Below, piece by piece: positions 1 through 64,000 of a DNA stretch of 64,000 bases. This DNA is from Nocardioides perillae (GTDB taxonomy: Bacteria; Actinomycetota; Actinomycetes; Propionibacteriales; Nocardioidaceae): NCBI RefSeq assembly GCF_013409425.1, contig NZ_JACCAC010000001.1, positions 1,054,001-1,118,000 on the forward strand, read 5' to 3'. The notes below the pieces were generated by a model, which was given only the letters and a program-made list of their open reading frames with translations, searched no databases and had not been told where the DNA came from. Every line of letters starts with the position of its first letter. Position 1 is the stretch's first letter. Position numbers and translations under genes: made by a program.

Positions 1-1
1 G

Positions 2-298
2 CACTCGCGCTCGGGCATCGTCTCCGCGGTCATGCTCGGCCTGGGCCGCGCGCTCGGCGAGACCCTCGCGGTCGCGATGGTGCTCTCCGCCACCGGCATC
101 ATCACGATCAACCTGATCTCGACCTCGAACCCGTCGACGATCGCCGCCAACATCGCGCTGGACTTCGGCAACGCCTCGGGCACCAAGATCAACACGCTGA
201 TCTTCAGCGGCCTGGTGCTCTTCGTCGTCTCCTTCGCCGTCAACTTCCTCGGTCGCTACATCGCCGACCGGGGCCGCAAGAAGCTCGAGAGGGGCTGA
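2..298 (+). CDS. pstC: Phosphate ABC transporter permease PstC, C-terminal part
   Basis: The reading frame is open from the window edge, so the gene starts outside. The visible 98 codons carry the permease EAA-type loop (LGRALGETLAVAMV) followed by a final hydrophobic segment (LIFSGLVLFVVSFAVNFLGR) and a basic tail. This is the usual C-terminus of PstC, an inner-membrane channel subunit of the high-affinity PstSCAB phosphate importer. It ends two bases before the GTG of pstA, which, with pstB following, makes the assignment firm. The pstS gene and any PHO-box promoter would lie to the left of the window. Confidence 0.95.
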   Translation, partial: HSRSGIVSAVMLGLGRALGETLAVAMVLSATGIITINLISTSNPSTIAANIALDFGNASGTKINTLIFSGLVLFVVSFAVNFLGRYIADRGRKKLERG

Positions 299-300
299 CC

Positions 301-1386
301 GTGACCGAGCTCGACACCCGTCCCGTGGCCCCGGCACCCGAGGAGCCGCTGTCGCTGCCGCTGACCACGCCCACCCTGCCGCGCTGGGCGCCCGCCCTCG
401 CGGCCGTGGTGAGCGTCGCGCTGGCGGCGCTGGTCGGCATGATCGGCGGCCTCGGCCTGGTGCCCACCGTGCTGCTCGCCTGGGTGCTCGTCGTCCTCGC
501 GCTGCCCGCGTGGTCGCAGGCGGTCGAGGGGCGCCGCAAGTCCGTCGACCGGCTCGCGACCACGCTCGTGTGGTCGACCTTCGCCGTGGCGCTGATCCCG
601 CTGGTGAGCCTGGTCTACGAGGTCGTGAGCAACGGCGTCGGCGTGCTGTCGGCGCAGTTCTTCACCTTCGACATGCGCGGCGTGCTCGGCGAGGGCGGCG
701 GCATCTACCACGCCCTCATGGGCACGCTGATCATCACCGCCCTGGCCACGGTCATCTCCGTGCCGATCGGCGTGCTCGCCGCGATCTACCTCGTGGAGTA
801 CGGCAAGGGCAACCGCCTGGCGCGCACCATCACCTTCCTGGTCGACGTCATGACCGGCATCCCCTCCATCGTGGCCGGCCTGTTCGCCTACGCGCTCTTC
901 GCGCTGATCTTCGGCCCGTCGGTGCGCTTCGGCATCGGCGGCGCGGTCGCGCTCTCGGTGCTGATGATCCCGACGGTGGTGCGGGCGACCGAGGAGATGC
1001 TCAAGCTGGTCCCCGACGAGCTGCGGGAGGCGTCGTACGCCCTGGGTGTGCCGAAGTGGCGCACCATCGTCAAGGTCGTGCTGCCGACCGCGGTGGCCGG
1101 CATCGCCACCGGCGTCACCCTCGCCATCGCGCGCGTGGCCGGCGAGACCGCCCCGCTGCTCATCATCGTCGGCACGACCACGACGGTGAACTTCAACCCC
1201 TTCGACGGCCGGATGGCGACGCTGCCGGTCTTCATCTACTCCTCCGTGACCACGGGTGGGCGCTACGACGCCGAGCAGCTGGAGCGCGCCTGGGGCGCCG
1301 CCCTCGTGCTCGTCGCGATCGTCATGCTGCTCAACCTGCTGGCGCGGGCGATCGGCACGTACTTCGCCCCCAAGAGCGGGCGCTGA
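301..1386 (+). CDS. pstA: Phosphate ABC transporter permease PstA
   Basis: 361 codons from a GTG preceded by a GAGAGGGG ribosome-binding sequence. PstA pairs with PstC to form the membrane channel for phosphate. The C-terminal two thirds hold the typical six-helix permease with the cytoplasmic EAA loop (LREASYALGVPKWRT, then VAGETAPLLII). The protein is longer than classic PstA (about 280-300 residues) because of an N-terminal extension with two extra hydrophobic segments around residues 30-70, a layout common in actinobacterial PstA. It lies between pstC and pstB in one operon. Confidence 0.95.
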   Translation: MTELDTRPVAPAPEEPLSLPLTTPTLPRWAPALAAVVSVALAALVGMIGGLGLVPTVLLAWVLVVLALPAWSQAVEGRRKSVDRLATTLVWSTFAVALIPLVSLVYEVVSNGVGVLSAQFFTFDMRGVLGEGGGIYHALMGTLIITALATVISVPIGVLAAIYLVEYGKGNRLARTITFLVDVMTGIPSIVAGLFAYALFALIFGPSVRFGIGGAVALSVLMIPTVVRATEEMLKLVPDELREASYALGVPKWRTIVKVVLPTAVAGIATGVTLAIARVAGETAPLLIIVGTTTTVNFNPFDGRMATLPVFIYSSVTTGGRYDAEQLERAWGAALVLVAIVMLLNLLARAIGTYFAPKSGR

Positions 1387-1402
1387 GAGGTAGGACTGAC
1401 CC

Positions 1403-2182
<780 letters not shown>

Positions 2183-2256
2183 GCCTGCCCCGCTGCGTCT
2201 GGTAGTCCGACTGCGGGGTGGGTGCGCTCGGCGTACGCCCGGGGTCGCCGTCGGCT

Positions 2257-2300
2257 GCGTCATGCGGATCCGACGCAGTTGCGCGCCATCCGCATGACGC
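2257..2300. repeat. Palindromic element, copy 1
   Basis: Left arm GCGTCATGCGGA (2257-2268) and right arm TCCGCATGACGC (2289-2300) are a perfect 12-bp inverted repeat around a 20-base loop containing CGACGCAGTTGCG. The same arms and loop motif recur at 2331, 3670 and 3767. Confidence 0.85.
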
Positions 2301-2330
2301 TCGGTGGGGTGCGCGCGGTCGCCGCCGGTT

Positions 2331-2374
2331 GCGTCATGCGGTTCCGACGCAGTTGCACCGGGACCGCATGACGC
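2331..2374. repeat. Palindromic element, copy 2
   Basis: Left arm GCGTCATGCGGTTCC (2331-2345) pairs with GGGACCGCATGACGC (2360-2374) with one G-T mismatch. The loop again carries GACGCAGTTGC. It lies 30 bases after copy 1, in the same orientation. Confidence 0.85.
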
Positions 2375-2534
2375 TGCGGGGAGGAGCCGGGGGGGCGTAC
2401 GGCGCGGCGTGAGGCCGCGCCACCGCGGTGGCCGTGCGCCGCTCGACGTGCACAACGCCACCTAGACGCTCGGTCCTGCACAGGGGGCGCGGTTCGCCCA
2501 CCGCTGCCCGGTCGCGACGGGCGACCGTCGACGC

Positions 2535-3623
2535 ATGCGACCCGATCGGCACCACCACGGACACCTGCTCGCTCCCGCGCCGACGGCGGCGCCGACCCCC
2601 GACGCCGCCCCGAGCCCGGGGCCCCGACCGGTTGCGACCGGGCGCCCGGCCAGCCGGCGGCGCGAGGCCGATCGCGCAGCCGGTCGGGCGGCCCGGCGGA
2701 GACGGCTCGCCGAGCTCGCGTCGCGGCAAGGGGGCGCCCTGTCGCGACGCCAGGTGTACGCCGCGGGGTCGACGCGGTCGCAGGTCAGCGCCGAGCTGCG
2801 CGCCGGGCGCTGGCAGCGCACCGGACCTCAGACCGTGGTGACCTTCAGCGGCCCGCTGCCCCGCGACACGCAGCAGTGGGTGGCAGTCCTCGAAGGTGGT
2901 CTGCGCGCCGCGCTCGACGGTGAGGCCGGCCTCGAGGCTGCGGGCCTCGAGGGGTGGCGGCCGAGCGTGCGCATCCGCGTGTCGGTCCCGCGCGGCGCGC
3001 GGGTGCGGCGCACTCGCCTGGCCGACGTGCGGCAGACCCGCCGCTGGGACGCTGCCGACGTCGCTCCGACCGGTGTGCCGCACACCCGCCCCGAGGTGGC
3101 CGCCGTCCGGGCACTGTTGTGGGCGCGCAGCGACACGCAGGGGGCGCTGCTGCTGACGATGGCCGTGCAGCAGGGGCTGACGAGCGCCGAGCGGGTGGCC
3201 GAGCAGGCGCTCCGGGTGAGGCGGGACCCGCGACGTGCCCTGCTCCACGCGACGGTCCTGGACCTCCTGCACGGGGCACGCACCTTGAGCGAGGGAGAGT
3301 TCGTGCGCGCCTGTCGTGAGCGTGGGCTGCCGGAGCCGGTGGTGAACGCGCGGCGTGGGCCGGACGGGCGGCACGTCGTCGACGCGGTGTGGGAGGAGTG
3401 GGGCGTGGTCGTCGAGATCGACGGGGTGCAGCACTCCTGGGCGACGCACGTCGTGGCCGACGCGCTGCGGCAGAACGCCCTGACGCTCACCGACCACGTG
3501 GTGCTGCGACTGCCCCTGCTCGGCTACCGCGCGGCGCCCGGCGAGTTCTTCGCGCAGATCGAGTGCGCTCTACGCGCCTCCGGCTGTCCGCTCCCGCACC
3601 GCCCGGCGACCGCCGCGGGGTGA
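2535..3623 (+). CDS. AbiEi/DUF559-like protein: winged-helix N-terminus, Vsr-type endonuclease-like C-terminus
   Basis: 362 codons. After a Pro/Arg-rich, probably disordered N-terminus, residues about 59-105 look like the small winged-helix domain of actinobacterial AbiEi-type proteins (LASRQGGALSRRQVYAAG ... LRAGRWQR). Residues about 265-345 resemble the DUF559/Vsr restriction-endonuclease fold: VVDAVWEEWGVVVEIDG supplies the acidic residues D283, E294 and D296, followed by H300 and LRLPLLGYR. The family is abundant and often multi-copy in Nocardioidaceae, with no agreed function. No toxin partner gene is adjacent. The ATG at 2535 lacks a clear ribosome-binding site, so the true start may be downstream. 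The gene sits alone between two pairs of palindromic repeats, splitting the phosphate genes. Confidence 0.75.
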   Translation: MRPDRHHHGHLLAPAPTAAPTPDAAPSPGPRPVATGRPASRRREADRAAGRAARRRRLAELASRQGGALSRRQVYAAGSTRSQVSAELRAGRWQRTGPQTVVTFSGPLPRDTQQWVAVLEGGLRAALDGEAGLEAAGLEGWRPSVRIRVSVPRGARVRRTRLADVRQTRRWDAADVAPTGVPHTRPEVAAVRALLWARSDTQGALLLTMAVQQGLTSAERVAEQALRVRRDPRRALLHATVLDLLHGARTLSEGEFVRACRERGLPEPVVNARRGPDGRHVVDAVWEEWGVVVEIDGVQHSWATHVVADALRQNALTLTDHVVLRLPLLGYRAAPGEFFAQIECALRASGCPLPHRPATAAG

Positions 3624-3669
3624 GAGGACACGGCGCGCCCCGGCGTACGCGCGTGGTCGCGGCCGCGTT

Positions 3670-3713
3670 GCGTCATGCGGTGGCGGCGCAGTTGCGTGCG
3701 GATCGCATGACGC
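3670..3713. repeat. Palindromic element, copy 3
   Basis: Arms GCGTCATGCG (3670-3679) and CGCATGACGC (3704-3713), with the internal motif GGCGCAGTTGCG. It lies just downstream of the DUF559-like gene. Confidence 0.8.
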
Positions 3714-3766
3714 CGGCGTGGGGGGGCCGGCGCGCCCCGGCGTACGCGCGTGGTCGCGGCCGCGTT

Positions 3767-3810
3767 GCGTCATGCGGTGGCGGCGCAGTTGCGTGCGGAC
3801 CGCATGACGC
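3767..3810. repeat. Palindromic element, copy 4
   Basis: Arms GCGTCATGCGGT (3767-3778) and ACCGCATGACGC (3799-3810), a perfect 12-bp inverted repeat with the GGCGCAGTTGCG motif inside. It is the second copy on the right side of the DUF559-like gene, 41 bases before the stop of the convergent PiT gene, where it could also act as a terminator. Confidence 0.8.
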
Positions 3811-3851
3811 TCGTGCCGGGGCCACCGACCAGCAGCAGCCCCGGTCGAGCG

Positions 3852-4889
3852 TCAGATCAGGACCTCGAGGAAGAAGTGGCTGATCCAGTACGCCACCGCA
3901 GCCGCGAGGGCGGCCATGGGGAAGGTCAGCACCCACGCGGTGAGGATGGACCGCGCGACACCCCAGCGCACGGCGGAGAGCCGCTTCGTCGCACCGACGC
4001 CCATGACGGCGGAGGTGATGGTGTGGGTCGTCGAGATCGGGGCCTCGTAGACGAAGGCGGTCGTGTAGAGCACCGACGCCGCGACCGACTCGGCGGCGAA
4101 GCCGCGCGGGGGGTCGAGGTCGATGATGCGGCGGCCGAGGGTGCGCATGATGCGCCAGCCGCCGGCGTAGGTGCCGAGCGAGATCGCGGCGGCGGCGGAG
4201 AAGATGACCCAGAAGGGGAGGTCGTCGCCTTCGGCGACGTAACCGCCGGCGAGCAGGGCGAGGAAGATGACGCCCATGGTCTTCTGCGCGTCCTGCAGGC
4301 CGTGGCCGAGCGCCATGGCGGCCGCCGAGACGGTCTGGGCGACCTTGAAGCCGCGGTTGGCCCGGCCGGGGTTGGCCCGGCGGAAGAGCCACATGATCGC
4401 GACCATCACCGCGAAACCGGCGGCGAAGGCGAAGAGCGGCGAGAGCACCATCGGGATGACGACCTTGCCGACCACGGTGTCCCAGTTGACCGAGACGCCG
4501 CCCGCGATCGCCGCGCCGCCCAGGCCGCCGATGAGGGCGTGGGAGGACGACGAGGGCAGGCCGTAGTACCAGGTGAGCAGGTTCCACGCGATGGCGCCGA
4601 GCAGGCCCGACATCACGATGACGAGCGCGTGGATCGTCACCGACGTCGCCGCGTCGGGCGAGAGCTGCTCGGGGCTGAACTGGATGACGTCGGCGACGGT
4701 CTTGGCGACCTTCTGGCCGAGGAACGCGCCGACGAAGTTCATGACCGCGGCGAGCGCGAGCGCGACCCGCGGGGTCAGGGCACGCGTCGAGACCGAGGTC
4801 GCGATCGCGTTGGCTGCGTCGTGGAAGCCGTTGGTGTAGTCGAAGACGAGGGCGACGACGACCACCGCCACGACGATGGCGATCTCCAC
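3852..4889 (-). CDS. pit: PiT-family inorganic phosphate transporter
   Basis: 345 residues, nearly all hydrophobic helices. PiT proteins are low-affinity, ion-coupled phosphate carriers in the membrane. The two inverted PHO4-type repeats are visible: FDYTNGFHDAANAIATSV near the N-terminus and MALGHGLQDAQKTMGVI in the middle, each with the conserved Asp-Ala/Asp-Ala-Gln core. The gene follows the DUF47 gene by three bases, so the two form an operon. This pairing is the usual arrangement of PiT with its PhoU-like accessory protein. It complements the high-affinity Pst system encoded on the opposite strand. Confidence 0.93.
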   Translation of the reverse strand: MEIAIVVAVVVVALVFDYTNGFHDAANAIATSVSTRALTPRVALALAAVMNFVGAFLGQKVAKTVADVIQFSPEQLSPDAATSVTIHALVIVMSGLLGAIAWNLLTWYYGLPSSSSHALIGGLGGAAIAGGVSVNWDTVVGKVVIPMVLSPLFAFAAGFAVMVAIMWLFRRANPGRANRGFKVAQTVSAAAMALGHGLQDAQKTMGVIFLALLAGGYVAEGDDLPFWVIFSAAAAISLGTYAGGWRIMRTLGRRIIDLDPPRGFAAESVAASVLYTTAFVYEAPISTTHTITSAVMGVGATKRLSAVRWGVARSILTAWVLTFPMAALAAAVAYWISHFFLEVLI

Positions 4890-4892
4890 CGG

Positions 4893-5513
4893 TCAGGACT
4901 CCTTGACGGCGATCTGCTCGACCCGGTTCGCCACCGTCTCGAAGGTGTCGATCGCGCGCTCCAGCGCGTCGGCGATGTCCTTGAGCTTGATCACCTCGAG
5001 CGGCTCGGTCTGGCCGTCGAAGAGGCCTGCGAGGATCTTGCGGTGGGTGCGGTCGCCGGCGTTCTCGAGGCGGTTGAGCTCGATCCAGAAGTCGCCCATG
5101 TCCTGCAGCGACGACTGCAGCTTGGGCATCGCGTCGGCGGTGATCTCCGCGCAGCGCTGCAGCACCTCGACCTGCTCCGACATCTCGGCGGGCAGCGTGC
5201 GCACGTCGTAGAGCAGGATCAGGTCGACGGCCTCGTCCATCTCGTCCATCACGTCGTCGAGGCCCGAGGCCAGCGCGTAGATGTCCTCGCGGTCGAAGGG
5301 CGTCACGAAGGTGCTGTTGACGCGCTTGACGATGGCGTGGGTGGTCTCGTCGGCGGCGTGCTCGGCGTCGCGCATCGCGCTGGCGACGGCGTCGCGGTCG
5401 GCCCCCTCCGCCAGCATGTCGGCCAGCAGGTCGGCGCCGCGCACGAGGTGGCGGGCCTGCTCGGCGAAGAGGTCGTAGAACGACGCGTCGACCGGGCGGA
5501 ACTTGAAACGCAC
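4893..5513 (-). CDS. DUF47 (PhoU-like) phosphate transport accessory protein
   Basis: 206 residues, mainly helical, with the DUF47 pattern of acidic and His residues (LVRGADLLADML, DAEHAADETTHAIVKRVN, DREDIYALASGLDDVMDEMDEA). These proteins resemble PhoU, bind metals, and are encoded next to PiT transporters, which they are thought to regulate. It is the first gene of the two-gene operon with the PiT transporter. No separate PhoU is seen in the window. Confidence 0.9.
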   Translation of the reverse strand: MRFKFRPVDASFYDLFAEQARHLVRGADLLADMLAEGADRDAVASAMRDAEHAADETTHAIVKRVNSTFVTPFDREDIYALASGLDDVMDEMDEAVDLILLYDVRTLPAEMSEQVEVLQRCAEITADAMPKLQSSLQDMGDFWIELNRLENAGDRTHRKILAGLFDGQTEPLEVIKLKDIADALERAIDTFETVANRVEQIAVKES

Positions 5514-5675
5514 GGAGAACTCCTGGTGAGCGGGGGCTGAACCGCGCTCACTCTAGGGGCAGCCTGGCCCGCGGCCACAAGTCCGCGCGACGGTCCCGAC
5601 CACCCGGTACGCCGAACGGTCGCGGCCCCTGCGTGTCGTGCGGCGTGTCGTCGCGAAACGCCTCGACGCGGTGCC

Positions 5676-7898
5676 TCAGGGGGTGACCGCGCCGCCGGCC
5701 GCCTCGCGGCGCTCGTGGCGGCGGCGACGCTGCCGGGCGATCAGCTCCTCGTGCAGGTGGACGGGGCCGGGGTGGCGGGTCCAGGTGCCGTCGGGCCCGA
5801 GCGCCCAGGCGTCGGTGTCGGCGTCGAAGGCGAGGTCGAGCAGCGCGCCGACCTCGGCGACGGAGTCGGGGTGCGGCAGCCGCACGAGCACCTCGACGCG
5901 ACGGTCGAGGTTGCGGTGCATGAGGTCGGCCGAGCCGATCCACGCCTGCGGCTCGCCGCCGGACTCGAACCAGAAGACCCGGCTGTGCTCGAGGAAGCGC
6001 CCGAGCACCGAGCGCACCTCGATGGTCTCCGAGAGCCCCGGCACGCCGGGGCGCAGCGAGCAGATGCCGCGCACCAGCAGCTGCACCGGCACCCCGGCGC
6101 GCGAGGCGAGGTAGAGCGCGTCGATGACCGCCTCGTCGACCACCGAGTTGGCCTTGAGGCGGATCCGGGCCGGCCGCCCGGCCTCGTGGTGGGCGATCTC
6201 GGCGTGGATGGCCTCGACCAGGCCGTCGCGCACGCTGTCGGGGGCGACCAGCAGCTCGGCGTACGACGCGTTGCGGCTGTAGCCGGACAGGTTGTTGAAC
6301 AGGTGGGCGACGTCCTCGCCGATGGCGTCGTCGGCGGTGATGAGGCCGAGGTCCTCGTAGGTCCGGGCGGTCTTGGGGTTGTAGTTGCCGGTGCCGATGT
6401 GGGTGTAGCGGCGGATGCCGTCGGGCTCGTCGCGCACGACCATCGAGAGCTTGCAGTGGGTCTTGAGCCCGACCAGGCCGTAGACGACGTGGCAGCCAGC
6501 GTGCTCGAGCTTGCGCGCCCAGCGGATGTTGGCCTGCTCGTCGAAGCGCGCCTTGATCTCGACGATCACGAGCACCTGCTTGCCGGCCTCGGCGGCGTCG
6601 ACGAGGGCGTCGATGATGGGGGAGTCGCCGGAGGTGCGGTAGAGCGTCTGCTTGATCGCCAGCACGTGCGGGTCGGCGGCCGCCTGCTCGAGGAAGCGCT
6701 GCACCGAGGTGGCGAAGGAGTCGTAGGGGTGGTGCAGCAGCACGTCGTGGCGCCGCGCCGCCTTGAAGACGTCGACGGGCGAGGCCGACTCGACCTCCGC
6801 GAGGTGGCGGTGGGTCGAGGGCACGAAGGCGGGGAAACCGAGGTCGTCGCGCGGCAGGTCGGCGATGTCGTGCAGGCCGCGCAGGTCGAGCGGGCCCGGC
6901 AGCCGGAAGACCTCCGAGCGGGTGACGCCGAGCTCGGAGACCAGCAGGTCGAGCACGGTGTCGTCCATCGACTCCTCGACCTCGAGGCGCACCGGCGGGC
7001 CGAACTTGCGGCGCAGCAGCTCCTTCTCGAGGGCGGCGAGGAGGTTCTCGGCGTCGTCCTCCTCGACCTCGAGGTCCTCGTTGCGGGTGACGCGGAAGGT
7101 GTGGGCGCGCAGCACCTCCATGCCGGGGAAGAGCCGCTTGAGGTGCTCGCGGATGACGTCCTCGAGCGGCACGAAGCGCTGCCCGCCGACCGGCACGAAG
7201 CGGCTGAAGATCGGCGGCACCTTGACGCGCGCGAAGTGCTCCTTGCCGGTCTTGGGGTTGCGCACCACGACGGCGAGGTTCAGCGAGAGCCCGGAGATGT
7301 AGGGGAAGGGGTGCGCCGGGTCGACCGCGAGCGGGGTGAGCACGGGGAAGACGCGGTCCTTGAAGAGCCGCTTGCAGGTCTTCTGCTCGTCGCGCTCGAG
7401 GTCGTCGTAGCGCACCAGCTCGATGCCCTCCGCGCGCAGGGCCGGCTGCACCTCGGCGGCGAAGAGCTGCGCCTGGCGCTCCATCAGCTGGCCGGCGGTG
7501 CGCCAGATCTGCTCGAGCACCTCGCGGGGCAGCAGGCCGGAGGCGGCGCGCACGGCCACCCCCGCCGCGATGCGCCGCTTGAGGCCGGCGACGCGCACCA
7601 TGAAGAACTCGTCGAGGTTGCTGGTGAAGATCGCCAGGAAGCGCACCCGCTCGAGCAGCGGGAGCGTCTCGTCCTCGGCGAGCTCGAGCACGCGCTGGTT
7701 GAAGTGCAGCCACGACAGCTCGCGGTCGAGGAAGCGGTCCTCGAACTCCTCCACCCCGGCCACCTCGGCGGGGTCGGGGGCGTAGGGCGGCTCCACGTCG
7801 AAGCTGTCGGACTGCTCCGCGCGGGCGGCGCCGTCGAGCGGCCCCTCGTCGAGCGAGCCCGTCACCGCGTGCACGATCGAGGTGTCCTGGACGCTCAT
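5676..7898 (-). CDS. ppk1: Polyphosphate kinase 1
   Basis: 740 residues, the normal PPK1 length. The enzyme reversibly polymerises the gamma-phosphate of ATP into polyphosphate. The N-domain starts [19 protein letters not shown] and the head contains [19 protein letters not shown]. The autophosphorylated histidine is H481 in [13 protein letters not shown], and the second conserved histidine is in [17 protein letters not shown]. The ATG at 7898 is preceded by GGGAGGA at a good distance. Its position beside Pit-DUF47 and the pst genes forms a phosphate uptake and storage cluster. A 1018-codon open frame overlapping this gene on the same strand is an artefact of the GC-rich code. Confidence 0.96.
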
Positions 7899-7947
7899 GG
7901 CCCGATCCTCCCACCGGTCGGTGAACGCGGGGTGTCCTCGCGACGCA

Positions 7948-8003
7948 CGACGGCCGCACCACCCGCCGACCCGGGGTGGGTACGACGTGGGGTGCGGCCG
8001 TCG
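7948..8003 (-). terminator. Hairpin after the BrkB-like gene
   Basis: CGACGGCCGCACC (7948-7960) and GGTGCGGCCGTCG (7991-8003) form a perfect 13-bp stem, with a 30-base loop that can itself partly fold. It lies between the stop of the minus-strand BrkB-like gene and the start of ppk1, so it fits a terminator; there is no U-tract, as is common in high-GC actinobacteria. Confidence 0.6.
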
Positions 8004-8045
8004 GTCGGCACGCTGCCGCGCGGCACGCGGCGGCGCCGCGGGGGG

Positions 8046-9185
8046 TCAGCGCCGGCGCCGGCCCGCCTTCGCGGGCTCGGCGGTGCTGCCGCGCTGGGCG
8101 GGCACGTCGGTGCGCTCCTCGGCAGTGGCCCGCTCGTCGGCGTCGACGTCGTCGGGGTCGCCCTCGCGGCCGCGGGTCTCGCGCAGCGCGCGGGCCCGGG
8201 CCACCAGCTCGGCCTCCTTCTCCTCCTGCTTCTTGACGTTGCGGTCGTCGCGCAGCGGCAGCTGGATCGACTCCTCGGCCGCCATGCCGGCCTGCAGCTC
8301 GCGGCTGCGCTCGATCTCGGCGTCGAGCTCGGCGCCGAAGAGCAGCGCGAGGTTGGTCAGCCACAGCCACAGCAGGAAGACGACCACGCCGGCCAGCGAG
8401 CCGTAGGTCTTGTCGTAGCTGCCGAAGTTGGAGACGTAGAAGCCGAAGGCGACCGAGGCCAGCGCCCACACCACGATCGCGAAGACCGCGCCGATGGAGA
8501 GCCAGCGGAACTTCGGCTGCTGCACGTTGGGCGTGAACTGGTAGAGCAGTGCCACGATCAGCACGACCACCGCGAGGATGACCGGCCACTTGGCGATGTT
8601 CCACACGGTGAGCGTCTGGTCGCCCAGGCCGATGACGCCGCCGATCGCCTGCGCGACCGGGCCGCTGACGACCAGGCCGACGAGCACGGCGGCGACGAGC
8701 ACCACGAGCACGGCGGTGAGCAGCACCATCTGCGGGCGCAGCTTCCAGACCGGGCGGCCCTCCTCGACCTCGTAGATCCGGTTCATCGCCCGGCCGAAGG
8801 ACATGACGTAGCCGGAGGCGGAGAAGAGCGCGAGCGCGAGACCGGTGACCAGCGCGAAACCGGCGCTGTCGCCCGTGGCGAGCCCGCGGATCGTCGGCTC
8901 GAGCGTGTCGACCGCCGAGCCGGCGCCGACGCGGCGCAGCACGTCGAGCAGGGTGCTGACCGTCTCGGTGGGGTTGCTCACCAGGCCGACCAGCGACAGC
9001 AGCGCGATCGTCGCCGGGAAGAGCGCGAGCACCGCGTAGTAGGTCAGCGCGGCGGCGAGGTCGGTGCAGTGGTCCTTGCCGAACTCTCGCATGCCCCGCC
9101 GCACGACGTACCCCTTGGCAGGGCCGCGGAGCTCGGTCGGGGAGTCGGGCTTCGCGGGGTGGTCGGCGTGGGGTCGGTCAGGCAC
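8046..9185 (-). CDS. YihY/BrkB-family membrane protein
   Basis: 379 residues. The family signature at the N-terminus is clear (REFGKDHCTDLAAALTYYAVLALFPATIALLSLVG), followed by about six membrane segments and the conserved SFGRAMNRIYEVEEGRP loop. The C-terminal 80 residues are a charged, probably cytoplasmic tail rich in Glu, Arg and Ala. YihY/BrkB proteins were once called ribonuclease BN, but that assignment was withdrawn; their role in the envelope is unresolved. Translation starts at a GTG that overlaps the end of the upstream small gene by eight bases, so the two are probably co-translated. Confidence 0.85.
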   Translation of the reverse strand: MPDRPHADHPAKPDSPTELRGPAKGYVVRRGMREFGKDHCTDLAAALTYYAVLALFPATIALLSLVGLVSNPTETVSTLLDVLRRVGAGSAVDTLEPTIRGLATGDSAGFALVTGLALALFSASGYVMSFGRAMNRIYEVEEGRPVWKLRPQMVLLTAVLVVLVAAVLVGLVVSGPVAQAIGGVIGLGDQTLTVWNIAKWPVILAVVVLIVALLYQFTPNVQQPKFRWLSIGAVFAIVVWALASVAFGFYVSNFGSYDKTYGSLAGVVVFLLWLWLTNLALLFGAELDAEIERSRELQAGMAAEESIQLPLRDDRNVKKQEEKEAELVARARALRETRGREGDPDDVDADERATAEERTDVPAQRGSTAEPAKAGRRRR

Positions 9186-9516
9186 CGGTGCCGCCGGTGG
9201 TGCCGGTGCCCGTGGTGCCGGTGGTGCCGGCCGCGCTGGTCGTGCCGGTGCCGGGGGTGCTGGTCGAGGAGGCGCCGTCGGAGCCGCCGTCGGAGCCGCC
9301 CACCTTGTCCTTGACCGCCTGGGTGGCCTCGGCGGCCTTCTCCTTGGCGAGGTCCTGCGCCTGCGCGGCCTTCTCCTGCACGCGCGGGTCCTGGCGGACC
9401 TTCTCGGCGGCCTGGCCGGCCTGGGTCTTGATCGTCTCGTAGCGCTCGCGGCCGGCGCGCGCGCCGAGCACGTAGCCGACGGCAGCGCCGGCGAGCAGGG
9501 TGATCTTGCCCTTCAC
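9178..9516 (-). CDS. Small YtxH-like protein with Thr/Gly-rich tail
   Basis: 112 residues from a GTG at 9516, chosen because AGGAGGA lies just upstream; a longer frame to 9600 lacks such a site. The N-terminus has a glycine-rich hydrophobic stretch typical of YtxH-like proteins (LLAGAAVGYVLGARAGRERYE), then an amphipathic Lys/Glu/Ala helix of repeated KEKAAEA type, then a low-complexity tail of Thr, Gly and Ser. It is probably membrane-associated. The function is unknown. It overlaps the start of the BrkB-like gene downstream. Confidence 0.75.
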   Translation of the reverse strand: MKGKITLLAGAAVGYVLGARAGRERYETIKTQAGQAAEKVRQDPRVQEKAAQAQDLAKEKAAEATQAVKDKVGGSDGGSDGASSTSTPGTGTTSAAGTTGTTGTGTTGGTGA

Positions 9517-9620
9517 GGGGTCCTCCTGGGGAGTCGGGTGTGCACAGCGGGTGTGCGGGTCGTGCGTCCGCTGAGCGGTACCCCGCCAGCGCCGGGGCAA
9601 GCGCCGCTACCTTCCTCCCC

Positions 9621-10700
9621 ATGACGACGACGTCCCTCCCGGCCCGCGCGGCCCGCATCGCGCACCTCGCCCGCACCCACGTCGAGGCCGGCGTGCTGAT
9701 GGGCGCGATGGCGCTGCCCGCGCCCGTGCAGCGCCGCCTCGCCGGCAAGCCGGTGGTGGTGGAGGGCCAGGAGCTGGACGTCGAGACCCAGCTGATGCTG
9801 CGGCTGCAGGCCGCCACCCAGAAGCCGGTCGAGACGCTGCCGATCCCGGCGGGCCGGGTCGCGCTCGCGCACGGGGCGGGGATCGCGGGCGGGCGGCAGC
9901 CGATCGGCGAGACCCGCGACCTGCAGGTCGCCGGGATGGCCGCCCGTCTCTACGTCCCGCGCGCGCTCGTGGGCACCGCCACGCGGCCGACCGGCGACCC
10001 GACGCTGGTCTTCTTCCACGGCGGCGGCTGGATCTACGGCGACCTCGACTCCCACGACGCCACCTGCCGCGTGCTGGCGGAGCGGGCGGGAGTGCGGGTG
10101 GTGGCGGTCGACTACCGGCTCGCGCCTGAGGCTACCTTCCCGGCGGCCCACGACGACTGCGTCGCGGCGTACCGCTGGGTGGTCGAGCACGCCTCCGACC
10201 TCGGGGCCGACGTCGACCGGCTCGCGGTGGGCGGCGACTCCGCCGGCGGCTGCCTGGCCGCGACGACCGCGATCGCGGCCGCGCGCGAGGGGCTGCCGCT
10301 GGCCTTCCAGCTGCTCGTCTACCCCGCGACGGACATGACGCGCAGCCACGACTCGCACCGCACCTTCGCGCAAGGCTTCTACCTCTCCGCGGAGTTCATG
10401 GACCTCGCCGCGGAGAGCTACCTGCCCCACGAGGCCGACCGCCGCGACCCGCGCGCCTCGCCGCTCTTCGCCGACCTGCCCGAGGGCCTCGCGCCCGCCT
10501 ACGTCTGCACCGCCGGCTTCGACCCGCTGCGCGACGAGGGCGAGGCGTACGCCGCCAAGCTGCGGGAGGCGGGCGTCGAGGTCGAGCTGCACCGCTTCGG
10601 CGCGCTGATCCACAGCTTCTTCAACGTCGTCGGCGTCGGCCGCACCTCCCGCGCGGCCGTCCAGGACATCGCCGAGGCGCTGCGCCGCGGGCTCTCCTGA
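9621..10700 (+). CDS. Alpha/beta hydrolase of the hormone-sensitive-lipase (GDXG) family
   Basis: 359 residues from the ATG at 9621; the frame extends further upstream but without support. Members are esterases or lipases acting on short acyl esters. The oxyanion-hole motif HGGGW is at 133-137, the nucleophile elbow GDSAGG at 205-210 (Ser207), the acid is in GFDPLRDEG and the histidine in LIHSFFNV. An N-terminal cap of about 110 residues precedes the core, as in the family. It reads away from the divergent YtxH-like gene. No substrate can be inferred. Confidence 0.88.
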   Translation: MTTTSLPARAARIAHLARTHVEAGVLMGAMALPAPVQRRLAGKPVVVEGQELDVETQLMLRLQAATQKPVETLPIPAGRVALAHGAGIAGGRQPIGETRDLQVAGMAARLYVPRALVGTATRPTGDPTLVFFHGGGWIYGDLDSHDATCRVLAERAGVRVVAVDYRLAPEATFPAAHDDCVAAYRWVVEHASDLGADVDRLAVGGDSAGGCLAATTAIAAAREGLPLAFQLLVYPATDMTRSHDSHRTFAQGFYLSAEFMDLAAESYLPHEADRRDPRASPLFADLPEGLAPAYVCTAGFDPLRDEGEAYAAKLREAGVEVELHRFGALIHSFFNVVGVGRTSRAAVQDIAEALRRGLS

Positions 10701-10773
10701 CCGCTCAGCGCCGGCGCGGGCCTCGGTCACGATCCGGTGAAGACCCCTGGCGTGCGGCTGCCACGCCTCTAGC

Positions 10774-11442
10774 GTGGCGCGCGTGCCACACCGGGGGAGC
10801 AGAGCAGCGCGCGTCCTGGTGGTGACGACCCTGCTCGTCGCCGCCCTCGGCGGCTGGCGCACCCTGACGGCGCCGAGCTTCAGCGAGAGCGGCGTGCCCA
10901 CGGTCTTCGTGGGCGACTCGATCACCCAGGCCGGGTCGGAGTCGTTCCGCGGGATGCCGAGCCGCCGGTCGTGGGTGCGCTACGTGGTGACCGACGAGCG
11001 CTCGCCCTGGCGCTTCGTCGCCAACGTCGCGGTGCGCGGCCAGCGCCTCGACGAGATGGCCGCGCGCTTCGAGCGCGACGTGCTGGCGCGCGACCCGGAG
11101 GCGGTGGTGGTCCTCGGCGGCACCAACGACGTGCTCCAGGGCGTGCCGGTGGCCGAGTCGCTGGTGCACCTCGAGGCCATGGTCACCGCGGCCCAGGACG
11201 CCGGCGCCCGGGTGTGGGTCGTCGCCCCGCCGCCGATGGCCCCTGCGCGCGGTGACGCCCGCCCGCTGCGCGACGCCCAGGAGGCGCTCGCCGAGGACCT
11301 CGGCGCGACCTGGGTCGACCCCACCTCCGCGGTCGGCGCCCCCGACGGCACGTGGCTGCCCGAGATGTCGCGCGACGGGGTGCACCCCACCCGCGAGGCC
11401 GCACGGCGCTGGGCGGCCTCCGTCCTCGCCGCCGTTCAGTAG
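10774..11442 (+). CDS. SGNH/GDSL-family hydrolase, secreted or membrane-anchored
   Basis: 222 residues. The N-terminus has a basic start and a hydrophobic helix (VLVVTTLLVAALGG), consistent with export or anchoring. The SGNH blocks are all visible: VGDSIT with Ser49, the Asn block GGTNDV, and the C-terminal DGVHPT carrying Asp and His. Such enzymes are esterases, often acting on envelope carbohydrates or lipids. The gene ends by overlapping the convergent DsrE gene by seven bases. Confidence 0.82.
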   Translation: MARVPHRGSRAARVLVVTTLLVAALGGWRTLTAPSFSESGVPTVFVGDSITQAGSESFRGMPSRRSWVRYVVTDERSPWRFVANVAVRGQRLDEMAARFERDVLARDPEAVVVLGGTNDVLQGVPVAESLVHLEAMVTAAQDAGARVWVVAPPPMAPARGDARPLRDAQEALAEDLGATWVDPTSAVGAPDGTWLPEMSRDGVHPTREAARRWAASVLAAVQ

Positions 11443-11828
11443 ACGAGCGCCTGGACCCCCTCGCCGAGGACCTCCTCGATGAAGCCGGCCGCTCCGGCGA
11501 TGACGGCGCCCTCGCGCAGGTCGGTCTCGACGATGCCGCGGCGCGCGGCGCACTGGGTGCACGCGACGACCCTGCTGCCGGCGCCCACCGAGGCCAGCAC
11601 GACGTCGACCAGCTCGGTGGCGGGGGTGGCGCCGGCGAGGCCGAGGTCGACGTCGCGGTCCGCCACGGCGTACCACGTCGCCTCGCCGGTCAGCCAGAGC
11701 GAGACCTCGGCGCCGGCGAGCACGGCGGTGGCGGCGACGGTGAGGCCCTGGTTGGACCGCTCGGCGTCCTCCGGGCCGCAGGTCACCTTGACGACGAGGC
11801 GGCGGGCTGCGGGGGTCTGAGGGGGCAC
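11436..11828 (-). CDS. DsrE-family sulfur-relay-like protein
   Basis: 130 residues from a GTG at 11828; a longer frame continues upstream but crosses the divergent gene and is rejected. The fold pattern is DsrE-like: VVKVTCGPEDAERSNQGL at the start, a central LWLTGEAT strand-helix, and the candidate active Cys in ACTQCAARRGI. Some DsrE-family proteins transfer sulfane sulfur in thiol relays, but many members are uncharacterised. The stop region overlaps the end of the SGNH hydrolase gene. The 5' end is only about 25 bases from the divergent nitrobindin gene, so the two may share a control region. Confidence 0.8.
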   Translation of the reverse strand: MPPQTPAARRLVVKVTCGPEDAERSNQGLTVAATAVLAGAEVSLWLTGEATWYAVADRDVDLGLAGATPATELVDVVLASVGAGSRVVACTQCAARRGIVETDLREGAVIAGAAGFIEEVLGEGVQALVY

Positions 11829-11852
11829 GGGGCAAAGACTAGGGTGGTCGTC

Positions 11853-12347
11853 ATGCCCTTCGAGCTGCCCGACAACCTGCACCCCGACTGCGGACCGGTC
11901 GCCTGGATGCTCGGCACCTGGCGCGGCAACGGCAAGGGCGACTACCCCACGATCGAGGCGTTCGACTACGGCCAGGAGCTGATCTTCACCCACGACGGGC
12001 GCCCGTTCTTCCACTACATGGCCCGCAGCTGGATCGTCGACGCCGACGGCCAGAAGCTGCGCGAGGGCGCCATCGAGACCGGCTTCCTGCGCTGCCGCGG
12101 CGAGGGCAAGGTGGAGCTGCTGCTCACCCACCACACCGGCATCGCCGAGATCTGGTACGGCGAGGCCGACGGCGGCAAGCTCGAGCTCACCACCGACGCG
12201 GTCGTGCGCACCGAGTCGGCCAAGGAGGTCACGGGCGGCAAGCGGCTCTACGGCAACGTCGAGGGCGACCTGCTGTACGCCGTCGACCTCGCCGCCGTCG
12301 GTCAGCCGCTGCAGCCCCACCTGTGGGCGCGGCTGCAACGCGCGTGA
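11853..12347 (+). CDS. Nitrobindin/THAP4-like heme-binding beta-barrel protein
   Basis: 164 residues from the ATG at 11853. The N-terminal nitrobindin signature is complete (MLGTWRGNGKGDYPTI), the barrel strands follow, and the C-terminus has the conserved QPHLWARL segment, whose His is the expected proximal heme ligand. Nitrobindins bind ferric heme in a ten-stranded barrel and can scavenge or isomerise peroxynitrite. The stop overlaps the GTG of a Fur-family regulator (GTGA), so the two are translationally coupled, which suggests a link to metal or redox control. Confidence 0.88.
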   Translation: MPFELPDNLHPDCGPVAWMLGTWRGNGKGDYPTIEAFDYGQELIFTHDGRPFFHYMARSWIVDADGQKLREGAIETGFLRCRGEGKVELLLTHHTGIAEIWYGEADGGKLELTTDAVVRTESAKEVTGGKRLYGNVEGDLLYAVDLAAVGQPLQPHLWARLQRA

Positions 12348-12802
12348 GCGACGAGCTGCGGGAGCGGCTGCGCGGCTCCGGCTACCGGATGACCCCGCAG
12401 CGCGAGCTGGTGCTGCGCGCCGTGGAGCACCTGGGCCACGCGACGCCCGACGAGGTGCACGCCGAGGTGCAGCGGCACTCGAGCGCGGTGAACCTGTCGA
12501 CGGTCTACCGCACCCTCGAGGTGCTCGAGCAGCTCGGCCTGGTGCGCCACGCGCACCTCTCCGACCGGGCGCCGACCTACCACTCGGTGACCGACCACGA
12601 GCACTTCCACCTGGTCTGCCGGAATTGCTCCCGCGTCACCTCGGTTGGGGCAGGGGAGGCCGAGGCGTTCACCGGCGCGCTGCGGGCCCGGCACGGGTTC
12701 GTCGCCGACGTCGGCCACCTCACGGTCTTCGGCCGGTGCGAGGAGTGCGGGCCGACCGACGACGGTGCCTCGGAGACCGACCCCGAACGCGAGGAGAGCT
12801 GA
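12344..12802 (+). CDS. Fur-family metal- or redox-responsive regulator
   Basis: 152 residues from the GTG that overlaps the previous stop. Fur features are clear: helix-turn-helix with YRMTPQRELVLRAVEHLG and NLSTVYRTLEVLEQLGLV, the metal-binding segment HEHFHLVCRNC, and a second CxxC (CEEC) near the end, giving a structural zinc site. Fur, Zur and PerR cannot be separated by eye. It lies between nitrobindin and YgfZ in an overlapping three-gene operon. Its DNA targets are unknown; no classic Fur box was spotted upstream. Confidence 0.9.
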   Translation: MSDELRERLRGSGYRMTPQRELVLRAVEHLGHATPDEVHAEVQRHSSAVNLSTVYRTLEVLEQLGLVRHAHLSDRAPTYHSVTDHEHFHLVCRNCSRVTSVGAGEAEAFTGALRARHGFVADVGHLTVFGRCEECGPTDDGASETDPEREES

Positions 12803-13764
12803 TGCGCAGCCCGCTGCTGGACCTGCCCGGAGCCGTCGACGGCGACGGGATCGACGCCGGGGTGCCGGCCCACTACGGGTCGTTCAACACCGAGCAGCGC
12901 ACGCTGGTGGGCGGCGAGGGGTTCGTCGACCTGTCGCACCGCGACGTGGTGCGCGTCTCCGGGCCCGACCGGCTGACCTGGCTGCACTCGCTCACCACCC
13001 AGCACCTGCTCGACCTCGCCCCCGGGCAGTGGACCGGCGCGCTGGTGCTCAGCCCGCAGGGCCACGTCGAGCACGCCTTCGTCGGCGTCGACGACGGCGA
13101 GGCGTTCACCGCCCACACCGAGCCGGGCGCCGGCGAGGCGCTCGTGGCCTGGCTCGACCGGATGCGCTTCATGATGCGCGTCGAGGTCGCGCTCGTCACC
13201 GAGGAGGTCGCGGTGACGTGGCGGCCGGGCCGCGCGGGCGAGGGGCCCTACGACGCCTACGAGCTCGTGCCGCGTGCGCAGCTGACCGCCTACGCGGAGG
13301 CCGCCGGGCCCGCCTGCGGCCTGTGGGCCTTCGAGGCGCTGCGCATCGAGCGCGGCGAGCCGCGGCTCGGCCTCGACACCGACCACCGCACCATCCCCAA
13401 CGAGGTCGGCTGGATCGGCTCCTCGGTGCACCTCGACAAGGGCTGCTACCGCGGGCAGGAGACCGTCGCGCGGGTCCACACCCTCGGGCGCCCGCCGCGC
13501 CGGCTGACGCTGCTGCACCTCGACGGCTCCGAGAACAGGCTGCCCACGCGCGGCGCCGAGGTGTTCGCCGCCGACGCCCCAGACCGCGCCGTCGGCTTCG
13601 TCGGCAGCTCCGCGCGCCACCACGAGCTCGGCCCGATCGCGCTCGCGGTGCTCAAGCGCAACGTGCCCGTCGACGCCGCCCTGGTCGTCGACGGCATGCC
13701 CGCCGGCCAGGAGGTCGTCGTCGACCCCGAGGTCGGACTGCACGTCCGGCCGCGCCTGCGCTGA
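12802..13764 (+). CDS. ygfZ: Folate-binding protein YgfZ (GcvT-like)
   Basis: 320 residues from an ATG overlapping the Fur stop (TGATG). The family signature DKGCYRGQETVAR, with its conserved Cys, is present, as are the GcvT-like N-terminal folate-binding motifs (VDLSHRDVVRVSGPDRLTWLHSL). YgfZ binds tetrahydrofolate and helps assemble or repair certain iron-sulfur proteins, which fits coupling to a Fur regulator and a heme protein. It is the last gene of the operon; a long inverted repeat follows. Confidence 0.93.
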   Translation: MRSPLLDLPGAVDGDGIDAGVPAHYGSFNTEQRTLVGGEGFVDLSHRDVVRVSGPDRLTWLHSLTTQHLLDLAPGQWTGALVLSPQGHVEHAFVGVDDGEAFTAHTEPGAGEALVAWLDRMRFMMRVEVALVTEEVAVTWRPGRAGEGPYDAYELVPRAQLTAYAEAAGPACGLWAFEALRIERGEPRLGLDTDHRTIPNEVGWIGSSVHLDKGCYRGQETVARVHTLGRPPRRLTLLHLDGSENRLPTRGAEVFAADAPDRAVGFVGSSARHHELGPIALAVLKRNVPVDAALVVDGMPAGQEVVVDPEVGLHVRPRLR

Positions 13765-13818
13765 GCCGCGGCGTACGCCCTCCGCCCCGGCCGGCCGCCC
13801 TGCGTCGGACGGATCACT

Positions 13819-13889
13819 TGTAACGCGCCGTTGGACGCACTACCTACCCCCGTCGGCGGGGGTGGGAGCGCTACCGACGGCGCGTTACA
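13819..13889. terminator. Long nested inverted repeat between convergent genes
   Basis: TGTAACGCGCCGT (13819-13831) and ACGGCGCGTTACA (13877-13889) are a perfect 13-bp inverted repeat. Inside, CCTACCCCCG and CGGGGGTGGG can form a second stem. The right arm overlaps the TAA stop of the minus-strand coiled-coil gene (13885-13887). It lies between convergent gene ends, so a bidirectional terminator is the simplest reading. Confidence 0.65.
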
Positions 13890-16812
13890 TCTCGGCCGGT
13901 GGCGGGGTGAGGTCGGGGCGCAGCCGGCGCAGCGCCCCGTCGAAGGCGACGGGGTCGACGGTGCGGGCGTCGACGACGTACGGCGGGAGGCTGCGGCGGT
14001 GGAACAGCACCCGCCAGCCGCGTTCCCCGGGCTGACCCTCGATCTCCACGTGGTGGGAGCGGTCCGCGAGGTCGAAGCGGTGGTGGCTGTCGGCGGCCAC
14101 GATGTCGACGACCGTGCCGACGATGCGCACCTGCGTGGGCCGGGCGCTGCCCCGGGCGCCGAGCACGGCCAGCGCGACCGTCGCGAGGGTGAGCCCGATG
14201 CCGAGCGGGGCCAGCAGGTCGCCGCGGGCGGCGACGTAGGCGACGCCCACCGCCGCGGCCAGCGCCCCGAGCAGCAGCAGCCCGCCGCCGAGCCGCACCC
14301 GGCGCTGCGGGGCGAACGTCTCGACGCGGGGCTCGTCCTCCGTCGCGACGGCGCGTACGCCGGTGCTCGCCGCAGCCTCGTCCGCCGCGGTCCCTGACTC
14401 CGCCTCGACCGGCTGCTCGACCGGCTGCTCGACCGGCTGCTCGGCCGGCTGCTCGGCGACCCGCTCCGTCGCCCGCTCCGCCTCCATCTCGGCGGCGAGC
14501 TCGTCCCAGGTGGTGCGGGGCGCCTGGGGTGCGCGGGTGTCCGCGACGTCGTCGGGCTCGCCCTCCACGCTGGCGTTCACCGCGCCGGCCGGCGCGGCTC
14601 CGAGCAGCGGGAGGGCGCCGGGTCGAGGGTCGTCCTCACCAGCCCCGGTGCCGAGGGCGGCGGGGGCGTGCGCGTCGCCGCGCCGCTTGCGCCCGAAGCG
14701 GCGCGATCCCTGATCGAGCAGTGCCGCCCGGGCGTCGGCCAGCTCGGCGGCGAGGGCGGCCGCGCGGCGCTCGGCGGCGCTGCGCTCGGCGAGGGCGGCC
14801 TCGGCGAGCTCGGCCTGACGGCGCACCGCGGCCTCGACGGCCACCCGGTCCTGCGACCGCTCGGCTGCGAGCTGCTCGGCCTGCGTGCGCAGCCGTGCCT
14901 GCTCGGTCGCGGCGCGCTCGGCGGCGAGGCGGGCCTCCTGCGCCTCGCGGAGCGCGGCGGCGTGCTCGGTCGCGGCGGCGGCCGCCTGGTCGAGGGCGGC
15001 GCGGGCCTGCGCGAGGGCGGCGGCCTGCTCGGCGGCGACGGCCTCGGCGGCAGCGAGCCGCTCCTGCACGGCCGCCTCGGTGGCGGCGCGGGCCTGCGCG
15101 GCCTCGGTGGCCGCGGTCTCGGCGGCGGCCCGCTCGGCGTGGGCCTGCTGGGCGGCCTCGGCCTGCGCGGCGGCCGCCTCGAGCGCCTCGGTGCGCGCCT
15201 GCTCGGCGGCCTCGACCTGGGCGGCCAGCGCGGCGGCGGCCTCCCGGGCGGCGGCCTCGTCGGTCGCGGCCTGGGCGGCGCGCTCGGCGGCGGCCCGGGC
15301 CGCCTCCTCGGCGGCGGTGCGCTCCGCCTGGGCGGCGGTGGCCGCCTCGGTCTGGGCGCGGGCGGTGTCCTCGGCGACCTGGCGGACGGCGGCGGCCTCG
15401 ACGGCTGCCGCGCTGGCGGCCGCGGCGGCCTCGTCGGCGACCCGGCGCGCCTCGGCCTGCTCGGCGGCGGCCGCCTCCGCGAGCCGTCGGGCCTCGGCCG
15501 CCTGCTGCGCGGCGGCGTCGGCGGCGACGCGCGACTCCTGGGCCGCGGTGGCCTCGGCGGCGCGGTCGGCGGCCTCGCGGTGAGCGGCCTCCTCCGCCTG
15601 CGCAGCGGCCCCGGCCCGGGCGGCGACCTCCGCCGCGTGCTCCTCGGCGGCGGTCCGTGCGGCGAGCGCGGCGGTGGCGGCCTCGGCCTGCTGCGTGGCC
15701 GCGTCCTCGGCGGCGGCGCGCGCCTCGGCGGCCTGCTCGGCCCGGGCTGCGGCCGCGGCGGCGGCCTCGTCGGCGACCCGGCGGGCCTCGGCCTGCTCGG
15801 CGGCGGCCTCCTCCGCGAGCCGGCGGGCCTCGGCGGCCTCGCGGGCAGCGGCCTCGGCGGCCTCGCGCTCGGCCTGTGCCGCCTGCGCGGCCTCGGCGAA
15901 CCGGGCGGCGGCGGCCTCGGTGTCGCCCACGTAGCGCTCGGAGGCGGCGGCCAGCTCCGCGGCGTACTGCTCGGCGCGCGCCGCACCCTCCTCCGCCAGC
16001 TCGCGGGCCCGCTGCTCGGCGGCTTCGCGCGCCTCGTGGGCGGCGCGGGCCTCCTCCGCGGCGGTGCGGGCGGCCTCCTCGGCGGCGGCGCGGTCGGCGG
16101 CGGCCTGCTCGGCCTCGGCGGCGCGCGCCTGGGCGGCCTCCTCGGCGGCGCGGCGCTCCTCCAGCGCGCGGGTGGCGGCGGCCTGGGCCTCGGCGGCCTC
16201 CTCGGCACGGGCCTGCGCCGTCGCCTCGGCGCCCTTGCGGCCGGCCGCGGCCGACGCGGCCATCTCGACGGCGCGGCGGGTGGCGCCCTCGGCCTCCTCG
16301 CGAGCACGCACGGCGCGGGCGACGGCCTCCTCCGCCTCGCCGGTGCGGGTGGTCAGGGCGGCGAGCGCCGCCTCGGCCTCGGCGCGGGCGGCGATCGCCT
16401 CGCGGGCGGCCTCGACCTGCTCGACGGCGCGCCGGTCGGCCTCCTCGCGGGCGCGCGCGGCAGCGGCGGCGGCCTCCTCGGCCACGAGCCGCTCGGCGGT
16501 CTGCTCGCTCGCGGCCAGCTCGGCGGCGCGGCGCAGCTCCTCGGCGCGGGTGGCGGCCGCGGTGGCGGCGTCGGCCCGGGCGACGGCCTGCGCGAGCGTC
16601 TCGGGCGGGGCGTCAGCCGGGTCGGGCGTCGCGTCGGCCGCGGCGACCCCGGGCACCGCCGGGTAGCCCGCCCGCGAGCGGCGCAGCCACCGCCGCGCGG
16701 TGCCGCCGTCGTCGTCCGGGCGCAGCCCGGCCTGCCCGGTGGGGGAGCCGGTGGGGGAGCCGGTGGCCCGGTCGTCCCGGGGGGCGTCGTCGTGCGGAGC
16801 GGCGGAGTCCAT
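13885..16812 (-). CDS. Giant Ala/Glu/Arg coiled-coil protein with C-terminal membrane segments
   Basis: 975 residues from the ATG at 16812 (MDSAAPHDD); the frame runs 37 codons further upstream, but through a palindrome. Residues about 90-720 are an almost uninterrupted Ala/Glu/Arg/Gln helix with repeated blocks such as RRVADEAAAAAAARAEQAA and EEAARAAAERAAQAA, predicted as a very long coiled coil. A short QPVEQPVE repeat and an acidic linker follow. Two hydrophobic helices lie at about 843-861 and 867-886, then a roughly 90-residue folded C-terminus with a VRIVGTVVDIVAADSHHRFDLA strand pattern. I do not recognise a named family. It is probably membrane-anchored with a long cytoplasmic rod, perhaps scaffolding or cell-shape related. 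The reverse strand shows equally long open frames because of base composition only. Confidence 0.75.
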   Translation of the reverse strand: MDSAAPHDDAPRDDRATGSPTGSPTGQAGLRPDDDGGTARRWLRRSRAGYPAVPGVAAADATPDPADAPPETLAQAVARADAATAAATRAEELRRAAELAASEQTAERLVAEEAAAAAARAREEADRRAVEQVEAAREAIAARAEAEAALAALTTRTGEAEEAVARAVRAREEAEGATRRAVEMAASAAAGRKGAEATAQARAEEAAEAQAAATRALEERRAAEEAAQARAAEAEQAAADRAAAEEAARTAAEEARAAHEAREAAEQRARELAEEGAARAEQYAAELAAASERYVGDTEAAAARFAEAAQAAQAEREAAEAAAREAAEARRLAEEAAAEQAEARRVADEAAAAAAARAEQAAEARAAAEDAATQQAEAATAALAARTAAEEHAAEVAARAGAAAQAEEAAHREAADRAAEATAAQESRVAADAAAQQAAEARRLAEAAAAEQAEARRVADEAAAAASAAAVEAAAVRQVAEDTARAQTEAATAAQAERTAAEEAARAAAERAAQAATDEAAAREAAAALAAQVEAAEQARTEALEAAAAQAEAAQQAHAERAAAETAATEAAQARAATEAAVQERLAAAEAVAAEQAAALAQARAALDQAAAAATEHAAALREAQEARLAAERAATEQARLRTQAEQLAAERSQDRVAVEAAVRRQAELAEAALAERSAAERRAAALAAELADARAALLDQGSRRFGRKRRGDAHAPAALGTGAGEDDPRPGALPLLGAAPAGAVNASVEGEPDDVADTRAPQAPRTTWDELAAEMEAERATERVAEQPAEQPVEQPVEQPVEAESGTAADEAAASTGVRAVATEDEPRVETFAPQRRVRLGGGLLLLGALAAAVGVAYVAARGDLLAPLGIGLTLATVALAVLGARGSARPTQVRIVGTVVDIVAADSHHRFDLADRSHHVEIEGQPGERGWRVLFHRRSLPPYVVDARTVDPVAFDGALRRLRPDLTPPPAEM

Positions 16813-16878
16813 CGGGGCGCAGCCTAGCGACGCCGTGCCCCCGCCGCGGCGACTCACCGGGAGACGTCGCGTCCGGTG

Positions 16879-16936
16879 CAATTGCTGGGTTGTGGCCCGG
16901 TTACCGACGAGTAAGCGGGCCACAACTCAGCAATTG
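16879..16936. repeat. 21-bp palindromic element
   Basis: CAATTGCTGGGTTGTGGCCC (16879-16898, plus G) pairs with CGGGCCACAACTCAGCAATT (16916-16935, plus G) with a single G-T mismatch and a 16-base loop. It lies between the stop of mshD and the start of the coiled-coil gene on the minus strand. It could be a terminator for mshD or a dispersed REP-like element. Confidence 0.75.
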
Positions 16937-16952
16937 ACCCGAATCGGCCCTA

Positions 16953-17831
16953 TCACCCCCGCGCGTACTGCACGTGCGTGTCGGCCGCCGCGTGCGCGAA
17001 GCCGAGCCGGGAGTAGACCGCGACGGCGGGCGCGTTGTCGGACTCGACGTAGAGCAGCACCTCGCCCAAGCCGCGGCCGTGCAGGTGGTGCAGCCCGGCG
17101 AGCGTGAGCACCCCACCGAGACCGCGGCCCTGCGCGGCCGGCGCGATGCCGACGACGTACACCTCGCCGCGCAGCACGCCGTCGTCGCCGACGGGGTGCA
17201 CCTTCGTCCAGTGGAAGCCGAGCAGCTCGCCGGTCGCGGTGTCGCGGGCGAGCAGCAGGCCGGCGGGGTCCCACCACGGCTCGTGGCGGCGTACGGCGAG
17301 CCCGTCCGCGTCGAGCGCACCTTGCTCGGGGTGGTGGGCGAAGGCGGCGGCGTTGACCGCGAGCACGTCGGCGGCGTCACGCTCGGCGTTCTCGTCGAAG
17401 CCGCTGATCGCGACCCCGTCCGGCACGACCACCTCCGGCAGCGGCACGGACGCGTCACGCCGCATCACCCACAGCTCGCGGACGCGCGCGAAGCCGAACC
17501 GGTCGGCGAGCACCGCCGCGCCGGGGTGGTCGCCGTGCGACCACGCGGTGAGCCGCTCGCCCTCCGTCACCTCGGCCACCTCTGCGAGCAGCGTCGAGCC
17601 GAGCCCGCGGCGCCGCGCGGCGGGGGCGACCACGACCGACAGCTCGTCGTCGACGAGCAGCGCGAACGCCTCGTCTGCCCGCCACCAGCCGATGTCAGCG
17701 GCGGGCCGGTGCCGCAACGCCAGCCAGGTCGCCTCGTCGAGCGGGGCGGCGCCGTCGGCGGCCTCCGCGGCCCGCGACACCTCCTCGACGTGGGCGAGGA
17801 CGTCGGCGGGCAGCAGGTCCGGCTCGAGCAC
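16953..17831 (-). CDS. mshD: Mycothiol synthase MshD
   Basis: 292 residues made of two GNAT acetyltransferase domains, the known MshD architecture. The enzyme acetylates Cys-GlcN-Ins with acetyl-CoA in the last step of mycothiol synthesis. The C-terminal, active domain is recognisable by NAAAFAHHPEQGALD, GFHWTKVHP, GEVYVVGIAPAAQGRGLG (acetyl-CoA loop) and LYVESDNAPAVAVYSRLGF. The N-terminal domain retains only a weaker VAPAARRRGLGSTLL loop. This gene is strong evidence for an actinobacterial host. In mycobacteria mshD also lies beside glnR and phosphate genes. Confidence 0.95.
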   Translation of the reverse strand: MLEPDLLPADVLAHVEEVSRAAEAADGAAPLDEATWLALRHRPAADIGWWRADEAFALLVDDELSVVVAPAARRRGLGSTLLAEVAEVTEGERLTAWSHGDHPGAAVLADRFGFARVRELWVMRRDASVPLPEVVVPDGVAISGFDENAERDAADVLAVNAAAFAHHPEQGALDADGLAVRRHEPWWDPAGLLLARDTATGELLGFHWTKVHPVGDDGVLRGEVYVVGIAPAAQGRGLGGVLTLAGLHHLHGRGLGEVLLYVESDNAPAVAVYSRLGFAHAAADTHVQYARG

Positions 17832-17883
17832 GCCGCCACCCTAGGTGCGGGAAGAAACCGCGGCCCCTCGGGCGTTCCATCCC

Positions 17884-17899
17884 GGTTGACGCTTCAACC
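17884..17899. promoter_or_regulatory. Short inverted repeat upstream of the YeeE-type transporter
   Basis: GGTTGA-CGCT-TCAACC forms a 6-bp inverted repeat 41 bases before the GTG of the transporter gene. It is a possible operator; nothing else supports it. Confidence 0.3.
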
Positions 17900-17939
17900 G
17901 TCGATCCCCTGACCGTCCCCCCCACGCGCAGGAGTCCTC

Positions 17940-19208
17940 GTGAGCAGCCCCACCGCCTCCGTCCGCACCCTCCCCGAGCGGATCACCCGTCGCGACGCCG
18001 ACCCGGTCCCGCCGCCCGCCCCGCCGGCGCAGAAGGGCGTCGCCGCCGTCGGCGTCGCGATCGCCGCGGTCCTGGTCGCGGTCACCCTGACCTCGCAGGG
18101 CTGGCGGGAGGCCGCGCTGCTCCTGCTCGGCACGGGCCTCGGCTTCGCGCTCTTCCACGCCCGCTTCGGCTTCACCTCCGCGTGGCGCCAGCTCGTCGCG
18201 GTCGGCCAGGGCAAGGCCCTGCGCGCCCACACCGTGCTGCTCGGCGCGACCGCGATCCTCTTCGCGCCGTTCCTCGCCGCGGGTGTGAGCCCCACCGGCG
18301 TCGACGTGTCGGGCTATGTCTCCCCGCTCGGCATCGGCCTGGTCTTCGGCGCGGTCGTCTTCGGCCTCGGCATGCAGATCGGCGGCGCCTGCGCCTCCGG
18401 CACGCTCTACGCCGTGGGCTCGGGCCACACCTCGATCCTGCTGACGCTCTTCGGCTTCGTCGTAGGCGCGACGGTCGGCGCCGCCCACCTCGGCTGGTGG
18501 CAGGGCCTGCCGGGCACCCAGGACCCGGTGTCGTTCGCTGAGGTCTTCGGCGGCCACGCGGGCGGCCTCGCGGTGACCCTGGCGCTGCTCGGCCTCGTCG
18601 TCGCCGCGACGTACGTCGTGGGCAAGCGCCGCAACCCGCCGCCGGTCGCCCCGGTGGCCACCGCCGGCGGGGTGGCCCGGGTGCTGCGCGGCTCCTGGCC
18701 GCTGTGGGTCGGCGCGCTCGCGCTGGCCGTGCTCAACCTCGGCGTCCTGCTGGTCTCGGGCTCGCCGTGGGGCGTGACGACCGCGTTCGCGCTGTGGGGC
18801 TCGAAGGCCGCCGGCGCGCTCGGGATCGCCGAGCCCGCGACGTGGGACTTCTGGGCCAGCCGCTCGGCGACGCTCGAGGGCTCGGTGCTCGCCGAGACCA
18901 CCAGCCTGACCAACTTCGGCATCATGGTCGGCGCGCTGATCGCCTCGGCGCTGGCCGGCGCGTTCACGCTGCACCGCCGCATCCCGCTCAAGCTCGCCGC
19001 GGGCGCGATCATCGGCGGCATCCTCATGGGCTACGGCGCGCGCCTGGCCTACGGCTGCAACATCGGCGCCTACCTCGGCGGCATCAGCTCGCAGAGCCTG
19101 CACGGCTGGGTCTGGGGCCTCGCGGCGCTGGCAGGCACCTGGTTCGGCATCCGGCTGCGCCCGTTCTTCGGCCTCTCGCGCCCGGTGAGCAGCGACAGCG
19201 TCTGCTGA
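17940..19208 (+). CDS. YeeE/YedE-family thiosulfate (sulfur compound) transporter
   Basis: 422 residues with roughly a dozen hydrophobic helices in two inverted halves. The conserved cysteines that relay thiosulfate in the family are present: GGACASGTLY with C151 in the first half and AYGCNIGAYLGG near the C-terminus. Characterised members (TsuA) import thiosulfate through a chain of Cys side chains. The GTG is preceded by CAGGAG. It reads away from mshD and is followed by a strong bidirectional hairpin. With DsrE, rhodanese and cysDN also in the window, a role in sulfur acquisition is plausible. Confidence 0.9.
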   Translation: MSSPTASVRTLPERITRRDADPVPPPAPPAQKGVAAVGVAIAAVLVAVTLTSQGWREAALLLLGTGLGFALFHARFGFTSAWRQLVAVGQGKALRAHTVLLGATAILFAPFLAAGVSPTGVDVSGYVSPLGIGLVFGAVVFGLGMQIGGACASGTLYAVGSGHTSILLTLFGFVVGATVGAAHLGWWQGLPGTQDPVSFAEVFGGHAGGLAVTLALLGLVVAATYVVGKRRNPPPVAPVATAGGVARVLRGSWPLWVGALALAVLNLGVLLVSGSPWGVTTAFALWGSKAAGALGIAEPATWDFWASRSATLEGSVLAETTSLTNFGIMVGALIASALAGAFTLHRRIPLKLAAGAIIGGILMGYGARLAYGCNIGAYLGGISSQSLHGWVWGLAALAGTWFGIRLRPFFGLSRPVSSDSVC

Positions 19209-19232
19209 GTCGGGCACCGCGGTGCCCGACTC
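19207..19232. terminator. Bidirectional terminator hairpin
   Basis: GAGTCGGGCACC (19207-19218) and GGTGCCCGACTC (19221-19232) are perfectly complementary and begin within the stop codon of the transporter gene. It lies between convergent gene ends (transporter and glnR). Confidence 0.8.
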
Positions 19233-19244
19233 GGGCGACGCGCC

Positions 19245-19982
19245 TCAGGCGTCCTCGCGCTCGGCGTCCGGCGCGTCGGCCGCCTCCGAGCGCTCGCGCT
19301 CCTGCGCCGGCAGCACGAAGCGGTAGCCCACGTTGCGCACGGTGCCGATGAGCGTCTCGTGCTCGGGGCCGAGCTTGGCGCGCAGCCGCCGCACGTGCAC
19401 GTCGACGGTGCGGGTGCCGCCGAAGTAGTCGTAGCCCCAGACCTCCTGCAGCAGCTGCTGGCGGGTGAAGACCCGGCCCGGGTGCTGCGCGAGGTGCTTG
19501 AGCAGCTCGAACTCCTTGAAGGTCAGGTCGAGCGCGCGCCCGCCGAGCTTCGCGGTGTAGGTCGCGTCGTCGACCACGACCTCGCCCGAGCGGATCACGT
19601 GGGACTCGGGATCGGCGGCCTCGCGCTCGGCGGCGAGCCGGCCGATCGCCAGCCTGATCCGCGCCTCGAGCTCGGCGGGGCCGCAGGTGTGGAGCACCAC
19701 GTCGTCCATGCCCCAGTCGACGGCGACGACCGACAGCCCGCCCTCGGTGACGACGAGCAGCACGGGCGCGTCGGTGCCCGTCGTGCGCATCAGCCGGCAC
19801 AGGTCGCGGGCGAGCGCGAGCTCTTGGCGACCGTCGACGAGCACGAGGTCGGCGGCGGGGGCCTCGAGCAGCGCGCTGCCCTCGGCGGGCAGCACCTTCA
19901 CGCTGTGGCCCAGGAGGGACAGGCCGGGCAGCACCTCGGCGGAGGGCTGCAAGGCGCTGGTGAGCAGCAGCAGCTGGCTCAT
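19245..19982 (-). CDS. glnR: GlnR, OmpR-type orphan regulator of nitrogen metabolism
   Basis: 245 residues from the ATG at 19982 ([20 protein letters not shown]), which matches known GlnR N-termini; an upstream extension in frame is not needed. The receiver-like domain has the atypical pocket of GlnR and is probably not phosphorylated by a kinase. The C-terminal winged helix is nearly identical to Streptomyces GlnR as I recall it ([52 protein letters not shown]). GlnR activates nitrogen assimilation genes (glnA, amtB, nirB). No sensor kinase gene is adjacent, in line with its orphan status. Confidence 0.95.
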
Positions 19983-20119
19983 CGTGCTCCCCTCGGAGGG
20001 GTCACGCCGCGCGCCGTACGTCGTCGGACCGCGCGCCACGTGCCGGGTCTCGGAGGTGCGACTCTACCGCGCTACGACGCTTGCGCTCCGCTGCTCGCGC
20101 GGTCTGCGACCATCGGGGC

Positions 20120-20389
20120 GTGAGCCAGACCATCACCCTGCGCTACTGGGCCGCCGCCAAGGCCGCGGCCGGCACCGACGCCGACGAGGTCGCCGTCGAC
20201 GGGCCCGTCACCTTGTCGCGGCTGCTGCTCGAGGCCCGTCGGCTGCACCCGGAGGGTCGCCTGCCGGGGGTGCTCGAGGTCTGCTCGGTGCTCGTGGAGG
20301 ACCGTCCCGTCGCCTCCGACGACCCCGCCGAGGTGCTCGTGCAGCCGGGGGAGACGGTGCAGTTCCTGCCGCCCTTCGCCGGCGGCTGA
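20120..20389 (+). CDS. MoaD/ThiS-family ubiquitin-like sulfur carrier
   Basis: 89 residues from the GTG at 20120. The beta-grasp pattern (TITLRYWAAAKAAAG ... VLVQPGETVQFLPPFAGG) ends in the obligatory Gly-Gly, which in this family is thiocarboxylated to deliver sulfur for molybdopterin, thiazole or amino-acid synthesis. The PPFAGG ending favours the MoaD branch. It stands alone, divergent from glnR, with no MoaE or MoeB nearby, so its partner enzyme is elsewhere. Confidence 0.85.
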   Translation: MSQTITLRYWAAAKAAAGTDADEVAVDGPVTLSRLLLEARRLHPEGRLPGVLEVCSVLVEDRPVASDDPAEVLVQPGETVQFLPPFAGG

Positions 20390-20530
20390 GCACTCGACCC
20401 ACCCGTCCGTACGCCGCTCCGTGCGGTCGGCGCGCCGGTCACCCCGCGCGGGTGGTCGGAGGCGGGTGGGGTGCGCCCACGGCGGTGCTAGACCGGAGGT
20501 GGACCTCGTCCCCGACCCGGAGGCACCCCT

Positions 20531-20872
20531 GTGCGCCGTGCACCAGTCGTCCCGTCCGCCCTCTCCTCGGCCCTGCTCGCCGTCGCCCTCGTCGGCTGCG
20601 GCGGCGCCCCGCCGAGCGTCGAGCAGGAGGAGCTGGAGCAGCGGGTGCTCGAGCACGTCGAGTCCGAGACGGGCGTGCTCCCCGACGAGGCGACCTGCCC
20701 CGCCCAGCTGCGCGGCGAGGTCGGCAACCAGACCGAGTGCCTCATCGCGATCGAGGACGTCGTGGACGTCTCGGTCGAGGTGGAGGTCGTCGAGGTGACC
20801 GGCGACAGCCCCGACGACGTCGAGCTCGGCTTCGAGGTCGCCGACCTCGAGGACCTCCCGCCCACCGAGTAG
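20531..20872 (+). CDS. DUF4333-like lipoprotein
   Basis: 113 residues. The N-terminal signal ends in a lipobox (ALVGCGG), predicting a lipid-anchored surface protein. The mature part has the DUF4333 layout, with two cysteines (TCPAQL and TECLIAI) about 15 residues apart, and is acidic. DUF4333 proteins are small actinobacterial exported proteins of unknown role. It is followed directly by a 26-bp tandem repeat array. Confidence 0.78.
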   Translation: MRRAPVVPSALSSALLAVALVGCGGAPPSVEQEELEQRVLEHVESETGVLPDEATCPAQLRGEVGNQTECLIAIEDVVDVSVEVEVVEVTGDSPDDVELGFEVADLEDLPPTE

Positions 20873-20873
20873 C

Positions 20874-20977
20874 CGAGGGGTCGCGCGCTGCGCTCACGTC
20901 GAGGGGTCACGCGCTGCGCTGACGCCGAGGGGTCGCGCGCTGCGCTGACGCCGAGGGGTCGCGCGCTGCGCTCGTGC
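20874..20977. repeat. 26-bp tandem repeat, four copies plus a partial fifth
   Basis: The unit CGAGGGGTCGCGCGCTGCGC (plus six more variable bases) repeats head to tail at 20874, 20900, 20926 and 20952, with a partial copy from 20978. Copies differ at a few positions (G/A at base 10, and the last six bases). The period is not a multiple of three and the array is between convergent genes, so it is not coding. Confidence 0.88.
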
Positions 20978-21022
20978 CGAGGGGTCACGCCCGCGCGCCT
21001 GGTGCGCGGTCGTGACCCCTCG
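20978..21022. terminator. Hairpin closing the tandem array
   Basis: CGAGGGGTCACG (20978-20989, the first bases of the fifth repeat unit) pairs perfectly with CGTGACCCCTCG (21011-21022). It separates the convergent DUF4333 and Hsp20 genes and could terminate both. Confidence 0.65.
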
Positions 21023-21039
21023 TCGGTGCGGTCGGTGCC

Positions 21040-21480
21040 TCAGCTCTCGATCGCGGTGCGCTCCTCCTCGTGCTCGCTGGAGCCGAGGTGCTGCACCTCG
21101 ATCTTGCGCGGCTTCGCCCGCTCGGCGACCGGCACGTGCAGCCGCAGGACGCCGTCGCGGTAGGCCGCCTCGATGTGCTCGAGGTCCAGGTTGTCGCCGA
21201 GCACGAGCTGGCGGCTGAAGGCGCCGCGCGGGCGCTCGCTGGCGAGCATCTCCCAGTCACCGTTGCGCGCGACGCGCTCGGCGCGGACGGTCAGCACGTT
21301 GCGCTCGACGTCGAGGTCGATCGACTCCGGCGCGACACCCGGCAGGTCGAACTCGAGCACGAACCGGTCCCCCTCGCGCCAGGCGTCCATCGGCATGACG
21401 GCCGGGCGGTTGGTGGTGCCCATGAGCTGCTGGGCGAGCCGGTCGAACTCGCGGAACGGGTCAGCGGTGCGGATCAGCAT
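21040..21480 (-). CDS. Hsp20/alpha-crystallin small heat-shock protein
   Basis: 146 residues from the ATG at 21480, preceded by AAGGGAG. The alpha-crystallin domain spans about residues 33-130 ([60 protein letters not shown]), and the C-terminal IEVQ segment is an IxV-like anchor. These ATP-independent chaperones hold unfolding proteins. The gene is divergent from a MerR/HspR-like regulator, with an inverted repeat between them, an arrangement that suggests direct control. Confidence 0.93.
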
Positions 21481-21512
21481 CTCTCTCACTCCCTTGCAGG
21501 ACACCACCGCAG

Positions 21513-21536
21513 AACCTGTATCTGCGGTTACAGGTT
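21513..21536. promoter_or_regulatory. Candidate operator shared by hsp20 and the MerR/HspR-like gene
   Basis: AACCTGTA (21513-21520) and TACAGGTT (21529-21536) are a perfect inverted repeat with an 8-base spacer, in the 90-bp region between two divergent genes. It does not match the classic HspR box (HAIR). Another CCTACAGT-like half site lies near 21556-21563. Confidence 0.55.
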
Positions 21537-21570
21537 TGTTGTAGCGCGGAGATCACCTACAGTCAAGCGC

Positions 21571-21882
21571 GTGACCCCGCCGCCTCCCACCGCCACCCGG
21601 GTCGCCGCCCACGTCGCGGTCTACGCGATCTCGGTCGCCGCCGAGATGGCCGAGACGCCGGTGCAGAACCTCCGCGTCTACGAGCGCAAGGGCCTGGTCT
21701 CCCCGAGCCGCACCGCCGGCGGCACCCGCCTCTACAACCCCGCCGACGTCGAGCGGGTGCAGCGCATCCGCGCCCTCCTCGACGCCGGCTTGAACCTCGC
21801 CGGCATCGCCGCCGTGCTCGAGCTGGAGGAGGAGGTCGCCGCCCTGCGCCAGGAGGTACGCCGCCTCCGCGCGCGACGCTGA
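21571..21882 (+). CDS. MerR-family regulator, HspR-like
   Basis: 103 residues from the GTG at 21571. The N-terminal winged helix closely follows HspR: YAISVAAEMAETPVQNLRVYE, then GLVSPSRTAGGTRLYNPADVERVQRIRALLDAG. A short coiled-coil tail (LELEEEVAALRQEVRRLRAR) serves dimerisation, with no effector domain. HspR represses chaperone genes when DnaK is available. Here it is divergent from hsp20 instead of being in a dnaK operon, so it is probably a dedicated hsp20 controller. Confidence 0.85.
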   Translation: MTPPPPTATRVAAHVAVYAISVAAEMAETPVQNLRVYERKGLVSPSRTAGGTRLYNPADVERVQRIRALLDAGLNLAGIAAVLELEEEVAALRQEVRRLRARR

Positions 21883-21905
21883 CCGTCGGTGCGGCGTCGC
21901 GCCCC

Positions 21906-22382
21906 CTACCCGACGGACCGATCGTCTCCGTCGGGGTCCTCGGACTCGCCGCGGTGGCCCACCTCGCCCTCGTCGTCTCGCCGGTCGGCGTGAAGGTCCG
22001 TTGCGCGGGGTCGCCAGGACTGCAGCACGTCGAGGTCGTCCTGGGCGACGCTGAAGTCGCACGTGGTGCCGTAGGCGTCGCGCACCCGGACGCGGCGCCC
22101 CAGCAGGCCACGTCGGCCGACCTCGACCTCGATCGGGAGCCAGAGCCGGGTGGGTGGCACCTCGTAGGCCGCTGCGAGCACGAGTGCCGCCACGTCGGTG
22201 AGGAGGACGAGGCTCGACACGGTGCTCGAGCAGGGCAGCACGCGCCGTACGTGCTCGTCGGGCCCCAGCCAGCGGGGCAGCGTTGCGTGGTGGTCAGCCA
22301 GCTCGCGGAGCGTGTGGCGAGTGCCGCTCACGCCCGCAGTCCGCGGATCCGCAGCCAGCAGCTGCTCTGTCGTCTTCCGCAC
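21906..22382 (-). CDS. Hypothetical protein
   Basis: 158 codons from a GTG. I do not recognise the family. A hydrophobic stretch (VSSLVLLTDVAALVLAAAYEV) is flanked by a beta-rich segment (LWLPIEVEVGRRGLLGRRVRVRDAYGTTCDFSVAQDDLDVLQ) somewhat like a small PH or SH3-type domain, and the C-terminus is acidic and probably disordered. Coding potential is supported by normal codon use and lack of a better frame, but homologs were not checked. Confidence 0.5.
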   Translation of the reverse strand: MRKTTEQLLAADPRTAGVSGTRHTLRELADHHATLPRWLGPDEHVRRVLPCSSTVSSLVLLTDVAALVLAAAYEVPPTRLWLPIEVEVGRRGLLGRRVRVRDAYGTTCDFSVAQDDLDVLQSWRPRATDLHADRRDDEGEVGHRGESEDPDGDDRSVG

Positions 22383-22436
22383 CGGACCCCCCGTCCTCGA
22401 CCCGCGCAGCCTGCCACGACGGGGCCGGCCCTGCCA

Positions 22437-22505
22437 CCGCTGGTCGAGCAGTGCTGGCCCTGCTACCGCTGGTCGAGCAGAGCCGCCAGGCCCGCGTCGG
22501 GACCC
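22437..22505 (+). repeat. Dispersed GGTCGAGCAG repeat, intergenic copy
   Basis: Two partial units: CCGCTGGTCGAGCAGTGCTG (22437-22456) and CCGCTGGTCGAGCAGAGCCG (22467-22486) continuing CCAGGCCCGCGTCGGGACCC. The second matches the repeat found inside the thioredoxin gene (27358) and, on the other strand, inside the CysC fusion gene (50438). Confidence 0.75.
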
Positions 22506-22556
22506 CGTGAGCCACCGACGACCTCAGGGCAGACCCGTCCCAGGACGGACGTCTCC

Positions 22557-23948
22557 TCAGCACCGCCGCTGGAACGTCACGCTGCCGTCGGGGTGCGAGA
22601 CCGTGTCGTAGGCCGGGTCGTGGATGCGGGCGTGGTGCCGGGGACACAGCAACCGGCCGTTGGCCTTGTCGGTCGGCCCGCCTCTGCTCCACGGGATGTC
22701 GTGGTGCGCGTGGCACATCCCGGGTGGCCAGTCGCAGCCGGCGGCGGTGCAACCGCCCTGCTCGATCTCGAGGGCGCGGCGCTGTGCGGGGGAGAAGAGC
22801 CGCTGTGTGCGACCCAGGTCCAGCACCTCGCAGCGTCCGCCCAGCACGACCGGCGCGATGCCGGACTCGCAGGCGAGCATCCGGGCCCGCCCGGCGCTGA
22901 TGCGCGTGCCGGTGCTCAGCGTCGCGACCCCGAGCCCGCCCATCAGTGTCTCGAGCGACATCGTGACCGTCACGGTGGCGGGCAGTCCGCCGGCGCGGGG
23001 GAGGTCCTTCACCAGGTAGCGCTCGATCAGCTCGCACAGCGCCTGGCCGCGGCGCAGCGGCATCGACGGCCGCTCTCCACCGGCCGCCACCCCTGCGCCG
23101 GACTCGGGCTGCGAACCGACGCCCGAGCCGACACCCGACACCGCACCCGGCTCCGCACCCGACTCCGCGCCCGAGCCGCAGCCCGCACCGCCGTCCTCCG
23201 TCGCCCGGCGCGCCCGCTGGTGCTTCGGCGCCGCGATCGCGTCGAGGAGCGTGCGCAGCCGGTCGCCGTGCTCGGTGGGGATCGCGAAGCGACCCCGGGT
23301 CGTGCCGTGGCCGTCGTCGCTCATGGTCAGCGTCGCTGCCCGCCGCGCCTCGCGCTCCTCCCGCTCGAGCCGCTCGCGCTCCACCTCGTCGGCGACGTCG
23401 GGGGCGACGACCTCGAGCACCTTGCGACCGAGGGCGCGCAGCTCGAGCGCGTCGTGGACGGCCGCGCAGTCGAGCAGGAACGTCGCGGCCTCGGCCCGCA
23501 CGCGGGCGTCGACCCGGTCGGTCGGCAGGGCGTCGACCGCGGCGGTGATGGCCCGCGCCTGGTCGAGGTGCACCCGCCCGTCGGCAAGCGCGTCGGCCAC
23601 CGCCCGGTGACGCGGCTCGGCGAGCGTCGCGGCCACCCGCGCGTCGCGGAAGCAGTCGGGTCGCGTGCGGCGGGTGTGCGACGCGGCCCAGGCGGCCGTC
23701 GACGTCGCACCCGTGGTGCCACCGGCGCCGTCCTCGACCGCCTGCGCGGTCACCCGCAGCCGCAGGGCCGCGACCTGCGCCTCGAGCGCGGCGATGGCGA
23801 CCAGCGCCTCGCCGAGGTCGGTCTCCGTCATCGACCAGGTCGGCGAGCCCACGACCCGGGTGACGGTCTCGGAGGCCTCCGTGAGCGCGTCGCACACCGG
23901 GTGGTGCGACGTCGTCCCGCTCCGGATGGCCATGGGCCATTCTGACAT
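22557..23948 (-). CDS. DUF222/HNH endonuclease-domain protein (13E12 family)
   Basis: About 463 residues. The N-terminal two thirds are the DUF222 helical region (LVAIAALEAQVAALRLRVTA; ALADGRVHLDQARAITAAVDAL), and the C-terminus is an HNH nuclease motif (GCTAAGCDWPPGMCHAHHDI, then WSRGGPTDKANGRLLCPRHH) with its Cys/His metal site. A Gly/Ser/Ala-rich linker around residues 255-285 is made of imperfect repeats. The family, known as 13E12 repeats in mycobacteria, is multi-copy in many actinobacteria; an association with mobile introns or phage defence has been proposed but is not settled. Start codons at 23957, 23948 and 23933 are all possible and none has a good ribosome-binding site. Confidence 0.85.
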   Translation of the reverse strand: MSEWPMAIRSGTTSHHPVCDALTEASETVTRVVGSPTWSMTETDLGEALVAIAALEAQVAALRLRVTAQAVEDGAGGTTGATSTAAWAASHTRRTRPDCFRDARVAATLAEPRHRAVADALADGRVHLDQARAITAAVDALPTDRVDARVRAEAATFLLDCAAVHDALELRALGRKVLEVVAPDVADEVERERLEREEREARRAATLTMSDDGHGTTRGRFAIPTEHGDRLRTLLDAIAAPKHQRARRATEDGGAGCGSGAESGAEPGAVSGVGSGVGSQPESGAGVAAGGERPSMPLRRGQALCELIERYLVKDLPRAGGLPATVTVTMSLETLMGGLGVATLSTGTRISAGRARMLACESGIAPVVLGGRCEVLDLGRTQRLFSPAQRRALEIEQGGCTAAGCDWPPGMCHAHHDIPWSRGGPTDKANGRLLCPRHHARIHDPAYDTVSHPDGSVTFQRRC

Positions 23949-24030
23949 GTCCAGCACGAGAGTGCAACATATCCGTACACACGTTCGACAGTCGGCCCGG
24001 CGTAGCAGCGGCCACCCACGACGTACGACG

Positions 24031-24054
24031 CCGCCCGCACCAGCGTGTGGGCGG
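24031..24054 (-). terminator. Hairpin after the acidic hypothetical gene
   Basis: CCGCCCGCAC (24031-24040) pairs with GTGTGGGCGG (24045-24054) with one G-T pair and a 4-base loop, just downstream of the minus-strand gene ending at 24082. Confidence 0.5.
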
Positions 24055-24081
24055 ACGGCGGCGAGCTGGGGGAGGGACGGG

Positions 24082-24345
24082 CTACTCGTCCTCGAGCAGC
24101 ACGTCGTCGGCCACGCCCTCGGGCACCTCGTCGGGGCGGCGGTGCTGCGGGTCGTCGAAGCGCGTGGCCTCGGCGGGGTAGGCCTCGCCCACGGGGTGGG
24201 CGCCGCCTGCGGGCGAGCCCTGCGCGGGGTCGTACTGCCCCTCGGCCGCGGCCCCCTCGGTCGTCGAGCTCGGCTCGGCCTGCTCGCCGGAGTCGCTGAC
24301 GCGACCGGTCGCGCCGTCCGTCTGCTGCGGGTCCTGCGTGCTCAC
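24082..24345 (-). CDS. Small acidic hypothetical protein
   Basis: 87 residues from a GTG with GAGAGG upstream. The composition (Asp, Glu, Gly, Pro, Gln, Ala; almost no large hydrophobics) predicts a disordered, soluble protein. It ends in an acidic LLEDE tail. No family is recognised. Similar short acidic proteins are common and unannotated in this group. Confidence 0.55.
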   Translation of the reverse strand: MSTQDPQQTDGATGRVSDSGEQAEPSSTTEGAAAEGQYDPAQGSPAGGAHPVGEAYPAEATRFDDPQHRRPDEVPEGVADDVLLEDE

Positions 24346-24429
24346 GCGATCACCTCTCGCTGTCGGGTGCCGGCTCCGTACCCTCCGGAGCGCGCGCCAT
24401 GCCGCGCAGCACCGACCCAGCGCACGCCC

Positions 24430-25512
24430 TCACCCGGGCAGCGGCTCCCACGACCGCCCGAGGTCGGCCGACGTCGCGGTGCGACCGTCGGAGCCCACCA
24501 GGTCGATGCGGCCGTCGAGCGTGGTGGTGAGGCTGCGAGGGTTCGGGAAGGGGAAGGACACCGCGCGCCACGTGCCGCGCCGCAGGTCGACCACCCAGGC
24601 GCGCTCGCTGTCGTCGACGAGCGCGAGGTCGCCCCCGAGCGGCTGCACCCGGGTCTCGAAGACGTAGCCGTCGTCGCGGATGCGCTCGGGCACCCGCTGC
24701 CACCCCGCGGCCGGCCGACGCCGGTCGAGGACCCACAGGGAGTCGATGGTGTCCTCGGCCCCGACCGCGATGACGGTCAGCACGACGTGGTGCTCGGTCA
24801 GCGCGATGCCGCGCGTGGAGCGTCCCGCCGGCGTCTCCAGGCTGTCGAGGCGCCACGGCGCCCTCCCGGTCGGCGCGTGCCACACCCGCGTCGGCTCACC
24901 CGCCCGCGTGGTCGCGCCGAGCGCCCACAGCCCGCCGGCCGCGTCGACCAGCGGACCGCCCTCGGCGCGCCCCGGCGGCAGCGCCGGTCGGAAGAGCGTG
25001 CGCGTCGACGGCCGGAAGTGCCGCAGCGGGAAGCTGGGCAGCGCGACGTCGCCCGCCCGCCCCGGCAGCCGACGGCCCGCGATCGTGACCGGCGCGAGGT
25101 CCTCGTCGGGCGTGAGCACCTCCCACGAGGTCGCCCGCCCCTCGGGGCCGCGAGCGAGCAGGAAGCCGTCGGGGAGGGCGTACGCCTGGAGTCCCGCGCC
25201 GCGCCCCCGTGACGGGCGGTCGGGCCCCTCGACGACCACCTCGCCGGAGTCGTCGTAGACGCGGAAGGCGGCGTTGATCGGCCCCTCGTCGTCGTCGGAG
25301 GTGGCGCGGGCGACGACCAGCACCCGCCCGTCACCCGCCCGCACGGCCTCGGTGGCGCGGCCGACCTCGAAGATCTCCGCCGGCGTCGCCCGCGGGTCGT
25401 CGGCCACCTCGAGCTCGCTGCGCGACCCGAGCCCGCCCCCGCCGGAGCAGGCGCTGAGCACCAGCGCAGCGAGCAGGCCGGCCGCGCCTGCGAGTCGGGT
25501 CCGAGACGTCAT
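24430..25512 (-). CDS. Lipoprotein, probable beta-propeller
   Basis: 360 residues from the ATG at 25512; the frame upstream is a shadow. The signal peptide ends with a lipobox (LVLSACSGG), so the protein is predicted to be lipid-anchored outside the membrane. The rest repeats short beta blocks of the form (LWALGATTRAGEPTRVWH; IDSLWVLDRRRPAAGWQRV; LALVDDSERAWVVDLRRGTW) and ends with a sialidase-like DLGRSWEPLP strand, all suggesting a WD/YVTN- or BNR-type propeller. The role is unknown. Confidence 0.75.
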   Translation of the reverse strand: MTSRTRLAGAAGLLAALVLSACSGGGGLGSRSELEVADDPRATPAEIFEVGRATEAVRAGDGRVLVVARATSDDDEGPINAAFRVYDDSGEVVVEGPDRPSRGRGAGLQAYALPDGFLLARGPEGRATSWEVLTPDEDLAPVTIAGRRLPGRAGDVALPSFPLRHFRPSTRTLFRPALPPGRAEGGPLVDAAGGLWALGATTRAGEPTRVWHAPTGRAPWRLDSLETPAGRSTRGIALTEHHVVLTVIAVGAEDTIDSLWVLDRRRPAAGWQRVPERIRDDGYVFETRVQPLGGDLALVDDSERAWVVDLRRGTWRAVSFPFPNPRSLTTTLDGRIDLVGSDGRTATSADLGRSWEPLPG

Positions 25513-25578
25513 GCGCGCATGCTGCCACCCCGCGCCGACACCCCGCCGACACCGCATCGAGCCCGACCCCGGGCGCAG

Positions 25579-25614
25579 CAACGCCCCGGCCGCCGCTGCG
25601 CGGCCGGGGCGTTG
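25579..25614. terminator. Strong 15-bp hairpin
   Basis: CAACGCCCCGGCCGC (25579-25593) and GCGGCCGGGGCGTTG (25600-25614) form a perfect stem with a 6-base loop. It lies downstream of the minus-strand membrane-protein gene ending at 25658 and upstream of the lipoprotein gene. Confidence 0.8.
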
Positions 25615-25657
25615 GCTGAGGTGGAGCTGGTGGGTCACCGGGGGGTGACCCGAGGGC

Positions 25658-26548
25658 TCACCGCTCCGGCGGGATGACCGGCTGGGTGGCGTTGGGGTCG
25701 TAGCCGCTGTCGTAGCCCGTCGACGTGCCCGGCGTGGTGCCGTAGCCGGCACCCGTGCCGCCCGTCGAGCCGTAGCCGGCGGTCGAGCCCGAGGTGGAGT
25801 ACGACGGGGTGTCGTGCGAGCCGCCCGACTGGCTCGGGACCTGCTGCTCGGCACGCTCGCGACCGGTCTGCGCGTCGCGCTTGGCCTGCTCCTTGGCCTC
25901 GCGGCCCTTCGACTGCGCGTCGCGCAGCATCGAGGCGGCGACCTCACGGCCGCCCAGGCCGAAGGCGAGGGCCAGGCCGAGAGCCAGGGAGAACATGATC
26001 GCGGCGAAGGCGATGCGCACGATGTCCTCGGCGATGCGGAGCTGGTCGAGGATCATGAAGAAGGCGATGACCATGACGATCGCCGGCACGACGGTCGCGA
26101 CGACCTTGCCGGTCGGGGTGTCGCCCATGACCTTGGCGACGCCACCGGCGACCGCGCCGGCGATGGCGGCGGCGACCACGAAGATGACGATCGCGACGAT
26201 CACGTTGGGCAGGTAGGCCAGCACCTGGTTCATGAAGGCGGTGACGGCGGCGATCTTCAGAGCGCCGATCGCGGCGACGGCGAAGAAGGCGAAGACGAGC
26301 CAGAAGACGACGCGGGCGATGCCGTTGCTCGGGCTCGCGCCGGGCATCACGCGCTCGACGTATTGGTGTGCTGACGACTCGTGCAGGTGCCGGTCGAGGC
26401 CGGCCTTCTGGAAGACCGTGCGCAGCGCTGCCTGCACGACCTTCGCGATGATGAAGCCGACCAGCAGGATGACTGCGAAGCCGAGCAGGTTGGGCAGGAA
26501 GGCGAAGAACGAGTCCGTCGCGTTCCGGAAGCTTGCTCCGATGTCCAT
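25658..26548 (-). CDS. Conserved-TM-helix (small-conductance channel-like) membrane protein
   Basis: 296 residues. About five hydrophobic helices include the conserved-TM-helix pattern found in MscS-related proteins (LPNLLGFAVILLVGFIIAKVVQ, then AALRTVFQKAGLDRHL, and again YLPNVIVAIVIFVVAAAIAG). The cytoplasmic C-terminus is Lys/Arg/Glu-rich, then low-complexity Gly/Ser/Thr/Tyr repeats (TGYGSTGG-like). The beta-domain of true MscS is missing, so channel activity is uncertain. The ATG at 26548 has only a weak ribosome-binding site. Confidence 0.8.
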   Translation of the reverse strand: MDIGASFRNATDSFFAFLPNLLGFAVILLVGFIIAKVVQAALRTVFQKAGLDRHLHESSAHQYVERVMPGASPSNGIARVVFWLVFAFFAVAAIGALKIAAVTAFMNQVLAYLPNVIVAIVIFVVAAAIAGAVAGGVAKVMGDTPTGKVVATVVPAIVMVIAFFMILDQLRIAEDIVRIAFAAIMFSLALGLALAFGLGGREVAASMLRDAQSKGREAKEQAKRDAQTGRERAEQQVPSQSGGSHDTPSYSTSGSTAGYGSTGGTGAGYGTTPGTSTGYDSGYDPNATQPVIPPER

Positions 26549-26776
26549 AGATCTTCCGTCCTGTCGTCAGGGGAGCTGTCCAGACCTCGTACCCGGCCTC
26601 TCCGGACGCATGCCCCACCCGTTTCAACGGTGGTTCGGTGGCTCGCAAGCGCTCAACGGGTGAAATGTTGGGATGGGATGAGACAAACCCGTGACCCACC
26701 CGCTACGGTCTCCTCACCTACACCAATCACGTGGCTCGGCGACGGTCCACTCGATGCAACATGGGGTGAGAATTCA

Positions 26777-27154
26777 GTGAAGTCCCTCGTCGGCCTGATC
26801 GCGGCCGTTCTGCTCAGCAGCGGCCTCATGGTCGCTACCACGTCGACCTCGGCCAGCGCTGCCTACCCGCGCTCGGTCCCGACAGCCTGCTTCATCGCCG
26901 GCGACCGCAACAGCGTGACCCTCCGCGTGACTGCGCCCACCGTCGACAGCAAGCCGGCTGGCAAGGTGCAGATCCGCGTCAAGAAGAACGGCAAGGTCGT
27001 CCGCTTCCGCAAGGGCCGCATCGGCGGCGAGCGCGCGAAGACCTTCGGCTACCGCCCGCTGCGCAACGGCGTCTACGACGCGTTCTTCGTCTTCAACCCC
27101 GACCGCAACGTCTACAAGTGGTGCACCAAGACCTCGACCCTCGAGATCGGCTGA
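26777..27154 (+). CDS. Small secreted protein, unknown function
   Basis: 125 residues from a GTG at 26777 preceded by GGGGTGAG; the frame is open further upstream but this start gives a good signal peptide (SLVGLIAAVLLSSGLMVATT, cleavage near SASAAYP). The mature domain of about 90 residues is basic and beta-rich with two Cys (TACFIAG and YKWCTK) that could form a disulfide, and resembles an Ig-like or exported all-beta domain (VTLRVTAPTVDSKPAGKVQI). It is followed by a strong terminator, so it is probably monocistronic. Confidence 0.75.
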   Translation: MKSLVGLIAAVLLSSGLMVATTSTSASAAYPRSVPTACFIAGDRNSVTLRVTAPTVDSKPAGKVQIRVKKNGKVVRFRKGRIGGERAKTFGYRPLRNGVYDAFFVFNPDRNVYKWCTKTSTLEIG

Positions 27155-27173
27155 CACCAGCACCTGCCTCGTC

Positions 27174-27207
27174 GACGGGCGCGCCACCTCCGGGTGGCGC
27201 GCCCGTC
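27174..27207 (+). terminator. Perfect 15-bp terminator hairpin
   Basis: GACGGGCGCGCCACC (27174-27188) and GGTGGCGCGCCCGTC (27193-27207) with a TCCG tetraloop, 20 bases after the stop of the secreted-protein gene. No U-tract. Confidence 0.85.
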
Positions 27208-27257
27208 GCCGTTCTCCGCCACGGAATGCCGCTGCCTCCCGCGTCGTTGAGCTCACC

Positions 27258-27815
27258 GTGACCCCCGGCGCCTTGATCCTCCTCGCCACCGTCGCCCTGG
27301 CCCTCGCCTTCGGCGCCTGGCGACGCTTCAGCGACGGCCGCTTCCGCCCGAACACGTTGGTCGAGCAGGGCCGCCAGGCGAACCCGCTGATCGAGCAGGG
27401 CCGCCAGGCCCGTGTCGAGACCGAGCAGGCCCGCCAGCCCACCCCGCTGGTCGAGCAGGCCCGCCAGGGCCGTGTCGAGACCCCCGCAACCCCACCGCCG
27501 ACCTCCCTCCTCGCTGACACCCCGTACGACGCCCAGCGCGGCGAGCGCGCCACCTTGCTGCAGTTCTCGAGCGCCTTCTGCGCCCCCTGCCGCGCGACCC
27601 GCCGAGTGCTGGGCGACATCGCCGAGGTGGTCCCCGGCGTGACCCACGTCGAGGTCGACGCCGAGCAGCAGCTCGAGCTGGTCCGCCGGCTCGGCGTCCT
27701 GCGCACGCCGACCACCGTCGTGCTCGACCGGCACGGCCGCGAGGTCACGCGGGCGGCAGGCGCGCCGCGCAAGGAGCAGGTGCTGACCGCCCTCGCCGAG
27801 GCCGGCCTCCAGTGA
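27258..27815 (+). CDS. Membrane-anchored thioredoxin-domain protein
   Basis: 185 residues from a GTG. A short N-terminal helix (ALILLATVALALAFGAW) anchors it. Residues about 34-76 are a linker built from a repeated nucleotide element (LVEQGRQ, LIEQGRQARVET, LVEQARQGRVET). The thioredoxin fold follows, with the redox motif CAPC at 108-111 and the cis-proline in RTPTTVVLD. Thioredoxins reduce disulfides or persulfides; encoded next to the DUF4395/rhodanese/DUF1416 genes it matches the ThiX position beside cysA2-sseC2 in mycobacteria. The domain could face either side of the membrane. Confidence 0.85.
   Translation: MTPGALILLATVALALAFGAWRRFSDGRFRPNTLVEQGRQANPLIEQGRQARVETEQARQPTPLVEQARQGRVETPATPPPTSLLADTPYDAQRGERATLLQFSSAFCAPCRATRRVLGDIAEVVPGVTHVEVDAEQQLELVRRLGVLRTPTTVVLDRHGREVTRAAGAPRKEQVLTALAEAGLQ
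27358..27485 (+). repeat. Dispersed GGTCGAGCAG repeat, in-frame copies inside the thioredoxin gene
   Basis: Consecutive units such as TTGGTCGAGCAGGGCCGCCA and CTGATCGAGCAGGGCCGCCA, the second continuing into CGTGTCGAGACC, then two more variant units. All keep the reading frame and encode (L/V)(V/I)EQGRQ-type peptide units. Confidence 0.85.
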
Positions 27816-27898
27816 CCCTGTCTCGACAACCGGACACGCATCCCGAGCAGCGAGACGCCGGTTCGGTGCGCCGCCGCGCCACCCCTACTCTTGCTCCC

Positions 27899-27976
27899 GT
27901 GCCGACGACCATGCTGACCAAGCGACGCGCAGTGGACCACTGCCGCGTGCGCTCGGCGCTGTGTCGCGAGCCCTGA
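27899..27976 (+). CDS. Putative cis-acting leader peptide of the sulfur gene cluster
   Basis: A 25-codon frame from GTG 27899 (or 21 codons from ATG 27911) ending at TGA 27974-27976, about 95 bases upstream of the DUF4395 gene. The peptide core KRRAVDHCRVRSALCREP matches the pattern of short actinobacterial leader peptides (RRxVDxxRVxSAxC) that precede sulfur and cysteine metabolism genes. The two cysteine codons near the end would let ribosome stalling sense cysteine supply. This is family-pattern recognition from memory; no expression evidence is available. Confidence 0.6.
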   Translation: MPTTMLTKRRAVDHCRVRSALCREP

Positions 27977-28069
27977 CGGACGCCTCACGCTGCCCTCTCG
28001 CGGCTTCACCGCTCGCAGCCTGACGTCCGTGCCCACCCGGCCTGATCCGTCCACGTCAGCAGGAGCACC

Positions 28070-28531
28070 ATGTCCACCACGTCCGCGCCACGCGTCGCCG
28101 CCCAGGCGAGCGCGCAGGTCGACCCCCGCGGCCAGCGGTTCGCCGCGTCGCTGACGGTCGTCGTGCTCGCCGTCGTGCTGCTGACGGCCCCCAGCGGCCT
28201 CGCGACGGGCCTGCTGGCCGCGCAGGCGGCCCTCTTCGCCACCGCGGTGGCGCTCGGCGTGCAGCGCACCCCGGTCGCCTGGCTCTACCGCACCGTGGTG
28301 CGCCCCCGCTTCGGCCCGCCGGCCGAGACCGAGGACGCCGCGCCCCCGCGCTTCGCCCAGGCCGTCGGCCTGGCCTTCGCGGCGGTCGGCCTCGTCGGCT
28401 TCCTGACCGGCGCCACGGCGCTCGGCCTGGTCGCCACGGCCTTCGCCCTGGCCGCCGCCCTGCTCAACGCCGCCTTCGGCTTCTGCCTGGGCTGCGAGAT
28501 GTACCTCCTGCTCAAGCGTGCCACCGCCTGA
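28070..28531 (+). CDS. DUF4395 membrane protein
   Basis: 153 residues with four hydrophobic helices. The DUF4395 marks are PRGQRFAASLTVVVLAVVLL at the start and the Cys-containing LNAAFGFCLGCEMYLLLKR at the end, whose CxxC is conserved and may take part in sulfur or redox transfer. These proteins are repeatedly encoded beside rhodaneses and thioredoxins, as here. It starts about 95 bases after the leader peptide and 42 bases before the rhodanese gene, so it is probably the first large cistron of that operon. Confidence 0.88.
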   Translation: MSTTSAPRVAAQASAQVDPRGQRFAASLTVVVLAVVLLTAPSGLATGLLAAQAALFATAVALGVQRTPVAWLYRTVVRPRFGPPAETEDAAPPRFAQAVGLAFAAVGLVGFLTGATALGLVATAFALAAALLNAAFGFCLGCEMYLLLKRATA

Positions 28532-28573
28532 GCACCACCCACCCAGACCCCGCACCAACCCAAGGAGCAGCAC

Positions 28574-29422
28574 ATGAGCCGCGAGAACTCCCTCGTCAGC
28601 ACCCAGTGGGTCGAGGACCACCTCGACGACGACGGCGTGGTGATCATCGAGGTCGACGAGGACACCTCGGCCTACGACCGCAGCCACATCCGCAACGCGA
28701 TCAAGCTCGACTGGACGACCGACCTGCAGGACCAGGTCCGTCGCGACTTCGTCGGCAAGGACGCGTTCTCGGCGCTGCTCTCCGAGCGCGGCGTGAGCAA
28801 CGACGACACCGTCGTGCTCTACGGCGGCAACAACAACTGGTTCGCCGCCTATGCGTACTGGTACTTCAAGCTCTACGGCCACGAGGACGTCAAGCTCATG
28901 GACGGCGGCCGCAAGAAGTGGGAGCTCGACGCCCGCGAGCTCACCGACGAGCTGCCGCAGCGCGAGGCGACGACCTACACCGCCTCCGAGCCCGACCTGT
29001 CGATCCGCGCCTTCCGCGACGACGCCGTGGCCGCCATCGGCGTGAAGAACCTCGTCGACGTCCGCAGCCCTGACGAATACGCCGGTCGCCTCATGGCGCC
29101 CGCGCACCTCCCGCAGGAGCAGGCCCAGCGCGCCGGCCACATCCCCACCTCGGTCAACGTGCCGTGGAGCAAGAACTGCAACGACGACGGCACCTTCAAG
29201 TCCGACGAGGAGCTGAAGGCCCTCTACGAGGAGGTTGGCTTCGACGGCTCGAAGGAGACCATCGCCCTGTGCCGCATCGGTGAGCGCTCCTCGCTCACCT
29301 GGTTCGTCCTCAAGGAGCTGCTGGGTCACGAGTCGGTCAAGAACTACGACGGCTCCTGGACGGAGTACGGCTCCCTGGTGGGCGTGCCCGTCGTCCTCGG
29401 CGACGAGCCGGGTGCGGCCTGA
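28574..29422 (+). CDS. cysA: Thiosulfate sulfurtransferase (rhodanese), CysA/SseA type
   Basis: 282 residues, two rhodanese domains. The inactive N-domain has VIIEVDEDTSAYDRSHIRNA; the catalytic C-domain has the active-site loop CRIGERSS and NLVDVRSPDEYAGR. The enzyme moves sulfane sulfur from thiosulfate to thiophilic acceptors. It strongly resembles mycobacterial CysA2/CysA3. (The symbol cysA here is the sulfurtransferase, not the sulfate ABC ATPase.) AGGAGCAG precedes the ATG. The stop overlaps the ATG of the DUF1416 gene. Confidence 0.94.
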   Translation: MSRENSLVSTQWVEDHLDDDGVVIIEVDEDTSAYDRSHIRNAIKLDWTTDLQDQVRRDFVGKDAFSALLSERGVSNDDTVVLYGGNNNWFAAYAYWYFKLYGHEDVKLMDGGRKKWELDARELTDELPQREATTYTASEPDLSIRAFRDDAVAAIGVKNLVDVRSPDEYAGRLMAPAHLPQEQAQRAGHIPTSVNVPWSKNCNDDGTFKSDEELKALYEEVGFDGSKETIALCRIGERSSLTWFVLKELLGHESVKNYDGSWTEYGSLVGVPVVLGDEPGAA

Positions 29423-29718
29423 TGTGCGGCGCCACTGAGGGCGGCCTCTCGCTCGACGGCGTAGACGTGGCGAAGGAGGCCATCGTCCAGGGCCAGGTCG
29501 TGCGTGACGGAGAGCCGGTCGGCAACGCCTACGTGCGCCTGCTCGACCGCACCGGCGAGTTCACCGCCGAGGTGCCCACATCGGCGACTGGCCACTTCCG
29601 CTTCTTCGCCGGTGACGGCGAGTGGACGCTGCGCACCCTCGCCCCCAAGGCCGACCCGGTCGACCGCAAGGTCCACGCGCAGGTCGGGTCCGTCGCCGAG
29701 GTGACCGTCACCATCTGA
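29422..29718 (+). CDS. sseC: DUF1416 protein SseC
   Basis: 98 residues, matching DUF1416 (MCGATEGGLSLDGVDVAKEA, VVRDGEPVGNAYVRLLDRTG, TSATGHFRFFAGDGEWTLR). The fold is a transthyretin-like carboxypeptidase-regulatory sandwich, with a conserved Cys2. It is almost always encoded directly after a CysA-type rhodanese; the start here overlaps the rhodanese stop by one base. It is thought to assist sulfur transfer, but the mechanism is unknown. A strong terminator follows. Confidence 0.93.
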   Translation: MCGATEGGLSLDGVDVAKEAIVQGQVVRDGEPVGNAYVRLLDRTGEFTAEVPTSATGHFRFFAGDGEWTLRTLAPKADPVDRKVHAQVGSVAEVTVTI

Positions 29719-29727
29719 TGCACGCAC

Positions 29728-29758
29728 GACGCCCCCGGAGCAGCGCTCCGGGGGCGTC
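29728..29758 (+). terminator. Perfect 14-bp terminator hairpin
   Basis: GACGCCCCCGGAGC (29728-29741) and GCTCCGGGGGCGTC (29745-29758) with an AGC loop, 10 bases after sseC. It closes the sulfur operon before the polysaccharide locus. Confidence 0.88.
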
Positions 29759-29837
29759 CGCATGCGTGGCTCGGTTCATCGGACGCACCACATAACGCCT
29801 AGACTGCGCCGGACAGCTCGACGGGATGGGGGACGCG

Positions 29838-30968
29838 ATGGGTTTCGACATCTTGCTGTCGCCGCCGGACGTCGGCGAATTCGAGCAGCAGTACGTCTTG
29901 CGCGCGATGCAGTCCGGCTGGGTTGCTCCCGCGGGACCCGACCTCACGGCCTTCGAGCAGGAGGTTGCCGCCCGCGTCGGCGTCGCCCACGCGGTCGGCC
30001 TCTCGTCGGGCACGGCGGCGCTGCACCTCGCGTTGGTGTCCTGGGGTGTGGGCCCCGGTGATGTCGTGCCGGTGTCGACCTTGACCTTCGCCGCGACAGT
30101 GAATGCAATCCGCTATGTGGGGGCGACCCCGCACTTCGTCGATTGCGAGGAAGAGACCGGCAACATCTCGCCGGCCCTGCTCGAGCAAGCGGTTGCTGGA
30201 CTGACCGCACAGGGCGCCAGGGTTCCGGTGATCATCCCGGTCGACTTGCTCGGCAAGTGCGTCGACTACGACGCCGTCCAGGGCGTCGCCGGCGCCGCGG
30301 GCGCTCGACTCCTCGGCGACGCGGCCGAGTCCTTCGGTGCCACCTACCGCGGCCGGCCCGCCGGTTCTTTCGGCGATGCCTCGGTAGTGTCCTTCAACGG
30401 CAACAAAATCATGACCACTTCGGGCGGCGGCATGCTGCTGACCGACGACCGGCGGTTAGCCGACCACGTCCGCAAGCTGTCGACGCAGGCCCGCGAGCCG
30501 GTGCCGCACTATGAGCACACCGAGGTGGGCTACAACTACCGGCTCTCGAACATCCTCGCCGCGCTGGGGCGAGCCCAGCTCGCTCGCCTCGACGACATGA
30601 TCAAGCGACGGCGCGGATGGCGCGAGCGATACCGGGCTCTGTTTACCGACCAGCCCGGCGTTCGCATCCTGGGCGGGGCCGACGACGCGGAGGACAACTG
30701 CTGGCTCACCGCGATCGTGGTCGATCAGGCGGCGTCACGCTGGTCTGCGCAGCAGCTCGGCGGAGCGCTCGACGGCGCGGGCATCGAGACGCGGCCTCTC
30801 TGGAAGCCGATGCACCTTCAACCCGTGTGCCGGGACCTCCCCGGTCTGATCAACGGCACTTCGGAGCGGATCTTTTCCCACGGCCTGACGCTGCCGGCCG
30901 GATCGGTGATGACCGACGACGAATTCGCCCGGATCGAGGACGCTGTCCGGGCGGTGATCGCGTCGTGA
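29838..30968 (+). CDS. DegT/DnrJ/EryC1 sugar aminotransferase, PglE-like
   Basis: 376 residues from ATG 29838 (alternative ATG 29826). The family transfers an amino group to a 4-keto sugar nucleotide using PLP. The PLP lysine is K190 in SFNGNKIMTTSGGGM, a context typical of PglE/LegC-type enzymes making UDP-4-amino-4,6-dideoxy sugars; GLSSGTAALHLAL binds the cofactor phosphate. It is the first gene of the polysaccharide operon and overlaps the next gene by four bases. The matching 4,6-dehydratase (PglF/CapD type) is encoded 24 kb away at 54545. Confidence 0.9.
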   Translation: MGFDILLSPPDVGEFEQQYVLRAMQSGWVAPAGPDLTAFEQEVAARVGVAHAVGLSSGTAALHLALVSWGVGPGDVVPVSTLTFAATVNAIRYVGATPHFVDCEEETGNISPALLEQAVAGLTAQGARVPVIIPVDLLGKCVDYDAVQGVAGAAGARLLGDAAESFGATYRGRPAGSFGDASVVSFNGNKIMTTSGGGMLLTDDRRLADHVRKLSTQAREPVPHYEHTEVGYNYRLSNILAALGRAQLARLDDMIKRRRGWRERYRALFTDQPGVRILGGADDAEDNCWLTAIVVDQAASRWSAQQLGGALDGAGIETRPLWKPMHLQPVCRDLPGLINGTSERIFSHGLTLPAGSVMTDDEFARIEDAVRAVIAS

Positions 30969-31576
30969 GGCGACACGACGCCGTCAAGCGCACGATCGAC
31001 TTGGTGGTTAGCACTGTCGCGCTCGTGCTGTCGGCGCCCTTGCAGGCGGTCATCGCCGTCGTTGTGCGCCGCAAGCTGGGCTCGCCGGTCCTCTTCCGGC
31101 AGCCCCGCCCGGGCCGGGACGGCGAGGTCTTCGAGCTGGTCAAGTTCCGCACGATGCTGGAGCTGGACGTGCAGCGGGGCCTCGTGACCGACGCGGAGCG
31201 GCTGACGCCCTTCGGCGCGCTGCTCCGGTCGACGAGTCTCGATGAGCTGCCGACCCTGTGGAACGTCGTGCGTGGTGACATGAGTCTGGTTGGTCCGCGG
31301 CCGCTGCTGGTGCAGTATCTCGAGCGCTACAGCCCGGAGCAGGCGCGTCGGCACGAGGTGCGCCCGGGGATCACCGGGCTTGCTCAAGTGAGTGGTCGCA
31401 ATGCGCTGACGTGGGACGCCAAGTTCGCCAAGGACGTTGAGTACGTGGACAATCGGAGCCTCCGCCTCGACGCGGCGATCGTGTGGCGGACGCTCGCCCA
31501 GGTCTTTCGCCGCCACGGCATAACGGCGGACGGCGATGTCACGATGCCGGAGTTCTTGGGGCGGACCCATGGTTGA
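30965..31576 (+). CDS. Initiating sugar-1-phosphate transferase, PglC-like
   Basis: 203 residues from the GTG overlapping the previous stop. This is the short, monotopic form of the polyisoprenyl-phosphate sugar transferases: a single re-entrant helix (IDLVVSTVALVLSAPLQAVIAVVV), then FRQPRPGRDGEVFELVKFRTM, the Asp-Glu catalytic pair in SLDELPTLWNVVRGDMSLVGPRPLL and RPGITGLAQVSGRN. It attaches the first sugar phosphate to undecaprenyl phosphate. Placement between PglE- and PglD-like genes suggests the sugar is a diacetamido-trideoxyhexose. Confidence 0.93.
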   Translation: MRRHDAVKRTIDLVVSTVALVLSAPLQAVIAVVVRRKLGSPVLFRQPRPGRDGEVFELVKFRTMLELDVQRGLVTDAERLTPFGALLRSTSLDELPTLWNVVRGDMSLVGPRPLLVQYLERYSPEQARRHEVRPGITGLAQVSGRNALTWDAKFAKDVEYVDNRSLRLDAAIVWRTLAQVFRRHGITADGDVTMPEFLGRTHG

Positions 31577-32207
31577 GCCGTTGGTTATCGTTGGCGCAGG
31601 TGGCTTCGGCCGCGAGACCGCCGACGTCGTCGAGGCAATCAACGCCATCGCACCCACGTGGGAACTCCTTGGTTTCGTCGACGACGCGCCGTCCGACGTC
31701 AATCTCGAGCGATTGGCGGCGCGGGGCTACGACCTCCTGGGGGGCACCGACCACCTCGTCAGCCTCGACAACTGCGCGCACTACGTGATCGGCGTCGGCT
31801 GCCCGCGCGCTCGCCGGGCCGTCGCGGACCGGTTGAGATGCGGCCGTCACGTGCCTGCCACCCTGGTGCATCCCGCCGCCACCATCGGGTCCGCGGTGTC
31901 GATCGGGGAGGGCACGGTCATCTGTGCGGGCGCCCGGCTGACGACGAACATCGCAGTTGGCCGACACGTGCACGTCAATCCCAGCGCGACGGTCGGGCAC
32001 GACACGACGCTTGGTGACTTCGTTAGCCTGAACCCCGCCTCGTCGATCTCGGGCGACTGCGTGATCGGAGCAGGGTCGCTGGTGGGAGTCGGTGCAGTCG
32101 TCCTCAACCAGTTGCGGGTCGGGGAGGACGCGACGGTCGGGGCGAGTGCCTGCGTCGTGCGAGACGTGCTCGACGGCGCCACCGTGAAGGGTGTGCCGGC
32201 GCGATGA
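31569..32207 (+). CDS. Sugar O/N-acetyltransferase, NeuD/PglD-like
   Basis: 212 residues from the ATG at 31569, overlapping the previous gene by eight bases. The N-terminal Rossmann-like part (LVIVGAGGFGRETADVVEAI) binds the nucleotide sugar. The C-terminal left-handed beta-helix shows hexapeptide repeats and the catalytic-type His in VNPSATVGHDTTLGDFVSLN. In PglD this domain acetylates the 4-amino group made by the aminotransferase. The three consecutive genes thus match the last steps of UDP-diNAc-bacillosamine synthesis and its loading on lipid. Confidence 0.88.
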   Translation: MVEPLVIVGAGGFGRETADVVEAINAIAPTWELLGFVDDAPSDVNLERLAARGYDLLGGTDHLVSLDNCAHYVIGVGCPRARRAVADRLRCGRHVPATLVHPAATIGSAVSIGEGTVICAGARLTTNIAVGRHVHVNPSATVGHDTTLGDFVSLNPASSISGDCVIGAGSLVGVGAVVLNQLRVGEDATVGASACVVRDVLDGATVKGVPAR

Positions 32208-33505
32208 CCGGTTTGAGGGTGGTGGCGCTCGTGTGTCAGTGGTACCCGCCCGAGCCGGTAGAGATCCCGTCCGGGATAGCAGCAGCGCTTCGGGATCAAG
32301 GACTGGTCTTGAGGGTGCTGACCGGAATCCCGAACTATCCGTCCGGTGCGGTGCACGACGGGTATGCGCCCTGGAGCCGCCGGAGGGAGACACTCGACGG
32401 TATCGAGGTCATCCGGTCGCCTCTTTACCCCAGCCACGACGCGAGCGCACTCCGTCGGCTGCTGAACTACGGCAGCTGGGCAATCAGCAGCTCCGTGTTC
32501 GGCCAGCGGGTGCTCCGCGAGACCGACGTGGCGCTCGTCTACTCGTCGCCCGCCACTGCTGCGCTCCCAGCCATGGTGGCCAGAACTCTCTGGCGGACCC
32601 CGTACGTTCTCTTGGTGCAGGACGTTTGGCCCGACTCGATCTTTGCCTCGGGCTTCCTGTCTGGGCGGTGGGGGCGGCAGGCGCACAACCTGATCGATGT
32701 CTTCGTTCGGCGGGCTTACGCGCGCGCGGCGCACATCGTGGTCACTTCTCCAGGGATGGCCGACCTGCTCGCGCGACGTGGCGTTCCGCAGAACAAGCTC
32801 ACCATCATTTACAACTGGCTGCCTGAGGACCGAAGCGCCCAGCCTGCCGATCACGATGCAGATTTAAAGCGAGCTTTGGGCGTCCCGGCCGACTCGCTCC
32901 TTTTCATGTATGCCGGGAACCACGGGAAGGCGCAGGCGCTCGATGCGCTCATCGACGCGTTCACGAGCGATGAGACCCGACCCGCGCATCTGGTGCTTAT
33001 GGGCGACGGAGTGGAGAAGGCGCGGCTCATCGACCGCGCCCGCGCGTCGGCCCGCATCCACTTCCTGGACCCGGTTCCGCGAGCCGAGGCGGATCGCCTC
33101 ATGGTTTCCGCAGACGTGTCTGTGGTGTCGTTGGCTGACGAGCCTCTGTTCGCCGTCACGATGCCCAGCAAGGTCCAGTCTGGGCTGGCGTCCGGGCGCC
33201 CGTTGCTCGTAATTGCGCGCGGCGACGCAGCCGACGTCGTGACCGGTTCGGGCGCGGGAGTAGCGGCAGCCCCGAGCGATCCGGTCGCGATTGCCGAGGC
33301 GGTCGCGAAGCTCTCTGCGACCTCGCTTCACGAGCTGACCTTGATGGGACGGCGCGGCCTCGAGGTCTACCGCAGCCAGATGGCACGGGACGTCGGCGCT
33401 AAGCGCATGCGTGCCGTTTTACGTGATGCGGCGCGGCGCAGCCGCACGGCGATCGCCGGACCCCCCGATCGAACGGCGGAAGGATCAGTCAGTGAGCAGC
33501 GTTGA
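32204..33505 (+). CDS. Glycosyltransferase family 4 (WbuB-like)
   Basis: 433 residues. GT-B architecture: N-domain beginning VVALVCQWYPPEPVEIPSGIA with PNYPSG, typical of WbuB-type enzymes, and C-domain with LLFMYAGNHGKAQALDALIDAF and FAVTMPSKVQSGLASGRPLL. WbuB-like transferases add an amino sugar such as FucNAc to the lipid-linked acceptor, which would fit the FucNAc genes that follow. The start overlaps the previous stop (ATGA). Confidence 0.88.
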   Translation: MTGLRVVALVCQWYPPEPVEIPSGIAAALRDQGLVLRVLTGIPNYPSGAVHDGYAPWSRRRETLDGIEVIRSPLYPSHDASALRRLLNYGSWAISSSVFGQRVLRETDVALVYSSPATAALPAMVARTLWRTPYVLLVQDVWPDSIFASGFLSGRWGRQAHNLIDVFVRRAYARAAHIVVTSPGMADLLARRGVPQNKLTIIYNWLPEDRSAQPADHDADLKRALGVPADSLLFMYAGNHGKAQALDALIDAFTSDETRPAHLVLMGDGVEKARLIDRARASARIHFLDPVPRAEADRLMVSADVSVVSLADEPLFAVTMPSKVQSGLASGRPLLVIARGDAADVVTGSGAGVAAAPSDPVAIAEAVAKLSATSLHELTLMGRRGLEVYRSQMARDVGAKRMRAVLRDAARRSRTAIAGPPDRTAEGSVSEQR

Positions 33506-34532
33506 GGGCCCCGTACTCGTCACAGGAGGCACGGGCTCGTTCGGCTCCACCATGGCACGCCGACTGTTGGCGACCGGTGCGCCTGAAATCCGCATCTTCA
33601 GCCGCGACGAGGCCAAGCAAGACGCCATGCGCCGGGATCTGGCTGACGGTCGCGTCAAGTTCTACGTCGGAGACGTGCGGGACCCGCGCAGCGTGGAGGA
33701 CGCGATGGCCGGCGTCCGGCACGTCTTCCACGCTGCAGCGTTGAAGCAGGTCCCGAGCTGCGAGTTCTTCCCGCAACAGGCGGTGTTGACCAACGTGAAC
33801 GGCAGCGACAACGTCATCCGCGCCGCCGAGCGAGCCGGCGCGGAGTCTGTGGTGTGCCTGAGTACGGACAAGGCGGTCTACCCGATCAATGCCATGGGGA
33901 TGTCCAAAGCGATGATGGAGAAGGTCGCGCAGGCCCATGCGCGGAACCGCCGAGAGAACGGCACCACCGTGTCCGTGACTCGCTACGGGAACGTGATGTA
34001 CAGCCGCGGCTCGGTGATCCCGGTGTTCATTCAGCAGATCAAGCAGGGTCTGCCATTGACCGTGACCGACCCGCACATGACCCGCTTCCTCATGTCGCTC
34101 GACGATTCAGTCGACCTGGTCGAGTACGCCTTCCACCACGCTGAGCCCGGAGACCTGTTCGTGCGGAAGGCGCCCGCCGCCACCGTCCAGGACCTGGCCC
34201 GGGCGGTCGCCTCGCTGTTCGGCGACGAGGACCCGGAGATCCGGGTCATCGGCACCAGGCACGGTGAGAAGCTCTACGAGTCCTTGTTGAGCAGGGAGGA
34301 GCTGCAGCGGGCCGAGGACTGCGGTGGGTACTACCGCGTGCCGCTCGATGCGCGTTCTCTTGAGTACGAGCTCTACTTCGACCAGGGTGAATCGGAAGTG
34401 GTCCATTACGACTACACGTCGCACAACGCCGAGCGGCTGGACGTGGAGGCAACCAAAAGGCTGCTGCTCCAGCTCCAGCCGGTCCGTGAGGAACTGCGAG
34501 CGGTGGGGCGCAACCCGGGGCAGTTGCTGTGA
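33492..34532 (+). CDS. capE: UDP-GlcNAc C5-epimerase/4,6-dehydratase, CapE/WbjB/FnlA type
   Basis: 346 residues from the GTG at 33492, which lies inside the end of the previous gene (14-bp overlap). The enzyme converts UDP-GlcNAc to the 4-keto L-arabino-hexulose, first step toward UDP-L-FucNAc. Visible motifs: VLVTGGTGSFGSTMA (NAD binding), HAAALKQVPSCEFFP, CLSTDKAVYPINAMGMSKA (catalytic Lys-rich helix), TRYGNVMYSRGSVIPVF. This short soluble form is distinct from the long membrane-bound CapD-type dehydratase encoded at 54545. It is followed directly by capF and capG homologs. Confidence 0.93.
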   Translation: MSSVEGPVLVTGGTGSFGSTMARRLLATGAPEIRIFSRDEAKQDAMRRDLADGRVKFYVGDVRDPRSVEDAMAGVRHVFHAAALKQVPSCEFFPQQAVLTNVNGSDNVIRAAERAGAESVVCLSTDKAVYPINAMGMSKAMMEKVAQAHARNRRENGTTVSVTRYGNVMYSRGSVIPVFIQQIKQGLPLTVTDPHMTRFLMSLDDSVDLVEYAFHHAEPGDLFVRKAPAATVQDLARAVASLFGDEDPEIRVIGTRHGEKLYESLLSREELQRAEDCGGYYRVPLDARSLEYELYFDQGESEVVHYDYTSHNAERLDVEATKRLLLQLQPVREELRAVGRNPGQLL

Positions 34533-35638
34533 AGGTTGCGATCACGGGTGGCTACGGCTTCCTCGGTTGGCACACGGCTTGCCGTCTGCGCGCCCTGCAC
34601 GGCACTGAGCCAGTTCGGCTCGGCCGGGCAGAGTTGGCTGACGCGGCCCGGCTGAGGGGGACGATCGCGTCGGTGGACACCGTCCTGCACGTCGCCGGTG
34701 TCAACCGCGCCGGAAGCGATGCGGAGGTCGAGCGGGGCAACCTTGACGCTGCTGCGTCGTTGGCCGCGGCCGTTCGGGAGACCGGCCGACCGGTGGACGT
34801 CGTCTACGCCAACTCAATTCAGGCGCAGTTGGACAACGCCTACGGGCGCGGGAAGTCCGCAGCAGCAGCACTCCTGTCCCAGGCAGTAGCCGCGTCCGGT
34901 GGCCGTTTCGCCGACCTGCTGCTGCCCAACCTCTTCGGCGAGCACGGGCGCCCGGGATACAACTCGTTCGTGGCGACCTTTGCCCACGAGGTCGCCGCCG
35001 GCCGGCGCCCCACGGTGACCGGCGACCGCGAGGTACCGCTGCTGCACGCACAGCGCGCCGCGGCGGAGCTGATCGGGTCGATTGGCCGCACGGAGCGGCG
35101 AACCGTCGCGGGGGAGCCGCGGGGCATCAGCGAGGTGCTCGGGCTGCTGGAGCAGACCCACGCGCTCTACGCCACCCGGGGCGAGGTGCCGCCGCTGCCG
35201 GGCAAGTTCGAGGTCGACCTCTTCAACACCTACCGTGCGGCCGCCTTCCCGCAGATGTGGCCGCTGACGCCGCAGGTACACGCCGACCCCCGAGGTGAGC
35301 TCTTCGAGACTTTGCGGTCGCACGGCGGCACCGGGCAGGCGTTCGTCTCCACGACTAGGCCTGGGCAGAGCAGGGGTGACCATTACCACCTGAACAAGGT
35401 GGAGCGGTTCTTCATCGTCCGCGGCGAAGCCGAGATCAGCCTCCGTCGGCTGCTGCACGACGACGTCGTGACCTTCCGGCTGAGCGGCGAGCGCCCGTCC
35501 TTCGTCGACATGCCGACCCTGTGGGTCCACGCCATCCGCAATGTCGGCGACGACGACCTCGTCACGATGTTCTGGGCCGACCAGCTCCTCGACCCCGAGT
35601 CCCCCGACCAGTACGCAGAGAAGGTGCACCGCCCGTGA
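34529..35638 (+). CDS. capF: CapF-like reductase with cupin domain (UDP-FucNAc pathway)
   Basis: 369 residues from the GTG overlapping the previous stop. Two domains as in CapF/WbjC/FnlB: an N-terminal SDR reductase (VAITGGYGFLGWHTACRL; YANSIQAQLDNAYGRGKSAA with Tyr-Lys pair) and a C-terminal cupin (GDHYHLNKVERFFIVRGEAE, metal-binding His cluster). The pair performs C3 epimerisation and NADPH reduction to UDP-6-deoxy-L-talosamine-type intermediate. It is the second of three consecutive FucNAc genes. Confidence 0.93.
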   Translation: MKVAITGGYGFLGWHTACRLRALHGTEPVRLGRAELADAARLRGTIASVDTVLHVAGVNRAGSDAEVERGNLDAAASLAAAVRETGRPVDVVYANSIQAQLDNAYGRGKSAAAALLSQAVAASGGRFADLLLPNLFGEHGRPGYNSFVATFAHEVAAGRRPTVTGDREVPLLHAQRAAAELIGSIGRTERRTVAGEPRGISEVLGLLEQTHALYATRGEVPPLPGKFEVDLFNTYRAAAFPQMWPLTPQVHADPRGELFETLRSHGGTGQAFVSTTRPGQSRGDHYHLNKVERFFIVRGEAEISLRRLLHDDVVTFRLSGERPSFVDMPTLWVHAIRNVGDDDLVTMFWADQLLDPESPDQYAEKVHRP

Positions 35639-36750
35639 AGGTCATGACGATCGTCGGGACCCGCCCCGAGATCATTCGGCTGGCGCGGGTGATCGCGCGC
35701 CTCGACGCGACGCCGGGGGTGGACCACGTGCTGGTGCACACCGGGCAGAACTACGACCGCCAGCTTAACCAGGTGTTCTTCGACGACCTCGACCTGCGCG
35801 CGCCCGACCACTACCTCGGCGTCGACACTTCGAGCTTGGGGTCTGTGCTGGGTGGTGTGCTGGTCGAGACCGAGAAGGTGCTCGTCGCCGAGCGCCCGGA
35901 CGCCGTGCTTGTCCTGGGCGACACGAACTCGTGCATCGCAGCCCTCATGGCCAAGCGGATGAAGGTGCCGACCTACCACATGGAGGCGGGTAACCGGTCT
36001 TTTGACGAGAACGTGCCCGAGGAGACCAACCGCCGGTTCGTGGACCACGTCGCGGATTTCAACTTGGCGTATACGGAGCACGCGCGGCGCAACCTGCTGG
36101 CCGAAGGGCTCCACCCCCGTCGGGTGATCGTGACTGGTTCACCTATGAGGGAGGTGCTCGAACACTTTAGAGACCGGATCGATGCCTCCGCTATTCGCGA
36201 CAAACTCGGGCTGCAACAACGGGGCTACTTCCTCGTCTCGGCCCACCGGGAGGAGAACGTCGACTCGCCCGACCGGCTTCACCGACTCCTCGACTGCCTC
36301 AATCGCGTGAGGGATGCGTTTGGTCTGCCTGTCATCGTGTCGACGCACCCCCGCACCCGCAAACGACTTGACACGTTCGAGGTCGAGTCCGACGACGGGA
36401 TCCGTTGGCTTGAGCCGTTTGGCTTTCACGACTACAACAAACTGCAGCTCGAAGCCGCTTGCGTGCTCTCCGACTCCGGCACGATCTCAGAGGAGTCGTC
36501 GATCCTCGGCTTCCCCGCGGTCACGCTGCGGGACTCCATTGAGCGGCCGGAGGCGTTGGACACCGGGAGCATCATTATGACCGGCCTCAACCCCGACGAC
36601 GTCGTTCGCGCGACAGGACTCGTGATGAGTGCCACTGAAACGCCAAGTGTCCCAGCTGGCTACCACTTGGACGACACAAGTCTCCGAGTCGTCAGGTACA
36701 TCGCGTCCACGGCGGGACGACACCGCGACTGGGCGGGTCTGCGGGCGTGA
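35635..36750 (+). CDS. capG: UDP-N-acetyl sugar C2-epimerase, CapG/WbjD/FnlC type
   Basis: 371 residues from a GTG overlapping the capF stop; longer frames upstream are rejected. It belongs to the non-hydrolysing UDP-GlcNAc 2-epimerase fold: MTIVGTRPEIIRLARVIARL, HTGQNYDRQLNQVFF, VLGDTNSCIAALMAKR, HMEAGNRSFDENVPEETNR, SAHREENVD and ACVLSDSGTISEESS. In this setting it makes UDP-N-acetyl-L-fucosamine from the CapF product. The three proteins together predict FucNAc in the polysaccharide. Confidence 0.93.
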   Translation: MKVMTIVGTRPEIIRLARVIARLDATPGVDHVLVHTGQNYDRQLNQVFFDDLDLRAPDHYLGVDTSSLGSVLGGVLVETEKVLVAERPDAVLVLGDTNSCIAALMAKRMKVPTYHMEAGNRSFDENVPEETNRRFVDHVADFNLAYTEHARRNLLAEGLHPRRVIVTGSPMREVLEHFRDRIDASAIRDKLGLQQRGYFLVSAHREENVDSPDRLHRLLDCLNRVRDAFGLPVIVSTHPRTRKRLDTFEVESDDGIRWLEPFGFHDYNKLQLEAACVLSDSGTISEESSILGFPAVTLRDSIERPEALDTGSIIMTGLNPDDVVRATGLVMSATETPSVPAGYHLDDTSLRVVRYIASTAGRHRDWAGLRA

Positions 36751-37877
36751 CGCGTACGAGGTTCAGGGTCATTGCGTCGAACCTCCATGTGGGTGGAGGG
36801 GTGCAGGTCGCCGCATCACTGCTCGACGAGGCCGCTAGGCTCACGGCACACCCGGACTGGTCTCCGTGGGTTTGCGCCACGCATTTCGAGCTGTCCCCGT
36901 CGGTCGCACGCAACGTTTCGCCCACGACCCTGAACAAGGTGCGGCACGCCGTGCGGCACAGGCGTCCGGGATCCCCTTCGCACATTCTGAGCGACCTGCG
37001 GCGCTCAAGTGAATCTGCATTGACGGTGTTCGGTCCGCTTTACTCGTTGCCGCGCTGCGACCGGCGATTGATGGGCTACGCCGACGTGACGTCGATCTAC
37101 GCATCACCGACAGGTACGCCTGGCGTCAAGGACAGGATCCGAGCACACTTGTCCCGCCTCGAATTACGAGCACAGCACGCTGTGATTGTAGAGACAAGTG
37201 CAATGCGGGCTCGGGTTGAGCATGTTCTAGCCGGACATGCTCCAGTGATGCACGTTGTTCCCAACGCTGTGAACAGCCGCGTGCTGTCGGCTCAACGTGA
37301 CGAGTCAATCGCCTTGCGAATCGGGAAAGCCCGGCAAGATCACGACCTGCTCCTCGCCTATCCCACCCGCGATTACCCGCACAAGAACTTGGAGTTCCTC
37401 CCCGCTGTCGCCGGTGAGCTCGCACGCATTGGTGTGAAAGCGGGGTTCATCGTCACGCTCCGACCGGAGGAGTGGGACCGTCGAACGCCTGCGTTCCGGG
37501 CGGTGTGCGTCAACCTCGGGGAAGTTACGATCGACCAGGTCGCGACCGTACTGAAGACATCGGACGGTCTATTCTTCCCCAGCCTGCTTGAGGCCTACTC
37601 GGCGAGCCCGGTTGAAGCCATGGCCCTCGGCGTGCCGGTGTTCGCATCCGACAGGGACTTCGTGCGGACCGTGTGCGGGGATGCGGCCGCGTATTTTGAT
37701 CCACACGATGGTGAACGGGCTGCAACGGTCGTATTCAATGGCCATAACCGGCCGGGCGACTTGAGGACAAGGGTCGAGGCCGGCATGCGTCGTGTCGGGA
37801 AAGCGCCGACTGCGCGAGACCGCGCGATGGCGCTGCTGTCCACCCTCTATGGTTCCCTTCCAGTGGAGGGGACTTGA
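36747..37877 (+). CDS. Glycosyltransferase family 4
   Basis: 376 residues from a GTG overlapping the previous stop. The N-domain starts FRVIASNLHVGGGVQVAASL and the C-domain has LLLAYPTRDYPHKNLEFLPAV, GLFFPSLLEAYSASPVEAMALGVPVFASD, the Glu-x7-Glu retaining-GT4 nucleotide-binding motif. Donor and acceptor cannot be told. Base composition here begins to drift to more A/T than in the left part of the locus. Confidence 0.85.
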   Translation: MTRTRFRVIASNLHVGGGVQVAASLLDEAARLTAHPDWSPWVCATHFELSPSVARNVSPTTLNKVRHAVRHRRPGSPSHILSDLRRSSESALTVFGPLYSLPRCDRRLMGYADVTSIYASPTGTPGVKDRIRAHLSRLELRAQHAVIVETSAMRARVEHVLAGHAPVMHVVPNAVNSRVLSAQRDESIALRIGKARQDHDLLLAYPTRDYPHKNLEFLPAVAGELARIGVKAGFIVTLRPEEWDRRTPAFRAVCVNLGEVTIDQVATVLKTSDGLFFPSLLEAYSASPVEAMALGVPVFASDRDFVRTVCGDAAAYFDPHDGERAATVVFNGHNRPGDLRTRVEAGMRRVGKAPTARDRAMALLSTLYGSLPVEGT

Positions 37878-38971
37878 TGTTCAGGCGCGCCAGGTCAAGC
37901 CCCGAGTCCCGTCTTCTCATCGTCAACAACATGCCCGCCTACTACCGAACTCCGGCATACGCGGCGATGGCAGAAGAGTTTGCCGCGCGGACAGGCGGAT
38001 CGACCCTGGTTTGCTACCAGGTGCGACGCGCGGCACGGGAGCGGGCTGAGTGGTTTTACACTGCCGACGCGGAGTTCCCTTTCGACTACTACTTTGTGCA
38101 GCCGGATTTCCGATACGTAGCAGGTCGGAAGATGCCAGCTGCACCCGGAGGACGCCTCCTGCTCCGCTACCGGCCCACTCATGTGTTCACCGCAGGGTGG
38201 GACACACCGCTATCCCTCGCTGCGTCGACGTGGGCGCGATGGGCAGGGGTGCACCTGGGCGTGTGGGTGGAGTCCAGTCCACTGACGAGTAAACACGACA
38301 ATTTGCTCCTCAACGCCGCACGTCGGAGGTTCTTGCGGCCCGCGACCTTCGCCGTCGTACCAACCGACGCCAGTCGTGCGCACGTCGATCGGCTCGCGGG
38401 CCGCCACGTTCGATCGCGGCTGCTCCTCAACCCGGTTGACCTCGGGCGGCTGCCAGACCAATTTTCCGAGGCGGGAGCTCGGGTGATTTTCCTGGGTGAT
38501 TTGACCCGCAGGAAGGGATTCGACGTCCTGTTACAAGCGGCGACCGTCCTTCGGGTCAGGGACATTGAGGTCCACGCATGGGGCCGGGATATCGAAGGGC
38601 TGGCAGCGGTGGCCGACGACGTGACCATTCACGGCGCCGCGCCGCTGCCGGAAATTCTCCCGATGTTACGGTCGACTGACGTGCTTGTTATCCCCTCACG
38701 CGTCGATCCTGCGCCACTGACCTATTCCGAGGCGCTCGCTCTCGGGTTGCGTGTTGTCGTGTCTGAAACGATTGCCTACGCGGGCCACGCGTCGACCACC
38801 GTTGGTGCAGTCGTGTCAGATTGCTCATCGCCGGCCGCACTCATTGGTGCGATCGAGGCGGCCCTAACAAGCAGACGCCCCGACCCTGAGTCGTCGCGCG
38901 AAGTGACCCCGCGCCACTTCGGCACCACCGTGGTCGATGCTCTGCTCGGATCCACTCAGGACGCCGGTTGA
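37877..38971 (+). CDS. Glycosyltransferase family 4
   Basis: 364 residues from the ATG at 37877, with GGAGGGG just upstream (a TTG three bases earlier is less likely). N-domain: LLIVNNMPAYYRTPAYAAMAEEF; C-domain: VIFLGDLTRRKGFDVLLQAATVL, then VLVIPSRVDPAPLTYSEALALGLRVV, a GT4-type pattern. The start shares one base with the preceding stop. The substrate is unknown. Confidence 0.83.
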   Translation: MFRRARSSPESRLLIVNNMPAYYRTPAYAAMAEEFAARTGGSTLVCYQVRRAARERAEWFYTADAEFPFDYYFVQPDFRYVAGRKMPAAPGGRLLLRYRPTHVFTAGWDTPLSLAASTWARWAGVHLGVWVESSPLTSKHDNLLLNAARRRFLRPATFAVVPTDASRAHVDRLAGRHVRSRLLLNPVDLGRLPDQFSEAGARVIFLGDLTRRKGFDVLLQAATVLRVRDIEVHAWGRDIEGLAAVADDVTIHGAAPLPEILPMLRSTDVLVIPSRVDPAPLTYSEALALGLRVVVSETIAYAGHASTTVGAVVSDCSSPAALIGAIEAALTSRRPDPESSREVTPRHFGTTVVDALLGSTQDAG

Positions 38972-40173
38972 GCCGCCGGTTCGCGGGAGCATCCGCCACG
39001 TTGGCCGTCAACGTTGGAAACCTCCTCCTCGGCGTCGTTACCGGGATCGTTAGCGCACGGGGGCTCGAACCCCACGACAGGGGCTTGTTCGTGGCGATCG
39101 TTCTGTGGGTTGCGACGCTTTCAACTGTGTCGTTGTTGGGGGGCCAGCAGGCGATCATCTACTTTGGTCGGCAGTCGAGTTCGGGAGTTGGACGAGCGGT
39201 GACTCTCGTCCGGTCCTCCTGGGTAGAGATAGCCCTTTGCTCGGCTGCGCTCGCGGCGATCGTCCTGTGGCTCACCTCCGCCCACTCTTCACGCGCGATC
39301 CTGACACTCCTGGCCACTGCGATTATTCCCATCAGTGCCATCGTGCAAGCCTTGCTCTCAGGCTTGCTATCGGATGCACGGCTTTCCGTATGGAACGCGG
39401 TGCGGCTTGTGCCGGCCGCCACATACGCGATGGCGAGTTTGTTGTTGTTGTCCCTAGAAGAATTCTCCATCGTCACTGGTCTCGTTGCGCTGACCGTCGG
39501 GAACGCTGCGGCCCTCGTGGCCGTTCTCGTCGTCGTCGGGCAACGTGGACCGCTGGTCCCTGATGACGCCACCCCGGTAGGCGAGATGAAAAGTTACGGG
39601 CGCCGCTCGCTCATGTCGTCCCTTCCGGCCATGCTTCGCGGCCGTACAGATCAATTGGTGCTAGCGGCTGTGGCAGCGCCGTCGGTGCTGGGGGTCTATG
39701 CCGTAGCGGCCTCGGTTGCTGCCGTCGCGGACGTGGTCTCAGTGACGGTCGGTCAGTTGGCGTTCCCGCGATTTGTTGAGGACGCTCGGCTGCGGACCAA
39801 AGCGCGACGGCTCGCAACTACTGCTATCGCGCTAACTCTTATCGCTATCATCCCGGTGGCGGCAGGAGGTGACTGGCTGATTCGACACGTGTACGGGCCA
39901 GCATACGTACCGGCGGCGGACCCCCTGTCCATCTTGTTAGTAGCTGCCGCAGTCAAAGTGGGCATCGCATTCTTGTCGGCTGAGTCGCAGGCGCTCGACA
40001 AGTTGCGTCTTCTAGGCCTGGCGCACTCGAGCACCTTGATCGCCACCGGGATGTTGGTGGCGACACTGGTGCCTGTATGGGGCATGACTGGGGCCGCGTC
40101 GGCCGTCCTCATCGGTCAGGTCGCTTGCCTTTCTGTGCTCTGGCTAGGCGTGAGGCAGGTCAGTGCGCGATGA
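38968..40173 (+). CDS. Wzx-like polysaccharide flippase
   Basis: 401 residues with about 12 hydrophobic helices, starting at a TTG that overlaps the previous stop (TTGA). The first helix region (LAVNVGNLLLGVVTGIVSARGLEPHDRGLF) and the loop SYGRRSLMSSLPAMLRGRTDQLVLAAVAAP are typical of the MATE/PST superfamily that flips lipid-linked repeat units across the membrane. Its neighbour is the putative polymerase, the usual Wzx/Wzy pairing. Confidence 0.85.
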   Translation: MSRRFAGASATLAVNVGNLLLGVVTGIVSARGLEPHDRGLFVAIVLWVATLSTVSLLGGQQAIIYFGRQSSSGVGRAVTLVRSSWVEIALCSAALAAIVLWLTSAHSSRAILTLLATAIIPISAIVQALLSGLLSDARLSVWNAVRLVPAATYAMASLLLLSLEEFSIVTGLVALTVGNAAALVAVLVVVGQRGPLVPDDATPVGEMKSYGRRSLMSSLPAMLRGRTDQLVLAAVAAPSVLGVYAVAASVAAVADVVSVTVGQLAFPRFVEDARLRTKARRLATTAIALTLIAIIPVAAGGDWLIRHVYGPAYVPAADPLSILLVAAAVKVGIAFLSAESQALDKLRLLGLAHSSTLIATGMLVATLVPVWGMTGAASAVLIGQVACLSVLWLGVRQVSAR

Positions 40174-41468
40174 GTCTCGAGTTGGCGCTTTGGCTTGACG
40201 TGGTCGCTGTGCTCACCTGTGGCGTAGTGCTATTTGTACACCCCGCGATGAGAGCGTCTCACCCGGCCCTTCTTTATTTGTGCGTGCACGTAGCTATCGT
40301 TTCAACCCGCGGCTGGGCCATCGCCCGCGGTGCGCCGACCTTCCTCGGACTGCCACTGGAGGAATTTCCTCCATTCATCTTGCTAGCTGACGTCTTCCTC
40401 GTGTCCGCCACCCTGGGTTGGTTAGCAGCTGGCACGTCAATGGGCGAAGGCCGGCGCTGCGCGCTCAGCGAACGCCGCCTGCACGAGCACTCGATCGAAC
40501 GCGCGGCGATGATGGTGGGAGTGGTGGCACTACCAGTCGGGCTCTGGTCGTTGACGCGGGCGGCGTACGTGCCAGGAATCAGCGCGGGCGGCGTTGCTAT
40601 CGAGACCAGCTATCAAACGGTAGCGATCCTGTGGCCAGCGCTCGTTCTCCTTGCTTTTATCTATTCGCGTGGGATGCGCCCATACTTGCTTATTCCGTTC
40701 ATCACCTACATCCTGCTGATGGGCATTCAGGGGCACAATCGGTATCGCTTCCTGCTTCCCCTCCTAATGCTGCTGATCATCTATTTGGACCGGAAGGAGT
40801 GGCGCTGGCCACGAATGTGGATGGTTCCCGTCGCGTTGTGCGTCGTGGCCTTGTTCCTGCCGCTCAAAGAGGTGGGACGCGACATTCGAAGCGGCAACGC
40901 GACGGCATCATCGGTGCTCGACGCCATCTCGACGTCAACGCTGTCAGCTCGCGCTGGGAGGAACGCGGAGCAAGCCCTCTTGGACCAAGGCGCGATTAGC
41001 GTCATGCTCGCTGAGCACCAGGATTATCTGGGGCTGGGCCGGAGTTACGCTGCACTCGTTACTCTTCCCATCCCGCGGCCGTTGTGGCCCGACAAGCCAC
41101 CTCTTGCGGGGGACTTACGCGCCATTTCGACCCCGTCGTATCCGCTGATCGAAGTGGGGGCGATCACAACGCTGGTTGGAGAGCTCTACATCGGCTTCCG
41201 ATGGCCGGGCGTGGTCGTAGGCGGATTTCTATTTGGCACCATCACGGGGCGGTTTCATCGGCGCGCGTACTCCAGGGAGCGACTCAGCGGACTTCGATTC
41301 TTCCACGTCCTGATTTTCGCAGTCCTGTTGCAAGTGGCTCGCGACGGCCTGCCGTCTCTGCTCCTCTTTACCGTTGTGAACGCCTCACCGTGGGTAGCAA
41401 TAGCACTACTAGCCGGTGCGATCAATCGCCGCCGTGCCGCCCTTCAGGTCAGTCAGAGGAACCCGTGA
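40170..41468 (+). CDS. Wzy-like oligosaccharide repeat-unit polymerase
   Basis: 432 residues from the ATG at 40170, overlapping the flippase stop by four bases. About ten hydrophobic helices with a larger extracytoplasmic loop around residues 240-330 (containing GLGRSYAALVTLPIPRPLWP), and the segment GIQGHNRYRFLLPLLMLLII that is typical of O-antigen/repeat-unit polymerases. Wzy proteins diverge strongly in sequence, so the call rests on topology and on its position beside Wzx. Confidence 0.78.
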   Translation: MSLELALWLDVVAVLTCGVVLFVHPAMRASHPALLYLCVHVAIVSTRGWAIARGAPTFLGLPLEEFPPFILLADVFLVSATLGWLAAGTSMGEGRRCALSERRLHEHSIERAAMMVGVVALPVGLWSLTRAAYVPGISAGGVAIETSYQTVAILWPALVLLAFIYSRGMRPYLLIPFITYILLMGIQGHNRYRFLLPLLMLLIIYLDRKEWRWPRMWMVPVALCVVALFLPLKEVGRDIRSGNATASSVLDAISTSTLSARAGRNAEQALLDQGAISVMLAEHQDYLGLGRSYAALVTLPIPRPLWPDKPPLAGDLRAISTPSYPLIEVGAITTLVGELYIGFRWPGVVVGGFLFGTITGRFHRRAYSRERLSGLRFFHVLIFAVLLQVARDGLPSLLLFTVVNASPWVAIALLAGAINRRRAALQVSQRNP

Positions 41469-42604
41469 GAATTCTTTTTGTCGTCCCGCTCTACCCATCA
41501 ACGCCTCAAGACTTCGATGGAGTGGCTCAGTACCATCGAGCTGAAGCATTGGCAGCGCTAGGCCATACGGTGCACGTGCTTGTTGTAAAGGCGTGGCGCC
41601 CGGGGCGCAGCCGGCTCTGGTCGCCGCCAATCGCCGCGGGTGTGAGTACAGAGCTCGTTCAGCACCCGAGTGTTCCGCGCCTCCGTTTTGCGGAGTTGTC
41701 CCTTGCCATGCTGAGCCTGTTCGTCGCTGTGCGTTACCGCCAGGTGGTGCAACGGCAGGCGTACGACGTGGTGCACGTGCACACTGAACGGATGGCGCTC
41801 GCCGTTGGCCTGCACCAGCGACCTCTGAAACTACCGACTCTGGTCTCGCTTCATGCAGCCGACTCGACGCCCCAGATAGTGCGCGTTCACTGCAAGAGAA
41901 GGCGCCTCGCTCGCGCGTTGGGAAACGCCGACCACGTGGTCTTGGTAGGTGATGTGCTTAAGCGTTACTTCGGCCCATGTCTGAATCCGGCGAGCACCAC
42001 GACTCTGCATAATGGTTTCAAACTCGAGAAGGACAGCGGTCCCGATCCGACCAGGTGGCAGGGCGCCATGCGGCTCGTCAGTGTATCGAGGCTTTTCGAA
42101 GGAAAGGGCCTGCACCTTGTCCTGCAAGCTTTGGCGCAATTGAGGCCGGGGCTCGACTGGACCTACGAAGTCATCGGCAGCGGCCCAGAGGAGTCCCGAC
42201 TTCAGACCCTCGCGGCCCAGCTCGGTGTTGCTGACCGAGTGACGTTCCTCGGTCCACTACCGCATGAGGTTGTCATGAAGCGTCTGGCGTCTGCCGAGGT
42301 CTTCGTCCTCCCTTCGTTCTACGAAGCCTTCGGCGTTGCGCACCTGGAGGCGATGGCCGCTGGTTGCCTGACCATCGGGGTGGACGGGCAGGGCCCGTCG
42401 GAGTTCATTGAGTCAGGGAGGACGGGGTACTTGGTGCCACCACGAGACGTCGACTCCATTGTGGAGGTCCTCCGCGCCGTGATCGCTGATCCCGACAGCT
42501 CGCGCCTTATTGCCGAGGCCGGTCAGCGAACGGCGCGGTCGGAGAAGACGTGGGACGCTCACGCCCGTGCTCTGGAGACGATTTACGCAGGGCTGATCAA
42601 CTGA
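41465..42604 (+). CDS. Glycosyltransferase family 4
   Basis: 379 residues from the GTG overlapping the polymerase stop. N-domain: VRILFVVPLYPSTPQDFDGVAQYHRAEAL; C-domain: RLVSVSRLFEGKGLHLVLQALAQL, VTFLGPLPHEVVMKRLASAEVFVLPSFYEAFGVAHLEAMAAG, the standard GT4 donor-binding signature. It is the last of the twelve closely packed genes; 120 bases without a gene follow. Confidence 0.88.
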   Translation: MRILFVVPLYPSTPQDFDGVAQYHRAEALAALGHTVHVLVVKAWRPGRSRLWSPPIAAGVSTELVQHPSVPRLRFAELSLAMLSLFVAVRYRQVVQRQAYDVVHVHTERMALAVGLHQRPLKLPTLVSLHAADSTPQIVRVHCKRRRLARALGNADHVVLVGDVLKRYFGPCLNPASTTTLHNGFKLEKDSGPDPTRWQGAMRLVSVSRLFEGKGLHLVLQALAQLRPGLDWTYEVIGSGPEESRLQTLAAQLGVADRVTFLGPLPHEVVMKRLASAEVFVLPSFYEAFGVAHLEAMAAGCLTIGVDGQGPSEFIESGRTGYLVPPRDVDSIVEVLRAVIADPDSSRLIAEAGQRTARSEKTWDAHARALETIYAGLIN

Positions 42605-42723
42605 GACACAATGACAGCGGCTTGATGGCCGCGCGTCCACGGCATGGGGATGCCCGCACGTCGGCGACGCCGCGGTCGTGGGTAATGCGCTCCGTAATGC
42701 GGCTGAGATGGAAGGATGGAGTC

Positions 42724-43980
42724 ATGTACCAGTTCGGGGTCGTCGGACTCGGCTATGTTGGCCTCCCACTCGCTCACGCGGCCGTAGAGGCAGGGTTGCG
42801 CGGCGTAGGGGTGGACGCGTCTTCGGCCGTCGTCGATGGCCTACGCTCCGGCCGATCCCATGTCGATGACCTCGATGACGCGCAGGTCGCGGGGATGTTG
42901 GGTCGGGGCTTCGTCGCGACCGTCGACCCCTCGCCGCTGGCGTCGTGCGAAGTGATCGTCATCTGCGTCCCCACGCCCTTGAGCGACGAGGGCGGACCAG
43001 ACCTCACCGCGGTGCGCGCTGCGGCTGAGATGGTGCGTGATAACTTGCGAACTGGGGCCTTGGTGATCCTCGAATCCACCACCTGGCCGGGCACTACGGA
43101 GGAGTTGCTGCAGCCGATCCTCGAATCGCGAGGCGCTCAGGCAGGCGTGGACTTCCACCTGGCTTACTCACCCGAACGAATCGACCCGGGCAATCCCACG
43201 TTCAACGTGAGGAACACTCCCAAGGTGGTTGGTGGAGTCACTTCGCAGTGTCGGGAGAAGGCAACAGCCTTCTACGCGCAGTTTGTCGACACTATTGTTC
43301 CAGCGGCCGGGACGCGCGAAGCCGAGATGGCGAAATTGCTCGAAAATACCTACCGACAGGTGAACATTGCGCTTGTCAACGAGATGGCCAAGTTCTCGCG
43401 CGAACTCGGGATCGACATCTGGAACGTCATTTCCTGCGCCGCGACTAAGCCGTTCGGATATCAAGCATTTCATCCAGGGCCGGGCGTAGGGGGGCACTGC
43501 ATCCCCATCGACCCGTCCTACTTATCCCACCGTGTGCAGGCGGAACTTGGTTATCCGTTTCGGTTTGTCGAGCTCGCTCAGGAAGTGAACCGGTCGATGC
43601 CCCGCTACGTGCGAGACCGTGCCCAAGCACTTCTCAACGACCGCGGTTTGCCTATCAGGGGGTCTAAGATTCTGATCCTGGGGGTGACGTACAAGGCCGG
43701 AATTTCCGATCAACGCGAGTCGCCGGCGATTCCGCTAGCACGGCAATTGCTCTCCCTTGGTGCCGAACTGCAGTTCTATGATCCGTTCGTCCAGGAATGG
43801 AAAGCTCCAGGAGTGACTCTCGCACGTGTGCTTGACGTTGAACTAGCTCTGCGGGAATGCGATCTTGCCATCGTTATGCAACCGCACCAAAGTTACGGGC
43901 CCGATGTCTTGAATCGTTCGAGGGCGTTTGTTCTGGACGCCCGAGGGTCCTCACAGGGAGATCGAATTGAAAAGTTATAG
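42724..43980 (+). CDS. UDP-sugar 6-dehydrogenase (WbpA/TviB/Ugd family)
   Basis: 418 residues from the ATG at 42724 with GGATGGAG upstream. NAD-dependent oxidation of a UDP-hexose to a UDP-uronic acid. Motifs: FGVVGLGYVGLPLAHAAVEAG, VCVPTPLSDEGGPDL, ESTTWPGTTEE, YSPERIDPGNP, ENTYRQVNIALVNEMA, the catalytic Cys in HPGPGVGGHCIPIDPSYL, and VTYKAGISDQRESPA. The ERIDPGN and VGGHCIPIDP contexts favour the N-acetylated substrates (UDP-GlcNAc or UDP-ManNAc) over plain UDP-glucose, but this is not certain. Two GTAATGCG boxes 12 bases apart (42682, 42694) precede it. Confidence 0.9.
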   Translation: MYQFGVVGLGYVGLPLAHAAVEAGLRGVGVDASSAVVDGLRSGRSHVDDLDDAQVAGMLGRGFVATVDPSPLASCEVIVICVPTPLSDEGGPDLTAVRAAAEMVRDNLRTGALVILESTTWPGTTEELLQPILESRGAQAGVDFHLAYSPERIDPGNPTFNVRNTPKVVGGVTSQCREKATAFYAQFVDTIVPAAGTREAEMAKLLENTYRQVNIALVNEMAKFSRELGIDIWNVISCAATKPFGYQAFHPGPGVGGHCIPIDPSYLSHRVQAELGYPFRFVELAQEVNRSMPRYVRDRAQALLNDRGLPIRGSKILILGVTYKAGISDQRESPAIPLARQLLSLGAELQFYDPFVQEWKAPGVTLARVLDVELALRECDLAIVMQPHQSYGPDVLNRSRAFVLDARGSSQGDRIEKL

Positions 43981-44662
43981 GGCCTTGCGAGACCGCCTGT
44001 CTAGCGCAAGCGGGGTGGTTGGTCACCATTTGCGGATCAGGGGTGCGTTGAATGCCCTCAAAACAGCGCCCGACCCGACAGATACCGCCGTTATCGCACG
44101 ATTGACGCGCGCCTGGAGCGGCGGTGGCTACGAAGCGGATCCTCATTACCTCGCGGAAGTTGCTTCGGCTGCGGGTGCCGGGCGTCTGCAGATTCTTGAG
44201 TGTGGCACGGGGCTGACGACGCTGCTTCTCGCAGCCGTCACCGACCGGCCAGTGATCTCGCTCGAGCAACATAGGCCGTCCTCCGTGAAGGTGCGGCGCT
44301 GTCTGGATTACATCGGGGCCGATCACGTTCGCGTCGTGGATGTGGGCATGGCGGATCGCGGCCCGTGGAGTTGGTACGACTGGGCTCCGACACCGGATGC
44401 CCGTTTCGACCTTGTGTTGTGCGACGGCCCTCCCGGAACGACGCCTGGCGGACGGTATGGGCTACTTCCCGCCTTGATCGGACATCTTGCGCCGGGAGCG
44501 GTGATCCTCGTTGACGATGCACAAAGGACGTCTGAAACGGAGACCATTGCGAGGTGGGTCGATGAATTCGGCGTCACTCTCGATGAGGTGAGCGGGACCG
44601 ACCGCAGGATGGCCCGGTTGCGAGTGCCTAACGTGATGAAAACACAGTCTCCAGAGGGTTAG
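43967..44662 (+). CDS. Class I SAM methyltransferase-like protein
   Basis: 231 residues from a TTG at 43967, chosen because AGGGAG lies 6 bases upstream; the start overlaps the preceding gene by 14 bases. A Rossmann pattern is visible: LQILECGTGLTTLLLAA (glycine loop), VISLEQHRP (acidic residue after strand 2), VVDVGMADRG, FDLVLCDGPPG and GAVILVDDAQRT. The CDGPPGTTPGGRYGLLPAL segment resembles small O-methyltransferases. It may decorate the polysaccharide. Substrate unknown. Confidence 0.7.
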   Translation: MKSYRALRDRLSSASGVVGHHLRIRGALNALKTAPDPTDTAVIARLTRAWSGGGYEADPHYLAEVASAAGAGRLQILECGTGLTTLLLAAVTDRPVISLEQHRPSSVKVRRCLDYIGADHVRVVDVGMADRGPWSWYDWAPTPDARFDLVLCDGPPGTTPGGRYGLLPALIGHLAPGAVILVDDAQRTSETETIARWVDEFGVTLDEVSGTDRRMARLRVPNVMKTQSPEG

Positions 44663-44718
44663 TCGGCAACGGCCTGATTTCGCCAGAGTTCCCATCGAGC
44701 GCCTTAGGGATGGACGGA

Positions 44719-45939
44719 TCAAGAGCTTTTTATGAAGGACCGTTCCGTCGCTAGCAATGCAAGATTGACGTCATGTCGGAACTCGGGCCAGGTTGGCGGG
44801 GTGTGCATCTCGGCACCTTCGCGGAGGTGCGTCAGCAGTGAACGGTCAAGGAGCAACGCATCGATCAGATCAACGATCGCGTCCGATGTGCCGGGATGGA
44901 CGAGCCACGAGTTTCGCCCGTGCTGGGCGACGTCTGGGGCCCCAGAGTTGGCGGTTGCCACTATCGGGACACCATGTGCGAGGGCCTCAGAATAGACGAG
45001 GCCGAACCCTTCGATTATAGACGGCATTACGAATAAATCGGTGGTTGCGTAGTACCCACGGAGATCCTCTGCGCTCGCATTATTTATTATTCGAACGTTC
45101 TCGGGTAGTGGCGCTAACCAGGTCGGCACAGCACTCCGGGTCACCATGGTCAAGACGACCTCCTTGCTGGAGAATTCCCGCATGGCCTTGACGAGCCAAT
45201 GAGGGCCCTTTCTGTAGGCCAGCTGGCCAACCCAAAGCAATTGCAGGGGCCGGTTCGTGGCGCTTCTCGCGGGCGTGCCCGCACCGCGATACGTGTTTGC
45301 CCGGTCCGCGCCGTAGGGAGCTACGTGCACGCGGCCAGAGGGCACCCCGGAGGCACTTAGTCCCTTCGCAACGAAAGAAGATGCGCATATGATGGAATGA
45401 GCCGCTTCTAGATTGCCACGCTCGCGTTGTACGTCAGTTTCGTCCAACAATTCCTCGGGCTCAAGTCCAACTTCGAGCCCGGACAGTTCCCGGTCGTGAG
45501 CGAGCTCATCGCGGATCTGGGAAGCAAGCGGGTGGACTTGAAACAGCACCCTAGGGCCCTGGACGTTCTCCACGTCAGCGGCGAGAAATCCTTGCCAATA
45601 GTAACTGTAAACTAAGGCAGCGTCCGTCACTGCACGCGCACCCGCGCGCCCTAGTCTCGGGTCCACGTCTTCTACGCGGGACCACGGTCGGCCCAGCGGC
45701 AAGGCATCAATAAATGTGCTACGGACGAGATTGCTCGGAAGCAGCACTGAATGGCGACGCTGGAAGTAGGTTTTCGTCTTGGTCGCGCCGATTCTATCCA
45801 TGGACCGCAGCAAAATGTCAGGTGAATAGAAGTCGGTAACTAGGCGTTGCAGTCGGCGCGACTCATGGAGGGCGATTGCCACCTCATAGTGATCCCGAGA
45901 TCCCCTGAAGATGCACACGTATTTATGAGGGTGGTTCAC
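44719..45939 (-). CDS. Glycosyltransferase family 4
   Basis: 406 residues on the opposite strand to the main locus, from a GTG preceded by AAAGGAGG. N-domain: YVCIFRGSRDHYEVAIALHESRRLQRLVTD; C-domain: LLWVGQLAYRKGPHWLVKAMREF, DLFVMPSIIEGFGLVYSEALAHGVPIVATANSGA, the GT4 donor site. Its codons use more A and T than flanking genes (for example ATTATTTATTATTCG near 45078), so it looks acquired. It converges with the methyltransferase-like gene. Confidence 0.85.
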   Translation of the reverse strand: MNHPHKYVCIFRGSRDHYEVAIALHESRRLQRLVTDFYSPDILLRSMDRIGATKTKTYFQRRHSVLLPSNLVRSTFIDALPLGRPWSRVEDVDPRLGRAGARAVTDAALVYSYYWQGFLAADVENVQGPRVLFQVHPLASQIRDELAHDRELSGLEVGLEPEELLDETDVQRERGNLEAAHSIICASSFVAKGLSASGVPSGRVHVAPYGADRANTYRGAGTPARSATNRPLQLLWVGQLAYRKGPHWLVKAMREFSSKEVVLTMVTRSAVPTWLAPLPENVRIINNASAEDLRGYYATTDLFVMPSIIEGFGLVYSEALAHGVPIVATANSGAPDVAQHGRNSWLVHPGTSDAIVDLIDALLLDRSLLTHLREGAEMHTPPTWPEFRHDVNLALLATERSFIKSS

Positions 45940-46019
45940 GCGTGCCTCCTTTGCCGTGCGCGTCTCGTCATTTGCCGCTCATTCGGTGGCGGCCGGGGCG
46001 CGACCGCTCTCGATCGAGG

Positions 46020-47342
46020 TCAACTGCCGGAGTTGATCATCCCCGCACCGACGGTGACCCCGGTGGCCTCGTCGATCAGGATGAAGGATCCGGTCGTCCG
46101 GTTCTTCGAGTAGGGGTCGCACAGCAGCGGCACGGTGGTGCGCAGCTGGACGCGGCCGATTTCGTTGAGTCCGAGCTCTTTCGTGTCCTGGTCGCGATGC
46201 AGGCTGTTGACGTCGAGGCGATACTGCACGTCCTTGACCATGGCGCGGCCGGTGCGCGTGGTGTGCTTGATCGCGAGCTTCTGGCGTGGCCGCAGCGGCT
46301 CGTTGGTCATCCAGCAAATCATCGCGTCGATGTCCTGGGAGGGCTTCGGCGCATTGTTGACGCGCGCGATCATGTCGCCGCGGCTGACGTCGACGTCGTC
46401 CTCAAGGCGCACGGTCACCGACATCGGCGGGTAGGCCTCGCTGATCTCCCGGTCGAACAAGTCGATGCCTGCGATCTTCGAGGTCATGCCGGAAGGGAGC
46501 ACGACGACGTCGTCGCCGGGCTTCAGTACGCCGCCGGCGACCTGCCCGCCGTACCCGCGGTAGTCGTGATGCGCGTCGGACTTGGGGCGCACGACGTACT
46601 GCACGGGGAAGCGGACGTCGACGAGGTCGCGGTCGGATGCGACGTGCACGTGCTCGAGGTGGTGCATGAGCGTGGGACCGGAGTACCACGGCATGTGCTC
46701 GGACCGGGTCACCACGTTGTCGCCCTGCAATGCAGAGATCGGGATGATCTCGAGGTCGGGAATCGACAGCTTCGTCGCGAAGGAGGTGAACTCCTGGTGG
46801 ATGCGCTCGAAGACCTCTTGGGAGAAGTCGACGAGGTCCATCTTGTTAACTGCAAGTACCAGGTGCGGCACCCGCAGCAGCGAGAGGATCACCGCGTGGC
46901 GGCGCGACTGCTCGGTCAGACCCTGACGGGCGTCGACCAGCACGAGGCCGAGGTCGGCAGTGGAGGCGCCGGTGACCATGTTGCGCGTGTACTGCACGTG
47001 GCCCGGGGTGTCGGCGATGATGAACTTGCGGTTGGGCGTCGCGAAGTAGCGGTAGGCCACGTCGATGGTGATGCCCTGCTCGCGCTCCGAGCGCAGACCG
47101 TCGGTCAGCAGCGCGAGGTCGGTGTAGTCGTATCCCTTGGACTGGCTCGTTGCCTCGACGGCCTCGAGCTGGTCTTCGAAGATCGCCTTCGAGTCGAGCA
47201 ACAGGCGCCCGATCAGGGTCGACTTGCCGTCGTCGACGGAGCCGGCTGTCGCGAAGCGAAGGAGGTCCATGCGCTGGGTGACGGTCTCGACGACATCGGC
47301 GCCGCTCTCGGTGCTGGTGTCAGTGGTGTGCTCGGTGGCCAT
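46020..47342 (-). CDS. cysN: Sulfate adenylyltransferase subunit 1, CysN (GTPase)
   Basis: 440 residues. EF-Tu-like GTPase that drives ATP sulfurylase CysD. G1 is GSVDDGKSTLIGRLL (residues 34-48), G2 region GITIDVAYRYFAT, G3 DTPGHVQYTRNM, G4 NKMDLVDF. The C-terminal beta-barrel domains follow. No APS-kinase domain is fused here; that activity is in the separate fusion gene at 49890. The ATG overlaps the stop of cysD by one base. The final gene of the sulfate-activation block. Confidence 0.96.
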   Translation of the reverse strand: MATEHTTDTSTESGADVVETVTQRMDLLRFATAGSVDDGKSTLIGRLLLDSKAIFEDQLEAVEATSQSKGYDYTDLALLTDGLRSEREQGITIDVAYRYFATPNRKFIIADTPGHVQYTRNMVTGASTADLGLVLVDARQGLTEQSRRHAVILSLLRVPHLVLAVNKMDLVDFSQEVFERIHQEFTSFATKLSIPDLEIIPISALQGDNVVTRSEHMPWYSGPTLMHHLEHVHVASDRDLVDVRFPVQYVVRPKSDAHHDYRGYGGQVAGGVLKPGDDVVVLPSGMTSKIAGIDLFDREISEAYPPMSVTVRLEDDVDVSRGDMIARVNNAPKPSQDIDAMICWMTNEPLRPRQKLAIKHTTRTGRAMVKDVQYRLDVNSLHRDQDTKELGLNEIGRVQLRTTVPLLCDPYSKNRTTGSFILIDEATGVTVGAGMINSGS

Positions 47343-48256
47343 CAGAAGTAGCCCTCCTTCTTCCGGTCCTCCATGGCGGCCTCGGAGAACTTGTCGTCTC
47401 CGCGGGTGGCGCCGCGCTCGGTGACGCGGGCGACGGCGATCTCCTCGATGATCTCCTCGACCGTGCTGGCTCCCGACTCCACGCAGCCGGTCAGGGTGAT
47501 GTCACCGCACGTGCGGAAGCGCACGGTGCGCTCCTCGGCGGTCTCGCCCTGCTTCATCGGGTTCAGCGGGGTCTCGGTCATCAACATGCCGCCGCGCTCG
47601 AAGACCCGGCGCTGGTGGGCGAAGTAGATGGAGGGGATCTCGATGCCCTCACGGGCGATGTAGGACCAGACGTCGAGCTCGGTCCAGTTCGAGATCGGGA
47701 AGATGCGCATGTGCTCACCCTCGTGAAGCCGGCCGTTGTAGAGGCTCCACAGCTCGGGACGCTGATTCTTGGGGTCCCACTGGCCGAACTCGTCGCGGTG
47801 GGAGTAGACGCGCTCCTTGGCGCGGGCCTTCTCCTCGTCGCGGCGACCGCCACCGAAGGCGGCGGTGAAGCCGTTCTCCTCGATGGCGTTGAGCAGGGTC
47901 CCGATCTGCAGGCGGTTGCGCGAGGTCTTGCCGTCGTCGACCACGACGCCCTGAGCGATCGCGTCGTCGATGCTGGCCACCACGAGCTGCACGCCGAGCC
48001 GCTCGACCCAACGGTCGCGCGTCTCCATGACCTCGGGGAAGTCGAGACCCGTGTCGACCTGCATGATCGGGAAGGGGATCTTCGCCGGGTAGAAGGCCTT
48101 CTCCGCCAGACGCAGCATCACAATGGAGTCCTTGCCGCCGGAGAACATCAGCACCGGCTTCTCGAACTCCGCCGCGACCTCGCGGAAGATGTGGATCGAC
48201 TCCGCTTCCAGCTGGTCGAGCTGACTCAGCCGGTAGTCGGCGTGCGTCTCAGTCAT
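47342..48256 (-). CDS. cysD: Sulfate adenylyltransferase subunit 2, CysD
   Basis: 304 residues from the ATG at 48256. It is the catalytic subunit forming APS from ATP and sulfate. PP-loop SGGKDSIVML at 39-48, then MQVDTGLDFPEVMETRDRWV, GGGRRDEEKARAKER, FPISNWTELDVWSYI and the C-terminal RFRTCGDITLTGCVES. An in-frame ATG at 48328 would add 24 residues (with GCC residues Gly-Cys-Cys), but runs into the end of the VanZ gene and is less likely. A 17-codon mini-ORF links the VanZ stop to this start. Confidence 0.95.
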   Translation of the reverse strand: MTETHADYRLSQLDQLEAESIHIFREVAAEFEKPVLMFSGGKDSIVMLRLAEKAFYPAKIPFPIMQVDTGLDFPEVMETRDRWVERLGVQLVVASIDDAIAQGVVVDDGKTSRNRLQIGTLLNAIEENGFTAAFGGGRRDEEKARAKERVYSHRDEFGQWDPKNQRPELWSLYNGRLHEGEHMRIFPISNWTELDVWSYIAREGIEIPSIYFAHQRRVFERGGMLMTETPLNPMKQGETAEERTVRFRTCGDITLTGCVESGASTVEEIIEEIAVARVTERGATRGDDKFSEAAMEDRKKEGYF

Positions 48257-48306
48257 GGGTGAACGTGGACCTTCCGTCGGGGCACAGCAGCCAGCATCGT
48301 AGCCAT
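48253..48306 (-). CDS. 17-codon mini-ORF linking VanZ-like gene and cysD (tentative)
   Basis: ATG at 48306 overlaps the last base of the VanZ-like stop (TGATG), and the TGA at 48253-48255 overlaps the cysD ATG (ATGA). The peptide is MATMLAAVPRRKVHVHP. It has the Arg-Arg/Val feature of sulfur leader peptides but no cysteine. It may serve translational coupling or be chance. Confidence 0.25.
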   Translation of the reverse strand: MATMLAAVPRRKVHVHP

Positions 48307-48722
48307 CAAAGACCCCGGCCCCTGACATCGCGTCGTCGGCGGACCCACGCCGACCGCGCGAGCGTGACCAGCACCCCGCCGAGGAGACCCCCCGTTGTGT
48401 TGGCGACCACGTCGACGTGGGTCGCGGACCTAGCCGGCAGCACGAGCGCCTGGACGGCTTCGACCGAGAGGGAGGCGACGAAGGCCCAGGCCGTCCAGTG
48501 GCGCCACCCCCAACGGCCAGCACGACGGAGCCGGGCGGCGGCTGCGAGCACCGGCAGCGGCGTCACCACCAAGACGTTGGCCACCAGCTCGGCCCGGGCG
48601 GGCGTCGTCAGCCCCTCGGGGACGCCGACCGACCGCAGGGCCTCGCTGAACCACTGCACCGAGGCCGTCGCGAGCTGGGGGGTGGGGGCCAACAGGGCAA
48701 CGGCGACCACGGCGCCGTACAC
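48306..48722 (-). CDS. VanZ-like membrane protein
   Basis: 138 residues from a GTG, four hydrophobic helices. The VanZ-like pattern is seen in LVANVLVVTPLPVLAAA, AFVASLSVEAVQALVLPARSATHVDVVANTTGGLLGGVLV, where the conserved Glu, Arg and Asp of the family appear. VanZ itself gives low teicoplanin resistance; most family members have unknown roles. It lies within the sulfate block, between the TauE-like permease and cysD, with no obvious functional link. Confidence 0.82.
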   Translation of the reverse strand: MYGAVVAVALLAPTPQLATASVQWFSEALRSVGVPEGLTTPARAELVANVLVVTPLPVLAAAARLRRAGRWGWRHWTAWAFVASLSVEAVQALVLPARSATHVDVVANTTGGLLGGVLVTLARSAWVRRRRDVRGRGL

Positions 48723-48795
48723 GGCGAGGCCGGCGACGGCCCAGCGGCGACCACCGGCAGCGCCAGGCGGTCTGTGGGCGCCGCCGCCCCCTGGG

Positions 48796-49827
48796 TCAGC
48801 CGTGTGAGGGACCGCTCGGCCCCCCTGCCCGGTCGCGCCTGACGGGGCGCGGGTCGTAGCGCGGGCCCTCGAGCTCGTGGACGTAGGGCGCGCCGAACAT
48901 CGGCAGCCCCTGGTCCTTGCGCAGCAGGCCCCACACCAGCGGGACGAGGACGAGCATCGCCAGGCCGACGCCGGCCACGATGAGCGCGTAGAGGGTGTCG
49001 CGGTCGGGCCCGAACGGCTGCCAGCCAGCCTTGAAGAGCAGCGCCACCCCCGACATCGTCAGCACGATCACGATGCCGCGCCGGATGATCGACTGCGGGA
49101 CTCGCGGGGCGATCCGGCTGCCTAGCAGCGTGCCGGGCACTGAGCCGATCAGCAGCGGGATCAGCAGGCCCCAGTCGAGACCGTGCAGGGCGATGTTGGA
49201 GATCGCGGCGGCGAGCACGAGCGGCACGGCCTGCACGAGGTCGGTGCCGACGAGCTTCACCGCCGAGAGGCCGGGATAGAGCATGAGCAGCGCAATCATG
49301 ATGACCGAGCCGGAGCCGACGCTGGTGATGCCGACCAGCAGCCCGCCGAGCGCACCGACGAGGAGCGTCGGGACGGGGCGGACCGCCGGGTCGGCGTCGG
49401 GCTCGGGGCCGCCGCTGCGCACGCGACGCAGGTTGATGTAGAGCCGGAGCGCATAGGTGGCTGCCGCGAAGAGCAGTGCGATGCCGATCGCGACCTTGAG
49501 GACGTCGTCGATGCTCTCGGGGTCGGTGAACACCTTGACCAGGTAGGGCCCGAGGAACGCCATCGGCACCGAGCCGATGATCAACCACTTCGCCAGCTGC
49601 AGGTTGGGTGAGCCGCTTCGCCAGTGCGCGATCGCGCCGCCGGTCTTGTAGACGGCGGCGGCGGTGAGGTCGGCGGTGACGATCGTGGCGGTGTTGCCCA
49701 CGCCGAGGAAGATCAGCGCCGGGGTCATGAGCGCGCCGCCGCCCATCCCGGTCAGCCCGACCACGATGCCGACGAGGAACCCGGCGACGAGGATCGACAG
49801 GAAGCCGTCGGTGAGGAGATCGAGCAT
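48796..49827 (-). CDS. TauE/SafE-family sulfur-anion permease
   Basis: 343 residues with about eight hydrophobic helices. TauE/SafE signature: GFLVGIVVGLTGMGGGALMTPALIFLGV near the N-terminus and the second repeat LVGALGGLLVGITSVGSGSVIMIALLMLYPG. The family exports or imports sulfite, sulfoacetate or similar anions. The position directly upstream of cysDN and next to APS kinase suggests sulfate or sulfite transport. It begins 62 bases after the CysC fusion gene. Confidence 0.9.
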   Translation of the reverse strand: MLDLLTDGFLSILVAGFLVGIVVGLTGMGGGALMTPALIFLGVGNTATIVTADLTAAAVYKTGGAIAHWRSGSPNLQLAKWLIIGSVPMAFLGPYLVKVFTDPESIDDVLKVAIGIALLFAAATYALRLYINLRRVRSGGPEPDADPAVRPVPTLLVGALGGLLVGITSVGSGSVIMIALLMLYPGLSAVKLVGTDLVQAVPLVLAAAISNIALHGLDWGLLIPLLIGSVPGTLLGSRIAPRVPQSIIRRGIVIVLTMSGVALLFKAGWQPFGPDRDTLYALIVAGVGLAMLVLVPLVWGLLRKDQGLPMFGAPYVHELEGPRYDPRPVRRDRAGGPSGPSHG

Positions 49828-49889
49828 GCCGGGGACTATACGAGCAAGACCGCTAACTCTAGCGATCCGCTAGTCATCGCGTGGCGGCC

Positions 49890-51791
49890 TCAGTCCTCTG
49901 GGGTCAGCGCGGGCAGCACGGTCGCGAGCAGACGGTCGATGTGCTCCGCGGCAGCCTGAGCCGCGGCGTCGCCCCGACGGTAGGGGTCGGCCACGTCGAG
50001 GCCGGGCGAAGCGCTGCCACGCGAGGCCGCGGCCTCGGCCACCAGTGCGCGGCCGCGCGCGGTCGTGCCGGACGACTCGACGTAGGCGGCGAGCTGGCCG
50101 AGGGTGAAGACCTTGCGGAAGGCCTCCGGCTGGTCCTCGAGCAGGAAGGTGCGGTGGGTTGCCTCGGCGGTCAGCACCACGTCGGCCTCGTCGAGCAGCT
50201 CGCGGGTCACCGCGCGGCTGCGGAAGTCGCTGCTGTCGATGCTGCGCGCCTGCAGCTGGGCGGCCATCGCGGCGTCGGTCGGCTTGGCGTCGAACCCGTG
50301 GGTGCCGGCGCTGCTGACCACCACGCGGCTGGTGTCGCCGAGGTGGTGGCGGGCGGCGGCCTCCATGTAGGGGGAGCGGCAGATGTTGGCGGTGCAGACG
50401 AAGAGGATGCGGAGGGGGGCCTCTGCTTCGGCCTCGGGGGTTTCGACACGGGCCTGGCGGCCCTGCTCAACCACCGGTGAGGGGCGGCCCTGCTCAACCA
50501 CCGGGGTGGGGCCCTGCTCGACGACCGACAGGGGGCGGGCTCGCTCGACCGCCGGTTCCGCGGTGAGGTCGAGGAGGCGCTCGGCTGCCAGGGCCTGCAG
50601 GACGTCATCGAGGGCGTCCTCGATGGTGCGACCGGTCGTGTCGACCCGCACCGACGCGTCCTGGGGCTCCTCGTAGGGCGACGAGATGCCGGTGAACTCG
50701 GGGATCTCCCCGCGACGGGCCTTGGCGTAGAGGCCCTTGCGGTCGCGGCGCTCGCACTCCTCCAGCGGCGTGGCGACGTGGACGAGGAAGAAGGTGCCGC
50801 CGGCGTCCTCGACGAGCTGGCGCACCTGCTGGCGGGTCTCGTCGAAGGGGGCGATGGGGCTGCACACCGCAAGGCCGCCGTGACGGGCGATCTCGGCGGC
50901 GACCCAGCCGATGCGGCGGATGTTGGTCTCGCGGTCGGCCTTCGAGAAGGTGAGGCCGGCCGAGAGGTTGCGGCGCACGACATCGCCGTCGAGGCTCGTG
51001 ACGGTGCGAGCGGTGTGCTCGAGCACGCGGTCGACCAGGGCGCGGGCCAGTGTCGACTTGCCGCTGCCCGACAGGCCGGTGAAGAAGAGCACGAGGCCAC
51101 GCTCGTCGGGTGCCTTGTCGGCCGCCCGCACGATGGCGCCGATCGCGCCGGAGTGCGTGCCGTAGGTGTAGTAGGTCTCGCCCGGCTTGGGCGCCGGTTC
51201 GGGCAGCGGGGAGAGCTCGCTCTGGTCGACGACGCGGTCGGAGCCGGCGTACGCCTGGACGACGCGGTCGCGGAGGTCGTCGGCGCGTCGTGTGAGGGGC
51301 ACGGCCACGACGTCGGCCGCGTCCAGCAGGTCGGCCGCGACGAGCCCGGCCCGCAGCAACGCGGTCGCCGGGAGACCGTGTCGGTCGTGGCCGCAGAGCG
51401 CGAGGAGCACGAGGGGGCCGAGGTCACGGGCGGCCTCCAGCTGCTCGTCGCTCAACGCGCCGGTCACCACGAGTACGGCGCGCCCGGCGAACCGCTCGCG
51501 CACCTCGGCCGGGGTCAGGTGGAGGCGGCGGAAGGGACCGTAGTCGGGCCGCGACAACGGCTCCGCCACGCCGGCCGGCCACGCCACGCGGGCGAGGGGG
51601 AGGCCTTCGGGGTCGACGAGCTCGACGGCACCGGCCTCGCGGGCCTGCGTGTCCACCTCGGGCGGGAGGGCGAGGGTGACGGGGCTGCCCGGCTCGCCGA
51701 AGCCCCGCAACGGCGCGAGCGCCCCGGTCAGGAGCAGCTCGAGGTCGTCGAGCTCGGCGGGGGAGGGGCAGTGCTGCGGGGCGGTCGACAC
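49890..51791 (-). CDS. cysC: Fusion: degenerate ATP-sulfurylase domain + APS kinase (CysC) + LMW tyrosine phosphatase
   Basis: 633 residues. Residues 1-205 resemble ATP sulfurylase (LLTGALAPLRGFGEPGSPVTL; DVVAVPLTRRADDLRDRVVQA) but lack the HxxH/RNP catalytic motif, so that part is probably inactive or structural. Residues 230-405 are APS kinase: GLSGSGKST at 239-247, LDGDVVRRNLSAGLTFSKAD, GLYAKARRGEIPEFTGI. It phosphorylates APS to PAPS. Residues 420-452 are a linker made of a dispersed DNA repeat (VVEQGRP, VVEQGRQARVET). Residues 459-630 are a low-molecular-weight phosphatase with VCTANICRS (Cys466, Arg472) and the acid in DPYRRGD (Asp602). Start at the ATG-equivalent of 51791. It leads the operon with TauE, VanZ and cysDN. 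Confidence 0.9.
   Translation of the reverse strand: MSTAPQHCPSPAELDDLELLLTGALAPLRGFGEPGSPVTLALPPEVDTQAREAGAVELVDPEGLPLARVAWPAGVAEPLSRPDYGPFRRLHLTPAEVRERFAGRAVLVVTGALSDEQLEAARDLGPLVLLALCGHDRHGLPATALLRAGLVAADLLDAADVVAVPLTRRADDLRDRVVQAYAGSDRVVDQSELSPLPEPAPKPGETYYTYGTHSGAIGAIVRAADKAPDERGLVLFFTGLSGSGKSTLARALVDRVLEHTARTVTSLDGDVVRRNLSAGLTFSKADRETNIRRIGWVAAEIARHGGLAVCSPIAPFDETRQQVRQLVEDAGGTFFLVHVATPLEECERRDRKGLYAKARRGEIPEFTGISSPYEEPQDASVRVDTTGRTIEDALDDVLQALAAERLLDLTAEPAVERARPLSVVEQGPTPVVEQGRPSPVVEQGRQARVETPEAEAEAPLRILFVCTANICRSPYMEAAARHHLGDTSRVVVSSAGTHGFDAKPTDAAMAAQLQARSIDSSDFRSRAVTRELLDEADVVLTAEATHRTFLLEDQPEAFRKVFTLGQLAAYVESSGTTARGRALVAEAAASRGSASPGLDVADPYRRGDAAAQAAAEHIDRLLATVLPALTPED
50438..50545 (-). 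repeat. Dispersed GGTCGAGCAG repeat, in-frame copies inside the CysC fusion gene
   Basis: Read on the minus strand: units such as GTCGTCGAGCAGGGCCCCAC, GTGGTTGAGCAGGGCCGCCC and GTGGTTGAGCAGGGCCGCCA followed by GGCCCGTGTCGAAACCCCC. They encode VVEQG repeats joining the kinase and phosphatase domains. Same element as at 22437, 27358, 52829 and 57604. Confidence 0.85.
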
Positions 51792-51832
51792 GGCGGTCAG
51801 TGTGCCAGCCGGTGGCGCTTAGGCTGCCAGGC

Positions 51833-52807
51833 ATGTCGCACGTGGTCGTCGCCGAGGTCGTCCGTTCCGGGTTCGTCGAGGGACGCCACCACGGCTCTGT
51901 GGTGTCGCTCGCAGCCGACGGCTCCGTGGCGTGGTCGGTCGGTGACGCGGGCGAGCCGATCTTGCCGCGGTCGTGCAACAAGCCGGTGCAGGCGTTGGCC
52001 ATGCTGCGTGCCGGCCTGGAGCTGCCGCCCGACCTGCTCGCCATGGCCTGCGCCTCGCACTCGGGGGAGGAGATGCACGTCGAGCGGGTGCACACGATCC
52101 TGCGCGGCGCCGGGCTCGATGCCGGGCACCTGCAGTGCCCGGCCGACTGGCCCCTCGACCCCGCCGTCAAGGAGGCCCTGCTGCGTCGCAGGGGTGACCG
52201 GTCGCGGGCTCACATGAACTGCTCGGGCAAGCACGCTGCCATGCTCGCGACCTGCGTCGTCAACGGGTGGTCGACGCACGACTACCTCGACCCCGCGCAC
52301 CCGCTGCAGCGGCTGACCGTCGAGGTCTTTGCCGAGATGACCGGCGAGGAGGTCGACACGATCGCCACCGACGGCTGCGGGGCGCCACTGCTCTCCACCT
52401 CGCTGACGGGTCTCGCCACCGCCTTCCGCCGGCTGGCCCTCGGCCTCGACGGCCGGGACGAGGCCGACGTGCGGTCGATGCGGATCGCCGAGGCGATCCG
52501 CACCCACCCAGAGCTCGTGTCGGGCTCGACGCGCGACGAGCGGGCGCTGCTCGCGGCCGTGCCCGGCGCCATCGGCAAGGGCGGCGCGGAGGCGTGCCAC
52601 GTCGTCGCGCTGCCCGACGGGCGGGCCGTCGCGCTCAAGATCGAGGACGGCGGCGAGCGGGCCCGCCCGGTCGTCATGGTCGAGGCGTTGTGGCGCAGCG
52701 GCGTGCTCGAGGTGCCGGGAGTCGACGTCGTCGCGGTCGAGGGGGTCGGGCGGCACGTGCTGCTCGGTGGTGGGCAGCCGGTGGGAGAGGTGAGGTCGGC
52801 GTTCTAG
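51833..52807 (+). CDS. Asparaginase family protein (L-asparaginase II type)
   Basis: 324 residues from the ATG at 51833. It matches the rhizobial-type asparaginase II family: VVVAEVVRSGFVEGRHHGSVV, GDAGEPILPRSCNKPVQALA, CASHSGEEMHVERV, HMNCSGKHAAMLATC and IATDGCGAPLLSTSL. These enzymes hydrolyse asparagine with catalytic residues in the SCNKP and CSGKH motifs. It is divergent from the CysC fusion gene and convergent with the tyrosine kinase gene. No operon partner. Confidence 0.9.
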   Translation: MSHVVVAEVVRSGFVEGRHHGSVVSLAADGSVAWSVGDAGEPILPRSCNKPVQALAMLRAGLELPPDLLAMACASHSGEEMHVERVHTILRGAGLDAGHLQCPADWPLDPAVKEALLRRRGDRSRAHMNCSGKHAAMLATCVVNGWSTHDYLDPAHPLQRLTVEVFAEMTGEEVDTIATDGCGAPLLSTSLTGLATAFRRLALGLDGRDEADVRSMRIAEAIRTHPELVSGSTRDERALLAAVPGAIGKGGAEACHVVALPDGRAVALKIEDGGERARPVVMVEALWRSGVLEVPGVDVVAVEGVGRHVLLGGGQPVGEVRSAF

Positions 52808-52828
52808 GGGTCGTGGCCGCGCTTGAGG

Positions 52829-52895
52829 TGGTCTCGACACGCTCGCTGGCGCTCGCTGCTCGACCAACCAGTGGCGGGCTCGCTGCTCGACCAGC
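52829..52895 (-). repeat. Dispersed GGTCGAGCAG repeat, intergenic copy
   Basis: On the minus strand: CTGGTCGAGCAGCGAGCCCG (reading from 52895) then TTGGTCGAGCAGCGAGCGCC, ending GTGTCGAGACC. It lies between the convergent asparaginase and tyrosine kinase genes, and could fold as part of a terminator. Confidence 0.7.
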
Positions 52896-52912
52896 GCCTC
52901 GATCAGCGGTCG

Positions 52913-54367
52913 TCAGTCGGACTGGCGGCGCTTCGCGGCCCGGCGGCCCTCGCGCTTGCTGCCCTTGGCGGCCTTCTTCGCCTCTTCCGGGCCGTACCCG
53001 TAGCCGTACCCGTAGCCGTACCCGTAGCCGTACCCGTAGCCACCGTCACCGCCGCTGCGTCGACGGACGGGCGCCATGTTGAGGACCGTGCCGAGCACGG
53101 TGCCGTCGACCTGGGCGAGCCGGTCGAGAGCCCCTCGGAGCTGATCGCGGGTGGTCTTGCCGTGGCGCACCACGACGAGGGCGCCATCGGACTGCGACGT
53201 CAGCAGCGCCGCATCGGTGACCGGCAGCAACGGAGGTGCGTCGAGGATGACGATGTCGTAGCGCTCGCGCAGGTCGACCAGGAGCTGGGCCATGGCCTGC
53301 GACTGCAGCAGCTCGGCCGGATTGGGCGGGATGGGGCCGCTCGTCACCACCTCGAGGCCGGTGCCGCCGTGCTTCTGCACCGCGTCGTCCAGGGAGACCC
53401 TGCCCACCAGGACCGTGGTGACGCCGACGGCGGAGTCGAGGTCGAAGATGCCCGCGACCTTCGGGCGGCGCAGGTCGCACTCGACGAGGACCACGCGGCT
53501 GCCCGCCTGGGCGAGCGTGATGGCGAGGTTGCAGGCGGTCGTGGTCTTGCCCTCGGCCGGCAGCGACGAGGTGACGACGAAGGTCTTGGTCGTCGCGTCC
53601 ACGTCGACGAACTGCATGTTGGTGCGCAACACGCGGAACGCCTCGACCCGCGGTGCATGCGACTCGAGCGCCGTGACCAGCGGCTGGCGGCTGGTCGCGG
53701 CGTCGAAGGCGATCGCCCCCATGGTCGGCGCCTCGGTGATGTCGTCGAGGTCGTCCTTGCTCTTGATCGTGGTGTCGAGCAGCTCTCGCACGACGGCGAG
53801 GCCGACGCCCAGCAGCAGGCCCAGGACGAGGGCCAGGCCCAGGTTGCGCACCGGCTGAGGAGTGACCGGGCTCGTGGGGACGGCGGCCCGGTCGACGACG
53901 GAGGCCCGGATCGGCGCGGCGCCGCCGCCCTCGGGCGTCTCCAGCTCGCGCACGATCTCGGTGAGCTCGTCGGCGTAGGTGTTGGCGATGGCCTGGGCGC
54001 GCTCGGCGTCGGGATCCGTCGCAGAGATCTCCAGGATCACGGTCTCGGGCGTCACCGTCGCCGACACCGCCTGCGACAACCGCTCCGGGGCCATGTCGAG
54101 GCCGAGCTCGTCGATCACCCGCGTGGCCACCTGCCGACTGGAGACCAGGTCGGCGTACGAAGTGACCCGCTGAGCCGAGAACAGCCCGCCCTGGTAGGCG
54201 TCGGCCGTGTCCGACTGCGCAGTGGAGACGAAGAGGCGAGCCGTCGACTGGTACTGCGGGGTGGCCGCGGCCGTGTAGGCAGCCGCGGCACCGGTGCACA
54301 CGACGACGCACAACGCGATCAGGATCCACCGCCGGCGGATCACTCGCAGGTAGTCGCGCAGCTCCAC
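52913..54367 (-). CDS. Polysaccharide chain-length regulator/tyrosine autokinase (Wzc/CapAB type)
   Basis: 484 residues from the GTG at 54367; the frame continues far upstream across the next gene and that part is rejected. N-terminal Wzz domain: helix at about 14-36 (WILIALCVVVCTGAAAAYTAA), periplasmic part, second helix at about 175-194. The C-terminal BY-kinase has Walker A LPAEGKTTTACN (269-280), Walker A' VVLVECDLRRP (292-302) and Walker B DIVILDAPPLLPVTDA (371-386). A tail of eight Gly-Tyr units (444-458) then a Lys/Arg-rich end gives the phosphorylation cluster. It controls polymerisation or export of surface polysaccharide. It diverges from the CapD-type gene. Confidence 0.93.
   Translation of the reverse strand: MELRDYLRVIRRRWILIALCVVVCTGAAAAYTAAATPQYQSTARLFVSTAQSDTADAYQGGLFSAQRVTSYADLVSSRQVATRVIDELGLDMAPERLSQAVSATVTPETVILEISATDPDAERAQAIANTYADELTEIVRELETPEGGGAAPIRASVVDRAAVPTSPVTPQPVRNLGLALVLGLLLGVGLAVVRELLDTTIKSKDDLDDITEAPTMGAIAFDAATSRQPLVTALESHAPRVEAFRVLRTNMQFVDVDATTKTFVVTSSLPAEGKTTTACNLAITLAQAGSRVVLVECDLRRPKVAGIFDLDSAVGVTTVLVGRVSLDDAVQKHGGTGLEVVTSGPIPPNPAELLQSQAMAQLLVDLRERYDIVILDAPPLLPVTDAALLTSQSDGALVVVRHGKTTRDQLRGALDRLAQVDGTVLGTVLNMAPVRRRSGGDGGYGYGYGYGYGYGYGYGPEEAKKAAKGSKREGRRAAKRRQSD
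52992..53039 (-). repeat. 12-bp tandem repeat coding the Gly-Tyr tail
   Basis: Four exact copies of CCGTACCCGTAG (plus strand) from 52992 to 53039 encode the Tyr-Gly run of the kinase C-terminus. Such exact repeats can gain or lose units by slippage without breaking the frame. Confidence 0.9.
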
Positions 54368-54544
54368 AGCATCCTCTTCTTCGACGGCCGGTGACGACGG
54401 CTGCACCCTACGGTGTCCAGACCTCGGTCCGTGAAGCGTGACGATCTCGTGCTGGTCGTCGTTGTGACGTAACGTTCGCACTCGGTCGGGAGTCCTCGCA
54501 CGCCACGCGCGGGGCCGCCGGTCGGCCAGATCGTGGGGGAGATC

Positions 54545-56386
54545 ATGCTTCGATACCGGCTCGCGCCGTTGCTCAGGACTCGTCGCACCACCGTGCTGAT
54601 GGTCTTCGACGCCGCCGCCCTCGCTGCGGCCTACGTCTTGAGCGCGATGCTGCGCTACGACCGCGGGGCACTCGCCGTTGTGGTCGCCGAGCTCGCGGTC
54701 GTCACCGTCGCGGGCGTCGCGGTCCACCTGCTCCTCGGGCTGGTCGTCCGCGTCTACCACGGCCGCGTCGCCGTCGGGTCCACCGAGGAGACCATTCTCC
54801 TGAGCCTCACCGCCTGCGGCGCCGGCCTCGCGCTGGGCATCGCCAACCTGGTCGTCGACCCGCAGCCGATCGCCCGCAGCGTGCCGCTGGGGGCGCCGTT
54901 CGTCGGCCTCATCCTGATGCTGCTCGGGCGGGCGGTGTGGCGCTCGCAGCTCGACCGCGTCGGCCTCGGCAGCGCGGACGCGGAGCCGGCCCTGGTGGTC
55001 GGCGCGGGCTGGAGCGGCCGCCAGCTCGTCCAGTCGATGCTGGACACGCCCGACCAGGTGCTGCGGCCCGTCGGCTTCCTCGACGACGACCCGTGGATGC
55101 GCCGCCGGCGCCACCACGGTGTCCCGGTCGTCGGCACCGTCGCCGACCTGCCGACCGCCGTCGAGCGCACCGGCGCGATCGCCGTGGTCCTCGCGATCCC
55201 GAAGGCGTCGAAGGAGCTGAAGGCCCACCTGGCCGACGTGGGTGCCCGGCTCGGCGTGGCCGTCAAGATCCTCCCGTCCTACGCCGAGGCGGTCTCGAGC
55301 CAGGTCGACATCCGCGACGTGCGCGACATCGACCTCGCCGACGTGCTCGGGCGCAGCGTCGTCGAGACCAACATCGAGTCCATCGCCCACTACCTCACCG
55401 GCAAGCGGGTGCTCGTCACCGGCGCAGGTGGGTCCATCGGGTCGGAGCTGTGCCGTCAGATCGACCGCTGGGGGCCCAGTGAGCTCACCATGCTCGACCG
55501 CGACGAGTCGGCGCTGCACGCGGTGCAGCTGCTCATCCGCGGCCGCGCGCTGCTCGACTCGCCCGAGGTCGTGCTCGTCGACATCCGCGACACCGCGGCG
55601 CTCACCGCGGTCTTCGAGGAGCGCCGGCCCGAGGTGGTCTTCCACGCGGCCGCGCTGAAGCACCTCCCGATGCTCGAGCAGTACCCCGCCGAGGGGGTCA
55701 AGACCAACGTGCTCGGCACCGCCAACGTGCTCGAGGCCGCGGCGGCCGTCGGCGTCGAGCGCTTCGTCAACATCTCCACCGACAAGGCCGCCGACCCGAC
55801 GAGCGTGCTCGGCTCGACGAAGCGGGTCGCCGAGATGCTGACGGTCGGCATGGCCGACCGCGCTCCCGGCGCCTACCTCAGCGTGCGCTTCGGCAACGTG
55901 CTGGGCAGCCGGGGATCGGTGCTGACCGCCTTCGCGGCCCAGATCGCAGCTGGTGGACCGGTCACGGTGACCCACCCCGAAGTGACGCGCTTCTTCATGA
56001 CGGTCGAGGAGGCGGTGCAGCTCGTCATCCAGGCCGGCGCCCTCGGGTCCGGCGGCGAGACCATGGTGCTCGACATGGGCGAGCCGGTGCGCATCGAGGA
56101 CGTCGCGAAGCGGCTCATCGCGCAGTCGGGCAAGCGCATCGAGATCGTCTACACCGGTCTGCGCGACGGGGAGAAGCTGCACGAGCAGCTCTTCGGCGCA
56201 CAGGAGCCCGAGGAGCCGACCCGCCACGGGCTGATCACGCACGTGACCGTCCCGGCCCTCGACCCCCGGGCGGTCAGCACGTCGCTCCACCTCGTCGACG
56301 GGGACGAGGCGCGCGCATACGCGCGGCGCCTGATGGTCGCCGGCGCTAGCAAGGTGCCAGCGCAGAAAGTGGCCTCCTACCGCTGA
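54545..56386 (+). CDS. Membrane-bound nucleotide-sugar 4,6-dehydratase (PglF/CapD/WbpM type)
   Basis: 613 residues from the ATG at 54545, with GGGGGAG upstream (a GTG at 54533 is an alternative). About four N-terminal helices (LMVFDAAALAAAYVLSAML ... GLILMLLGRAVW), a first Rossmann domain (ALVVGAGWSGRQLVQSML) and the SDR domain: VLVTGAGGSIGSELCRQI, HAAALKHLPMLEQYP, NISTDKAADPTSVLGSTKR, RFGNVLGSRGSVL. It removes water from UDP-GlcNAc to give the 4-keto-6-deoxy sugar, the substrate expected by the PglE-like aminotransferase at 29838. A 177-bp region separates it from the divergent tyrosine kinase gene. Confidence 0.93.
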   Translation: MLRYRLAPLLRTRRTTVLMVFDAAALAAAYVLSAMLRYDRGALAVVVAELAVVTVAGVAVHLLLGLVVRVYHGRVAVGSTEETILLSLTACGAGLALGIANLVVDPQPIARSVPLGAPFVGLILMLLGRAVWRSQLDRVGLGSADAEPALVVGAGWSGRQLVQSMLDTPDQVLRPVGFLDDDPWMRRRRHHGVPVVGTVADLPTAVERTGAIAVVLAIPKASKELKAHLADVGARLGVAVKILPSYAEAVSSQVDIRDVRDIDLADVLGRSVVETNIESIAHYLTGKRVLVTGAGGSIGSELCRQIDRWGPSELTMLDRDESALHAVQLLIRGRALLDSPEVVLVDIRDTAALTAVFEERRPEVVFHAAALKHLPMLEQYPAEGVKTNVLGTANVLEAAAAVGVERFVNISTDKAADPTSVLGSTKRVAEMLTVGMADRAPGAYLSVRFGNVLGSRGSVLTAFAAQIAAGGPVTVTHPEVTRFFMTVEEAVQLVIQAGALGSGGETMVLDMGEPVRIEDVAKRLIAQSGKRIEIVYTGLRDGEKLHEQLFGAQEPEEPTRHGLITHVTVPALDPRAVSTSLHLVDGDEARAYARRLMVAGASKVPAQKVASYR

Positions 56387-56413
56387 CGCGTGACCCATCA
56401 CACGCCGCTTGCA

Positions 56414-56438
56414 CTTGCAAGCGCTAGCAGTTGCTAGC
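56414..56438. promoter_or_regulatory. Clustered palindromes upstream of the XRE regulator
   Basis: CTTGCAAG (56414-56421), GCTAGC (56423-56428) and GCTAGC (56433-56438) are three short perfect palindromes; the two GCTAGC boxes are 10 bases apart, one helical turn. They lie 13-37 bases before the regulator ATG, a plausible autoregulatory operator. Confidence 0.5.
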
Positions 56439-56450
56439 ACAGTAGTAGCC

Positions 56451-56831
56451 ATGGCCCAGGGCAAGGTAGGCAAGACCGTCGAGGGACTCGGCGACTTCCT
56501 CCGCGAGCAGCGCACCTCCGCGCAGCTCTCGCTGAGGCAGCTCGCCGACCTCACCGGCGTGTCCAACCCCTACCTCAGCCAGATCGAGCGCGGCCTGCGT
56601 CGGCCCTCGGCAGAGGTGCTGCAGCAGATCGCCAAGGCACTGCGCATCTCGGCGGAGCAGCTCTACGTCCGCGCCGGGATCGTGCACCCGCAGGACGGCG
56701 TCGGCGGCTCCGTCGAGCTCGCCGTGCTGGGCGACACCGCGCTCACCGAGCGCCAGAAGCAGTCGTTGCTCGACGTCTACTCGTCGTTCCTGGCCATGAA
56801 CGCAGCGGCCGCACCCGACGACGAGGCCTGA
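56451..56831 (+). CDS. XRE-family transcriptional regulator
   Basis: 126 residues from the ATG at 56451. The helix-turn-helix is textbook: LGDFLREQRTSAQLSLRQLADLTGVSNPYLSQIERGLRRPSAEVL (split over residues about 10-55). A small C-terminal part (LTERQKQSLLDVYSSFLAMN) may dimerise. It corresponds in order and type to mycobacterial Rv0474, which precedes hbhA. It is followed 44 bases later by the HbhA-like gene and is probably co-transcribed. Confidence 0.9.
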   Translation: MAQGKVGKTVEGLGDFLREQRTSAQLSLRQLADLTGVSNPYLSQIERGLRRPSAEVLQQIAKALRISAEQLYVRAGIVHPQDGVGGSVELAVLGDTALTERQKQSLLDVYSSFLAMNAAAAPDDEA

Positions 56832-56875
56832 CAACCCCACCCCGGCCCCGGCCGGGAAACCGAAGGAGATCACCC

Positions 56876-57598
56876 ATGGCGAAGGCCAAGTTCGACATCA
56901 AGACCGAGGCGACCCGCACCTTCTACGCCGGCGCCGGCGTGGCGGACCTGGCCGTCGAGGCCGTCCGCGACTACGTGGCCGACGTGCAGGCGAAGATCGC
57001 CGGCGTCCGCGGCGACGTCGAGACCCGCGTGAACGACGTGCAGAAGCGCGTCACCGCGATCGACCTCGAGCCCAAGGCGCTGCGCGACCAGGCCCTCACG
57101 GTCGTCAACTCCCGCGTCGAGGCCCTCACCGAGGACGCCAAGGCCCGCCGCGCCGCCATCGAGGCCCGCGTCGCCGAGCTTCAGGCCGAGGCCAAGGCCC
57201 TCCCGACCCGCGTGCAGACCGTGGTCGACGGCAACGTCACCACCGTCACCACGACCTACGCCGACCTCGCCGAGCGCGGCCAGAAGCTGGTCGTGCGCAT
57301 CCGCCGCCAGGAGTCGACCCAGCAGGCCAAGGCCAGCGCGACCACCACCGCGACCAAGGCGAAGACCACCACCACCCAGGTCAAGAAGGCCGGCACCGCC
57401 ACCGCGAAGTCGACCACCACCGCCGCCAAGAAGACGACGGCGACCGCCAAGAAGGCCACCACCACCGCGAAGAAGACGGCCACCAAGAAGGCCGCCCCCG
57501 CCAAGAGCAGCGCCAAGGCGACCGCCACGGCCGCGAAGAACACCGCTGCCAAGACCGCGGCTGCCACCACCGAGGCTGCGGCCAAGGTCGGCGACTGA
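56876..57598 (+). CDS. HbhA-like heparin-binding protein
   Basis: 240 residues from an ATG preceded by GAAGGAG. N-terminal half: an amphipathic alpha-helix with heptads (VADLAVEAVRDYVADVQAKI; VNDVQKRVTAIDLEPKAL; LTEDAKARRAAIEARVAEL), as in mycobacterial HbhA. C-terminal half: low-complexity Lys/Ala/Thr repeats (KKTTATAKKATTTAKK) resembling the methylated, heparin-binding tail of HbhA. In mycobacteria the protein is surface-associated and bridges the cell to glycosaminoglycans; here it may bind anionic polymers or act as a coat-like or DNA-binding helix. The repeats also resemble histone-like tails, an alternative. Confidence 0.82.
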   Translation: MAKAKFDIKTEATRTFYAGAGVADLAVEAVRDYVADVQAKIAGVRGDVETRVNDVQKRVTAIDLEPKALRDQALTVVNSRVEALTEDAKARRAAIEARVAELQAEAKALPTRVQTVVDGNVTTVTTTYADLAERGQKLVVRIRRQESTQQAKASATTTATKAKTTTTQVKKAGTATAKSTTTAAKKTTATAKKATTTAKKTATKKAAPAKSSAKATATAAKNTAAKTAAATTEAAAKVGD

Positions 57599-57603
57599 CC
57601 TCA

Positions 57604-57643
57604 GCGGGTCTCGGCACGGCCCTGACGGGCCTGCTCGACCGAC
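57604..57643 (-). repeat. Dispersed GGTCGAGCAG repeat, intergenic copy
   Basis: On the minus strand: GTCGGTCGAGCAGGCCCGTC followed by AGGGCCGTGCCGAGACCCGC. It directly follows the stop of the HbhA-like gene. Confidence 0.7.
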
Positions 57644-57650
57644 GAAGCAC

Positions 57651-57689
57651 CGGACGACCCCCGGACCGGACTGGTCCGGGGGTCGTCCG
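57651..57689. terminator. Perfect 17-bp hairpin
   Basis: CGGACGACCCCCGGACC (57651-57667) and GGTCCGGGGGTCGTCCG (57673-57689) with a GGACT loop. It lies between the HbhA-like gene and the DUF2516 gene, 25 bases before the latter, so it probably terminates or attenuates transcription between them. Confidence 0.82.
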
Positions 57690-57714
57690 CGTCCCGACCG
57701 GCTACCCTCGGGAC

Positions 57715-58002
57715 GTGGACTTGTTCGTCATCGAGGGCTACGTGCGGCTGCTCATCCTGCTCGGGCTGCTGGCCGTGAAGGTCTTCTCCTTCGTCAGCGC
57801 GCTGATGTTCCCGACGGAGGCCTACGAGGCGGCGGGCAAGCTCACCAAGACCGCGTGGTGCGCGATCCTCGGCATCGGGGTCGGCTTCCAGGTGCTCTTC
57901 CCCGGCTCCCCGCTCGGGATCTTCCAGGTCATCTTCGTCGTCGCCGCCTTCGTCTACCTCGCCGACGTGCGCCCGGCGCTGGCGAGCGTCACCCGCCGCT
58001 GA
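57715..58002 (+). CDS. DUF2516 membrane protein
   Basis: 95 residues from a GTG, with three hydrophobic segments (YVRLLILLGLLAVKVFSFVSAL; WCAILGIGVGFQVLFPG; LGIFQVIFVVAAFVYLADVRPAL) and the RPAL ending of DUF2516. It corresponds to Rv0476, which follows hbhA in mycobacteria. Unknown role; small envelope protein. Confidence 0.88.
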   Translation: MDLFVIEGYVRLLILLGLLAVKVFSFVSALMFPTEAYEAAGKLTKTAWCAILGIGVGFQVLFPGSPLGIFQVIFVVAAFVYLADVRPALASVTRR

Positions 58003-58087
58003 CCCGCTCTTCACCCGATCTTGAGGTGTGGGCCCCCCACCCACGGGTAACGTCGAGGGGCACATGGGGAACGACGGAGGAGCAGGC

Positions 58088-58480
58088 ATGGTGAACGGGC
58101 TGGAGTGGGCGGAGCGGCCCTGGGGCTCGTGGCACGTCATCGACGACGGCCAGGGCTACAAGGTCAAGCGCATCCACGTGAAGCCCGGCCAGCGGCTCAG
58201 CTACCAGACCCACAAGCACCGCTCGGAGCACTGGGTCGTCATCTTCGGCATGGCCACCTGCGTCATCGACGGCGAGACCGTCGTCGCCGGCCCCGGCGAG
58301 TCGATCGACGTCGAGACCGGCCAGGCGCACCGCATCACCAACATGCACTCCGAAGAGCTCATCATCATCGAGGTGCAGCACGGCGCCTACACCGGCGAGG
58401 ACGACATCTGCCGCCTCGAGGACGACTACGGCCGCGAGGACGACGACCTCGCCGCCCTCGACGCCGAGCTCCGCGCCTGA
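58088..58480 (+). CDS. Mannose-6-phosphate isomerase-like cupin
   Basis: 130 residues from the ATG at 58088 with GGAGGAGCAGG upstream. The cupin signature is ERPWGSWHVIDDG, then VKPGQRLSYQTHKHRSEHWVVI (metal-binding His and Glu) and GQAHRITNMHSEELIIIEVQ, the C-terminal domain of type II phosphomannose isomerase/GDP-mannose pyrophosphorylase enzymes. Here the domain stands alone. It could supply mannose-6-phosphate for the GDP-mannose pathway encoded at the right end, or be a stand-alone isomerase; activity is unproven. Confidence 0.8.
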   Translation: MVNGLEWAERPWGSWHVIDDGQGYKVKRIHVKPGQRLSYQTHKHRSEHWVVIFGMATCVIDGETVVAGPGESIDVETGQAHRITNMHSEELIIIEVQHGAYTGEDDICRLEDDYGREDDDLAALDAELRA

Positions 58481-58492
58481 GCGCTGGTCGGC

Positions 58493-59889
58493 TCAGTCGG
58501 TCAGGTAGCGCGCCAGCGCCGTCGCGGCGTCCTCCGGCTCGAAGCCGGTCGCGCGCAGCTTGGCCAGGCTCATCGTGGAGTGGGCCGGGCGGGGCGCGAG
58601 GGCCTTGCCCGCGGCGTAGTCCTCCGTGGTGACCGTCGTGACGTCGCCGCCGTCGCGCCCGCGGAGCTCGAAGACCTGCCGTGCCACGTCGGCCCAGCTG
58701 GTCGGCTCACCTGCGTTGGTGCAGTGGTAGACCCCGGACGGCGCGCCTGACGCGAGCAGGTGGCGCGTGGCCTCGGCGAGGGTGTCGGTGAAGGTGAGCC
58801 GGCCGACCTGGTCGCCGACCACCGACGGGCGGACCCCGTCGCGCGCGAGCCGCGCCATCGTGGCGACGAAGTTGCCGCCGTCGCCGACCACCCACGAGGT
58901 GCGCAGCACGTAGTGGCGCGGAGCCGTGCCGACGGCGAGGTCGCCGGCGGCCTTGCTCTGGGCGTACACCCCCAGCGGGGCCAGCGGCTCGTCCTCGACG
59001 TGCTCCACGACGGTGCCGTCGTAGACGTAGTCGCTGGAGTAGTGCACCAGCGTGAAGCCGTGCTCGCGGGCCAGCGCCGCCAGCCGTGCGGGGGCGGCGG
59101 CGTTGGCGGCCCACGCCGCGCGGCGGCCCTCGGGTGTCTCGGCGGCGTCGACGGCGGTGTAGGCCGCGGCGTTGAGGACGACGTCGTGGTCGCCCCACGC
59201 CCAGGCGGCGACCGCGTCGGCGTCGGTCAGGTCGAGCACGCTGCGGTCGGCGACCAGCGCCTTGGGGAAGGCGCGGGCCAGGGCGCGGCCGAGCTGGCCG
59301 CCCCCGCCCAGGACCAGCGGGCGGCGCCGGCGGAAGGCGGTGACGTCGGCGAGCACCGGGTTGCGCCGGTCTTTCTCCGACACCTCGGCCTCGGCAAGCG
59401 GGATCGGCCAGTCGATGCCGAGCGCGGGGTCGTCGAGCGCCACCGCGGGATAGGTGAGCCCGGGGCGCCAGTGGTCGTTGACGAGGTAGGTGTAGGCCGT
59501 CGCGTCCTCGAGCGCCTGGTAGGAGTTGCCGACCCCGCGCGGCACGAAGACCGCCCTGTCGGGGCCGAGCTCGAGCGTCACGACGGTGCCGAAGCCCGCC
59601 CCCTCGCGGAGGTCGACCCACGCGCCGAAGATGCGGCCCGTCGCCACCGAGACCAGCTTGTCCCACGGCTCGGCGTGGATGCCGCGGGTCGCGCCGCGCG
59701 CGGCGTTGTAGGACACGTTGTTCTGCACCGGCCCGAAGTCGGGCAGGCCGAGGTCGACCATCTTCGCGCGCTGCCAGTTCTCCTTGAACCAGCCGCGGGC
59801 GTCGCCGTGCACCGGGATGCGCACCACGAGCAGCCCGTCGATCGCCGTCGTCTCGACCGCGAGCTCCTGGGCCGGCGAGCCGCCCGCCA

Positions 59890-59890
<1 letters not shown>
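58493..59890 (-). CDS. rmlCD: Fused dTDP-4-dehydrorhamnose 3,5-epimerase (RmlC) and reductase (RmlD)
   Basis: 465 residues from an ATG overlapping the rmlB stop (ATGA). Residues about 10-185 are the cupin epimerase RmlC: VHGDARGWFKENWQRAKM, NNVSYNAARGATRGIHAEPWDK, FVPRGVGNSYQALEDATAY. Residues about 193-460 are the SDR reductase RmlD: LVLGGGGQLGRALARAFP, DVVLNAAAYTAVDAAE, SSDYVYDG, YAQSKAAGD (catalytic Tyr/Lys) and LRTSWVVGDGGNFVATM. Together they convert dTDP-4-keto-6-deoxyglucose to dTDP-L-rhamnose. Fusions of this type occur in Actinobacteria. Rhamnose is needed for the cell wall linker and polysaccharides. Confidence 0.93.
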
Positions 59891-60921
<1,031 letters not shown>

Positions 60922-60944
60922 TCACTGCCCCTAGGGTGGGCGCC

Positions 60945-61805
60945 ATGCGCGGGATCATCCTCGCCGGGGGCACGGGCTCCCGGCTGCACCCCATCACCCT
61001 CGGGACCAGCAAGCAGCTGATGCCGGTCTACGACAAGCCGATGGTCTACTACCCGCTCTCCACGCTGATGCTCGCCGGCATCCGCGAGGTGCTCGTCATC
61101 ACCACCCCACACGAGGCCGAGGCCTTCCACCGGCTGCTCGGCGACGGCTCGCAGTTCGGCATCGAGCTCACCTACGCCGTGCAGCCCAGCCCCGACGGGC
61201 TCGCGCAGGCCTTCGTCATCGGCGCCGACCACGTCGGCGACGAGCCGGTCGGGCTCGTGCTCGGCGACAACATCTTCTACGGCCCCGGCCTCGGCACCCG
61301 GCTGCGCCGCTTCGAGCGCATCGAGGGCGCGGCGGTCTTCGGCTACCAGGTCGCCGACCCCACGGCCTACGGCGTCGTGGAGTTCGACGCCGACGGCCGG
61401 GCGGTCTCGATCGAGGAGAAGCCCGCTCACCCGCGCAGCTCCTACGCCATCCCCGGGCTCTACTTCTACGACGGCACCGTCGTCGAGCGGGCCGGGCGGC
61501 TCACGCCGTCGCCGCGCGGAGAGCTCGAGATCACCGACCTCAACCGCACCTACCTCGACGAGGGCGCACTGCAGGTCGAGGTGCTGCCGCGCGGCACCGC
61601 CTGGCTCGACACCGGCACCTTCGACTCCCTCAACGACGCCAGCAACTTCGTGCGCACCATCGAGCACCGCCAGGACACCAAGATCGGCTCGCCCGAGGAG
61701 GTCGGCTGGCGGATGGGCTTCCTCTCCGACGACGACCTGCGTCGGGTCGCCGAGCCGCTGGTCAAGAGCGGGTACGGCGAGTACCTGCTGCGGCTGCTCG
61801 GCTGA
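60945..61805 (+). CDS. rmlA: Glucose-1-phosphate thymidylyltransferase RmlA
   Basis: 286 residues from the ATG at 60945. The nucleotidyltransferase signature is [18 protein letters not shown], then [54 protein letters not shown] and [21 protein letters not shown]. It makes dTDP-glucose from dTTP and glucose-1-phosphate, the first step of the rhamnose pathway. Divergent from rmlB; both may share the 56-bp promoter region. Confidence 0.96.
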
Positions 61806-61815
61806 CCCGATCGGT

Positions 61816-62763
61816 TCAGGCCAGATCGGCCCGCACCATCCGCGCCACGACCTCGGCGAACGTGGTGGCGGGCGCCCAGCCCAGGTCGCGGCGGGCGCGG
61901 GAGGCGTCGCCGACGCTCACGGCCGCGTCGGCGGCTCGCACGAGGGCGGCGTCGCTCTCGACCAGGCCCTCCCAGTCATCGATGCCCGCGGCGGCGAAGG
62001 CGGCCGCGACGAAGTCGCGCACGGAGTGGGTCTCGCCGGTCGCCACGACGTAGTCCTGGGCGACCTCGTGTCGGGCGGCGCGGACCATCGCGTCGACGTA
62101 CTCCGGGGCCCAGCCCCAGTCGCGGCGCGCCTCGAGGTTGCCCAGGGTGAGAGTGTCGGCCTCGCCGCGGGCGATGGCGGCGACGGTCGAGGTGATCTTG
62201 CGGGTCACGAAGTGCCGCGGCCGCCGCGGCGACTCGTGGTTGTAGAGGATGACCGCGACGGCGTGCAGGTCGCGGTGGCGCTGGACGCCGACGGCGAGGT
62301 GGGCGAAGGCCTTGGCCGCGCCGTAGGGGTTGACGGGGCGGATCGGCGTGGACTCGTCGTGGGGCCCGGGAGCGTCGCCGAAGATCTCGGCGCTCGAGGC
62401 CTGCACGACGCGCACCTGCCGCCCCGTCGCTTCCTGGCACAGCCGCGCCGACTCGAGCAGCGCGGCGGCGGCGTGGCCGTTGACCAGCGAGGTCAGCTCG
62501 GGCTCGCTCCACGACCGCGCCACCGAGCTGACGGCCGCGAGGTTGTAGACCTCGTCGGGCTCGACCTCGCGCAGCAGTGCGCGCGTGGCCGCGACGTCGC
62601 TGACGTCGCCGCGGTGCACCGTCACGGCGGCGGGGGTGAACCCCAGCGGCTCGTCGGGCAGCAGCAGGCCGTGCACCTCGCCGCCCTCGGCCAGCAGCTG
62701 CTCGGCGAGGTAGGAGCCGTCCTGCCCGCCGATGCCGGTGACGAAGGCCCGAGCGCCGCCCAC
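61816..62763 (-). CDS. GDP-mannose 4,6-dehydratase-like SDR (Gmd paralog or Rmd)
   Basis: 315 residues. SDR of the Gmd branch: RAFVTGIGGQDGSYLAEQLL, EVYNLAAVSSVARSWSEP, VVQASSAEIFGDAPGPHDES, NPYGAAKAFAHLAV (catalytic Tyr and Lys) and LYNHESPRRPRHFVTRKI. It lies one base after the end of a bona fide gmd gene. It could be a second dehydratase or the reductase/epimerase that finishes GDP-rhamnose, GDP-fucose or GDP-perosamine-type sugars. The 'VTRKI' and 'NLEARRDWGWAPEYVDAM' parts are Gmd-like, which favours a paralog, but the N-terminal half is shorter and more divergent. Confidence 0.8.
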   Translation of the reverse strand: MGGARAFVTGIGGQDGSYLAEQLLAEGGEVHGLLLPDEPLGFTPAAVTVHRGDVSDVAATRALLREVEPDEVYNLAAVSSVARSWSEPELTSLVNGHAAAALLESARLCQEATGRQVRVVQASSAEIFGDAPGPHDESTPIRPVNPYGAAKAFAHLAVGVQRHRDLHAVAVILYNHESPRRPRHFVTRKITSTVAAIARGEADTLTLGNLEARRDWGWAPEYVDAMVRAARHEVAQDYVVATGETHSVRDFVAAAFAAAGIDDWEGLVESDAALVRAADAAVSVGDASRARRDLGWAPATTFAEVVARMVRADLA

Positions 62764-62764
62764 G

Positions 62765-63751
62765 TCAGAGCCCGGCCAGCTGCTTCTGCTCGGCCAGGTC
62801 GGCCTCGACCATCATCGCGACCAGCTCGCGGAACGAGACGGTCGGCTGCCAGCCCAGCCGCTCGCGCGCCTTGGTCGCGTCGCCGATCAGCAGGTCGACC
62901 TCGGCGGGCCGCATGAAGCGCGGGTCCTGCCGCACCCGCGGGCGCCAGTCGTCGATGCCGACGTGGCCGAAGGCGGCGTCGAGCAGTTCCTCGATCGAGT
63001 GGGTCTCGCCGGTGGCGATGACGTAGTCGTCGGCCTCGTCCTGCTGCAGCATCCGCCACATCGCCTCGACGTAGTCCCCGGCGAAGCCCCAGTCGCGCTT
63101 GGCGTCGAGGTTGCCCATGACGATCTCGTCCTGCAGGCCGAGGTGGATGCGCGCGACCGCCCGGCTCACCTTGCGGGTCACGAACTCGGGCCCGCGCCGC
63201 GGCGACTCGTGGTTGAAGAGGATGCCGCTCGAGGCGTGCATGCCGTAGGACTCGCGGTAGTTGATGGTCATGTAGTGCCCGAAGACCTTCGCCACGCCGT
63301 AGGGCGAGCGCGGCCACAGCAGCGTCGACTCGTCCTGCGGCACCTGCTGCACCTTGCCGAACATCTCCGAGCTCGACGCCTGGTAGAAGCGCACCGAGCC
63401 GGGGTCGTCGCCCGCGTGCAGCCGCACCGCCTCGAGCACGTTGAGCACGCCCTTGCCCGTCACGTCGCTGGTGACGTGGGCGTTCTCCCACGAGTAGGCG
63501 ACGAACGAGATGGCGCCGAGGTTGTAGACCTCGTCGGGCTGCGAGTCGCGCAGCGCCCGCATGAGGCTCGACATGTCGGTCAGGTCGCCGTTGTGCAGCT
63601 GCACGTAGGGGAAGCCGGTCTCGATCAGCGCCCGCTTCGGGTTGTTCTGCCCGCGGATGAGGGCGTGCACCTCGTAGCCCTTGCCGTGGAGCAGCTCGGC
63701 GAGGTACATCCCGTCCTGGCCGGTGATGCCGGTGATGAGCGCGCTGGGCAC
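62765..63751 (-). CDS. gmd: GDP-mannose 4,6-dehydratase Gmd
   Basis: 328 residues from a GTG with AGGAGGA upstream. Motifs: [76 protein letters not shown] (catalytic Tyr and Lys), [19 protein letters not shown] and [21 protein letters not shown]. It makes GDP-4-keto-6-deoxy-D-mannose. It begins the two-gene gmd-like operon. No mannose-1-phosphate guanylyltransferase is in the window. Confidence 0.94.
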
Positions 63752-63907
63752 AGTGGTCCTCCTGCAGGTCGACTGCGCCCGATCCTGTCAGGTGCCGCGC
63801 GCGGCGCGGATGCCAGGCGGGGGCCCGCCGCGGCGTACGGTGCAGGAGACGGGTGCACCCCGGCCGGCACCGCGCCGGCCCTGCGGCCCGCGCGAGAGGC
63901 GGCCGTC

Positions 63908-64000
63908 GTGACGACGCCCCACCCCACCACCCTCCGGCTGCAGCTGGCCGACACCTTCGACCGCGCCGCGCTCGACGGGGCCTGGTGGCCCCGCAGCCGC
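63908..64000 (+). CDS. DUF5994 family protein, N-terminal part
   Basis: The last 93 bases read VTTPHPTTLRLQLADTF then DRAALDGAWWPRSR in frame from a GTG at 63908. The LDGAWWPRSR stretch is the hallmark of DUF5994, an actinobacterial family of unknown function of about 150 residues. The gene is cut by the window edge. Confidence 0.7.
   Translation, partial: MTTPHPTTLRLQLADTFDRAALDGAWWPRSR

Follow-up and report, generated by a model that had tools for sequence, protein, structure and literature searches.

A REP-like palindrome family of Nocardioides, its copies in interdomain linkers and a candidate HNH partner

Introduction

The systems closest to the repeat reported here are summarised as they are described in the cited sources. 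REP elements with RAYT are short imperfect palindromes of high copy number which undergo complementary changes, and the partner gene is flanked by inverted copies (Nunvar 2010, PMC2817692). GTAG- and CGTC-tagged palindromes are 20–40 bp long and form dimers and clusters, some of them are coding, and no dedicated transposase was found for the CGTC class in that study (PMC3733652). Rickettsia palindromic elements (≈150 bp) are inserted in frame in unrelated genes, where they are tolerated (Ogata 2000, 2002, via the review PMC10969869). Finally, DUF222/13E12 HNH genes, such as the REP13E12 of mycobacteria, are multicopy and regarded as repetitive elements (PMC10589994).

The Nocardioides elements share with the REP/RAYT system that they are short, high-copy, covarying palindromes and that inverted copies flank a gene. 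Yet they lack the GT(A/G)G head, beginning instead with GGTYGAG and ending with CGARACC, and the flanked gene encodes an HNH-type nuclease and not a Y1 enzyme. They resemble the GTAG/CGTC palindromes as described in size, dimers, clusters and the reading of some copies as protein, but differ in the head sequence and in their covarying arms; the available text of PMC3733652 mentions neither an HNH partner nor Nocardioides or Actinobacteria. As in the published account of the Rickettsia elements, a palindromic repeat is tolerated in frame in unrelated genes, but it is mostly 33–44 nt and not ≈150 bp long, and one orthologous linker carries it in many species and several phases. The likeness to REP13E12, compared by description only, lies in the multicopy DUF222-HNH genes, whereas the available text of PMC10589994 makes no mention of a palindrome family that obeys an orientation rule. 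We conclude that the Nocardioides element is probably a REP-like mobile palindrome that is tolerated in linkers and travels with, and is possibly mobilised by, an HNH nuclease.

Results and Discussion

A family of short hairpins

The window, i.e. the whole stretch of DNA that was analysed, comprises 64,000 nt of Nocardioides perillae (GCF_013409425.1, NZ_JACCAC010000001.1, positions 1,054,001–1,118,000, forward strand). An earlier note on this DNA had described a dispersed repeat with five copies. The repeat is real and larger than noted: a 20-mer search with up to 3 mismatches gave 8 matches in the window against 0.04 expected by shuffling, and the right part of the element gave 11 matches with up to 2 mismatches (2.39 expected). 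Across the whole genome (3.61 Mb, single contig) the 20-mer was matched 42 times with up to 2 mismatches, compared with a single match for the reversed pattern, while the gapped core GGTYGAGCRG..TGTCGARACC occurs 34 times exactly and its reversed control not at all. This core is present in 47 of 147 Nocardioides genomes, with a maximum of 145 copies in a single genome, and the reversed core gave 0 throughout. An initial, relaxed element detector was discarded (774 matches vs 125 reversed).

The dispersed unit is a REP-like palindrome family, GGTYGAG...CGARACC, of Nocardioides. Elements are 24–48 nt long within the limits of the pattern, the bulk being 33–36 and 40–44 nt. No RNA family was matched when the window was searched with Rfam at gathering scores, and pieces of the element used as queries in one open-licence literature library returned only papers that looked unrelated by title and start of abstract.

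The elements form short hairpins in which the outer arms, GGTY-GA-G-X ... X'-N-C-GA-RACC, are conserved and the inner stem changes fast yet stays self-complementary. Both outer arms and inner stem covary across elements. In a set of 233 distinct elements, complementary bases occupy the Y-R positions of 219 (126.7 after shuffling, sd 7.0, maximum 153) and the X-X' positions of 208 (88.9 after shuffling, sd 7.1, maximum 111). An inner helix of at least 5 is found in 104 of the 233 (14% for swapped halves), and in 175 (30% for swapped halves) when tandem G.A pairs are permitted. The element at 52830, folded with standard pairs, is no better than its shuffles (z +0.83).

The copies in the window and the genes concerned are collected in Table 1. 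The five copies first listed are indeed dispersed over the window, but the one at 52830 shares only the outer arms with the others and has another variant of the inner part.

Table 1. Elements and associated genes in the window
Feature	Position	Strand	Basis
Element left half	22441..22458	+	Read from sequence
Full element, intergenic, 53 bp past the DUF222-HNH stop, strand opposite to gene	22471..22504	+	Pattern match and sequence
DUF222-HNH endonuclease-like gene, 466 aa	22557..23957	-	PF02720 4.5e-20, PF01844 6.4e-6
Thioredoxin-fold protein gene, 185 aa, N-terminal hydrophobic stretch, linker with element array	27258..27815	+	
Left half (27359-27378) then full element (27389-27422), in frame	27359..27422	+	Pattern match and sequence
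Second full element of thioredoxin linker, in frame, VEQARQGRVET	27449..27482	+	
Fused APS kinase-phosphatase gene, 633 aa, element in interdomain linker	49890..51791	-	
Full element, in frame, VEQGRQARVET, GGTT..AACC arm variant	50439..50472	-	
Two extra left halves in APS kinase-phosphatase linker, upstream in gene (VEQGPTP, VEQGRPSP)	50483..50526	-	Read from sequence
Element with other inner part GCGAGC..GCGAGC, intergenic, between convergent Wzz-like and L-asparaginase II genes	52830..52865	-	
Element 9 bp past the stop of gene 56876-57598	57607..57640	-	

Elements accompany DUF222/HNH genes

Matches to one DUF222/HNH-type protein were found in 138 of the 147 Nocardioides genomes. Among 69 HNH genes, drawn from the best-ranked entries of a similarity search and hence not a random sample, 38 have an element within 400 bp 5′, the nearest copy being on the strand of the gene in 36 of these 38. 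Eleven have an element within 500 bp 3′, on the opposite strand in all cases, and inverted copies lie on both sides of the gene in 11 of the 69. The corresponding counts for control genes are 3/58 at 5′ and 0/58 at 3′. Seen by genome, a 5′ element is present in 21 of 37, with the same strand in 19, mixed in one and opposite in one. These counts come from the exact survey; a relaxed survey gave 45/69 (5′), 15/69 (3′) and 30/69 (inside), or 35/57 (5′) and 12/57 (3′) when 12 loci seen beforehand were left out. Most copies around HNH genes are non-coding, and an in-frame element also occurs inside an HNH open reading frame.

In the N. perillae genome, 23 of the 34 elements lie within or at most 500 bp from HNH genes, which together with these margins make up 1.6% of the genome. 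A unit present in 10 copies (87–100% protein identity) has elements 3′, inside and often 5′. The genome contains 14 PF02720 genes, just 3 of which carry an element on the 5′ side at a distance of at most 400 bp, and the gene in the window has a copy in the 3′ arrangement of the survey (22471..22504).

The HNH and zinc-ligand residues C387, C392, H403, C443, H447 and K450 are conserved in all 69 aligned proteins, and N438 in 94%. Among 25 family members, PF02720 was matched in 16 and PF01844 in 11 at E ≤ 0.1 (best values 6.2e-13 and 3.6e-5), while the member P0001, to whose family the protein of the 10-copy unit belongs, has no Pfam match at E ≤ 1 and no tblastn relatives among the related loci of the window. 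A search of solved structures returned a single match (E 0.9), and none of 86 pattern stretches was confirmed as a viral copy of the HNH family. A reading as defence genes was rejected: PADLOC gave nothing for P0001 and one weak match for the DUF222-HNH protein of the window (E 0.003). RAYT was likewise rejected as partner enzyme, since PF01797 was found in 0 of the 147 genomes; control genomes were positive in 5 of 14 cases.

From the layout and the conserved residues we infer that the HNH protein is a candidate mobiliser. It might nick or cut the element in its folded form; repair that draws on a donor copy might then spread elements and sometimes the whole gene unit, a pair of steps which we propose tentatively. 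The same repair could give rise to the tandem arrays in which full and half elements occur. More tentative still is the complete reading, in which a REP-type palindrome system would be driven by a DUF222/13E12-like HNH nuclease and not by a Y1 transposase; this candidate nuclease would recognise hairpins around tandem G.A pairs, spread them, and repeatedly have provided the same multidomain proteins with ready-made linkers across Nocardioides species.

It is possible, if doubtful, that another enzyme, or host recombination with replication slippage, spreads the elements, and that the HNH genes travel as passengers or serve as favoured landing sites, their flanks being copied on gene duplication. 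The HNH copies in the N. perillae genome are not independent, since they are near-identical units that include their flanks; no HNH gene of the same family lies within 1.5 kb of 30 loci (some of them chance matches) from six other genomes outside the genus; and both half elements and tandem arrays are compatible with slippage. Passive landing does not, however, predict the orientation rule, which is identical in 19 of the 21 genomes with a 5′ element, and a RAYT-type transposase, searched for with PF01797 only, was not found in the genus set. We consider it unlikely that selection has multiplied the hairpins as functional sites of the host, be they terminators, nucleoid sites or regulatory sites, with the in-gene copies as by-products. 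Several copies, three of them in the window, do lie directly past stop codons, and other element families have facing pairs 10–40 bp apart, but genomes of this one genus have anything between 0 and 145 copies, many copies are in frame within genes in several phases, and such a role does not account for the 5′ bias to HNH genes.

DUF222/HNH genes are widespread and multicopy in Nocardioides, and the fixed layout of the palindromes offers a concrete candidate substrate for them. If the proposed role of the HNH nuclease is true, it would explain, for the Nocardioides group, how REP-like repeats spread without RAYT.

Copies read as interdomain linkers

The gene identities given in the earlier note agree with the profile matches: the thioredoxin fold covers residues 96–179 of the 185-aa protein (PF00085, 6e-8), and a single 633-aa protein matches both APS kinase (3.6e-57) and low-molecular-weight phosphatase (8.7e-19). 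The in-gene copies are very probably tolerated as linker peptide in both genes, and this part of the account is well supported. The peptide VEQGRQARVET, said to be identical in the two proteins, is present in the APS kinase-phosphatase, but the thioredoxin protein has IEQGRQARVET and VEQARQGRVET, so the exact string shared is EQGRQARVET. Instead of the single copy supposed, the thioredoxin linker contains a small tandem array.

Orthologous linkers were compared for 70 APS kinase-phosphatase loci (110 minus 17 with identical linkers and 23 unparsed) and for 29 of 30 thioredoxin loci. In the former, 37 of the 70 distinct linkers carry 55 elements in five orientation/phase classes. In the latter, 9 of the 29 carry 12 elements in three classes. 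A few of the strict linker matches (L113, L151 and the second of L114) look like chance. Some linkers are free of elements and others hold a second or even a third copy elsewhere in the linker, with three copies within a single gene in the L100 orthologue. As the orthologous linkers carry different element variants, orientations and phases, the resulting peptides differ completely (VEEGALAPVSKP, GRVASASERIET, GFETVAAQPPQP, WSSSDERQRGAGVET). The several orientations and reading phases support tolerated insertion, as first suggested for this repeat, and not selection for a single peptide, and none of the linkers inspected encodes the same peptide by unrelated codons. An element landing in a gene would survive only where it falls in a flexible linker, is read in an open phase and leaves the frame unshifted, which would account for the two genes in the window carrying it as linker peptide.

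The phases are not evenly used. Although most other classes are open, 39 of the 55 APS kinase-phosphatase linker elements fall in one strand/phase class, which indicates that ancestry or selection acts too. This common strand and phase would also fit a single old insertion per linker, inherited and later altered by gene conversion from other genomic copies so as to mimic many insertions; we find this improbable, more so than the host-site explanation, since orthologues have opposite-strand copies, other phases, two or three copies at different linker places and element-free linkers. That the peptide itself was selected as a linker by protein-level convergence, as might be suggested by the near-identical peptides that both window genes encode and by the phase bias toward V-E-x, is very improbable given that the conservation sits in the DNA, that orthologues read the same element in other phases or on the other strand, and that copies near HNH genes mostly lie outside coding sequence.

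Linker elements resemble the other elements of their own genome slightly more than expected (similarity 0.786 vs 0.748 by chance, sd 0.011; mean fractional rank 0.43 for 44 elements tested), and this species match was set aside as support because the effect is small, and both chance matches and strains represented twice inflate it. A decayed element-like stretch is found in the linker L094 of one genome (G020) even though this genome gave no HNH match. The linkers offer numerous natural insertions into one pair of proteins and a direct view of inter-domain tolerance.

The earlier note had missed the covariation within the hairpins, the pattern of elements in orthologous linkers and the association with HNH genes. 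No movement of the element was observed. Precise insertion boundaries, which the note had proposed to seek in orthologues without the repeat, could be read at one clean empty site among HNH paralogues but at none cleanly in the linkers. At this site no target duplication was seen by eye, and the insert is 59 bp for a 41-nt element.

The element and its copies

The repeated unit is a REP-like palindrome of mostly 33–44 nt with GGTYGAG and CGARACC arms. It was present at all five sites of the earlier note, whose details needed small corrections. The 20-mer forming its left part matches the window eight times with up to three mismatches (0.04 expected), and a genome-wide count, as the earlier note had proposed, gave 42 matches vs. 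one for the reversed pattern. The gapped core was found 34 times in the same genome (reversed, 0). The element at 52830 differs from the other window copies in its inner part. The exact string common to the linkers of the two genes is EQGRQARVET, one residue less than the shared peptide VEQGRQARVET first proposed.

Features of the window and their coordinates
Feature	Position	Strand	Content
Thioredoxin-fold protein gene	27258..27815	+	Thioredoxin domain; linker with two full element copies and extra left halves
Fused APS kinase-phosphatase gene	49890..51791	-	APS kinase and LMWPc phosphatase domains; linker with one full element copy and two left halves
DUF222-HNH gene	22557..23957	-	Element 3', on the opposite strand
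Base composition	28000-48000		G+C 0.61-0.67 from about 32 to 48 kb vs. 0.71-0.79 elsewhere; the low-G+C stretch is a possible acquired region
Tandem 12-base repeat	52913-53040		Encodes a GYGYGYG run at the C-terminal end of a Wzz/kinase-like protein

Elements in linkers

Orthologues of the APS kinase-phosphatase were taken from 29 other genus genomes and from 80 of at least 157 confirmed named loci, and 70 linkers were left after 17 identical and 23 unparsed ones had been dropped. Strict elements, 55 in all, were identified in 37 of the 70, some strict linker elements looking like chance (L113, L151 and one in L114). In the sense direction, 39 are in phase 2 (the V-E-x reading), 6 in phase 0 and 1 in phase 1; antisense, 7 are in phase 0 and 2 in phase 2. 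Nine of 29 thioredoxin linkers hold 12 elements in three orientation/phase classes. Several copies may occur together, as in the APS kinase-phosphatase linkers of loci L100 (two, and one near the N terminus) and L200 (three), and element-free linkers occur too. In Nocardioides sp. PD653-B2 (L199:3001-5283) this linker has grown to 214 residues through repeated half elements.

The linker elements are only slightly nearer to the elements of their own genome than to those of other genomes, which counts against the overall interpretation. Orthologous linkers carry one DNA family in several phases, giving peptides with nothing in common, which bears out the earlier suggestion of an element that inserts and is tolerated as a linker; the linkers very probably arose through element insertion. 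Apart from sense phase 0, open in 21 of the 55 elements, each class other than sense phase 2 is open in 43 to 51 of them. Because these classes are mostly open, the bias for sense phase 2 does not come from stop codons, and selection on peptide character or shared ancestry must also act.

Anatomy and folding

An exact-arm search of 148 genus loci gave 249 matches (reversed, 1). In 219 of 233 distinct elements position 4 is complementary to its counterpart (shuffled 126.7, sd 7.0, max 153); for position 8 and its counterpart the number is 208 (shuffled 88.9, sd 7.1, max 111). An inner helix of at least 5 pairs is found in 104 of the 233 (swapped halves 14%, shuffles 9%), or in 175 with the tandem GA/AG mismatch counted as pairing (swapped halves 30%, shuffles 10%). 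In DNA, tandem G.A pairs of the YGAR/YGAR type have unusual stability. Six elements were folded as single strands with standard DNA parameters: z was between -1.4 and -3.8 for five of them, and +0.8 for the 52830 copy, which needs G.A pairs to be admitted to be a palindrome.

Distribution across genomes

The window-type core (GGTYGAGCRG..TGTCGARACC), which detects one arm variant only, matches in 47 of the 147 genomes of Nocardioides as defined in the genome collection, with a maximum of 145 copies in genome G055 and 0 throughout for the reversed pattern. Arm forms in other species are GGTYGAGGAG, GGTYGAGGTG and GGTCGAGTAG. Outside the genus, a looser pattern gave 143 matches (reversed, 1) in G360 of the same family and, in genomes of the same class, 58 (0) in G371, 41 (1) in G414, 38 (0) in G434 and 61 (1) in G444; most other genomes among 396 have low counts, many likely due to chance. 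The sequences of G371, G414 and G444 show the same arms and complementary inner parts, often in facing pairs. In G371 and G414, from another family of the class, such pairs often lie 10–40 bp apart, resembling REP doublets.

Association with a multicopy HNH gene

Many elements of the N. perillae genome are paired around a multicopy ORF, with 10 copies of 87–100% protein identity, one of 68% and one of 32%. The repeated DNA extends beyond the ORF. In the 10 units the opposite strand carries an element immediately 3' of the ORF, a further element lies in frame inside it, and several units also have one 5' on the same strand. The encoded protein, P0001, has no Pfam match; of 25 relatives, 16 match DUF222 and 11 match HNH. 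In a profile comparison of this family with the window's DUF222-HNH protein the HNH part aligned (E 1.7e-4, probability 50%), and HNH-type residues are kept across 69 aligned proteins. Relatives are present in 138 of 147 genus genomes. In several N. perillae units the HNH ORF is preceded on its 5' side by an array of 26-bp tandem repeats (L061:1102-1331), whose copy number varies from unit to unit. The two 3' elements of the HNH units have a second conserved hairpin, GCCCGCACCCC..GGGGTGACGGGC, between them (L061:3180-3260 and the 3' regions of other units).

The layout was surveyed in 37 genomes at 69 HNH loci (9 given directly by a similarity search and 60 picked from its match list), counting elements with exact arms and both base pairs complementary. 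An element lies within 400 bp 5' of 38 genes, within 500 bp 3' of 11, all with a 5' element too, and inside 22. The 5' copies are on the same strand in 63 cases and opposite in 3, the 3' copies opposite in 24 and same in 4; taking the nearest copy per gene, 36 vs. 2 and 11 vs. 0. A 5' element occurs in 21 of the 37 genomes (same strand only in 19, mixed in 1, opposite in 1). The control genes (thioredoxin and APS kinase-phosphatase, 58 loci) have a 5' element in 3 cases and a 3' element in 0 (Fisher 6e-10 and 9e-4, loci sharing a genome not being independent). HNH genes with 500-bp margins make up 1.6% of the N. perillae genome and account for 23 of its 34 exact elements, 7 inside the genes and 16 in the margins; this counts few events, since the ten units are duplicates of each other.

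All loci were compared with each other for gaps spanning an element. Among 141 cases there was one clean empty site, between two HNH units of G055 (L276 and L106), where 59 bp with a 41-nt element are missing from the paralogue and no target duplication is seen by eye. The remaining gaps are located in diverged linkers; the precise insertion boundaries that the earlier note had sought were obtained cleanly only at the HNH site.

Several observations count against the HNH protein as the spreading enzyme. Of the 14 PF02720 (DUF222) genes in N. perillae, only 3 carry a 5' element at up to 400 bp, to which the 3' case in the window can be added. At 30 loci in six genomes outside the genus, some of these loci not being true elements, no HNH gene of this family was found at a distance of up to 1.5 kb. 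The nine genus genomes without an HNH match also lack the window-type core, a weak association (about 0.03 by chance, hand estimate). The linker of G020 (L094), a genome among these nine, holds an element-like relic of a different type. We consider the chance that the HNH protein spreads the element to be slightly short of even.

Comparison with known systems

REPs that lie within coding sequence are described in PMC3733652, as are CGTC palindromes with no known transposase, and PMC10969869 describes in-frame RPE insertions. The linker phenomenon itself is therefore a new case of an already-known type. Part of PMC10589994 mentions mycobacterial DUF222-HNH genes as repeats. The RAYT profile PF01797 is absent from the 147 genus genomes. 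If causal, the HNH link would represent a REP system in a new form: the partner-gene layout, with copies in inverted orientation on its flanks, is shared with RAYT/REP (PMC2817692), whereas the gene is HNH-like and, unlike in RAYT/REP, copies lie more often 5' than 3'.
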